In this document: positions 1 to 30,204 of the stretch, one piece after another
How the letters are laid out: each line of letters begins with the position of its first letter
Position numbering within the stretch: position 1 is the first letter of the stretch
Source of the DNA: a virus
Reading direction: 5' to 3' (one strand)
IMG/VR virus record: IMGVR_UViG_3300025155_000029
Location: 1 to 30,204 of that record
Length of the DNA stretch: 30,204 nucleotides
Position numbers and translations under genes: made by a program
The notes under the pieces: generated by a model
The model's database searches: none
Told to the model about the DNA's origin: nothing
The model's input: the letters and a program-made list of their open reading frames with translations, nothing else

Positions 1-62
1 TGGACAAAGTCGGAGCCTGACTATAGATGTCTCTTACCTTATAAATTTTACTTTGTAATAAT

Positions 63-110
63 GGGTCCCATATTATGATTGGGTCCCATATTTCAATATG
101 GTCCCATATT
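63..110. repeat. Three iteron-like direct repeats
   Basis: Three copies of GGGTCCCATATT lie at 63-74, 81-92 and 100-110 (the last has lost one G). They are spaced 18-19 bp apart, close to two helical turns. Each copy contains a near-palindrome, TGGGTCCCA. They sit directly downstream of the stop codon of the minus-strand zinc-finger gene. Repeats on one face of the helix suggest a protein-binding array such as an operator or replication-type iterons, but nothing here identifies the protein. Confidence 0.6.
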
Positions 111-298
111 CATGAATTATCATCATAAATTATATTCCTCGTTAATTTCCATCGAAAGTAAGCAGTTCTACATTTAGATTTACAGAATTTTTGCCAAGCT
201 CGTTTAGGTATAAAGGATTTACTACAAAATTTACAGTTCTTTTTTATAATATTATTTTCTGATATAATAATTTTTTGGTCTTTATCGGGGCTATCCAT
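110..298 (-). CDS. Small FCS-like zinc-finger protein
   Basis: Encodes 62 residues. Cysteines at 22, 25, 39 and 43 form a C-x2-C...FC-x3-C arrangement, the pattern of FCS/MYM-like zinc-binding fingers found in many tiny phage proteins. The basic region after the last Cys (CRTAYFRWK) suggests nucleic-acid contact. I chose the ATG at 296-298 because an AAGGAAGG ribosome site lies about seven bases upstream; the reading frame continues upstream to an ATG at 364 but without such a site and across the promoter. It is the only minus-strand gene at this end. It has its own promoter and a palindrome in its leader. A regulatory role is inference; the substrate is unknown. Confidence 0.7.
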   Translation of the reverse strand: MDSPDKDQKIIISENNIIKKNCKFCSKSFIPKRAWQKFCKSKCRTAYFRWKLTRNIIYDDNS

Positions 299-313
299 TC
301 GGCTACCTTCCTT

Positions 314-351
314 GGGAAATGCGTTCCTAGGGCCAGTGTAACGCATTTCCC
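314..351. promoter_or_regulatory. Perfect 12-bp-arm palindrome, candidate operator
   Basis: GGGAAATGCGTT (314-325) and AACGCATTTCCC (340-351) are exact reverse complements around a 14-base centre, CCTAGGGCCAGTGT. One arm lies in the -35/-10 spacer of the minus-strand promoter, next to its -10 box. The other arm lies just downstream of the expected start site. This is the geometry of a repressor operator. In RNA it would form a hairpin in the leader of the minus-strand gene. Outer partial complementarity (305-311 with 369-375) and a competing small hairpin (355-359 with 366-370) also exist. Confidence 0.6.
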
Positions 352-364
352 GCCTCCCTGTCAA
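335..364 (-). promoter_or_regulatory. sigma70-type promoter, minus strand
   Basis: On the minus strand TTGACA (plus 359-364) is a perfect -35 box. It is followed by an 18-base spacer and TACACT (plus 335-340), which matches the -10 consensus at four of six positions. It points toward the small zinc-finger gene ending at 110. I found no comparably good promoter on the plus strand for the rightward operon in 371-433. Confidence 0.6.
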
Positions 365-433
365 GAGGGAAGGTGTGGTAAAATGGGGCTGCGGTCAAGG
401 TGTATAAAAAGACTAATACTATGGAAATTAATC

Positions 434-670
434 ATGGAAATTAACAGACGAACATTCTTTTTTCTAGGATTTAGTTTTGCTATTGCCAAGACTTTAGGAA
501 TGTATGTTCCGTCTGAAGAAATTTATAAACCTTCAAAAGCACAAATTGATTTCATGAAATCTTATGAACCTAGAATTCTTTATGGTGGTAATGTTGGTGG
601 TGGAAAGACAATTAGAATGTTGGAATTAAACAATGCCATTAGGAATAGTATCAGATTCGGATTTCAATAA
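434..670 (+). pseudogene. Truncated terminase large-subunit N-terminus
   Basis: Encodes 78 residues ending in a stop at 668-670. Residues 30-62 align by eye with residues 16-48 of the full-length TerL encoded at 2772: a Y/W-(K/R)P-(S/N)-(K/R)-x-Q-x-(D/E)-F block, then LYGG followed by a Walker A motif GGNVGGGKT (residues 51-59). Everything after the P-loop helix is missing, including Walker B and the nuclease. The N-terminus has an RRTFFFLG run followed by a hydrophobic stretch, superficially like a Tat signal. The start codon sits in a 11-bp direct repeat (ATGGAAATTAA at 421 and 434) and has only a weak ribosome site. Its end overlaps the terS-like gene by 38 bases. It is probably a recombination remnant; a short expressed ATP-binding peptide is the alternative. 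Confidence 0.6.
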
Positions 671-1208
671 AGAACTTGAAGTTTCTGAGTCTAAACCAAA
701 ACAAAACAATGGTTCTACTAATGGACGAGTAGAACAATTACCTGCACGCGGTCGTGGGCCAGGTAATATTGAAGTTCCTCAATCAATTAAACAACTCATT
801 GGAGTTAGTTCAATTGAAGATGGCCGGGCCGAGTCACTTCAATTAGCTGAAAGATTTAGTATCAGTCCTTCCTCAGTTTCGGCCTATACTAACGGAGCTA
901 ATTCTACTGCAACTTACGACAAACCTAATTCTGAACTGAAAAAAGTTAATGATGGTATAAGAGAAAAGATTACATCTAAAGCGCGTTCCCGCCTACTGAA
1001 AGCCATCAATCATATCACAGACGACAATTTAAAAGGTTCCAAGCCAAGAGATTTAGCGGCTATCGCTAAAGATATGTCTGCTGTAGTAAAGAATATGGAA
1101 CCTGATTCTAATTCAAATTTAACTAATTTGAATAATCCAACATTTGTAGTATACGCGCCTCAAATTCGCAGAGAAGAAGTTTACGAAACGATTCAATTGC
1201 AAGAGTAA
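633..1208 (+). CDS. Probable terminase small subunit
   Basis: Encodes 191 residues. Residues 63-90 look like a helix-turn-helix (ELA-like LAERFSISPSSVSAYTNG), as in DNA-recognition domains of small terminases. Residues 100-155 are predicted helical and rich in K/R/A. The C-terminus FVVYAPQIRREEVYETIQL resembles the short C-terminal segment found in many phage small terminases (YAP...E..YE.I.). The first 50 residues are low-complexity and polar. The start at 633 lies inside the preceding truncated TerL frame and has only a weak GGAAT upstream, so the N-terminus is uncertain. TerL lies 1.5 kb downstream with five small genes between. Role inferred: recognises packaging DNA and recruits TerL. 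A generic HTH regulator is the main alternative. Confidence 0.6.
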   Translation: MPLGIVSDSDFNKELEVSESKPKQNNGSTNGRVEQLPARGRGPGNIEVPQSIKQLIGVSSIEDGRAESLQLAERFSISPSSVSAYTNGANSTATYDKPNSELKKVNDGIREKITSKARSRLLKAINHITDDNLKGSKPRDLAAIAKDMSAVVKNMEPDSNSNLTNLNNPTFVVYAPQIRREEVYETIQLQE

Positions 1209-1209
1209 A

Positions 1210-1283
1210 TTTCGCCGGGTATATTGGGGTATTAATTAGGTTCGGGGGAGTCTAATTAATTAGAAGTGATATATCCGGCGAAA
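1210..1283 (+). other. Two-tier stem-loop between terS and 1298
   Basis: The 89-base gap holds an outer stem TTTCGCCGG (1210-1218) with CCGGCGAAA (1275-1283). It extends inward through a G-T wobble and five A-T pairs. After an asymmetric internal loop, an inner perfect stem ATTAATTAG (1231-1239) with CTAATTAAT (1252-1260) closes a G-rich loop TTCGGGGGAG. No T-run follows, so it is not a typical terminator. The next gene's ribosome site (AGGAG, 1287-1291) begins four bases after the stem, so the structure could influence its translation, protect mRNA ends, or act as a packaging-site element. Confidence 0.6.
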
Positions 1284-1297
1284 AACAGGAGTAGACA

Positions 1298-1531
1298 ATG
1301 CCAGATACAGTGACTCTAACTGCTCCAACATTAGGACCAGCAATCAATCCTACTTCTTTAGTATTCAATAATGTTAGAGAAGTAAATCTTCAGTTTGATA
1401 GAAACGTGATTGAAGTTGTTCATGGTGTTCCTCCACGAACTACTCACCTAGATGATGCTCCAATACATGGAGGGGTTAGTTACACTGTAAATGCTGACAA
1501 TACAGTTAGTGTATCAGTTAGCTGGTCATAA
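1298..1531 (+). CDS. Hypothetical 77-residue beta-rich protein
   Basis: Encodes 77 residues with no motif I recognise. The sequence is rich in Thr, Val and Asn, has no charged clusters and no hydrophobic segment. It ends in an alternating pattern typical of beta strands (YTVNADNTVSVSVSWS). A strong AGGAG site lies six bases before the ATG, immediately after the large hairpin. It is the first of a run of four small genes between terS and the secreted protein. A small structural or decoration role is possible but only inferred from composition and neighbourhood. Confidence 0.65.
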   Translation: MPDTVTLTAPTLGPAINPTSLVFNNVREVNLQFDRNVIEVVHGVPPRTTHLDDAPIHGGVSYTVNADNTVSVSVSWS

Positions 1532-1533
1532 TC

Positions 1534-1764
1534 ATGGCATACCTAACTTTACTCACTATCGGTCCAGTTCACGATATTCTTCAAAATATCGTGTATGCGT
1601 TACCTGCTCGAAAAACACGTATGCAGGCTGATGCTGTAGTTGAGACTAGTCTTCAATCAACTACTGGATTTACAGCAGTCGCGGCATCAACTACTGGAGT
1701 TGAAACATCAGCATCATTCGTTCGTTGCACTACAGCTAATACCAAGATTAGTTTAAAAACATAA
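1534..1764 (+). CDS. Hypothetical 76-residue protein
   Basis: Encodes 76 residues, starting two bases after the previous stop and ending in a TAATG overlap with the next gene, so it is probably translated by coupling. The middle is Thr/Ser/Ala rich (TTGFTAVAASTTGVETSASF). The N-terminus is hydrophobic but too broken for a confident membrane helix. A perfect 9-bp inverted repeat (CACGATATT at 1570-1578 with AATATCGTG at 1585-1593) lies inside the coding region. No family recognised. Confidence 0.6.
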   Translation: MAYLTLLTIGPVHDILQNIVYALPARKTRMQADAVVETSLQSTTGFTAVAASTTGVETSASFVRCTTANTKISLKT

Positions 1765-2039
1765 TGGAATCAATGTTAGATTCTGAATTTGTAAAATGGT
1801 TAGCTACATTAGGTATTGGAGGTATTTTAGCAGGTTTCATGTTTATCTTTTATAGAAAAGATATTAAACAATATACTGAATTATGGAAAATAGTTACTGA
1901 ACAATTAATTATAAATCTTAAAGAAAATACAATCTCAAATACAAAACTTATTACTATGTTAGAACATCATGAACTTAATTCTTTGAGAAAATCCGATATT
2001 TTAGAAATGATTGAAAAGATAAATAGTGATAAAAAATAG
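1764..2039 (+). CDS. Single-TM holin-like or lysis accessory protein
   Basis: Encodes 91 residues. Residues 11-30 form one Gly-rich membrane helix (LATLGIGGILAGFMFIFY), followed by a charged RKD and a long polar, probably coiled-coil tail of about 55 residues. This topology is seen in class III holins and hemolysin-XhlA-like phage proteins, and also in phage membrane proteins of unknown role. It starts in a TAATG overlap with the preceding gene and is followed by a second small membrane protein of holin type. The pair suggests a lysis cassette, although the endolysin gene is 18 kb away at 20350. Role inferred. Confidence 0.6.
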   Translation: MESMLDSEFVKWLATLGIGGILAGFMFIFYRKDIKQYTELWKIVTEQLIINLKENTISNTKLITMLEHHELNSLRKSDILEMIEKINSDKK

Positions 2040-2063
2040 AATAAAACATAGGAGATTCAGGAA

Positions 2064-2240
2064 ATGTTAAAAGGTTACAAGACTTATATTGTTGCCATTC
2101 TAGCAGGTTTAGTAGCTGCTGCATATACGCTAGGTTATATTGATGAACAGACACGCGATACTCTACTTGCATTACTAGGTGCGGGTGCTCTAGGAACAGT
2201 CGCTGCGAAAATTAATCGCATCGGTAAGAAAATTGAATAA
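2064..2240 (+). CDS. Small holin-like membrane protein
   Basis: Encodes 58 residues (MLKGYKTYIVAILAGLVAAA at the start). There are two hydrophobic helices, about residues 6-25 and 33-49, separated by a short turn containing DEQTRD, and a basic tail NRIGKKIE. The opening K(T)YIVA.LAG and the closing Gly/Ala-rich helix are typical of a widespread class of short phage holin-type proteins. An AGGAG site at 2050-2054 precedes the ATG. It ends two bases before the next gene's ATG. Probable role: membrane pore formation at lysis or its timing, paired with the single-TM protein upstream. Confidence 0.7.
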   Translation: MLKGYKTYIVAILAGLVAAAYTLGYIDEQTRDTLLALLGAGALGTVAAKINRIGKKIE

Positions 2241-2241
2241 A

Positions 2242-2772
2242 ATGAGAAAACTATTTTTAGTTTTAATTCTGTCAATTCCTTCAACTACATTTGCACAGGA
2301 TTATCGTGTAAATGAAGAACGAAATCTTGCTTGGGATTATACTCAAGCTAATATTGATGTTAGTCAAACAATTAGATTTGAAGTTAGATTAGATTCAGGA
2401 ATTTTCTTTGATACAGAATTACCTGTGTTACCACCTGGAACTTATGAATGGCCTTTACCAGAATTAACAGTAGGTGGTCATGTAGTAAGGGTGCGCGCTT
2501 GTAATTCTCTTGAGTGTGGTTCTTCTGCTATGTTAAGTTTTAATGTATTAGCAATGCTTCCACCTCCCCCTACTAATCTTCGTATTCCTCCAGGCCAAGT
2601 AGTTTCAATTCCTAAAGCAATTCAATTAGCTGAATCATATTCTTTTGTTAGACGATTACATGGATTAAGTGAACCTGAAATGCGTATCTTGGCAAATAAT
2701 TATCAGGGTGATTTTACTTATGGTAACATAATGAATTATCTTGATGAGAGCTTTACAAGATTAGGTCGATAG
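2242..2772 (+). CDS. Secreted protein with a fibronectin-III-like domain
   Basis: Encodes 176 residues from ATG 2242; a TTG nine bases upstream is less likely. Residues 1-18 are a good Sec signal peptide (MRK, hydrophobic core, STTFA before QD). Residues 19-105 are beta-rich with a pattern like a fibronectin type III or related Ig-like fold (IRFEVRLDSG ... PPGTYEWPLP ... VRVRACNSLECGSS). A proline-rich linker PPPPTNLRIPPG then leads to a helical C-terminal part. The stop overlaps the GTG start of TerL (TAGTG). Signal-bearing Ig-like proteins are unusual inside a terminase module. It may be exported to the host envelope during infection; the function is unknown. Confidence 0.65.
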   Translation: MRKLFLVLILSIPSTTFAQDYRVNEERNLAWDYTQANIDVSQTIRFEVRLDSGIFFDTELPVLPPGTYEWPLPELTVGGHVVRVRACNSLECGSSAMLSFNVLAMLPPPPTNLRIPPGQVVSIPKAIQLAESYSFVRRLHGLSEPEMRILANNYQGDFTYGNIMNYLDESFTRLGR

Positions 2773-4472
2773 TGGACTTTCTTATACCTAAAAATCTATC
2801 AGGAGATAGACTTGAATGGCGTCCTAACAGGAAACAAGCTGAGTTTCTTTCTATTCCCTGGAGTATTAAAGAAGGATTATATGGAGGTGGAGCAGGTTCA
2901 GGTAAGTCTGACGTATTATTAATGTATGGAATTGTTCATCGCTTGCATGAGAATCCTAGATTCAAGCAAGTAGTAATGCGAAGAACAATGCCAGAACTGA
3001 AAAGGGAGATTGTTCCACGTTCTAGAGACATCTATAGAAAATTTGGTGCTACCTTCAACGGAACTGATATGTGCTGGACATTTCCGCGTCCAGACCAATA
3101 TGGTTCAGGAATGAAAAATGAAGGAGCAATGATTTTCTTAGGTCATTGTGAGGAAGAAAAAAATGTTCACATCTACGATACAATGGAAATCTCTTTATAT
3201 ACACCTGATGAAATAACTTCATTAACTGAATATATTTATTTATATATAGCATTTGAAAGAAACCGCGCACCTAAAGACTCTGGTTTGCCCAGTATTACCA
3301 GAGCAGCAGGAATGCCATCAGGAGTTGGACATACATTTACCAAGAAACGCTTTGTTGACCCCTACAAAGCTGGTGGAAAAATTATTGTAGGACGCGGTGG
3401 GAACAAGAGAATTTATATACATGCGACTCTAGAAGATAATAAAGATTACATCGACCCTAGTTATTCTCAATCATTAGATGGTAGACCTGAAGCTGAAAGA
3501 AAAGCTAAGAAGTTTGGTGATTGGGACGCGTATCTTGGATTAGTATTTGATGAATTTAGAGATAAGAAATATCCTGATGAACCTGAAAATGCATTACATG
3601 TAATTGAACCTCATGAAATACCTAATTGGTGGCCTAAAATAATTATAGGTGATTGGGGATACCGTGCATTATGTTATTTGGGATTTTATGCTATTACACC
3701 AAATAAAAGAATAATTCAATATAAAGAATTAGCTTGGTTAAAAACTAAAATTAGTGAATGGGGACCAATAGCGAAACAATTAATTGATAAAGAACAACCA
3801 CGTATCATTAAATTTTGTCAATCAGCTAAACAAGATAGAGGACAAGAACAGACAATTCAGCAACAAATTTCAGAAGCATTAGGAAGAAATATTGAACTAA
3901 CAGTAAATTCAGCAGGTTCTAGAGTAGCTGGTAAGATGTTACTCCATGAGAATTTAAGATGGAAACCAAAACCAATTATTCCTCCTGAATTATTACCTAA
4001 TTTTGATAATGATTATTCTGAATGGGTTTACAGGAATAAAGGTGAGGATGAATACAAAGCATACTTAAGTTTATTTAAATTACCTGAACCCGAAACTAAT
4101 ATTCCTAAATTATTAATATTCAGATGTAATGATGAAAGAAGTCATGAAGGTCATCCTAATTGTTGTCCATTAGTTATTGAAGCAATTAAAGCATGTAATT
4201 ATCCTGAAAAAACTATTGATGGAAAACCAATTGAAGATGTAGCTGAATTCGATGGTGATGACCCATATGATACTACAAGATATGCATTAGATGCTGCTGA
4301 AAGATTTTTTGGAGATGCTAAAACTGAATTTAAGAAAATTCAGGAACAAGAACGAATGTTAGAAATTCTTCGTAGAACTAATGATTGGACCGCGTTCTAT
4401 AGGAATATGAGTAGAATTGAATCTGACCAGAAATTACCTCAATCAATTCGTCGGTATGCTAGGAGACATTGA
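2772..4472 (+). CDS. terL: Terminase large subunit
   Basis: Encodes 566 residues, normal TerL length. The ATPase half has Walker A GGGAGSGKS at residues 38-46, a Walker B-like ISLYTPDE at 140-147 (acidic pair D146/E147) and a TRAAGMPSG coupling-type segment near 177-184. The linker GDWDAYLGLVFDEF (249-262) is a typical terminase landmark. The nuclease half begins IIIGDWGYR with D294 as the likely first metal ligand, and ends near DDPYDTTRYALDAAERFFG. It translocates DNA into the prohead and cuts concatemers. The start is GTG overlapping the previous TAG. It ends in a TGATG overlap with the next gene. A second, truncated N-terminal TerL copy lies at 434-670. Confidence 0.95.
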   Translation: MDFLIPKNLSGDRLEWRPNRKQAEFLSIPWSIKEGLYGGGAGSGKSDVLLMYGIVHRLHENPRFKQVVMRRTMPELKREIVPRSRDIYRKFGATFNGTDMCWTFPRPDQYGSGMKNEGAMIFLGHCEEEKNVHIYDTMEISLYTPDEITSLTEYIYLYIAFERNRAPKDSGLPSITRAAGMPSGVGHTFTKKRFVDPYKAGGKIIVGRGGNKRIYIHATLEDNKDYIDPSYSQSLDGRPEAERKAKKFGDWDAYLGLVFDEFRDKKYPDEPENALHVIEPHEIPNWWPKIIIGDWGYRALCYLGFYAITPNKRIIQYKELAWLKTKISEWGPIAKQLIDKEQPRIIKFCQSAKQDRGQEQTIQQQISEALGRNIELTVNSAGSRVAGKMLLHENLRWKPKPIIPPELLPNFDNDYSEWVYRNKGEDEYKAYLSLFKLPEPETNIPKLLIFRCNDERSHEGHPNCCPLVIEAIKACNYPEKTIDGKPIEDVAEFDGDDPYDTTRYALDAAERFFGDAKTEFKKIQEQERMLEILRRTNDWTAFYRNMSRIESDQKLPQSIRRYARRH

Positions 4473-4834
4473 TGTTAAAGCAACTCTTATACAAACTATT
4501 TGGATTAGAAGACCCTCCATGCAGTTCATGCGAAATTCTTCGTCATGAATTAGAAATGATGCGTGCTGAGCGTAATCTACTTTTAGATAGATTACTTGAA
4601 CCTAAATCAGAAACTACGTCTGTTAATCAAGTAGTAGACCCAATTAGACCAGTTCCTACATCTTCATTCATGCCGTGGCGCGTGCGTAAACAAATACTTG
4701 AAGATGAAAGTAGACAGAAAGCTAGAATTCTAAGTAAATTTGAAGTTGAAAATAAAGAAATCACAACTGGAGATAAGACTGCTGAATTAGAGAAAGAACT
4801 TGGAGTAATTGAGGATGCCACAAGACCAATCTAG
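4472..4834 (+). CDS. Coiled-coil protein with N-terminal CxxC
   Basis: Encodes 120 residues, using the ATG that overlaps the TerL stop (TGATG) with AGGAG six bases upstream. After a short hydrophobic start there is CSSCEILRHELEMMRAERN, a CxxC directly followed by a heptad-like helix to about residue 43. Then come a Pro-rich linker and a charged helical C-terminus rich in Lys/Glu. I recognise the CxxCE-helix pattern as recurring in small genes after terL in environmental phages, but know no function. It overlaps the next gene by 20 bases. Confidence 0.7.
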   Translation: MLKQLLYKLFGLEDPPCSSCEILRHELEMMRAERNLLLDRLLEPKSETTSVNQVVDPIRPVPTSSFMPWRVRKQILEDESRQKARILSKFEVENKEITTGDKTAELEKELGVIEDATRPI

Positions 4835-5249
4835 TCCTAGTCCTGGTTTATTAAGAAGATTACTAGGTTCATTAGGAATCAATCCTGTTTCTGAAGACTT
4901 AAACCAGAAATGGCCTGAGTTACAGAAACAATGGATTGGTCAAGAAATGGAATCTCCAGAAGCTACGTCGCGTGTTCCTAAAGTAATGGAAATGGGACCA
5001 ATATCTAAATTTCTTACTGGTGATGCATACGCGGCTACTGGTCCATTCGGAACTATTGCATTAAATAGAGAAGCTATTGAAAAAGAAAAACAAGATTTAG
5101 GAGATGTGTTGGCGCATGAATTAGGTCATGTTGAACAAGGTCCATCTGCAATGATAAAGCAATTTTATCAGGATATGGAAAGAGGACCAATGGTTAAGGA
5201 AGCATTTAGACCGCGTAGAAAAAAAGATATTTACTTGAGGCCAAAATAA
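4815..5249 (+). CDS. HELGH zinc metallopeptidase-like protein
   Basis: Encodes 144 residues from ATG 4815; a TTG at 4809 is the alternative. The motif HELGH at residues 101-105 (H101, E102, H105) within DVLAHELGHVEQG is the HExxH zinc site of gluzincin-like peptidases. It is preceded by a strand GTIALNREAI typical of minimal zincins. The third ligand is probably one of the acidic residues downstream and is not certain. It sits between TerL and portal. Roles could be processing of a virion protein or of a host target. It does not resemble the usual serine or herpes-type prohead proteases. TAATG overlap with the next gene. Confidence 0.75.
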   Translation: MPQDQSSPSPGLLRRLLGSLGINPVSEDLNQKWPELQKQWIGQEMESPEATSRVPKVMEMGPISKFLTGDAYAATGPFGTIALNREAIEKEKQDLGDVLAHELGHVEQGPSAMIKQFYQDMERGPMVKEAFRPRRKKDIYLRPK

Positions 5250-5668
5250 TGCCACCTGATTATACTGGAACTCCTATTACTACGGGAATGTCTAGGCAGG
5301 TAGCTATTGACAGAATGAATAGATTATTAAATAGAAATATGTCTGAACCCGAAATTCAAATAATTAATAATTCTCTTGGTGGTGTTGGAGAAAATGTATC
5401 TGAAGAACAGTTTAATCAAGCTGGAAGATTAATTAATCAACAAGGTAGTAAATTTGGTTTAAATTTTAGACCTCAATATCCTAATTTAACTCCAATGCAA
5501 ACTCCCCAAACAGGAGGAATTGGACCACAGCCAGAAACTTTAAAAAAATTAATGAATAATCCTAGTCCAATAAATCCTGAAATAACTCAATCTAGTATGC
5601 AGTCAATTTCTACTCCCGGTGGAGATATGTGGGGTAATTTAAGACAGAAAAGACCGGGGTATGTATAA
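5249..5668 (+). CDS. Hypothetical Asn/Gln/Pro-rich 139-residue protein
   Basis: Encodes 139 residues. Residues 10-70 look helical with an EF-hand-unlike, polar pattern (AIDRMNRLLNRNMSEPEIQII ...). The rest is disordered and rich in Pro, Gln, Asn and Thr. There are no cysteines and no membrane segment. It is linked by TAATG overlaps on both sides to the zinc peptidase and the next small gene. Composition resembles minor virion or assembly proteins next to portal in podoviruses, but no family is recognised. Confidence 0.65.
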   Translation: MPPDYTGTPITTGMSRQVAIDRMNRLLNRNMSEPEIQIINNSLGGVGENVSEEQFNQAGRLINQQGSKFGLNFRPQYPNLTPMQTPQTGGIGPQPETLKKLMNNPSPINPEITQSSMQSISTPGGDMWGNLRQKRPGYV

Positions 5669-5832
5669 TGCCAGCCAAAAGTGCTAAACAGTATAAATTC
5701 ATGCAAATGATGGCCCACTCACCAGAGAAAAAGAGAAAAACTGATGCAGGACCATCACCAGAAGTAGCTAAGAAGTTTATTAATGAAACTTCACCTGAAA
5801 AGAGAAAGATGTTTGCTAAAGGAAAGAAATGA
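5668..5832 (+). CDS. Small MPAKS-type phage protein
   Basis: Encodes 54 residues, strongly basic, beginning MPAKSAKQYKFMQMMAHSPE and containing SPEVAKKFINETSPEKRKMF. The MPAKS..Q..FM...A opening and SPEVAKKF repeat-like block match a very common class of tiny phage proteins (resembling DUF3008-type proteins) often next to portal genes. Function unknown; a helical nucleic-acid or virion-associated role is plausible. It starts in a TAATG overlap and ends in an ATGA overlap with portal, so it is clearly part of the operon. Confidence 0.75.
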   Translation: MPAKSAKQYKFMQMMAHSPEKKRKTDAGPSPEVAKKFINETSPEKRKMFAKGKK

Positions 5833-8093
5833 AATTTAAAGTAGGCAAACATACTTTAACTGAAGAAGACATCGCTGCATTGAAATCGGTTGTAGACCAT
5901 TTCGATAAAGAAGAATTTGCTGTTCGTGAACGTCAAATTATTACTTGGCGTAAATTAAAATTAATGTGGGAAAATTTACATAATACTTACTATGATTCTG
6001 TGGCGCATGATTGGAGATTACCACCATCGACTGATGATTCAAATACTGACCAAGAATTTTATGATAAGCCAATCAATATATTTCGAGCTTATCTTGAATC
6101 AATTATTGCTGCTCTTTCTGCTACAGTTCCTGCAATTAAATGTTATCCAGATGATGCAGAGAATCCATTAGACTTAGCTACTGCTAAAGCTGGAGATAAA
6201 ATTGCACAACTAATTTTCAGGCATAATGATTCTCCTTTACTTTGGGTTCACGCGCTTTACATCTATTGCACTGAAGGATTAGTCGCGTGCTATAACTATT
6301 CTAAATCAGATGAAAAGTATGGAACTTATAAAGAAAATAAATATGAGGATTTTGAAGAAAATCATGAAGTAACTTCATGTCCTACATGTGGATATGAATT
6401 TGAAGATAATGTAGTTACTGAACCATCTATCCCAGAAATGGGACCAGAAATGGAAATGTGTCCTGAATGTCAAACTGGTGTGATACCTAATGTTGAACAG
6501 AGAACTGAAGTAATCACTAGATTAGTTGGAATTACTGAACATCCTAAATCACGTCAATGTATGGAAGCGTATGGTGGACTTTACGTTAAGGTTCCTAACT
6601 ACGCGAGAAAACAAGCTGATTGTCCATATTTAATTTTTAGTTATGAAACTAATTATGTTTTAGCGCGTGAAAGATATTCAGATGATAAAGAATTAAGAGA
6701 TATGATTGGTCCTAGTGGACCTAAAGAAGAATATGAAGCATGGGCACGACTTTCATCTCAGTATGATGGAGATGAACCAGTTGATACAGTTACATGTAGA
6801 AATGCATGGTTAAGACCAGCCGCGTTCCAAGTTCTTGATAATGAACGATGTGATAGATTAAAGAAAATATTTACTAATGGTGCTAAGGTAGTTCTAATTA
6901 ATGATACGTTTTGTGAAGCTGAGAATGAATCTCTAGATGACCATTGGACTCTTACTCATAATCCATTATCTGATTATATTCATCATGACCCATTAGGTTT
7001 ACTGTTAGTTTCTGTTCAAGAAATTCTCAGTGATTTAATTTCATTGATTCTTCAAACCATTGAACATGGTATACCTCAAACATTCGCTGACCCTGAAGTT
7101 CTTAATTTTAATGCATATGGTCAAACAGAAGTTACACCCGGTTCCATTTCACCTGCCAAACCAAAATCAGGCAGGCAAATGAGTGAATCATTCTATGAGG
7201 TTAAAACTGCTACTTTATCTCAAGAAGTTTTACCATTCGTTAATTTAATTCAATCACTAGGTCAAGTTACATCAGGTTCACTACCTTCATTATTTGGTGG
7301 TCAGATGGAAGGTAGTAAAACAGCGTCTGAATATTCAATGTCACGTAGTCAGGCGCTTCAGCGTCTACAGACTATTTGGAAAGTCTTTACTTTTTGGTGG
7401 AAGAATATCTTTGGAAAAGTTATTCCTCAATACATCAAAGAAGTTAAAGATGATGAACGCGATGTTGAACGCGATAACTTAGGGAATTTTGTTAATGTTT
7501 TTATTAGAAAATCTGAATTAGAAGGAAAAATTGGAAAAATTGAACTTGAAGCTAATGAAAATCTACCAATGTCTTGGCAGCAGGTTCGAGATATTCTAAT
7601 GAAATTAATGGAAATGCAGAATCCTATTTTCTTGCAAGCTATGATGGCTCCTGAGAATCTACCTATTATTCGTGAAGCACTTGGATTAAATGATTTCTAT
7701 ATTCCTGGTGAAGAAGACATGGAGAAGCAGTATGAAGAAACTCAATTACTGCTTAACTCCGAACCTATACCTAGTGGTGTAGATGAAATGGGACAACCTA
7801 CTGAAGCTCCATCAGTAGATATTGACCCTGAATTTGACAATCATCAGATTCATTTTGAATTAGTTCGTAAATGGGTAGTTAGTAGTGCAGGAAGATTAGC
7901 TAAAAATGAAAATCCTCGTGGTTATATGAATGTATTATTGCATGGTCGTGAACATAAAATGATTATTGACCAACAAGCAATGATGCAACAACAGCAGGCT
8001 GAAATCCAGCGCGGTGCTCCTGGTAGAAAGCCTAATGAATTAAAACAAGAAGCACCCATTACTGGAGATAGCAATGTTCAAACTACTCAATAG
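5829..8093 (+). CDS. Portal protein, P22-like, with zinc-ribbon insertion
   Basis: Encodes 754 residues, the size of P22-type portals. The N-terminal part (residues 20-160: YDSVAHDWRLPPS ... YDKPINIFRAYLESIIAALSATVP) and the central and C-terminal helical regions (SGSLPSLFGGQMEGSKTASEYSMSRSQALQRLQ) fit a ring-forming portal. An insertion at about 165-225 carries two CxxC pairs, C184/C187 and C211/C214, a classic zinc-ribbon spacing. The last 40 residues are Gln-rich and disordered. The portal forms the dodecameric DNA gate and assembly nucleus with scaffold. The start overlaps the previous stop (ATGA); the end overlaps the scaffold start by 20 bases. Confidence 0.88.
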   Translation: MKFKVGKHTLTEEDIAALKSVVDHFDKEEFAVRERQIITWRKLKLMWENLHNTYYDSVAHDWRLPPSTDDSNTDQEFYDKPINIFRAYLESIIAALSATVPAIKCYPDDAENPLDLATAKAGDKIAQLIFRHNDSPLLWVHALYIYCTEGLVACYNYSKSDEKYGTYKENKYEDFEENHEVTSCPTCGYEFEDNVVTEPSIPEMGPEMEMCPECQTGVIPNVEQRTEVITRLVGITEHPKSRQCMEAYGGLYVKVPNYARKQADCPYLIFSYETNYVLARERYSDDKELRDMIGPSGPKEEYEAWARLSSQYDGDEPVDTVTCRNAWLRPAAFQVLDNERCDRLKKIFTNGAKVVLINDTFCEAENESLDDHWTLTHNPLSDYIHHDPLGLLLVSVQEILSDLISLILQTIEHGIPQTFADPEVLNFNAYGQTEVTPGSISPAKPKSGRQMSESFYEVKTATLSQEVLPFVNLIQSLGQVTSGSLPSLFGGQMEGSKTASEYSMSRSQALQRLQTIWKVFTFWWKNIFGKVIPQYIKEVKDDERDVERDNLGNFVNVFIRKSELEGKIGKIELEANENLPMSWQQVRDILMKLMEMQNPIFLQAMMAPENLPIIREALGLNDFYIPGEEDMEKQYEETQLLLNSEPIPSGVDEMGQPTEAPSVDIDPEFDNHQIHFELVRKWVVSSAGRLAKNENPRGYMNVLLHGREHKMIIDQQAMMQQQQAEIQRGAPGRKPNELKQEAPITGDSNVQTTQ

Positions 8094-9387
8094 TATTTTA
8101 ACTTTATTCTATAATCCTCCTGATACCGAAATAGGTGGAGTTCCTGAAAGTAAAGAATTATCTGAACAAGAAACTTTTGAATTATTAGATACTGATGAAA
8201 AAACTGAGGAAGAAACTTTAGAATTAGAACCTAAAAAAGAATCTAAGAAGGATGATGAAGATGATGAAACTAAAGAAAAAGATGATGATGAAGAAAAAGA
8301 AGAAGATGAATTAAAGGAAATTGAGGAGGAATTAGAAGAAACTCCTGAAGAAAAACTGGAACTAATGACTCCAGTTCGGCGTAAAGAAATTCTTGCTAAG
8401 TTTCCTAGATTATTCAAAGAATTTCCTTATCTTGAAAGTGCTTATTATCGAGAGCAGGAATTTACTCAATTATTTCCAAGTATCGGTGACGCTAAAGATG
8501 CAGTGAAGAAAGTAGAAACACTTGATAAATTTGAACAAGATTTACTTTCTGGAAATACTGAAAATGTATTGAAACTCGTTAAACAACATGATGAGAATAC
8601 ATTTAATTCTATTGTAGATAATTATCTTAGCACTTTAGCTAAAGTTGATAAGGACGCGCATCTTCATGTAGTGGGAAATATTATTAAAGATACTATTGTT
8701 ACGATGATTCAGGAGGCGCGTGCTAGTGATAATGATGCACTGAAAAATGCTGCTGCGGTTCTGAATCAGTTTGTTTTTGGTAGTTCTACATTTACTCCTA
8801 AACAATTACTAGCTAAGGAAGATACTAGAGAAAATCCAAAGGAAAAAGAATTAAAGGAACGTGAACAGAAAATTCTAAAAGAATCATTTGACCGAAGTAA
8901 AACTGAAATTAATACTAAAATTGATACTGTATTGAAAGGAACTATTGAAAAGTATATTGACCCTAAAGAATCAATGACTGATTATGTTAGACGTAATGCG
9001 ATTAGAGAAGCAATGGAAACTACTCAATCCATTATTAGTCGTGATAGTCGTTTCCGTGGTTTACTTGATAAACTTTGGGAACGCGCGTTCAAGGAAAACT
9101 TTTCGACGGAATCAACAGAAAGAATTCGACAAGCCTATCTTTCAAGAGCCAAAACAGTTATGCCTTCTGTCATTAAAAAGGCCAGAAATGAGGCTCTTAA
9201 AGGTTTAGGCAAGCGCGTGAAGGAAGATGAAGAAGAAGTAGAAACAGAAACACCGAAAAAAGGTCCAGTTCCTCCGGGTCGCTCCACAACCCCTGATAAT
9301 CGTGGATTTAAGGGAACCACGGATAAGGAGAAAGCAACTAAAATTCCATCGGGCATGAGTGCATTGGACTATCTCATGCAAGATTAG
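8074..9387 (+). CDS. Scaffolding protein
   Basis: Encodes 437 residues. Residues 35-110 are extremely acidic and low in complexity (long Glu/Asp/Lys runs). The rest is helical with repeated Lys/Glu heptads, and there are no cysteines. Size, charge pattern and position between portal and coat gene are those of head scaffolds, which fill the prohead and leave before or during packaging. The end (GMSALDYLMQD) could be the coat-binding tail. The ATG at 8074 lies inside the portal gene; its ribosome site would be GGAGAT upstream. A protease-scaffold fusion is unlikely, as no protease motif is visible. Confidence 0.82.
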   Translation: MFKLLNSILTLFYNPPDTEIGGVPESKELSEQETFELLDTDEKTEEETLELEPKKESKKDDEDDETKEKDDDEEKEEDELKEIEEELEETPEEKLELMTPVRRKEILAKFPRLFKEFPYLESAYYREQEFTQLFPSIGDAKDAVKKVETLDKFEQDLLSGNTENVLKLVKQHDENTFNSIVDNYLSTLAKVDKDAHLHVVGNIIKDTIVTMIQEARASDNDALKNAAAVLNQFVFGSSTFTPKQLLAKEDTRENPKEKELKEREQKILKESFDRSKTEINTKIDTVLKGTIEKYIDPKESMTDYVRRNAIREAMETTQSIISRDSRFRGLLDKLWERAFKENFSTESTERIRQAYLSRAKTVMPSVIKKARNEALKGLGKRVKEDEEEVETETPKKGPVPPGRSTTPDNRGFKGTTDKEKATKIPSGMSALDYLMQD

Positions 9388-9397
9388 GAGAGTAACA

Positions 9398-10651
9398 GTG
9401 GCAGTTGTGGAGTCTCAAGTAGCAGCGTTAGAACTTGAGAGAGTTCTACCGAAAGTTCGCGTGCTATTTGAACGAGATGATAAGTTCTACGCAACAATCG
9501 CTAAACGACCTGCGGAGAAAGTATCAAATCGTCAAATGCGCATTCCACTGGAGTTACGTCCTGGAGGTAATTTCCAGTATTTTAATCCTGATGGTGGTGA
9601 CTTAGGCCGTGGTGGTGGTCCCACTTGGGATAAGGCTGTAGTTAGTGCTGTATTCATGTCAGAAGCAATGGAATACACTAAACTAACTCAGTGGTCAACT
9701 GATGATGCTCGTAAATCAGTTCAGAATGCAGTTAGACGTTTAACTGCTTCTGCATTGAATGAAATTCGTCGTCAGTTAGATGCTCAGTTGATGCAGCCTG
9801 GTAATGGTGTAATTGGCACTATTAGTGCTGTATCTACTTCAGCAGGTTCCGATACCCTCACATTAGGAACTGATGGTTTCGGAGCGCGTCTCATTAGGTT
9901 TGGTCAGCAAGTCCAAATCTTTGATACAACACTAGCCACTGACCGTGGTTCTACCGTGGTCACTGGTTATGATGTTGCAAATAAACAAGTGACAGTAACT
10001 CCTTCAGTAGCAGGAACAGTTGCTACTGATTTGATTGTTACTGAAGGACTTTCATCTCCTACATCGCTTCCGGCGTTGTTTGGAGTTCCTTATCATCACT
10101 CAAATGCTTCTACTGGAACTTGGTTAGGATTCAGTAGAGTAACTACTCCTGAAATTCGTTCTAATCGTGTGAATGCTGGTGGTGCTGGTCTTACACTACC
10201 ACTTCCGCGATTAGCAATGAATCGCATTGGTGACAGAATTGGCGATGATGCCATGTTTAAACCTGTCGCCTGGATGCATCCTGCACAACAGCAGGCATAC
10301 GAGGAAATTGGTCAGCTTGTTACCACATTAAACCAAATGCCCGGTAAACAGGGTGAGTTGGATATGTATTTTGGTGGCAAGATGAGTATGGCTGGTGCTC
10401 CAGTTAAACGTCATTTTAACTGGGACAGAACCCGTATTGACTTCATTGTGGAGCAAGTATGGGGACGTTCAGAGATTCTTCCTATTGGTTTCTACAAAAC
10501 TGATGGAAGGCATATCTTTGAGATTCGTGGAGCTTCAGGTGGTGTTACTACATCTGAAATCTTCTACATGGTGGTAGGGATGCAGACATTTGTCAATAAC
10601 CCTGCTGCTACTTCTTACATTGATAATCTTGCTGTTCCAGCAGGATACTAA
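9398..10651 (+). CDS. Major capsid protein
   Basis: Encodes 417 residues from GTG 9398, preceded by TAGGAG; the open frame upstream lacks any site and would add 13 odd residues. The helical N-terminus (VESQVAALELERVLPKVRVLFERDDKFYATIAKR) is followed by an E-loop-like region and a beta-rich central insertion around residues 140-225. The C-terminus (FNWDRTRIDFIVEQVWGRSEI) fits an HK97-fold coat protein of the podovirus type. It follows scaffold by ten bases and is followed by two decoration-type genes. It is the most conserved-looking and presumably most highly expressed gene here. Confidence 0.88.
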   Translation: MAVVESQVAALELERVLPKVRVLFERDDKFYATIAKRPAEKVSNRQMRIPLELRPGGNFQYFNPDGGDLGRGGGPTWDKAVVSAVFMSEAMEYTKLTQWSTDDARKSVQNAVRRLTASALNEIRRQLDAQLMQPGNGVIGTISAVSTSAGSDTLTLGTDGFGARLIRFGQQVQIFDTTLATDRGSTVVTGYDVANKQVTVTPSVAGTVATDLIVTEGLSSPTSLPALFGVPYHHSNASTGTWLGFSRVTTPEIRSNRVNAGGAGLTLPLPRLAMNRIGDRIGDDAMFKPVAWMHPAQQQAYEEIGQLVTTLNQMPGKQGELDMYFGGKMSMAGAPVKRHFNWDRTRIDFIVEQVWGRSEILPIGFYKTDGRHIFEIRGASGGVTTSEIFYMVVGMQTFVNNPAATSYIDNLAVPAGY

Positions 10652-10671
10652 GGAATCTAGGAGGTAGGAGG

Positions 10672-10962
10672 ATGATTCCTGGTTTAACGACGAAACTTTC
10701 GGAAGAAGTAATTGCTTCGGCAGCTACTATCTATCCGAAAACAGACTTAGTTCGAGTCACTGGAACAACGAATATTGCTACTATTACTCCTGCTTTTGGT
10801 GGAGGATTTAGTGGTATTTTATTTGTTGTTCCTGTTGATGGAACAGTTAATACTGTTACTACAGGAAATATCTTAGTAGCAGTAGCAATGCCAGTTAATC
10901 GAGCAACTTTATTAGTGTATAGTAAAGTTGCTAATAAATGGTATCCAGGCGCAATTAGTTAA
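10672..10962 (+). CDS. Capsid decoration-type protein, copy 1
   Basis: Encodes 96 residues behind a doubled ribosome site (GGAGGTAGGAGG). The pattern is VTGTTNIATITP ... TTGNILVAVA ... TLLVYS...KWYPG, a small all-beta domain common directly after coat genes in environmental phages and usually considered a head decoration or surface protein. It is clearly paralogous to the next gene: both share V(T)GTTN(I/V)A.ITP, TTGNILV or TAGNILVG, and (K)YYP/KWYPG endings. Function by position is inferred; no catalytic residues are visible. Confidence 0.7.
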   Translation: MIPGLTTKLSEEVIASAATIYPKTDLVRVTGTTNIATITPAFGGGFSGILFVVPVDGTVNTVTTGNILVAVAMPVNRATLLVYSKVANKWYPGAIS

Positions 10963-10979
10963 AGGAGTTGAAAATAACA

Positions 10980-11288
10980 ATGTCAGATTTACTTCATCAA
11001 AATCTGGCAACAGTTCAGAGTCAGGCACAACCAACTCCTAAAACTGTTGCCTCGGCTACCACAATTGCTCCAGAAACATTCATTACGTTTGTTACTGGAA
11101 CAACTAACGTAGCTCAAATCACTCCACCTGTCACCGGACAACATATGCTGTGTTTAATTTTCACAGATGGTGCTCCTGGTGACCTTACAACTGCAGGAAA
11201 TATCTTGGTAGGGACAACTACAGTAGTACAGAACGCTCCTGTTTTACTGTTCTATGACCCTACTCAAGCAAAGTATTATCCAAAGTAA
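10980..11288 (+). CDS. Capsid decoration-type protein, copy 2
   Basis: Encodes 102 residues from ATG 10980; an upstream TTG at 10968 overlaps the AAAGGAG site and is rejected. After a 25-residue polar N-terminus it repeats the domain of copy 1 (ASATTIAPETFITFVTGTTN, then LTTAGNILVGTTTVV, then KYYPK). The extra N-terminal segment may bind a different site on the shell. A GC-rich hairpin with a T-stretch starts 10 bases after the stop, so this may be the last gene of the head-shell transcript. Confidence 0.7.
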   Translation: MSDLLHQNLATVQSQAQPTPKTVASATTIAPETFITFVTGTTNVAQITPPVTGQHMLCLIFTDGAPGDLTTAGNILVGTTTVVQNAPVLLFYDPTQAKYYPK

Positions 11289-11298
11289 ACTGGATGAA

Positions 11299-11335
11299 AG
11301 ATGGTGGGTTGAAATATACCCACCATCTAGTTTTA
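11299..11335 (+). terminator. Candidate intrinsic terminator after decoration genes
   Basis: AGATGGTGGGT (11299-11309) pairs perfectly with ACCCACCATCT (11318-11328), giving an 11-bp stem with an 8-base loop TGAAATAT. AGTTTTAAT follows. The T-tract has only four bases, so termination may be partial. It lies between the stop at 11288 and the preferred methyltransferase start at 11338, which fits a level drop between abundant head proteins and a modification cassette. Confidence 0.5.
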
Positions 11336-11337
11336 AT

Positions 11338-11883
11338 ATGAATCTAGAACGAGCATTAGAAATTGATGGTTGGATGGCACCAGATGAATTACAATGGTTA
11401 GCTGAAACTGCACATAAGTCAAAAACTATAGTTGAATTTGGTTGTTATAAAGGTCGCTCAACTCGTGCTATGGCAGATAATTTACCTATTTTTGGTAGAA
11501 TATATGCTGTAGACCCTTGGAATGGAACTTACTATAGTGATAATGGAAATGTTCATGAAGGAATTAATACTGATGTTTATGATGAATTTGAGAATAATTT
11601 GAGAGACCATATCATTGCTGATAGAGTGGTTCCATTTAAAAGTTATTCTAAGAATTTTTTAAGAAATATTAAAGCTGATTTTGTTTTTATAGATGGAGAC
11701 CATAGATTTTTAGAAGTTTTAAATGATATTAAAATTGGATTAGGTTTATTGAAAGATGAAGGAATTATAGCAGGACATGATTTTATTCATACTGCTGATT
11801 GGCCTGGAGTAAGAAAAGCAGTTGAACAAATTTTTGGTAAGGATATTAAACTAGTTAACAGTATTTGGTGGAGACAAGAATGA
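11338..11883 (+). CDS. Class I SAM-dependent methyltransferase
   Basis: Encodes 181 residues from ATG 11338. The frame stays open to an ATG at 11254, but that start overlaps the previous gene and spans the terminator-like hairpin, and the family usually begins with the ...IDGWM.P.ELQWL segment seen at residues 9-21. Motif I is VEFGCYKGRST (32-42), the acidic ribose-binding strand is YAVDPW (56-61), and a later strand reads FVFIDGDH. This is the Methyltransf_24-like group often found with glycosyltransferases. Probable substrate is a sugar or surface glycan; DNA methylation motifs (DPPY/NPPY) are absent. The ATGA overlap with the glycosyltransferase couples the two genes. Confidence 0.85.
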   Translation: MNLERALEIDGWMAPDELQWLAETAHKSKTIVEFGCYKGRSTRAMADNLPIFGRIYAVDPWNGTYYSDNGNVHEGINTDVYDEFENNLRDHIIADRVVPFKSYSKNFLRNIKADFVFIDGDHRFLEVLNDIKIGLGLLKDEGIIAGHDFIHTADWPGVRKAVEQIFGKDIKLVNSIWWRQE

Positions 11884-12563
11884 AAGTATTAATCGGAGTT
11901 CCTACTGCGGAATATGCGCGTCGAGCAGATTTTTATGATTATTTCAATATGCTTGAAAAACCTGAAGGAACTATTTGTACTTTTTGTCATGGTCAGTCGC
12001 CTGCACGCAATCGAAATCTAATCATTCAGCAGGCATTAGACCATAATTGCACTCATGTCTTTTTTCTAGATGATGATGTTGCATTTAAACCTGATATTCT
12101 AATGAAATTATTAGACTGGAATGTAAACATGGTAACTGGTTTATATTTAATGCGTAATTATCCTCATCGTCCTATTCTATTTGATTATGCAAATAATAAA
12201 GGTGAATGTCATCATGTTACTCTAGAACGACAAACTGGATTAATTGAAGTAGTAAATACTGGACTAGGATGTGTTCTAATTAATACCGAAGTATTCAAGG
12301 CAATGGAAAAACCTTGGATTACATTAGGTGAACTTGAACGTGACCATTGGTGTGATGACATTAGTTTTTTTAATCGAGCGCGTGTCGCTGGATTTAAATT
12401 ATATTGTGATTTTTCTATTCTAGTAGGTCATTTCGCATCTGTTACAGTTTGGCCTAACATGATTGATGGAAATTGGATGACAACTTATGATAGTCATGGT
12501 AAAGGTCAAGTAACATTTCCTCAATATAAAGAGGAAAAGTATCATGAAACTGTTCAAAAATAG
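11880..12563 (+). CDS. Glycosyltransferase, GT-A type
   Basis: Encodes 227 residues starting at the ATGA overlap (11880). The GT-A fold is suggested by MKVLIGVPT at the start, ARNRNLIIQQAL (nucleotide-sugar region), and a metal-binding HVFFLDDDVAF at about 60-68 (DDD 64-66). Later acidic residues in HWCDDISFFNRARVAGF could include the catalytic base. The size is that of a minimal transferase domain, with no membrane segment. Together with the methyltransferase it probably glycosylates and methylates a virion surface protein or a host glycan. The acceptor is unknown; the adjacent decoration proteins are attractive candidates. Confidence 0.82.
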   Translation: MKVLIGVPTAEYARRADFYDYFNMLEKPEGTICTFCHGQSPARNRNLIIQQALDHNCTHVFFLDDDVAFKPDILMKLLDWNVNMVTGLYLMRNYPHRPILFDYANNKGECHHVTLERQTGLIEVVNTGLGCVLINTEVFKAMEKPWITLGELERDHWCDDISFFNRARVAGFKLYCDFSILVGHFASVTVWPNMIDGNWMTTYDSHGKGQVTFPQYKEEKYHETVQK

Positions 12564-13098
12564 TAATTCAGTAGATTCAATTAATTCTCAATTAATTGAC
12601 TTGTATGGTATTGATACTATCACTGGAGACCCAATATGGCGCGTCCAATGGAGTGAATATACTGAAAAACGAATTACTAAATTTACTGAGGCCGGAGTAG
12701 AACTTCTACATCCGGCCCTAATTGAACATCGAAAATATAATTATATTAGAGATAGATGGGTTTTGGAAAATTTAGTTTTAGTTCCTGATTATCAACAAGC
12801 TGAATTAGCAGGTATTAAAATATCTTATGAACCTATTTGGACTTTTGAAGATAAGGATGATAATCCAGTATTTCCAACTTTAATTGGATGTCAGTTTATC
12901 ATTAATTTGATTCAATCAGTTCGTGGTAAATCAAATATGGCTAAATATGTTAATAATGAGGAAGGAACTAAGGAGGAAATTGAGAAATCAACTGCTCAAA
13001 TATATGAAGAATTATATGGCAATGAAACTCCGGTAACAGATGCGCTTGCTTATAAGACCGGCGTAGTTAATCCATATTGGGGGAGAGAAAGACCATGA
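12544..13098 (+). CDS. Conserved phage protein of unknown function, head/tail region
   Basis: Encodes 184 residues. The pattern LYGIDTITGDPIWRVQWSEYTEKR ... HRKYNYIRDRWVLENLVLVP ... SYEPIWTFEDKDDNPVFPT is one I recognise as recurring in structural modules of environmental podoviruses, without assigned function. Aromatic residues and acidic turns are frequent. The C-terminal 45 residues are helical. AGAGGAAAAG precedes the ATG, which lies 20 bases inside the glycosyltransferase gene. It ends in an ATGA overlap with the next gene. Probably a minor structural or assembly protein. Confidence 0.7.
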   Translation: MKLFKNSNSVDSINSQLIDLYGIDTITGDPIWRVQWSEYTEKRITKFTEAGVELLHPALIEHRKYNYIRDRWVLENLVLVPDYQQAELAGIKISYEPIWTFEDKDDNPVFPTLIGCQFIINLIQSVRGKSNMAKYVNNEEGTKEEIEKSTAQIYEELYGNETPVTDALAYKTGVVNPYWGRERP

Positions 13099-13790
13099 GT
13101 ATCGTTGGTGAATTTCCAGGATTAGAATCACATAGACGACAGTTTCGCGCACCTGTCAATCCGTTAGACAAATCAACTGTTGTTTCTATTCTACCTAAAT
13201 TTATTCGTGAATTTAAGGCTACTATTTTTCCAGGAACTTTTGAGTTAGAACCTGGTTCTTATGATAAGCCTTCTATTCTAGTAATTTCATCTTCTAGTTG
13301 GTGGAAAGATGTAGGTGAAGACCAACCATTACTTGAAATTCCTCAAAGTAGCATTCAAGTTGCAGATTCTATTGTAAATGATTACTGCAATAGTTGTCTT
13401 GGCAGTGATATGGTAGATTCTATTCCAGGATTGTTTTTTGTTCCAGGAGCTATTACAGTTAAAGATTTGAGAGAACCCAAACTTAAACCACATCTTGATA
13501 GGGCCAAAGCACGTCAGGATAATTGGTATAGAATTTTAGTAAAACTAGCTGATGCATTTTGGGCGCGAACTAATGGTAATCCATTAGCTATCTCTGATGA
13601 CATGAGATTAGCTGCGCGTGAACTTGGAATTAAAGATAAGGATTGGTTGAAAGATTACCAGCAAGAAGGAAATGAACGGTGTCCTGCTTGTGGAACTTTC
13701 AGAAATCCAAACTATCCTGTTTGTGCTAATTGTCATGCGGTTCTTGATATGAAGAAGGTTCAGGAACTCGGAATTAAGTTTGCGGAGTAA
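13095..13790 (+). CDS. Structural-region protein with C-terminal zinc ribbon
   Basis: Encodes 231 residues from ATG 13095 (ATGA overlap, GGGAGAG upstream). The first 110 residues are beta-rich (STVVSILPKFIREFKATIFPGTFELEPGS). A helical middle part follows (LDRAKARQDNWYRILVKLADAFWART). The end has a zinc ribbon with C196, C199, C210 and C213 (CPACGTFRNPNYPVCANC). I recognise the combination from podovirus-like environmental phages, next to connector genes. A role in head completion or in binding an assembly partner is inferred. It is the second virion-region protein with a zinc ribbon, after portal. Confidence 0.7.
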   Translation: MSIVGEFPGLESHRRQFRAPVNPLDKSTVVSILPKFIREFKATIFPGTFELEPGSYDKPSILVISSSSWWKDVGEDQPLLEIPQSSIQVADSIVNDYCNSCLGSDMVDSIPGLFFVPGAITVKDLREPKLKPHLDRAKARQDNWYRILVKLADAFWARTNGNPLAISDDMRLAARELGIKDKDWLKDYQQEGNERCPACGTFRNPNYPVCANCHAVLDMKKVQELGIKFAE

Positions 13791-13792
13791 TT

Positions 13793-14488
13793 GTGGCTAC
13801 ACCTGATTTTACAGCTGGCAGCATAATGGATTCTTCGGCTGCACTATTAAATGATAGTGTTAAGGAGAAATATACTTATGTTGTCCAGCTCCCTTATCTA
13901 AAAATTGCATTAACTGAACTTAGGGAATTATTTGAATTAAATAATCTTCCTATTACTAATGCAACTTCATCTATTCTAGTTGTTCCAGCAGGAACTGTTT
14001 TAGTTGGATTTAATACTAGTCCTGCATTACCAACTAATTTAGTAGAAATTCAAAAGTTATGGGAACGCGAATCTGGTGTAGGTGGTTTCGTTCCCATGAC
14101 TAAAAGAGAGTTTCTACCAGCATGGGACCCTACTGAAACTACTAGCGCGTTTGATATATGGTCATGGCAACAGAATTTTATTAATGTTTTACCATCTAGT
14201 AGGATAAATGATTTAAAAATGGATTACATAGCACAATTATTTAATACTACTATTGATGAAAATTCTAACATTGGAGTAATTGATGCTCAGAATTTCCTAT
14301 GGTATAGAACTGCTGGCTTATGTGCTGAATACATAGATGAGGATACAGACCGTGCAGATAGATTAAATAGTAATGCAGGAGGAGCATTAGATAGAATCAC
14401 TGGAATTAAAAATAAAGGAAAACAATCAATAATCACGCGACATAAACCATTTAGGGCTGGTTATAAAAGACGTGGTAGACTGGCATGA
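13793..14488 (+). CDS. Probable head-tail connector (P22 gp4-like position)
   Basis: Encodes 231 residues starting with GTG 13793, GGAG six bases upstream. The N-terminal half has a helical hairpin (VVQLPYLKIALTELRELFELNN) followed by beta strands. The centre is Trp-rich (LWERESG ... WDPTETTSAFDIWSWQQNFI). The C-terminal tail is strongly basic (KPFRAGYKRRGRLA). Size, basic tail and position just before a large beta-propeller-type tail protein fit the connector that attaches to portal. Assignment rests mostly on gene order, as no catalytic motif is visible. ATGA overlap with the next gene. Confidence 0.55.
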   Translation: MATPDFTAGSIMDSSAALLNDSVKEKYTYVVQLPYLKIALTELRELFELNNLPITNATSSILVVPAGTVLVGFNTSPALPTNLVEIQKLWERESGVGGFVPMTKREFLPAWDPTETTSAFDIWSWQQNFINVLPSSRINDLKMDYIAQLFNTTIDENSNIGVIDAQNFLWYRTAGLCAEYIDEDTDRADRLNSNAGGALDRITGIKNKGKQSIITRHKPFRAGYKRRGRLA

Positions 14489-16002
14489 GAGGACATGAAC
14501 CAGTAGCTATAGAAAAATTTAATGGTTGGTGGGCTAAGGGGAATCCCGAAAAAACTCCTTTAGACCATTTCTCTGACTGTGAAAATATCCGTTACACAGA
14601 AGGTGGATTTGCGACTAGATATGGATTAGATGCGTATGAAGGAACTGTCGTTCCACTAGGTAATGTAGTTCGTATTTATAATTTTATTACCCAAGATAAA
14701 AACACACTTCTTGTTCTAACATATGATGGAACTGATGGTAAAATTTATCATGTAGTAGATAATACAACTGTTTTAGGTCCAATTCTTACTATAGTAGGCA
14801 TGGAAGATTTTGCTATGCTTCCATATGCTGGACGCGCTTACATTACTCCATTCAAATCATTCATTACAGGTGGAATAACAATTGAGAAAGGAATGCAGAA
14901 TCAATTTCTTTATGTATACAAAGGTGATGGAACGGCTGCAAGGAAAGGTGCTGGTAATCCTCCTACTGGGACTATTACTGTTGGCAATGGTGCTGCAGGT
15001 TTCACTGATGCCGGATTTCACTTGTTCGGAGTAGTATTTGAATCTGATACTGGTTGGTTATCTCAACCTGCTGCATTTGCTGGATTTACAACTAGTGCGG
15101 CTTTATCTGTTTCATTTAGTAGTGTTCCAACATCTTTACAATCTCATATAACTAAAAGACATATTGTTGCAACTAAAGTAATTACGAATTATAATGGAAA
15201 TACTACTGGATATGAATATTTCTTTATACCTGGTGCTACTATTAATGATAATATTGCAACTACTCTTCCTAATATTTCATTCTTTGATGCTGATTTACTT
15301 GAATCAGCAGACCATCTTTTAGATAATTTTGCTGAAATACCTGCTGGAGTTGGTCTTAATTTATACCATGATAGATTACTTTTATGGACTACTTTTAATG
15401 ATATTTCATTAGTTTATGCATCAGCTGTTGGAGAACCTGAAGCTATTAGTCAAGTTGATGGTTTTCTGTTAGTTCCTTTAGATGGAAATCCTGTAACTTA
15501 TGCACAGGAACTCCGAGACGTTTTATATATAATGAAGCGAAACAGAACTGTTTCATTTGTTGATAATGATGATGAACCTGCTACATGGGGACCACCGACA
15601 GTAGTAGACCAAGCTATTGGATGTGGTGTTCACGGTGTAGCGACTGTAATTGATTCAGGTGGAACTAATGTTGATTATTTAATAGTCGCGTCCTTTGTAG
15701 GTATTATAATTTTCAATGGTAAATATATACTTCCTGAATTATCATGGAAGATTAGTAATGCTTGGAAACTTCAAAATAAAAATAATTTTAGATATATTCA
15801 AATTCTAAATGACCCTATTAATCAAATAATTTATTGCACATTACCAGACCGTAGACTTTTAATTGGGAATTATGTTTATGGTATGGACCCTCAACATATT
15901 CGATGGGCACCAAATCGTTTTGATGTTAAAGTAAATACAATAGCACTTGTAAATATCAATGATTTAATTATTGGTGCCGAGGGTAGGTTAGTATGGCCTT
16001 AA
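14485..16002 (+). CDS. Tail hub / DNA-stabilisation protein (P22 gp10-like)
   Basis: Encodes 505 residues, predominantly beta. It opens with FNGWWAKGNPEKTPLDHFSDCENIRYTEGGF, the kind of N-terminus seen in phage packaged-DNA stabilisation and tail-hub proteins. Repeated strand blocks with aromatic and Asp/Gly turns then follow (TLLVLTYDGTDGKIYHV, RDVLYIMKRNRTVSFV), suggesting a propeller. P22 gp10 is of comparable size and plugs the connector. The role is inferred from fold pattern and order. The start is in an ATGA overlap; the last 10 bases overlap the next gene. Confidence 0.65.
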   Translation: MRGHEPVAIEKFNGWWAKGNPEKTPLDHFSDCENIRYTEGGFATRYGLDAYEGTVVPLGNVVRIYNFITQDKNTLLVLTYDGTDGKIYHVVDNTTVLGPILTIVGMEDFAMLPYAGRAYITPFKSFITGGITIEKGMQNQFLYVYKGDGTAARKGAGNPPTGTITVGNGAAGFTDAGFHLFGVVFESDTGWLSQPAAFAGFTTSAALSVSFSSVPTSLQSHITKRHIVATKVITNYNGNTTGYEYFFIPGATINDNIATTLPNISFFDADLLESADHLLDNFAEIPAGVGLNLYHDRLLLWTTFNDISLVYASAVGEPEAISQVDGFLLVPLDGNPVTYAQELRDVLYIMKRNRTVSFVDNDDEPATWGPPTVVDQAIGCGVHGVATVIDSGGTNVDYLIVASFVGIIIFNGKYILPELSWKISNAWKLQNKNNFRYIQILNDPINQIIYCTLPDRRLLIGNYVYGMDPQHIRWAPNRFDVKVNTIALVNINDLIIGAEGRLVWP

Positions 16003-16388
16003 TAGTTCCAAACGTTGCTAAGAATGATGACCTTACGGCTATTCTTAATGAAGTTTTGACTTTAAAATTATATAGTAATAATAAAGTTCCGGCAGTAGGT
16101 GACACTGCTGCTAGTTATACTGAAGTTTCAGGTGGTGGTTATGCTGCTAAAACATTACTAGTAGCTAATTGGTCTATAACTGAAGCTAATCCATCCGTTG
16201 CTACACAAGCTGCTCAAGATTTTTCATTCACTGGAGCAACTGGAGCACCCGGAACTATATATGGTTATTTTGTAGTTAATGCATCTAATATAATTCGTTG
16301 GGCTGAAAGATTTGAAGAATCAGTTTTACCCTTCAGTCCTGTTGCTGGTTCATTAATTCGTGTTACTCCTAGGATTAGTTTGGCATGA
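15993..16388 (+). CDS. Small conserved tail/fibre-region protein
   Basis: Encodes 131 residues. The block LKLYSNNKVPAVGDTAASYTEVSGGGYAAKTLLVANWSIT, then FSFTGATG...IYGYFVVNA, then RWAERFEE, is a very common phage structural pattern placed near tail fibres. It is an all-beta protein, probably a virion surface component or fibre adaptor, with no enzyme motif. It overlaps the preceding gene by 10 bases and the next gene by an ATGA. Confidence 0.7.
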   Translation: MALIVPNVAKNDDLTAILNEVLTLKLYSNNKVPAVGDTAASYTEVSGGGYAAKTLLVANWSITEANPSVATQAAQDFSFTGATGAPGTIYGYFVVNASNIIRWAERFEESVLPFSPVAGSLIRVTPRISLA

Positions 16389-17329
16389 TTAATGCTTCTG
16401 GGACGCGCACGGTATCACCTATTGTAGCTAACGATGCTATTGATGTTCTATCATTAGCATGGGATAATAGGGGTCCGGGTCCACAGACTATCGTATTAAT
16501 TTTTACTGCTCAAGGATTACCACCTAGTAATCCAACTATTACTCTACAAATTTTTCCAACTGGTGCCATTGCTGTAGGAACTGATAGTAGCGGAAATATT
16601 TCAGTATTAAAAACATTAACAAATACTGGTGATGATAAAAATTATAGTGTATCAGGTGGAGGAAATGTAAATCTTGCAGATGGTTTTTGGGATTCACAGT
16701 TACGCGCAATTCTAGCATATAATCCATCTGAAGCTCCAAATGCTGCGGTAACTTTTAATGTTCAAATTGGTGCTTTTGACCCTACAGACCCTGCCGAATT
16801 TACTTTGGACGCAACTTTAAATCCTCCAACTAATGTAGCAGCTACTGAACCAGTATATGACCCTGAATCTGGCCAATTTACTTTTACATTATCATGGGAC
16901 AATAATGAATTATTACCTGTAGTTATTATAACCGAACCTTCTCCTAGTGGTTTTCAGTATGTAGAAGGAAGTTCGCAGTCTCCAGCCGCAACATTTCCTG
17001 AAAGATTTACTAATGAAGAACCTCCTGTATCTACATGGATGTATACTTTTTATTATTATAGTTATACTCCAAGTCGTAGAATTTCACCTGCTTCTAGTGT
17101 ATTAATTGTCAATATTCCAGGTGCTCCAACTCCTGATATTACTATTATAGGAAGTGGAGGAGTTACGTTAGGTGGAATTGCAACAGCAGTTTTCATTGGA
17201 GACCCTTCTGGTATTTATACATTGGAAGAAGGAAAACTACATGATACTATTATCAATAGAGTAGGTGCTACAGTTGAAGAATTAAATTTAGCTATTCCTA
17301 GACCATTTGTTAGAACTGGACCATTTTAA
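16385..17329 (+). CDS. Multi-domain beta-rich structural protein
   Basis: Encodes 314 residues. Residues 1-130 form one beta-sandwich-like unit (SPIVANDAIDVLSLAWDNRGPGPQ...). Residues 145-250 look like a fibronectin III-like domain (NPPTNVAATEPVYDPESGQFTFTLSWD ... YTFYYYSYTPSRRISPASSVLIVNIP). A C-terminal domain follows. Such Ig-like modules decorate tail or fibre proteins and give weak carbohydrate binding. There are no cysteines or signal peptide. TAATG overlap with the next gene. Placement suggests a fibre or tail-adhesin component. Confidence 0.65.
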   Translation: MINASGTRTVSPIVANDAIDVLSLAWDNRGPGPQTIVLIFTAQGLPPSNPTITLQIFPTGAIAVGTDSSGNISVLKTLTNTGDDKNYSVSGGGNVNLADGFWDSQLRAILAYNPSEAPNAAVTFNVQIGAFDPTDPAEFTLDATLNPPTNVAATEPVYDPESGQFTFTLSWDNNELLPVVIITEPSPSGFQYVEGSSQSPAATFPERFTNEEPPVSTWMYTFYYYSYTPSRRISPASSVLIVNIPGAPTPDITIIGSGGVTLGGIATAVFIGDPSGIYTLEEGKLHDTIINRVGATVEELNLAIPRPFVRTGPF

Positions 17330-17601
17330 TGCCTATTATTAAACATTGCACGGGTTTGGATATTCGCGTGCGTGGTTCAGGAAATTTATTGACTAAATTA
17401 ATTAGTTTGGATGATTCGCGGAGTGAAGTTTTAGTTCCATTAGTTATGTCGGCTTTACCTGGAAGAACGAATATTATTAAATCTAATTTCACTGAGGAAA
17501 AAATGTATTTTGAGATTTGGACTGAAGAAATTGATGAAAAATTTGAAATAACTGACATCGTTCCTTTCGTTAAAGCGCGTGCAACTATGTATCCAAGCTA
17601 A
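17329..17601 (+). CDS. Hypothetical 90-residue protein in fibre region
   Basis: Encodes 90 residues (MPIIKHCTGLDIRVRGSGNL at the start). It is a mixed alpha/beta sequence with acidic C-terminal half (EEKMYFEIWTEEIDEKFEITDI). There is no recognised family or motif. It is locked into the operon by TAATG overlaps on both sides and so is almost certainly expressed. It is probably a small virion or fibre-assembly factor by position only. Confidence 0.65.
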   Translation: MPIIKHCTGLDIRVRGSGNLLTKLISLDDSRSEVLVPLVMSALPGRTNIIKSNFTEEKMYFEIWTEEIDEKFEITDIVPFVKARATMYPS

Positions 17602-18002
17602 TGGCTACTCAACCTAGACTAGATAGACTAAAAGCTCAATTAGCTACATCGAGAGTAAAGGAAGCTGATTTTCCTTTATTTCAAGTTGTTACTCAATTGA
17701 TTGATGCTATTCGTCAATTACAGTCTGCTACTGGAGAAGAAATAAGTGGGGTATCAGGTGGAGTAGTTACTTTATCAACTTTAAAATTTTTAACTCATGA
17801 TAATGAATCTATTGCATTACCTAATAGTCGCCAGTTAATAGCAGGAGTTAATGTAATTTTTGATGATACTGTAGTAAATCAAAGAACTATAAATGTTCCA
17901 GATGCAATTGATAGAGAATGGTCAGTATTAACTGATGGTGATTTGGCTCAACCAGAATTAATTTTTGCTAATGGTGATGTTATTATGACTCATGTTCCTT
18001 AG
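17601..18002 (+). CDS. Small fibre-region protein
   Basis: Encodes 133 residues. The N-terminal 45 residues are helical (RLDRLKAQLATSR ... VVTQLIDAIRQLQS), probably a trimeric coiled coil. The rest is beta, ending EWSVLTDGDLAQPELIFANGDVIMTHVP, a terminal motif I recognise from many phage fibre-adjacent proteins (LTDG....PELIF..GDVIM). Likely a short fibre or fibre adaptor. It begins in a TAATG overlap and ends two bases before the next gene. Confidence 0.68.
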   Translation: MATQPRLDRLKAQLATSRVKEADFPLFQVVTQLIDAIRQLQSATGEEISGVSGGVVTLSTLKFLTHDNESIALPNSRQLIAGVNVIFDDTVVNQRTINVPDAIDREWSVLTDGDLAQPELIFANGDVIMTHVP

Positions 18003-18004
18003 CC

Positions 18005-18688
18005 ATGCCATTCTCAAAAACTCGGAAAATAATTCAACGAGGAACTAGAGTTAATCAACCTTTAGCTAGTTCAGTCCAAGAGGGAACTCTTTATTATGTT
18101 ACTGATGAAGATAAAGTTGAACGTTCAAATGGTTCTACTTGGGATGGTTATGGTAATGCATTTATAATAGGTGGTTCTAATACCCAAGTTCAATTTAATG
18201 ATAATGGAGTATTAGGGGGTGATGCTGGATTAGTCTATGACAAAACTACTGACATTTTAAGTGCTACTGGAGGATATAAAGAACGAGGTAGAACGACTCC
18301 ATTAGGGGAGTGGATTAGTGTTACTTATAGTGCAGGAAATTTTACCGCTAATGGTTCAATGACATGGACTGTTGACAGTGGAGACCAACAAACATATGCC
18401 TATATGCTTGTAGGAAAAACAATGATATTGGCTTTCTCTATCGTTACTACTACGGTAGGAGGAGTAGCGAATAATAGATTGCAACTAGCTATTCCAGGAG
18501 GATTTTCTGCTAAAAATGAGGCTTGGGTTCCTTATCGTTTGACAAATCCTGCAGCAGCTTCTAGTTTTTGTCGTGTTAGTGCTAGTGCAACTATAGTTGA
18601 GTTATTCAGAGATGCTTCCGCTGGTAACTGGACTCTTGGGACAGACGATACAAACGTAATGGGAACCATAACCTTTGAGGTGCTGTGA
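18005..18688 (+). CDS. Tail fibre protein with N-terminal anchor module
   Basis: Encodes 227 residues. Residues 1-50 carry RGTR..QPLASSVQEGTLYYVT and SNGSTWDGY, shared with the gene at 19394 and probably the virion anchor. A spacer of the type NTQVQFNDNGVLGGDAGLVYD follows, common in phage fibres, then a beta-rich C-terminal tip domain of about 120 residues. Its TGA stop at 18686-18688 is followed in the same frame by the next gene's GTG, so the two are separated only by one stop codon. The gene lacks the CGCG words common elsewhere in the window. Confidence 0.75.
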   Translation: MPFSKTRKIIQRGTRVNQPLASSVQEGTLYYVTDEDKVERSNGSTWDGYGNAFIIGGSNTQVQFNDNGVLGGDAGLVYDKTTDILSATGGYKERGRTTPLGEWISVTYSAGNFTANGSMTWTVDSGDQQTYAYMLVGKTMILAFSIVTTTVGGVANNRLQLAIPGGFSAKNEAWVPYRLTNPAAASSFCRVSASATIVELFRDASAGNWTLGTDDTNVMGTITFEVL

Positions 18689-19390
18689 GTGAAAATTTTA
18701 TCGTTAGTCACCATAACTTGTTTTATCGCTTTTCAGGGTTCAGACCCTAGTAATACTATTTTAGGTTCGAATGCACTTACTAATATTACTGCTGGATACG
18801 CTAATACTGCGGTAGGATTTAATTCTCTATATAACACCACTACTGGGAAATCTAATACCGCTGTGGGATATAAGAGTCTAGAATCAAATATTGATGGTGT
18901 TAATAATGTTGCTATAGGAGTAGCAGCATTGTCATTTGCCCAAAGTTCGGCAGGGAATACTGCATTAGGGTATCATACCTTACTTTTGACACAAGGTGAA
19001 CATAATACAGCCGTTGGTTCACATTCAATAACATCTCTTGAAATGGGCTCATATAATGTTGCTGTAGGAAGCCAATCAATGAGACTTTTGAAAAATGCTA
19101 ATCGGAATGTCGCAATAGGAGAACAGTCATTAGGTCAGAATGTTTATGGGTCTAATAATACAGCAGTAGGCTCTACTGCTTTATGGGCAATTCAAGGTGA
19201 TAAAAATATTGGAATTGGCTGGAATGCAGGCACATCATTAATCAATGGTAATGGAAACGTTATTATTGGTGGATGTGATGGTTCTGTAATTGAAGGAAGG
19301 TCAAATCAAGTCTTAATTTGTGATGGATTTGGAAATATAAAATTGCATATTGATGAATTTAATAACCTCACAGTAGGTAGTGTTAGGTAA
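18689..19390 (+). CDS. YadA-head-like repeat fibre/adhesin
   Basis: Encodes 233 residues. From residue 22 onward there are about ten repeats of roughly 17 residues with the signature N-(T/V)-A-(V/I)-G-x-x-(S/A)-L, the left-handed beta-roll repeat of YadA-type trimeric adhesin heads. The end, NQVLICDGFGNIKLHIDEFNNLTVGS, is a fibre-tip style strand pair. The first 17 residues are hydrophobic (KILSLVTITCFIAF), resembling a signal peptide. The start is GTG directly after the previous TGA, in the same frame, with GAGG eight bases before. It may be translated separately or as a read-through extension of the anchored fibre upstream. Lacks the anchor module itself. Confidence 0.72.
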   Translation: MKILSLVTITCFIAFQGSDPSNTILGSNALTNITAGYANTAVGFNSLYNTTTGKSNTAVGYKSLESNIDGVNNVAIGVAALSFAQSSAGNTALGYHTLLLTQGEHNTAVGSHSITSLEMGSYNVAVGSQSMRLLKNANRNVAIGEQSLGQNVYGSNNTAVGSTALWAIQGDKNIGIGWNAGTSLINGNGNVIIGGCDGSVIEGRSNQVLICDGFGNIKLHIDEFNNLTVGSVR

Positions 19391-19393
19391 TAT

Positions 19394-20353
19394 ATGCCAA
19401 ATCTTGAAGACGTTTTATTAAGAGGGACGCGTGCAGCACAGCCACTAGCTACTGCTGTTCCTAGTGGAACTTTATATTTCGTTACAAATGAAAATGTAAC
19501 AGAACAATCTAATGGAAGCGCGTGGGTATCATATTCAGGAGCAGGATTAGGTTCTGCTACTTTTACTGGATTAACTGACACTCCTAGTTCATATACTGGT
19601 CAAGCATCTAAAGCAGTTTCTGTTAAAGCTACTGAAGATGGACTAGAATTTACTACACCCGTCACCGGAGGAATAACCCAATTGACTGGTGATGTAACTG
19701 CTGGACCTGGTTCTGGTAGTCAAATTGCTACTATTCCAAATGCTACTATTACATATGCAAAAATACAAGATATATCAGCAGTATCTAGGTTATTAGGTAG
19801 GGGTAGTGCTGGTGGTGCAGGTGATACTGAAGAAATAACACTAGGTTCTGGTCTAGCTATGACTGGAACTGTATTGTCGTCATCAGGTGGTTCAGGTGAT
19901 TGGACTACAATAAAAACTCAAGTTCTTGACCAAGATGTAGTTAATAGCAGTGTTCTTGTTCCATCAACAGACCTTATATTGCCTGTATTAGCAGGTGAAG
20001 CTTGGTTAGTTGAATTATTAATTTTATATTCTGCAACTGATGTTACCCGTGATTTTTTATGGGATGTTGATGTAACTGCTGGAACAATGCAAATTATTGG
20101 TTTTTATAATGCATTTGGAACTGCTGATGGTGCTAGTCTTTCTGGATTTGTTGGTGCTGCTGTTACTAGTATTACAGATATAGGAATAGGGGTAGCAGTT
20201 TCTCATGGTATAAGAGTATTCAGAGCTGTAATGACAGTAGTATTTTCAGCAAATGCTGATTTTCGTTTTCGTTTTGCAGAATTTAGTCCATCGGCTTCTA
20301 CAGAAGCTCGTTTAAGAGCTGGTTCTATTTTACGTGGTAAAAAGATTGTATGA
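19394..20353 (+). CDS. Tail fibre protein, second anchored copy
   Basis: Encodes 319 residues. The N-terminal 48 residues repeat the anchor of the 18005 gene (RGTRAAQPLATAVPSGTLYF, SNGSAWVSYSG). The middle has typical fibre segments: FTGLTDTPSSYTGQASKAVSV and ITQLTGDVTAGPGSGSQIATI followed by ISAVSRLLGRGSAGGAGDTEEI, widespread in phage fibres. The C-terminal 140 residues form a beta-rich tip. It probably provides an alternative receptor-binding specificity on the same attachment point. The stop overlaps the endolysin start (ATGA). Confidence 0.78.
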   Translation: MPNLEDVLLRGTRAAQPLATAVPSGTLYFVTNENVTEQSNGSAWVSYSGAGLGSATFTGLTDTPSSYTGQASKAVSVKATEDGLEFTTPVTGGITQLTGDVTAGPGSGSQIATIPNATITYAKIQDISAVSRLLGRGSAGGAGDTEEITLGSGLAMTGTVLSSSGGSGDWTTIKTQVLDQDVVNSSVLVPSTDLILPVLAGEAWLVELLILYSATDVTRDFLWDVDVTAGTMQIIGFYNAFGTADGASLSGFVGAAVTSITDIGIGVAVSHGIRVFRAVMTVVFSANADFRFRFAEFSPSASTEARLRAGSILRGKKIV

Positions 20354-20697
20354 CATTAAGAGAAAAACAATCTATATTCGTTCGATTAGTAGCCAAGTTA
20401 ATTAATTTTGCTTATATGCAAGATTATGAATTAACTTTTGGTGAAACATATCGTAGTCCTGAAGAATCATTAAGACTATATAATTTAGGTAAGGGTATTA
20501 AAAATTCTTTACATACACAACGATTAGCAATTGATTTGAATTTGTTTAAAAGTGGAAAATATTTAGTATCTACTGAAGACCATAGACTACTGGGTGAATA
20601 TTGGGAATCATTATCTACTAATGAATATGAATGTGTTTGGGGTGGTAGATTTAGTGATGGAAATCACTATAGTATTAAGCATGGCAATAGGAGATAA
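20350..20697 (+). CDS. Endolysin, M15-type L-Ala-D-Glu peptidase
   Basis: Encodes 115 residues. The zinc site of the M15 family (VanY / Ply500-like) is visible: SLHTQRLAIDLNLF with H55 and D62 spaced by six residues, and SDGNHYS with D103 and H106. The usual closing tripeptide HFE/HFQ is HYS here. FGETYRSPEE resembles the family's substrate strand (G.tyRs.eeq). It cleaves peptidoglycan stem peptides at lysis and has no signal peptide, so it depends on a holin; candidates are at 1764 and 2064. It overlaps the fibre stop by ATGA, so it is a late gene. Confidence 0.85.
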   Translation: MTLREKQSIFVRLVAKLINFAYMQDYELTFGETYRSPEESLRLYNLGKGIKNSLHTQRLAIDLNLFKSGKYLVSTEDHRLLGEYWESLSTNEYECVWGGRFSDGNHYSIKHGNRR

Positions 20698-20702
20698 CGA
20701 CA

Positions 20703-21623
20703 ATGCCTATATATTCTTCACCTCCTACACGTAATCCATTATGGGATAGAGAACAGTCAAGAACTACCTCACGACCTCAGATTAGACCTACTAGTTATGA
20801 TGTAAGAGCTGGTGGCAGAGGCGGTGGTATGTCTGTGCCAAATTGGTTGCCACCTACACCATCACCTACATCAAATCAGGGTGTAGTTCCATCTCAATCT
20901 AGTAATTTATATAGTCAGGCTGCCGGTCAACAAGCAGGTGACTATCGTAATTTATTTTCTAGATATGAAAATCTTTTAAATCAACCTGGTTCAACTTATA
21001 CTGATTATTCTCCAGAAAGATTAACATATACAGAATCACCTGAAGCACAAACCTCTCTCAATCAATTATCAGAATTAGCTAGAACTGGAGGATTAGGTGA
21101 AGAAGAACAGGCTAATTTAAGAGCACGCGGTATTTCACCTATTCGTTCTGTATATGCTAATGCATTACGTAATTTAAATAGGAGACGAAATATTGCTGGT
21201 GGATACGCGCCCGGATTAGCTGCTTCTACTGCTAGAATGGCACGCGAACAAGGAGAATTAGCTGCTGGAGCTACAACTAATGTTAATGCTGAAATTGCTG
21301 AACAAATTAGACAAGGTAGATTAGCTGCTGCGCCTACATATGAACGAGCTACTGCTGATAGAACTGCTGCAATAAATAGGATTGCAGAACAAAATGCTGC
21401 TGCACGACAACAAGCTGAGGAATTCAATAGAACTCAATCATTGGCTACTGAAGAATCTAATAGAAATAGATTTTTAGAAGGAATGCGCGGTATGACTTCA
21501 CTATATGGGACTACACCTGGATTAACTGAAACATTTGGACGACAAGTATTAGGAGAACAAGGTCAGGAACAACAGCAAGGTGAAACATTAATTAATGCTT
21601 ATCTTAGGTCAATAGGGAGATAG
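20703..21623 (+). CDS. Internal virion/ejection-type protein
   Basis: Encodes 306 residues. The first 75 residues are Pro/Ser/Arg-rich and disordered. The rest is Ala/Gln/Glu/Arg-rich helix (RNLNRRRNIAGGYAPGLAASTARMAREQGELAAG, then ERATADRTAAINRIAEQNAAARQQAEEFN). There are no cysteines and no membrane segment. Such soluble, helix-rich proteins after the fibre genes of podoviruses are typically ejected with DNA. AGGAG precedes the ATG. It is followed by two further genes of the same general type. Assignment is by composition and order. Confidence 0.6.
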   Translation: MPIYSSPPTRNPLWDREQSRTTSRPQIRPTSYDVRAGGRGGGMSVPNWLPPTPSPTSNQGVVPSQSSNLYSQAAGQQAGDYRNLFSRYENLLNQPGSTYTDYSPERLTYTESPEAQTSLNQLSELARTGGLGEEEQANLRARGISPIRSVYANALRNLNRRRNIAGGYAPGLAASTARMAREQGELAAGATTNVNAEIAEQIRQGRLAAAPTYERATADRTAAINRIAEQNAAARQQAEEFNRTQSLATEESNRNRFLEGMRGMTSLYGTTPGLTETFGRQVLGEQGQEQQQGETLINAYLRSIGR

Positions 21624-21625
21624 TT

Positions 21626-22609
21626 ATGTTTCCTGTTACTAGAACAAGAATGCAAAATATTTACGGTGGTAATAGGCCATCACGAAATTCATCGTTTGAT
21701 GAATTCTTGTCTACTATTGCCCCACTTATTTCTGCACAAGATGCTACTACTCGTAGAACTGCGCGCGAACAACGCGGTTTTGCAGCAGGTGAAAAAGAAA
21801 AAGAAAGAGAATATGCTTCCAATGAGGCATTTAGGAATCGTGAGTTTCAAGAACGTAATAGAGTAGCTGATATTGCCGCCCGGCAAGCAGAACAACCTCC
21901 AATGAATACAAGGTTCCAACCATTCATTGACCCATTTAAGGAACGACAATTAGATATTCAGGAACAGCGAAATCTAATTAATCAAAATTTAGGATTAGAG
22001 CGAATCGCGTCCCAACGTGAATTAGGTGGTGAAAGGATTAATTTAGGTAGGGAACAAATTACATCTAAAGAAAAACTTGCTGATTTAAAGAATGCATCTA
22101 CTGAACAAATTGCTGCTGCTAAAGCTGATTTAGAACGTGAATTATTAACTACTCGTGGAGTTCAATCAGCTAGTGCTATTGAACGAAGGGGAGAAATTCA
22201 GAAAGAATTAGCTAATATTAATAATGAAGCTAGGTTACGTCAAATTGAAGCTACGGGTGAACAACAAAGAACTACAGAAGCAGGTAGACCAGTTAAACCT
22301 GAATCAGCTACTCAAGAAAAAACTCGTCAACAATTAAAAATGAATCAAGTATTAACTCAACATCCTGAATGGAGAGATTATGTATCAATTAATCCAGATA
22401 CAGGATTAGTTGAAGTTGCTGATGCTCAGAAAGGTGGATTTTTCAGTAAAGAATTCACTGATGAAACTAGGAAGGAAATTCTTAAAGCACTAGGATTTAC
22501 TGATGAAGAAAAGAAAACTGATGAAACTACTGAAGAAAGACCAGAAGGTGTGCCTGCGAATTTCAAGCCAAGAAAATTAAAATCTGGCAGAATAATTTGG
22601 GAGCCCTAG
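21626..22609 (+). CDS. Coiled-coil internal virion-type protein
   Basis: Encodes 327 residues, preceded by AGGGAG. A long charged coiled coil runs from about residue 40 to 235 (RTAREQRGFAAGEKEKEREYA, DIQEQRNLINQNLGLERIASQRELGGERI). A more compact C-terminal region contains HPEWRDYVSINPDTGLVEV and a lysine-rich end. It is extremely rich in Gln, Arg and Glu with no cysteine. The position between two other internal-virion candidates supports an ejection-protein role. No domain family recognised. Confidence 0.58.
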   Translation: MFPVTRTRMQNIYGGNRPSRNSSFDEFLSTIAPLISAQDATTRRTAREQRGFAAGEKEKEREYASNEAFRNREFQERNRVADIAARQAEQPPMNTRFQPFIDPFKERQLDIQEQRNLINQNLGLERIASQRELGGERINLGREQITSKEKLADLKNASTEQIAAAKADLERELLTTRGVQSASAIERRGEIQKELANINNEARLRQIEATGEQQRTTEAGRPVKPESATQEKTRQQLKMNQVLTQHPEWRDYVSINPDTGLVEVADAQKGGFFSKEFTDETRKEILKALGFTDEEKKTDETTEERPEGVPANFKPRKLKSGRIIWEP

Positions 22610-22610
22610 T

Positions 22611-24992
22611 ATGGCCCAACATTCATATCAATATTTCACATCAAAAGGTAAACCTTTCTATTCTGATAAAAAGTTATCTGATGATGAATTAGATGAACTT
22701 CTTTCAGAATTAGAGACTGAAGAAGTTCCTGAACCTATAATTGAACCTGTAGTTGAAGAATCTATTATTGAAGAACCTGAACCAGTAATTGAGGAAGAAG
22801 AACCATCTATGCTAAGAAAAGCATATAATTGGGCTGCTACTCCTACGGTAGATATACGCGGTTCGTTTAGTCCTGAGATGCAACAGGGAATGGAACTATT
22901 TTCTGAAGAACATCCTAATATTGGAGGTGGATTAAATTTTGGTATTGATGTTTTATCAGGTGCTTCATCTCCATTAAGTTTAGCTACTGCTGGTGCTGGT
23001 GCTTTAACTAGATTAGCAGGCAAACTTCCTCAAATTGCTAGAACTGGAGCTAGGACTATCGGTGGTGTTACGGCCGCGTCAGGTGGAGAAAGAATAATTA
23101 ATGCTAAATCACCTCAAGAAGCTGCATTTGGGTTAGGTGAATTAGGAATTGGTTTATTAGGAGCGCGTGGGCCTAAAATTAAAGCTGGTAAACCTATTCC
23201 TAAACCAGATGATTTATTTAGTCCTGATGAATTAATGCCTGATAAAATAACTCCTAAATCTCCTGTAACCCAAGAATTTATGCCTGATATTAAAACTCCT
23301 GTTTCTAAGCCTGTTCCATCAACTAAGCCAATTTTACCGAGAGATTTAGCAGGAGCAAAACCACGATACAATTTAGCTGGCGAAGTGTATGAACCTATAT
23401 TTGACAATGATTTAGATAAAGCATTGTATATTATTGCTCAAAAAACACCATCAAAGCGTGATTCTGATTATCTTGCATTCGTAATGGAACATACGGGATT
23501 AGATAAGGCAGGCGCAAGACAAGCTGGACTAGATACACGCGCTAAAATTGCTGCAATTATAAAAAAATCCGAACCTGGTGAAGTTCAACTGCCAACTTTA
23601 TATGGTCAGGCAGGTAAAGCTGCTAAGCCTAGATTAAGAATAGAAAGAGATGGAACTTTTACTAATTTAGATACTGGTGAAGTTGTTCAACCAGGTCAAA
23701 AAATTCCTCCTAGTGAAACAGTAGAAATTCCACCTCCTCCAGTGAAACCTCCTAAACCACCTAAAGATTTTGAAGGTAAACCAGAAGATTTGCCTAAAGT
23801 AGATGTAAGGCGAACTAACTTACAAGAGGCTATTAATTTACCACGCGCTATTCAATCAGCATATGACCTATCTTTTCCCTTTAGACAGGGATTAGGATTA
23901 ATTCATACTAAAGGATGGTGGACTAGTTGGAATTCAATGATTAAATCTTATGGCTCAGAAAATTCATTTAGGGGAGTTATTGATTCTATTCTTGAAAGAC
24001 CCAATTATCTTTCAGTAAAAGATGCTAGTGGTAAAGTTCAAAAATCATTAGCTGAACGCGCTGGATTAGCTTTAACTGATTTAACTGAATTATCTAAACG
24101 TGAAGAAGCCATTATGTCTACTTGGGCTGAGAAGATTCCAGGTATTCGTGCATCTAATAGAGCATATACAGCATTCGCTAATAAACTGCGTGCTGACAAT
24201 TTTGATTCATTAATTTTACAAGCTGAAAAGATGGGATTAGACCCTAAAAATAATGATGTATTATCTAAGCAAATTGCTAGTTATGTAAATAATGCATCAG
24301 GACGAGGTAGCTTAGGTTCCTTAGAAAAAGCTGCTGTGGAGTTAAATGGATTTTTCTTTTCACCTAGGTTAATTGCGTCTAGATTACAAATGATGAATCC
24401 AAAGAATTATATATTTTCTGAACCTATGGTAAGAAAACAATATCTTAAATCAATGATGGCTATGGCAGGAACTTGGACTACTATGGCTTCATTAGCTAAA
24501 ATAGCTGGTGCTGAAGTTTCATTAGACCTCAACAGTGCTGATTTTGGTAAAATTAAAATCGGTGATACGCGATTAGACCCTGCTGGTGGTTTTCAACAGT
24601 ATTTAGTTTTATTATCTAGAATGGCTAGTGGAAAATATACTACCTCTACTACAGGAAAAGAACATAAATTTGGTGAAAAATTTGGGAGTAAGACTAGGTT
24701 AGATACTCTTGCTGATTTTATTCAAAATAAATTAGCTCCAGTTCCTAGCTATGGAGCGCGCGCTGCCGAAGCTACTAGTTATAGACCATTTCAAGTGGGT
24801 GATGAAACTGTTAGAATGTTTACTCCTATTATTTTACAAGATTTAATTGAATTAATACAGGAAGACCCTGATTTAATTCCATTAGCTTTACCTGCTACTG
24901 CCATTGGAATAGGTTCTCAAACTTATGGTAGAAATAAACCTAAACCTTTAATCATTCCACCAGAATTTGATTTTCAGATTCCCCAGAGATAA
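22611..24992 (+). CDS. Large internal virion protein, LPD38-like C-terminus
   Basis: Encodes 793 residues. The N-terminus has an acidic Glu/Pro repeat (about residues 28-65, EEPEPVIEEE). A Gly/Ala-rich hydrophobic region at 105-165 could insert in membranes. There is a Pro-rich linker near 365-400. From about 410 to the end the pattern NNASGRGSLGSLEKAAVELNGFFFSPRL ... MMNPKNYIF ... DFGKIKIGDTRLDPAGGFQQYLVL is the one I associate with large-polyvalent-protein-associated domain LPD38 of phage proteins. Probably a multi-domain ejection protein forming part of the DNA-delivery path. It starts two bases after the previous stop. Confidence 0.68.
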   Translation: MAQHSYQYFTSKGKPFYSDKKLSDDELDELLSELETEEVPEPIIEPVVEESIIEEPEPVIEEEEPSMLRKAYNWAATPTVDIRGSFSPEMQQGMELFSEEHPNIGGGLNFGIDVLSGASSPLSLATAGAGALTRLAGKLPQIARTGARTIGGVTAASGGERIINAKSPQEAAFGLGELGIGLLGARGPKIKAGKPIPKPDDLFSPDELMPDKITPKSPVTQEFMPDIKTPVSKPVPSTKPILPRDLAGAKPRYNLAGEVYEPIFDNDLDKALYIIAQKTPSKRDSDYLAFVMEHTGLDKAGARQAGLDTRAKIAAIIKKSEPGEVQLPTLYGQAGKAAKPRLRIERDGTFTNLDTGEVVQPGQKIPPSETVEIPPPPVKPPKPPKDFEGKPEDLPKVDVRRTNLQEAINLPRAIQSAYDLSFPFRQGLGLIHTKGWWTSWNSMIKSYGSENSFRGVIDSILERPNYLSVKDASGKVQKSLAERAGLALTDLTELSKREEAIMSTWAEKIPGIRASNRAYTAFANKLRADNFDSLILQAEKMGLDPKNNDVLSKQIASYVNNASGRGSLGSLEKAAVELNGFFFSPRLIASRLQMMNPKNYIFSEPMVRKQYLKSMMAMAGTWTTMASLAKIAGAEVSLDLNSADFGKIKIGDTRLDPAGGFQQYLVLLSRMASGKYTTSTTGKEHKFGEKFGSKTRLDTLADFIQNKLAPVPSYGARAAEATSYRPFQVGDETVRMFTPIILQDLIELIQEDPDLIPLALPATAIGIGSQTYGRNKPKPLIIPPEFDFQIPQR

Positions 24993-24995
24993 TCC

Positions 24996-26624
24996 ATGCC
25001 AGAACCAATATTTCCTAGAAGTGAAATATCCAGAATAGCTCATCAAATAAAAGATGAAGACCCTGATGCATGGTATCATTGTCATGTATTAGGAGACCCT
25101 AAACGTCTTAATTATATGATTAAAGTAGGTAAAAAATGTTTTAGTGAATCTAATGGTTCTGTAAGTGGTAATTGGTCTAATGGTAACAAAAACAAGATGT
25201 CGGCTGATGGAATATCATTTTTGGCTGCTAATGGTAATTATTATTTTATTGATATAATTATTGGTGCTAAAGATAGACTTGATAGTCCAGAACCTACATT
25301 ATCTGTGCATTCAGTAGGTGAAGAGGCATTATTAAGAGATGGTGCTGGTAATTATATTGGACGCGACGGATTTATTGAACTCAATGAATTTCCTCCTTAT
25401 TTTGGTGGGGACGGTTTAGCTGATACTACCTTATTAGGTCATTCATTATTCTGGGGGTTAGGTGGGTATAAGAAATATAGACAACAATTAACTGAAAATT
25501 TATCTCATATTAAACATGATTTAGGTGCGGACTATGTTAGGTGGTTTTTTACTGTAGGAACTTTCGATGGTGGAATTGGCCAAGACCCATTTTCTGATAT
25601 TGGAGCTTTCTATAACTGGTCTAATCATTTACAACTATGTTATGGAATGATGAATTTATTGAAAAGTTTTGGACTTAAATCTCAATTAACTTTAGTAGGC
25701 GCGTTTGGTCAAGCTGATACACAAACAAAACGTGATGCTATAGTTGATAGAGCCGCTGTCTTAATTAAGGATTATATTGATGATTTTGTAGTAGTTGAAA
25801 TGTGGAATGAATATAAAGTTAATCATGCTGAACGCGCATGGTTACGTAATATGGCTAGAAGATTACAAAGTCAATTACCAGCAGGATTTCCAATTGGATT
25901 ATCTTCTCCTGATTGTGTAATGGGTGGAAATGCTTCAACTCAAGAAGTATTAGCAGAAATTGAAGCTATGTATGGTGGTGATAGTGGAGCAAATACTTTA
26001 ATCATTCATAATACACGTCCTGAACCAATTTGGCGCGCTGAAACATTACGTCAAATTGGCATTATTATGGCTATTGTAGAAGGTGAACCTCGCGGTCCTG
26101 GTGCTAGTGCCGGAGGTGATATAATTGACCATAATGTATTAGGTAATGATTATTTATCAGCGATTCGAGCGCGTGCTAAGACTTATACTGCACATAGTAT
26201 GCCTGGTATTTGGGGTGGTCATTGTGACCCTAGATGGAATTTTCAAAATAAATGGAAGAATGTTTGGGAGGTAACTAATTGGAATAATATAGCAGATAAT
26301 TTTAAATCAATTCGTGAAACAGGTGAACCTATAGGGGGAGAAATGCCATTACCAAATCGAGGTGAAGTATTCCAATTTTTACAATGGTTAGATTGGTTTT
26401 ATACTGCACAGGAAGGATTACAGAGAGAAGCTGGTTTAGTATTTTTACGTAGAAATGACGAAGGTATTATTGTAGGAGCTAATGCAGATTTGGAAGGCGT
26501 AGCAGCATGGGGATATGATGTTTATATAGCACAAAGAACATCAGGTAAATCTCATGAAGAAGCTCAAGAAGAAGTTAGACGACAGATTGAAAATTCTGGG
26601 GAATGGAAGTCTAAACATCCATAA
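24996..26624 (+). CDS. Clan GH-A-like glycoside hydrolase, virion-associated candidate
   Basis: Encodes 542 residues. Residues 1-90 form an N-terminal module. From about 90 a TIM-barrel-like pattern follows: DYVRWFFTVGTFD; FVVVEMWNEYKVN with N271-E272 as the strand-4 acid/base; TLIIHNTRPEP with H338 at strand 6; IIMAIVEGEP with E362 (or E364) as the likely strand-7 nucleophile. This is the catalytic layout of clan GH-A retaining enzymes (GH5-like). There is no signal peptide, so it is either virion-borne, acting as a depolymerase on host glycan, or released at lysis. It is the last gene of the rightward operon, after the internal-virion genes. The exact family and substrate are not determined. 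Confidence 0.72.
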   Translation: MPEPIFPRSEISRIAHQIKDEDPDAWYHCHVLGDPKRLNYMIKVGKKCFSESNGSVSGNWSNGNKNKMSADGISFLAANGNYYFIDIIIGAKDRLDSPEPTLSVHSVGEEALLRDGAGNYIGRDGFIELNEFPPYFGGDGLADTTLLGHSLFWGLGGYKKYRQQLTENLSHIKHDLGADYVRWFFTVGTFDGGIGQDPFSDIGAFYNWSNHLQLCYGMMNLLKSFGLKSQLTLVGAFGQADTQTKRDAIVDRAAVLIKDYIDDFVVVEMWNEYKVNHAERAWLRNMARRLQSQLPAGFPIGLSSPDCVMGGNASTQEVLAEIEAMYGGDSGANTLIIHNTRPEPIWRAETLRQIGIIMAIVEGEPRGPGASAGGDIIDHNVLGNDYLSAIRARAKTYTAHSMPGIWGGHCDPRWNFQNKWKNVWEVTNWNNIADNFKSIRETGEPIGGEMPLPNRGEVFQFLQWLDWFYTAQEGLQREAGLVFLRRNDEGIIVGANADLEGVAAWGYDVYIAQRTSGKSHEEAQEEVRRQIENSGEWKSKHP

Positions 26625-26792
26625 TCATTCCTTAGCAGTTAAAATTATAACTTCTTTGTCAGTTAAACCGAGTTTACCTATTTCTATGTTTAAAATAGGA
26701 AAATAAACTGAACCTGCTTTAAAATAAACCTCCTTTTGATTTTCAGATTCTCGTTTAACATACAACCATTTTAGTAGTTCTTCGCCTGTCAT
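26625..26792 (-). CDS. Small hypothetical protein, end of leftward operon
   Basis: Encodes 55 residues (MTGEELLKWLYVKRESENQK at the start). It is a charged, mixed alpha/beta protein with no recognised motif. GAGG five bases before the ATG and an ATGA overlap with the upstream minus-strand gene support it. Its stop codon begins at the very next base after the hydrolase stop, so the two operons converge with no intergenic DNA. Confidence 0.7.
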   Translation of the reverse strand: MTGEELLKWLYVKRESENQKEVYFKAGSVYFPILNIEIGKLGLTDKEVIILTAKE

Positions 26793-27025
26793 TTTATCCT
26801 CGTTTTAACTAAATCTTCTAGGGTTTCAAAATCAGGAGCTTTTATATAACCACTGAATTCAAATCCAATCATATGATTATAATTGGAAACAATATAATAT
26901 TCTGTTCCATTTTTAGCCCTACACCATCTATTAAGTATATCTATAGTTTCAATTTCATATCTAGAACGTAACCATTCAAGACTTTGTGTTAAATTAGATG
27001 AAAGAACTGCAATTGGTTTTTCCAT
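26789..27025 (-). CDS. Hypothetical 78-residue protein
   Basis: Encodes 78 residues (MEKPIAVLSSNLTQSLEWLR at the start). It contains a helix-strand pattern with RWCRAKNGTEYYIVSNYN and an FEFSGYIKAPDFETLEDLV tail. AGGAG lies six bases before the ATG. It is downstream of the tRNA gene and coupled by ATGA to the last gene of the array. No family recognised; a small cytoplasmic early protein. Confidence 0.7.
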   Translation of the reverse strand: MEKPIAVLSSNLTQSLEWLRSRYEIETIDILNRWCRAKNGTEYYIVSNYNHMIGFEFSGYIKAPDFETLEDLVKTRIK

Positions 27026-27044
27026 TTTAATCTCCTATTGATAA

Positions 27045-27126
27045 TGCGCGTGGTCGGACTCGAACCGACATGCTTTTCAGCGACAAATTTTAAGTCTGTT
27101 GTGTATACCAATTCCACCACACGCGC
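27045..27126 (-). tRNA. tRNA-Leu (anticodon UAA)
   Basis: The minus strand folds as a class II tRNA. The acceptor stem is GCGCGTG with CACGCGC and discriminator A. The D region TGGAATTGGTATAC follows, then an anticodon stem ACAGA/TTTGT with loop CTTAAAA (anticodon TAA), a short variable arm GCT-GAAA-AGC, and T arm GTCGG-TTCGAGT-CCGAC. CCA is not encoded. The phage uses TTA heavily for leucine, so the tRNA fits its codon needs. It lies within the leftward early array between two protein genes. Confidence 0.95.
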
Positions 27127-27134
27127 TTGATTAA

Positions 27135-27350
27135 TTATTCTACCTCAGAATTAGGGTCATTAAATACTACTGCTTTAATAGCCCACATTGCAGTTTGTTC
27201 ATTATTAGTTAAAGCGATTGATTGATGACGAGATTGTGGACAAATCTCTTTAATCAATCTTTCACCCTCACTAAAATGTTCTCTAAGTTTATTAATTTTC
27301 TCTAGTCCCTCTGATGATGGTTTGTGATATGCGTAAGGTTTGTCAATCAT
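27135..27350 (-). CDS. Acb2/Tad1-like cyclic-nucleotide sponge candidate
   Basis: Encodes 71 residues from the ATG at 27350, with GGGAG six bases upstream; the longer frame to 27434 has no such site and overlaps the next gene. The pattern SSEGLEKINKLREHFSEGERLI, then CPQSRHQSIALTNNEQ.AMWAIKA, fits the two-helix Acb2/Tad1 hairpin family (long helix, cP.SR...A.t..E.a..wa.kAi). Known members sequester cyclic nucleotide or cADPR-type signals of CBASS and Thoeris immunity. The usual LE before the last helix is NE here. Assignment is by pattern recognition only; binding specificity is unknown. It is two bases downstream of the cold-shock gene. Confidence 0.72.
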   Translation of the reverse strand: MIDKPYAYHKPSSEGLEKINKLREHFSEGERLIKEICPQSRHQSIALTNNEQTAMWAIKAVVFNDPNSEVE

Positions 27351-27351
27351 T

Positions 27352-27582
27352 TTAACTCCCAATATTTGGAAAATCTGCCCTTCTAACGTTAGATGCACGC
27401 GGTCCTTTTCTACTATTTTCTTCCTCAAATTCAACTGGAACTAAATTCTTTTCTTTCATATCAACTTCTAAATCTTTCCAATGTCCACTGAAATCACTCC
27501 TGTGAAAGAAATAGTCCACTTTACCACAGCGGATAAAACCGAATCCTTTTTCCGCGACTAATCTAATTACTTCACCTTTCAT
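27352..27582 (-). CDS. Cold-shock-domain protein
   Basis: Encodes 76 residues. It has the cold-shock fold signature: KGEVIRLVAEKGFGFIRCG with RNP1-like KGFGFI at residues 11-16, DYFFHRSD (RNP2-like) at about 23-30, and PVEFEEENSRKGPRASNVRR near the end. It binds single-stranded RNA or DNA. The start is placed at ATG 27582 with GAGGAG eleven bases upstream; a GTG at 27594 abuts that site and is unlikely. The gene follows the 74-residue protein by a few bases. It could act as RNA chaperone in early infection. Confidence 0.88.
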   Translation of the reverse strand: MKGEVIRLVAEKGFGFIRCGKVDYFFHRSDFSGHWKDLEVDMKEKNLVPVEFEEENSRKGPRASNVRRADFPNIGS

Positions 27583-27587
27583 TTTGT

Positions 27588-27812
27588 TTACCACTCCTCT
27601 ATTGTAATTTCAGTATCTTCATCTATTTTACTTAATCTAATTCCATCACCCATCATCCGATATGTATAAAATTCACTACCTACACAATTTAAAACTTCTT
27701 CTAAAACTTTAATTAATTCTGTTGGATTTTTAACCTTCATTCTAGTTTCATCTTTATAACCTGCATTTAAAACTAATTCATCTGAATTACAGTTAACTAC
27801 TATGTTAATCAT
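27588..27812 (-). CDS. Hypothetical 74-residue protein
   Basis: Encodes 74 residues (MINIVVNCNSDELVLNAGYK at the start). It is an acidic alpha/beta protein with a helix around KNPTELIKVLEEVLNCV and a C-terminal strand (EDTEITIEEW). AAGGAAG lies six bases before the ATG, and the start overlaps the previous gene by eight bases. No family recognised; a small early phage protein by context. Confidence 0.68.
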   Translation of the reverse strand: MINIVVNCNSDELVLNAGYKDETRMKVKNPTELIKVLEEVLNCVGSEFYTYRMMGDGIRLSKIDEDTEITIEEW

Positions 27813-28038
27813 TTTGTTCTTCCTTTTCTTTTCTCATTTTAATTGCATCATCTAATATCGTATGCCATACATTTTTTCCCCAACCATCTAGCATACAATA
27901 TTTTTGAACATATTCATGTGCATCAGACAATCTTCTACTAGTATCTTCATTTGCATGTGCATGTCCTATTTCTCTAGACAACCACTCAATAATTTCATAT
28001 CTATTATTAAATATCATTTTATCTTTAAGAGAATTCAT
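27805..28038 (-). CDS. Hypothetical 77-residue helical protein
   Basis: Encodes 77 residues, mainly helical and charged: YEIIEWLSREIGHAHANEDT, HEYVQKYCML, WHTILDDAIKMRKEKEEQ. His and Cys residues are scattered without a zinc pattern. An AAAGGAAA site precedes the ATG, and the start overlaps the 40-residue zinc-ribbon gene by ATGA. No family recognised. Confidence 0.68.
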   Translation of the reverse strand: MNSLKDKMIFNNRYEIIEWLSREIGHAHANEDTSRRLSDAHEYVQKYCMLDGWGKNVWHTILDDAIKMRKEKEEQND

Positions 28039-28157
28039 TTTTGTTTCCTTTCTTTTATTTCAGATAAATTTTCCTTTATCATTTTTCCACAATTAGAACA
28101 TCTATCTATATTAATAGGATTCCAATTTCTACAAAATGAACAGCACCATTCAATCAT
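28035..28157 (-). CDS. 40-residue zinc-ribbon protein
   Basis: Encodes 40 residues. Cysteines C6/C9 and C20/C23 make two CxxC pairs (CSFC and CSNC) eleven residues apart, a minimal zinc ribbon, followed by a lysine-rich tail. GGGGAAAC upstream of the ATG is identical to the site of another gene 219 bases away. The stop overlaps the next gene's ATG (ATGA), so the gene is well supported despite its size. A nucleic-acid or protein-binding role is inferred. Confidence 0.72.
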   Translation of the reverse strand: MIEWCCSFCRNWNPINIDRCSNCGKMIKENLSEIKERKQK

Positions 28158-28170
28158 TTCTGTTTCCCCT
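28154..28170 (-). repeat. 17-bp repeated translation-start region (copy 1 of 2)
   Basis: TCATTTCTGTTTCCCCT occurs at 28154-28170 and again, identically, at 28373-28389. Each copy covers the ribosome site and start codon (minus-strand AGGGGAAACAGAAATGA) of a small gene. The repeat suggests duplication of an initiation module or a shared translational operator. Confidence 0.7.
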
Positions 28171-28376
28171 CATTTAAAAATAACAAAGAACATCATTTCA
28201 CCTGTTGGTTTACCATTTTCATCCTTAATTTCAAATAATGTTTTTCCTTCAATATCATATATAATCATTTCTCTATGATGAATTCTTTTTGCTTCATCTG
28301 AGGTTAATTTTACAGCATAATAAGGATATGGACTTCCAATATTATATTCATTTTCATCATCTTGGATAATAGTCAT
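28170..28376 (-). CDS. Hypothetical 68-residue protein
   Basis: Encodes 68 residues (MTIIQDDENEYNIGSPYPYY at the start). It has a helix (LTSDEAKRIHHREMI) and a strand pair with a Gly/Pro turn (FEIKDENGKPTGEMMFFVIFK). The ATG overlaps the ATPase stop as ATGA and uses the repeated AGGGGAAAC site. No motif recognised. Confidence 0.68.
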   Translation of the reverse strand: MTIIQDDENEYNIGSPYPYYAVKLTSDEAKRIHHREMIIYDIEGKTLFEIKDENGKPTGEMMFFVIFK

Positions 28377-29602
28377 TTCTGTTTCCCCTGTAAGTATCGT
28401 TTCATTTCCTCAAATACAGCATCAGGCATTTCATAAATAACCTGATTACCCATTGATTTAATTTTAATTTGGCCACCTGCTTCAAGTGAATTAGCACAAT
28501 CAACCCATTCATTCAGATTACCATGCATCCAGTATTTTTTGAGTAATTGTGCTTGACTGATTGAATGCGTATCGCGTATCAATAATTCCTGAATCAGAAT
28601 AGCTTTTCTAGTTGCATTACTAGTTTCTTTGTTTCCTACTTTATTCTGTGTAACCTGTCTAATTCCTGATATTAATTTTTCACCAATTTCAATTGCGAGT
28701 TTTAAAGATTCTAAATCTATTTCTAATTTAGGTTCTTTAGCTAAAGATAATAACATCGCCACTTTTAGAACACTATCTCCAAAACGATTCAATGTTCCTG
28801 TTTCATCTTTTACTTCTGATGCCTTAACTGTTTTTCTAAAATTAACATACCAATCATCATAATATTTTCCTACTTCAGTTAATTCATTATTTTCATCAGA
28901 TAATTCTTTAAATGGTCCATTTAATTTAATTAGTTCTTTTAGATACCTAACTAATTCATCTTCATCTACTACAATACCTCGCCTAGCTAATGAATTAATT
29001 ATTGATTCCTCTTTTTCATAAACAATAAAAGTGCGCGCGAAAAATCCACCCTTTAAATCTTTCATCTCAAAAAATTCATCGGAATGTGCTGCATTAATTC
29101 CACCGAATAATGTAACAGTAGGGTCTTTAAGTTTAAATGTTTCCATTTTTAATAATGAACTATATTCACCTTCCCAATAATTTCTATCATATAAATCAGT
29201 TAGAATGGTTAATGCAGCAGGGTCAGTAACCAATGATGAACTTAATTCCGATGCATTAATATAGCCTACTGATTTAACATTTACGCGGCCACCTGGCTCG
29301 GTTTTTGCAGTCCCTAGTTCCTTTAGGATTCCCTGAATTGATGAACGACCTATAATGAGGCGCGTGTTATTAACTTTCTTAACTAATCGTTTAGACAAAT
29401 TTATAGGTGGTCCTTTCTTCAGACCTGAATCAGCATGAAGAATACAATATATATTTGGATAGAGATTATATTTACCGCCTCTACTAATCCATATATTGTC
29501 CTTTACTACAGCTGATATGGTTACTAAACCTGACCACATCCAAAATGATGTAGGAGACTCCATATCTGAATGCATGTTGATTAGCTTGTCCAGCCATGAC
29601 AT
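28373..29602 (-). CDS. DUF3987-like ATPase
   Basis: Encodes 409 residues with the pattern of DUF3987 proteins (YfjI-like, frequently in phage replication regions). It opens with MSWLDKLINMHSDMESPTSFWMW. The P-loop region YCILHADSGLKKGPPINLSK (residues 52-71) has Gly-Leu-Lys-Lys-Gly-Pro-Pro, lacking the usual GK(S/T). Later blocks are GYINASELSSSLV, DLYDRNYWEGEYSS, TVTLFGGINAAHSDEFF and GGFFARTFIVYE, all usual in the family. A helical C-terminal half ends in a winged-helix-like part (LLKKYWMHGNLNEWVDCANSLEAGGQIKI). Likely a helicase-like or primase-associated ATPase in DNA replication; activity with the changed P-loop is uncertain. AGGGG lies seven bases before the ATG. Confidence 0.78.
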   Translation of the reverse strand: MSWLDKLINMHSDMESPTSFWMWSGLVTISAVVKDNIWISRGGKYNLYPNIYCILHADSGLKKGPPINLSKRLVKKVNNTRLIIGRSSIQGILKELGTAKTEPGGRVNVKSVGYINASELSSSLVTDPAALTILTDLYDRNYWEGEYSSLLKMETFKLKDPTVTLFGGINAAHSDEFFEMKDLKGGFFARTFIVYEKEESIINSLARRGIVVDEDELVRYLKELIKLNGPFKELSDENNELTEVGKYYDDWYVNFRKTVKASEVKDETGTLNRFGDSVLKVAMLLSLAKEPKLEIDLESLKLAIEIGEKLISGIRQVTQNKVGNKETSNATRKAILIQELLIRDTHSISQAQLLKKYWMHGNLNEWVDCANSLEAGGQIKIKSMGNQVIYEMPDAVFEEMKRYLQGKQK

Positions 29603-29610
29603 TACTACCC

Positions 29611-29787
29611 CTATCTTCTGTGAAATTCCTTTAAATCTCTTAGAGTTTTTACCATGACATTTTCTATTTTATCCTTAATTTCCTCTTTAAAATCACACAT
29701 CAAAGAATGCGCGTGCAATGATTTTGAATCTAGTCGAATTTCAAAATCATATTTTTCATCTAATAGAATTCGTTTGAGTATAATCAT
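29611..29787 (-). CDS. Small hypothetical 58-residue protein
   Basis: Encodes 58 residues (MIILKRILLDEKYDFEIRLD at the start), with strand-rich N-terminus and a charged helix (FKEEIKDKIENVMVKTLRDLKEF) at the end. GAGGAA lies about five bases before the ATG. It lies between the 71-residue gene and the ATPase in the same direction with small gaps. No family recognised. Confidence 0.68.
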   Translation of the reverse strand: MIILKRILLDEKYDFEIRLDSKSLHAHSLMCDFKEEIKDKIENVMVKTLRDLKEFHRR

Positions 29788-29796
29788 TTTGATTCC

Positions 29797-30012
29797 TCAG
29801 AATGGAATGTCATCGTTGACGTGTGTATTATAATCCTGTGATTTTCTTTTTTCTTCAAATCTCTGTTCTTCAAATCTCTGAATATCTTTTATTAACAAAG
29901 GAATTTTAGAGCAAATTTCAATTAGAGAATCTCCTTCTACTGAATGAACTGGACCAGCTTGTAGAGGATTATTTATATTTCTCTCAATTATTTGAAGTAA
30001 GTATTTTCTCAT
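29797..30012 (-). CDS. Hypothetical 71-residue protein
   Basis: Encodes 71 residues. It is helical (MRKYLLQIIERNINN ... LIEICSKIPLLIKDIQRFEEQRFEEKRK), with a repeated RFEE(Q/K)R pattern and an acidic tail ending DDIPF. The acidic, aromatic-ended tail resembles the C-terminal tip of single-stranded DNA-binding proteins, though nothing else here matches that family. GGGGAAG precedes the ATG; it overlaps the upstream gene by ATGA. Confidence 0.66.
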   Translation of the reverse strand: MRKYLLQIIERNINNPLQAGPVHSVEGDSLIEICSKIPLLIKDIQRFEEQRFEEKRKSQDYNTHVNDDIPF

Positions 30013-30203
30013 GATTCAACTTCCCCATACGCCTCAAGAACATTAGCAGTAATTCTCATTACTTCACAAAATTTCTTATTATATATAGGTAAATTATTAG
30101 GAATAAGTATTACTCCCATATGAACCATACTAGCAACGTGAGATTGTGACAATACCATAATTAATTCAATTAACCACATTGAAGCAGCATTTCTATCTTC
30201 TTG
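30009..30203 (-). CDS. Partial gene cut by the right edge
   Basis: The last 64 residues of a minus-strand gene whose start lies beyond the window. The visible part is helical (AASMWLIELIMVLSQSHVASMVHMGVILIP, then KFCEVMRITANVLEAYGEVES). The stop overlaps the next gene's ATG (ATGA), which supports the frame. No motif identified; the missing N-terminus prevents assignment. Confidence 0.65.
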   Translation of the reverse strand, partial: QEDRNAASMWLIELIMVLSQSHVASMVHMGVILIPNNLPIYNKKFCEVMRITANVLEAYGEVES

Positions 30204-30204
30204 A

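Follow-up and report, generated by a model that had tools for sequence, protein, structure and literature searches.

Repeated, near-complete loss of GATC and GTAC from a family of uncultivated podovirus-like phages

Elimination of restriction sites from phage genomes is an established phenomenon, for which the evidence has usually come from individual phages whose hosts were known. In a survey of prokaryotic viruses, GATC (type IIM) was reported to be under-represented in all 46 phages with enzyme-encoding hosts, and site avoidance was described as typical of non-temperate phages (PMC6286503). Both GATC and GTAC are given in the literature as recognition sites of known enzymes (PMC6286503, PMC10273834). 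Two palindromic 4-mers, CTAG and GATC, are at zero in seven isolates of the HF1 group of haloviruses, a loss ascribed there to host systems (PMC7230728), GATC is likewise at zero in phiX174 and enterobacteriophages, where it has been tied to mismatch repair (PMC5014478), and GTAC is avoided in the PabI-family case of Helicobacter and Campylobacter, with a GTAC restriction enzyme as the proposed cause (PMC10273834).

Here we describe a family of 115 viral records that is two-state for exactly two 4-letter words, GATC and GTAC, in all combinations and with repeated switches. The survey dealt with phages of known hosts, while here a single family displays all two-word combinations among close relatives. 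The HF1-group viruses differ in being archaeal myoviruses, in having CTAG as the second word and in that some carry methylases, and a mixture of zero and normal isolates is reported there for proviruses only. As opposed to the enterobacteriophage account, whose passages on GATC do not describe a loss of GTAC, both words are gone here, and unlike the PabI-family case, in which it is bacterial chromosomes that avoid GTAC, the present genome is that of a phage.

The window, by which we mean the whole stretch of 30,204 bases analysed (IMG/VR record IMGVR_UViG_3300025155_000029), is a partial genome, an AT-rich metagenome contig, from a podovirus-like phage whose family is large and uncultivated. 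It encodes on the plus strand a large terminase (2772..4472; phrog_979, E 1.2e-29) and a major capsid protein (9359..10651; phrog_14242, E 2.2e-07), which served to gather the family and to build its tree, and whose aligned relatives (68–83% identity) start at about 9398. The plus-strand gene at 14485..16002 encodes a putative tail nozzle with a predicted T7 gp12-like fold (structure model with pLDDT 84, searched with Foldseek), and the best matches of the model were podovirus portal-tail chains, distant ones with TM-scores by query length of 0.3–0.46. No integrase family appeared in Pfam lists covering parts of four records.

The initial annotation had remarked that GATC is missing from the entire record, against some 90 copies expected under independence, and had ascribed this to strong counter-selection. 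Counting on both strands (1..30204) returned 0 copies, as opposed to 98 expected under independence, 105 under a first-order model, 87 under a maximal-order Markov model, 103.7 ± 8.7 in 100 dinucleotide shuffles and 86.1 ± 6.2 (minimum 67; z −13.9) in 500 synonymous-codon shuffles over the 27,339 coding bases of the window, in which proteins and codon usage were held fixed. The five nulls thus span 86–105, and the near neighbour GATG is common, as had been stated (194 copies). The Markov count of palindromic 4-mers that had been proposed as a check also exposed a second nearly absent word, overlooked before: GTAC, with 2 copies against a Markov expectation of 71.7 and a synonymous null of 80.3 ± 6.5 (z −12.1). 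The two remaining sites lie at 11226..11229, inside ORF 10968-11288, and at 11977..11980, inside ORF 11865-12563, a relative of which is present in 6 of the 20 related records that are full or nearly so. Besides these two words, no palindromic 4-mer of the window was depleted to a similar degree (next-lowest TCGA and CATG, at 0.68 and 0.80 of Markov expectation). Neither outcome that had been offered as a counter-case, a count close to expectation or an equal depletion of many unrelated 4-mers, was observed. The depletion exceeds the effect of codon usage and composition, and it is achieved through codon choice: aspartate codons preceding C, for example, were GAC in 60 of 60 cases, compared to 49 of 423 in other contexts.

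For the distribution among relatives, we used 115 non-redundant IMG/VR records drawn from 192 loci, with reverse-complement copies removed; a record was left out for a word when fewer than 15 of its sites were expected (1 of 115 for GATC, 11 of 115 for GTAC). In all, 272 stretches belonging to the family were recovered, 80 of them listed. The ratio of observed to expected sites was less than 0.1 for GATC in 42 of 114 records and for GTAC in 29 of 104, no record had a GATC or GTAC ratio between 0.1 and 0.2, and none of the remaining 14 palindromic 4-mers fell below 0.1 in any of the 115 records. The two words are also gone from near-complete relatives; complete members of the family run to about 46 kb. 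Either word can be lost without the other: both words were missing in 25 records, only GATC in 12 (G058 is one that lacks GATC alone), only GTAC in 3 (for example G069, with 68 GATC and 0 GTAC) and neither in 57, with 7 intermediate. In an unbiased scan of 1,841 6-mers, 16 words were close to zero in three or more of 37 records; palindromes made up 8 of the 16, although just 33 of the scanned words were palindromic (p 5e-11).

Loss could be followed at homologous sites in four pairs of records for each word, drawn non-randomly from the most similar long alignments and sharing members. GATC sites were lost at 11/11, 10/10, 19/19 and 13/13 positions and GTAC sites at 8/8, 7/8, 12/12 and 15/16, while control words of the same composition were kept at 32–67% in these pairs. 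In the closest pairs the loss had occurred mostly via a single base change that usually left the protein unaltered. On the capsid tree, at least 13 changes of state are required for GATC and at least 9 for GTAC. Among gene trees, the fewest GATC-state changes (3) were found for the nozzle gene and for 17329-17601, a small difference from the 5–7 changes of other FastTree trees. Strong counter-selection on GATC is therefore borne out by the synonymous null, by codon context, by the two-state distribution and by the losses at homologous sites.

We consider it likely, at a probability of roughly 85%, that these phages practise anti-restriction by eliminating sites for two separate specificities within their host range, and that this state has been repeatedly gained and lost. 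At least some host bacteria would restrict DNA at GATC and, through a separate enzyme, at GTAC; every such site would lower survival on entry, so that selection would strip nearly all of them, mainly through changes sparing proteins, and new sites would continually be purged. The GATC-cutting enzyme would be either of the MboI type, acting on unmethylated DNA, or of the DpnI type, acting on methylated DNA. We infer restriction as the agent, its pressure coming and going with changes of host. Mild depletion is also frequent in relatives that bear GATC (ratios commonly 0.3–0.8), which can be accommodated under restriction only by a weaker or past pressure. The initial annotation had likewise invoked GATC-specific restriction; restriction stands as the best explanation, and the interpretation was incomplete, as it named a single specificity where two or more are probably at work, each separately.

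Restriction is favoured because the losses extend to GTAC and to a set of further words of which half are palindromes, and because the methyltransferase families searched yielded no protecting enzyme. A Dam-like enzyme had not been visible to the initial annotation, and indeed PF05869 had no match in the record; PF02086 and PF01555 had none in 50 relatives each and PF00145 none in 49 records. Pfam scans recovered no DNA methyltransferase family among the 46 window proteins, 57 proteins of the relative G013 and 92 of the 110 proteins of the relatives G058 and G069. PADLOC gave four matches among the 46 window proteins, the best of them to a cold-shock model and, weakly, to mads_2.

A phage-made nuclease for GATC and GTAC, directed for example against host DNA while the absent sites spare the phage genome, would also produce such a pattern, although we regard it as very improbable. 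Algal viruses possess enzymes for both GATC and GTAC. Most genes of the present family have no known function, and hence a phage protein of unrecognised kind may protect or cut DNA; the pooled G058 and G069 proteins yielded two PDDEXK_1 nuclease matches and G013 a homing-endonuclease zinc-loop match (Pfam). However, no recognised family of type II restriction endonucleases was present in the protein sets scanned (window, G013, G058 and G069), and none of 82 gene families tested was found in every GATC-lacking and no GATC-bearing record. Those that track GATC state, kinship ignored, belong to the tail region or are M15-like. One is the plus-strand gene directly 3' of the nozzle gene (15993..16388), a gene of unknown function whose family occurs in 11/17 lacking and 0/19 bearing records; another, at 20350..20697 on the plus strand, encodes a Peptidase_M15-like protein (PF13539, 22.1 bits, below the cut-off of 25), possibly a lysis gene, with relatives in 8/17 and 0/19 records (raw counts, kinship ignored, in both cases). 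The G058 and G069 proteins also include two matches to ResIII, a helicase model named for type III restriction, as well as two SNF2 helicases.

Avoidance of mismatch repair is very improbable as the main cause, even if mismatch repair could add to the loss of GATC. Host Dam/MutHLS acts at GATC, and a phage might shed the word to escape cutting by MutH or repair; phiX174 is without GATC, and restored sites lower its mutation rate, yet the same report describes the force behind GATC avoidance as unclear (PMC5014478). GTAC serves here as a control that separates the two causes: mismatch repair would explain neither its loss, which occurs alone in 3 of 104 records, nor the other near-zero words. 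Finally, that composition, codon usage or a library or assembly artefact of an AT-rich metagenome contig created the pattern is refuted by the above z-scores with proteins and codon usage fixed and by the co-occurrence of lacking and bearing relatives in one metagenome, both in 3300031999 (counts over expectation for GATC and GTAC of 0/76 and 0/54 in L025, 46/47 and 23/24 in L270) and in 3300017605 (1/204 and 7/118 in L020, 44/82 and 57/36 in L256).

Under restriction, the missing words hint at which restriction enzymes, and hence which hosts, uncultivated phages encounter, and the family amounts to a natural experiment on viral evasion of restriction enzymes, in which close pairs show sites going, mostly by one base, such that the speed and route of loss and regain are measurable. 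Capsid alignment against genome contigs gave 53 pattern matches and no relatives, and the terminase had 90 relatives, all distant and from many phyla (best 35% identity among the 80 listed). Among INPHARED phages there was no near DNA match to window bases 1-25000 and no relative of ORF 5829-8093, and terminases were found in 364 records, all distant (<60% identity). Shine-Dalgarno motifs are used to a weak or moderate extent, which points to no particular host.

A word in surplus was also observed. GCGCGTG is the most over-represented 7-mer of the window (17 copies versus 0.8), and the Chi sequence listed for both Lactococcus lactis and streptococci is identical to it (PMC5959072); the sister record L003 has it too, but only 3 of 13 aligned positions are kept. 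It is conceivable, if rather unlikely, that these phages carry their counter-defence in DNA words, the restriction words of the host being deleted and a GC-rich word, its positions turning over, being iterated as a Chi-like brake on an end-degrading helicase-nuclease of the host (of the RecBCD, AddAB or RexAB kind). If so, missing and surplus words would together form a readable fingerprint of the host, rewritten at every host change. Many members of the family iterate a GC-rich, possibly Chi-like word, and the words differ between members.

A direct count found no GATC in all 30,204 bases of the window, bearing out the absence claimed by the initial annotation: 86–105 sites were expected (98 under independence, 87 under a maximal-order and 105 under a first-order Markov model, 103.7 ± 8.7 in 100 dinucleotide shuffles, and 86.1 ± 6.2 in 500 synonymous-codon shuffles, in which every protein and the codon usage were held constant). 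That annotation overlooked that GTAC is nearly gone too, with 2 sites (at 11226 and 11977) versus 72 (Markov) or 80 (synonymous null) expected; the next-lowest palindromic tetranucleotide, TCGA, stands at 0.68 of its Markov expectation, and no other comes close to GATC or GTAC. By the code table both words are removable in every frame without protein change, and codon context shows how their removal is achieved in the window: aspartate before C is GAC in 60/60 cases (elsewhere 49/423), glycine before TC is never GGA (0/35; elsewhere 280/650), isoleucine after G is never ATC (0/46; elsewhere 71/588), tyrosine after G is never TAC (0/33; elsewhere 42/260), and valine before C is GTA once (1/87; elsewhere 206/442).

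Relatives of the capsid protein comprised 193 confirmed stretches in one search and 272 in another, 80 being listed in each case; judged by their numbers, we read the listed contigs as metagenomic. We retained 115 non-redundant records (window included) out of 192 loci and computed observed/expected ratios under a first-order Markov model wherever at least 15 sites were expected. Across the family both ratios are two-state: that of GATC was below 0.1 in 42 of 114 records, between 0.1 and 0.2 in none, between 0.2 and 0.3 in one and higher in the remainder, and the corresponding figures for GTAC were 29 of 104, none and six, while none of the remaining 14 palindromic tetranucleotides fell below 0.1 in any record of the set where it was measurable. 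Among the 104 records with both words measurable, 25 lacked both, 12 GATC only, 3 GTAC only and 57 neither, with one word at 0.1–0.3 in the other 7; taken without regard to descent, the two losses go strongly together (Fisher p = 3.5e-11). Every combination has a clear representative: 0 of 208 GATC and 0 of 118 GTAC expected in the near-complete G013, 275 vs 264 and 140 vs 149 in the near-complete G026, 0 vs 176 and 58 vs 116 in the near-complete G058, and 68 vs 146 and 0 vs 66 in G069 (28.9 kb). A tree of the capsid protein (82 rows, 65 of them distinct) requires no fewer than 13 switches in GATC state across 81 rows, where shuffling the labels gave 26.4 on average and never below 20; for GTAC, 72 rows require no fewer than 9 switches, against an average of 20.3 and a lowest value of 13 with shuffled labels. 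The state is heritable yet often switching.

We then traced sites of bearing records into lacking records in some of the closest alignable pairs, which share members and are non-independent. No GATC was kept in four pairs (L006 to L004, 0/11; L015 to L056, 0/10; L015 to L036, 0/19; L009 to L036, 0/13), compared with 39–43% of 22 same-composition words. For GTAC, 0/8 sites were kept from L021 to L014 (87.4% identity; controls 67%), 1/8 from L021 to L016 (48%), 0/12 from L036 to L020 (35%) and 1/16 from L023 to L068 (32%). Of 95 altered sites, 69 differed by one base and 58 left the amino acids the same; GATC was most often replaced by GACC (25/53).

Three lines of evidence point to restriction as the cause of the word loss. 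The first is a hexanucleotide scan (37 records; 1,841 eligible words, those containing GATC or GTAC left out), in which 16 words fell below 0.1 of expectation in at least three records; eight of these were palindromes although just 33 eligible words are palindromic (p = 5e-11). All eight, AAGCTT (HindIII), CAGCTG (PvuII), CCATGG (NcoI), CTGCAG (PstI), TCTAGA (XbaI), TGGCCA (MscI), TTCGAA (BstBI) and TTTAAA (DraI), and four of the asymmetric words, CTCTTC (EarI), GAAGAC (BbsI), GAGACC (BsaI) and CACTGC (BtsI), are type II or IIS sites; for the other four, CAGTGC, CCAGGG, CCCAGC and CCCAGG, we know of no restriction enzyme. The type IIS sites CTCTTC and GAAGAC were lost in much the same manner as the palindromes: CTCTTC numbered 0–3 vs 15–35 expected in 13/35 measurable joined records (e.g. 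G008, G026, G066, G017), and GAAGAC was depleted likewise in 10/33.

The second line is the absence of the methyltransferase families searched, which could have protected the DNA. PF05869 had no match in the window, in agreement with the annotation's statement that no Dam-like methyltransferase is visible there; PF02086 and PF01555 were each found in 0/50 relatives and PF00145 in 0/49 records (window included), and Pfam detected no DNA methyltransferase among 46 window proteins, 57 of G013 and 92 of G058 and G069. The third line is that the genes tracking the GATC-lacking state are tail-region or M15-like: the family of 15993–16388, directly after the nozzle gene, occurred in 11/17 lacking records, a 956-residue protein family in 10/17 and the M15-like family (20350–20697) in 8/17, each in 0/19 bearing records, and one family without assigned function showed the reverse pattern (0/17 and 9/19). 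Among 22 widespread gene trees, state changes were fewest (3 each) for the nozzle gene (14485–16002) and 17329–17601, compared with 5 for capsid, 6 for terminase and 7 for ORF 5829–8093. These associations and trees hint at a selective pressure on the sites that would change with the host. A capsid scan of genome contigs for a host found no relative, and a terminase scan distant relatives only.

A nuclease of the phage's own might instead lie behind the loss, given that the majority of genes are without known function and that PDDEXK_1 gave two Pfam matches; these came solely from the protein set combined from G058 and G069, records of opposite states, and we regard this explanation as improbable. 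Slightly less probable still is mismatch repair at GATC, the main published alternative (PMC5014478), which leaves unexplained both the GTAC loss and the other near-zero words. Composition or artefact is ruled out by the synonymous null and by lacking and bearing records within one metagenome (L025/L270 in 3300031999; L020/L256 in 3300017605), the latter being evidence against a library artefact.

Site elimination is a known strategy: a survey that covered almost 4,000 viral genomes found it complete or nearly so in roughly one in ten (PMC6286503), and CTAG and GATC are wholly absent from seven HF1-group haloviruses (PMC7230728). The present family is a further case of this strategy, with an unusually clear internal contrast; among the matched papers listed, mostly outside subscription journals, no title or abstract opening described such a two-state phage family.

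The window is an entire IMG/VR virus record with no overlap of 20–399 bases between its ends; 18/20 joined related records measure 44–62 kb or are the first 40 kb of a 41 kb one (end overlaps of 123–141 bases in 5), and the window is therefore perhaps two thirds of a genome. G007, at 62.5 kb with GATC 0 of 266 expected, exceeds the other near-complete members (44–49 kb). Encoded in the window are the large subunit of terminase (phrog_979), the major capsid protein (phrog_14242), a primase-type protein (DUF3987 in Pfam), a tRNA-Leu, a cold-shock protein (Pfam), a weakly matched Peptidase_M15 and, on the minus strand at 27135–27434, an Acb2/Tad1-type protein (PF24729, E 1.1e-12; also in G013) of a known anti-CBASS and anti-Thoeris sponge family. 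We read the window as a podovirus-like phage because its predicted tail nozzle (14485–16002; model pLDDT 84) best resembles podovirus portal-tail complexes including T7, with modest TM-scores. A small accessory cassette (11254–12563) carries Methyltransf_24 and glycosyltransferase-like genes, whose relatives turn up in 5 and 6 of the 20 related records; one of the two surviving GTAC sites falls inside it. Proteins encoded among the relatives G013, G058 and G069 include a uracil-DNA glycosylase superfamily protein, a family A polymerase, a SNF2-type helicase and an AAA_24 protein. At the left end (~60–115), three near-copies of GGGTCCCATATT or GGTCCCATATT lie within about 50 bases.

The most interesting loose end is a strongly over-represented GC-rich word of 6 or 7 letters, often differing from member to member and dispersed over either strand and every frame, in many members (the window, L003, G004, G011, G035, G058, G016, G055 and others); in some, G014 and G017 among them, no GC-rich word leads the over-represented words. 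GCGCGT occurs 33 times in the window vs 1.3 expected, CGCGCC 92 vs 2.2 in G004 and AGCGGC 75 vs 8 in G011, and the excess persists under the synonymous null (30 vs 2.6, 81 vs 4.4 and 64 vs 13.9, respectively). These words are possibly Chi-like: the top heptanucleotide of the window, GCGCGTG (17 vs 0.8), is abundant in several relatives (e.g. G034, 27 vs 4.0; G001, 21 vs 2.2) and appears in PMC5959072 as the Chi sequence for L. lactis and streptococci. Several observations speak against taking them simply for Chi sites: the words vary among members, the majority match no listed Chi, their orientation shows no consistent skew, and the weak Shine-Dalgarno signal is not suggestive of lactic acid bacteria as hosts. 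The sister record L003 iterates the window's word, at coincident positions in 3/13 aligned cases vs 34/264 for other GC-rich hexamers.

Follow-up and report, generated by a model that had tools for sequence, protein, structure and literature searches.

A conserved Acb2-type hairpin protein, probably a cyclic-oligonucleotide sponge, encoded by an uncultured tailed phage

The locus and its genes

The window, by which we mean the whole stretch of 30,204 bases analysed here, is an IMG/VR virus record of about 36% GC; the phage is tailed and uncultured. Its plus strand carries terminase, portal-like, and capsid genes, and a tightly packed array of small open reading frames occupies the minus strand from 26625 to 30179, reaching the end of the record. 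This array is presumably transcribed early and consists mostly of genes with no match in Pfam or PHROG, in agreement with an initial annotation that placed an Acb2/Tad1-like anti-defence candidate among tiny genes. Its further suggestion that the neighbouring tiny genes may themselves be anti-defence factors found no support, as one of them encodes a cold-shock-domain protein and family matches are lacking for most of the others.

The candidate is a complete open reading frame of 71 amino acids (P0001) that runs from ATG to stop between 27350 and 27135 on the minus strand, and its product has the sequence MIDKPYAYHKPSSEGLEKINKLREHFSEGERLIKEICPQSRHQSIALTNNEQTAMWAIKAVVFNDPNSEVE. The plus-strand reading of 27135-27350 contains many stops and was rejected. 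The initial annotation, which gave no strand, had described a CP.SR...A.t..E...WA.KA pattern in a 71-residue product; the pattern is present on the minus strand as CPQSRHQSIALTNNEQTAMWAIKA, with four residues rather than three between the arginine and the alanine.

The gene is packed closely against its neighbours. Directly upstream is the gene for the 80-residue cold-shock-domain protein (27352-27594, minus strand; PF00313, 37.6 bits), whose stop codon precedes the hairpin ATG by 1 nt and whose 3' end contains a Shine-Dalgarno sequence, GGGAG (27356-27360, minus strand), 5 nt upstream of that ATG. A tRNA-Leu(UAA) gene follows 8 nt downstream of the stop codon (27045-27126, minus strand; identified by ARAGORN, and by Rfam RF00005 with 58.6 bits). 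A DUF3987 or DNA primase-helicase-like protein is encoded in the same array (28373-29602, minus strand; PF13148, 43.9 bits; PHROG 14296, E=3.8e-13). Consensus promoters and terminators near the hairpin gene were not clearly above shuffled expectation.

Family membership, predicted fold and pocket residues

The protein is a member of the Acb2/Tad1 hairpin family. Residues 7-61 match Pfam PF24729 with 49.7 bits (E=4.3e-13) against a cut-off of 27; in the window record the match has E=2e-14, and none of 14 control genomes matched. The same profile gives 71.5 bits with T4 Vs.4 and 86-96 bits with relatives in Paenibacillus phages. The protein falls in PHROG 1454 (E=7e-12); against PHROG 717, to which Vs.4 belongs, the match is insignificant (E=0.18). 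NCBIfam gave no match, and PADLOC returned only one insignificant 12-bit match to SAVED. Searching PDB with the single sequence found Acb2 chains weakly, at E about 0.5 and ranked below a designed protein and OTUB1, both of which are spurious. A profile built from nine relatives and compared with all PDB chains placed Acb2 homolog 43 (9ptq) first with E=0.0026, followed weakly by Vs.4, Tad1, and PaMx33 Acb2.

The AlphaFold2 model, calculated for the monomer, predicts a two-helix hairpin with helices at residues 13-36 and 41-63 and a mean pLDDT of 88.6, so that both the profile search and the check for a helical hairpin proposed in the initial annotation gave positive results. The five top Foldseek matches in PDB are all Acb2 chains (three from 7uq2, with 8h2x and 8h2j), at weak E-values of 0.1-1.2 that are common and not surprising for a fold this small, and Acb2/Tad1 hairpin proteins dominate the named matches in the BFVD viral library. 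Acb2 proteins consist of the hairpin only, at about 65-95 residues and with no beta-domain; the 71 residues found here fit that range, and the relatives are mostly 68-81 residues long.

Comparison with characterised and solved members of the family shows a shared hairpin and considerable sequence divergence. T4 Vs.4/Acb2 (PDB 7UQ2; Jenson 2023, PMC10097602) has a similar PF24729 hairpin and also lies in an array of small genes, and its A66, T68, A77, and M75-W76-A77 are conserved in the window protein; however, the two are only 21% identical in the alignment, and the T4 hairpin is 20 residues longer and lacks the CP.SR turn. PaMx33 Acb2 (p26; PDB 8H2J, 8H2X, 8IXZ) is among the top structural matches, and a Tyr and a Lys in its N-terminal half align gap-free with Y8 and R23 in the hmmsearch alignment, which is independent of the alignment with T4, but it is about 20% identical and has a longer chain of 92-93 residues. 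Acb2 homolog 43 (PDB 9PTQ), for which we found no descriptive paper in the literature searched, is the best sequence match among solved structures and of similarly minimal size (76 residues). It has a lysine at the position of T4 R79 and keeps the turn arginine (R41 in the window protein), but has a Thr at Y8 in the alignment and FFA in place of MWA.

PF24729 proteins of Paenibacillus phages, such as Halcyone gp54 and Sitara gp67, are closer, at 41-44% identity. They are likewise hairpin only and keep the equivalents of Y8 and R23, but have a WANAAIARN-like end and lack the K59/F63 pair; we found no functional test of these proteins. Several of the Paenibacillus phage hairpins (for example Halcyone gp54, at L084 2989-3204) are publicly annotated as 'putative phosphomannomutase', although Halcyone gp54 scores 86 bits to Acb2/Tad1, and the label on these phage proteins is probably a misannotation that is spreading.

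Several of the residues implicated in ligand binding by T4 Acb2 are matched. In T4 Vs.4, Y8 and F82 stack on cGAMP, which is further held by hydrogen bonds and salt bridges from Y8, H11, K23, and R79, and the hexamer is formed via L29, A66, A73, and A77 (PMC10097602). The T68M substitution reduces binding (PMC12657230), and either Y8A or F82C abolishes function in a Panoptes assay (PMC12657218). The T4 cGAMP contacts that PaMx33 Acb2 also keeps are Y8, K23, and R79, which align with Y8, R23, and K59 of the window protein; each of these is present in all 64 non-redundant sequences compared, with lysine and arginine swapped at both basic positions. T4 residues T12, A66, T68, and A77, with roles in the helix cap, the hexamer interface, and binding, correspond to S12, A46, T48, and A57, all of them invariant in the same 64 sequences. 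Elsewhere the correspondence is looser: H11 and F82 are replaced by P11 and V62, with H9 and F63 adjacent, and PaMx33 Acb2 also lacks H11 and F82, while the interface residues L29 and A73 are G/V and T (positions 29 and 53). Eight of the twelve literature-defined positions are invariant, against 14 of the 53 others (Fisher p=0.011), a modest difference in which the twelve include the H11 position, invariant as proline.

Conservation is uneven along the chain. Over the 64 sequences the N-terminal segment IDKPYAYHKPS (residues 2-12, 27315-27347, minus strand), which contains Y8 (27327-27329), averages 98% identity. The average falls to 70% in helix 1 (27243-27314, minus strand), which holds R23 (27282-27284), the equivalent of T4 K23, and is 91% in helix 2 (27162-27230, minus strand), with A46, T48, A57, F63, and K59 (27174-27176), the last being equivalent to T4 R79.

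Both the absence of the Tad1 beta-domain and the conservation of residues that match the T4 dinucleotide pocket make an Acb2-type protein the better fit. The initial reading of an Acb2/Tad1-like anti-defence protein is thus supported and can be narrowed to the Acb2 type. Tad1 itself combines an N-terminal domain of four antiparallel beta-strands with C-terminal helices, and its gcADPR pocket uses Tad1-specific loops outside the hairpin. A Tad1-type sponge with a gcADPR isomer as its main ligand, acting against Thoeris rather than CBASS, would belong to the same Pfam family, and the SR..(S)A.T..E..MW stretch does match Tad1 chains (7uav, 8kbh, 8kbe), the C-terminal helix motif of Tad1 (7UAV, 8KBE, and others) being SRE..(C)ALT..E..MW. 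Nevertheless, we consider this very unlikely. Solved Tad1 chains have 123-138 residues, the 71-residue product has no beta-domain in its model, any in-frame upstream extension falls inside the cold-shock-domain gene, and the relatives likewise start near IDK; Tad1 proper was rejected on these grounds of size and domain content.

Distribution, evolution and relocation

The protein belongs to a sharply defined subtype with the signature IDKPYAYHKPS...WAIKAVVFNDP. Among 50,697 phage records there is no relative above 44% identity; the nearest, at 44%, are mostly from Paenibacillus phages, with others in Brevibacillus, Lactococcus, and Gordonia phages. Relatives are plentiful in IMG/VR, where a first scan confirmed 105 and a broader pattern 404, with identities of 69-93% for the best 80. 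Nearly the same best 80 came from a second, different set of search patterns, and the high identity is therefore not an effect of the pattern. Searches of sequenced bacterial genomes, covering about 85,000 species, with the hairpin alignment and with the capsid alignment gave no relative, and the window capsid has none in phage isolates. The collection suggests that these phages come from soil.

Carriage of the subtype extends beyond one phage group and is variable within it. Of 22 records longer than 40 kb that contain it, seven (45-72 kb) have no detectable homologue of the window capsid, terminase, or portal, yet their hairpin proteins are 74-86% identical to that of the window. A control set of 45 records, 44 chosen by capsid similarity and one by terminase, includes 13 with any PF24729 member, although many of these records are fragments and absence is not proved for each. 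Five of the 13 are of the window subtype (66-89% identical), and the others include the WANAAIARN type, often beside a cold-shock or DUF3987 gene. Within one phage group the gene is thus present or absent, and one subtype takes the place of another, a patchiness among capsid-selected relatives that fits an accessory counter-defence gene. One related phage (record G003, 62.5 kb; L233 and L246) has two PF24729 genes, neither of this subtype.

There is strong evidence of purifying selection. Relative to the window copy, the median pS is 0.84, which is saturated, and the median pN is 0.16; third-position GC ranges from 17 to 97%. The shortness of the reading frame, and the small open reading frames without matches that fill the surrounding array, might raise the suspicion of a chance or decayed frame. 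The profile E-value of 4e-13, the more than 100 known relatives, the low pN beside a saturated pS, and a conserved Shine-Dalgarno sequence rule this out, leaving it a negligible probability, and the gene noted in the initial annotation is confirmed as real.

The protein has evolved very slowly. Among loci selected by the hairpin protein itself it is more conserved than the capsid in 25 of 25, the portal in 33 of 33, and the terminase in 37 of 38, counts that are inflated by that selection. In the capsid-selected set, hairpin identity still exceeds capsid identity in four of five cases. There is zero correlation between hairpin identity and capsid or terminase identity, a comparison weakened by range restriction as the loci were picked by hairpin similarity, for which the capsid-selected set and the records without capsid, terminase, or portal homologues served as checks. 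Recent horizontal transfer was rejected as the cause of the high identity, with pS at 0.66 even against the 93%-identical relative; near-saturated synonymous sites indicate an old exchange and a protein that evolves slowly. Read most simply, this means that its target is a chemical unable to mutate.

Such slow evolution is unusual for an arms-race gene and counts against the sponge reading. It raises the alternative of a nucleotide-binding hairpin that works in host takeover or in the physiology of the phage, where it might trap c-di-GMP, c-di-AMP, or another housekeeping messenger, and that does not intercept an immune signal. Protein identities of 69-93% despite saturated synonymous sites, conservation above that of capsid, portal, and nearly always terminase in the hairpin-selected loci, and carriage in unrelated phages would all suit one constant target. 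However, the family members characterised in the papers cited here are anti-defence sponges, presence is patchy among close phages, and a small-molecule ligand cannot mutate, so that slow evolution is compatible with anti-defence as well. We regard the physiological role as unlikely and the Acb2-type sponge as the preferred interpretation.

The gene occupies at least five genome positions, as read from relatives whose neighbouring genes match those of the window, and matching empty sites are visible. It lies beside the cold-shock-domain gene as in the window (position A), between the homologue of the gene at 633-1208 and terminase (B), between terminase and the next gene (C), between homologues of 13077-13790 and 13793-14488 in the structural module (D), one gene further up from there (E), or in the early array several kb from the DUF3987 gene (F). 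Sites C and D were checked open reading frame by open reading frame, and in the window both are empty: at 4469-4472 (plus strand) the gene for the terminase large subunit overlaps the one that follows, where relatives such as L043 have the hairpin gene, and at 13790-13793 (plus strand), the junction of 13077-13790 and 13793-14488, relatives such as L093 have it together with one small open reading frame. L114 presents the reverse case, in which the cold-shock gene is followed after 8 nt by tRNA-Leu(UAA) with no hairpin gene between them; its hairpin gene lies at a distance of 7 kb, behind an ATPase-like gene. L150 has, in order, the cold-shock gene, the hairpin gene, a 50-residue open reading frame, and tRNA-Leu.

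Mapped on a tree of 198 nt, location requires 23 changes, against a minimum of 5 and 34 expected for shuffled labels, a rough count given a short tree with poor support and site labels assigned by hand. Location is thus partly inherited, yet has changed repeatedly. In the relatives, DNA conservation reaches upstream no further than the ribosome-binding site, the purine-rich Shine-Dalgarno region being the sole conserved stretch there, and downstream no further than the stop codon. What moves is therefore the gene alone together with this site, and no parts of a mobile element are visible.

Proposed function and additional observations

We consider it likely that the gene encodes an Acb2-type sponge for cyclic oligonucleotides, with the hexamer and the ligand proposed by analogy with Acb2. 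The 71-residue hairpin would assemble into a hexamer in which paired protomers would bind cyclic dinucleotides in pockets built from their IDKPYAYHKPS segments and helix-2 ends, and cyclic trinucleotides may sit at the threefold interfaces. Such a protein would bind, without cutting, the alarm nucleotide produced by CBASS or a similar host system; with that nucleotide captured the effectors would stay silent and the phage could replicate, giving a presumed anti-CBASS effect.

The protein family and its mechanism are known, and published work characterises Acb2 as relatively rare and confined to specific phage groups (PMC11722364). What is new is the subtype, which is sharply conserved, is missing from isolates, has often relocated, and extends across unrelated phages. 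It recurs in many uncultured soil phages with its pocket-equivalent residues nearly fixed, a pattern suggesting that a nucleotide-signalling defence is common in soil hosts that are unsequenced or uncultured. More speculatively, the IDKPYAYHKPS/KAVVFNDP subtype could be a distinct class of sponge for one invariant messenger, perhaps an undescribed or a host housekeeping nucleotide, that has passed among unrelated uncultured soil phages as a bare gene, bringing its own ribosome-binding site, and still works in early, packaging, or structural operons; we think this possible but doubtful. The protein is compact and offers clear choices of point mutant, which suits it to asking which messenger is trapped.

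Several other features of these genomes were noted. The capsid-like gene of the window (9359-10651, plus strand) has many IMG/VR relatives at 68-83% identity, which form a clade of uncultured phages with genomes of roughly 44-49 kb. Within the structural module, 11254-12563 (plus strand) contains a methyltransferase (PF13578) and a glycosyltransferase-like gene, a pair that among the 80 hairpin loci is common only to L102. The last product of the module, a 542-residue protein (24996-26624, plus strand), matches nothing in Pfam, PHROG, or PDB and lacks homologues among the 80 related loci. In several of these phages a tRNA-Leu(UAA) lies just 3' of the cold-shock gene or the hairpin gene (window 27045-27126, minus strand; L114 12962-13049; L149 10473-10555; L150 10378-10461), and L139 and L144 instead have a tRNA-Met after the hairpin gene. 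Finally, an open reading frame in L114 (12087-12623) ends in VPEPST, a hydrophobic stretch, and an arginine, resembling a PEP-CTERM sorting signal and possibly hinting at exosortase-bearing hosts.
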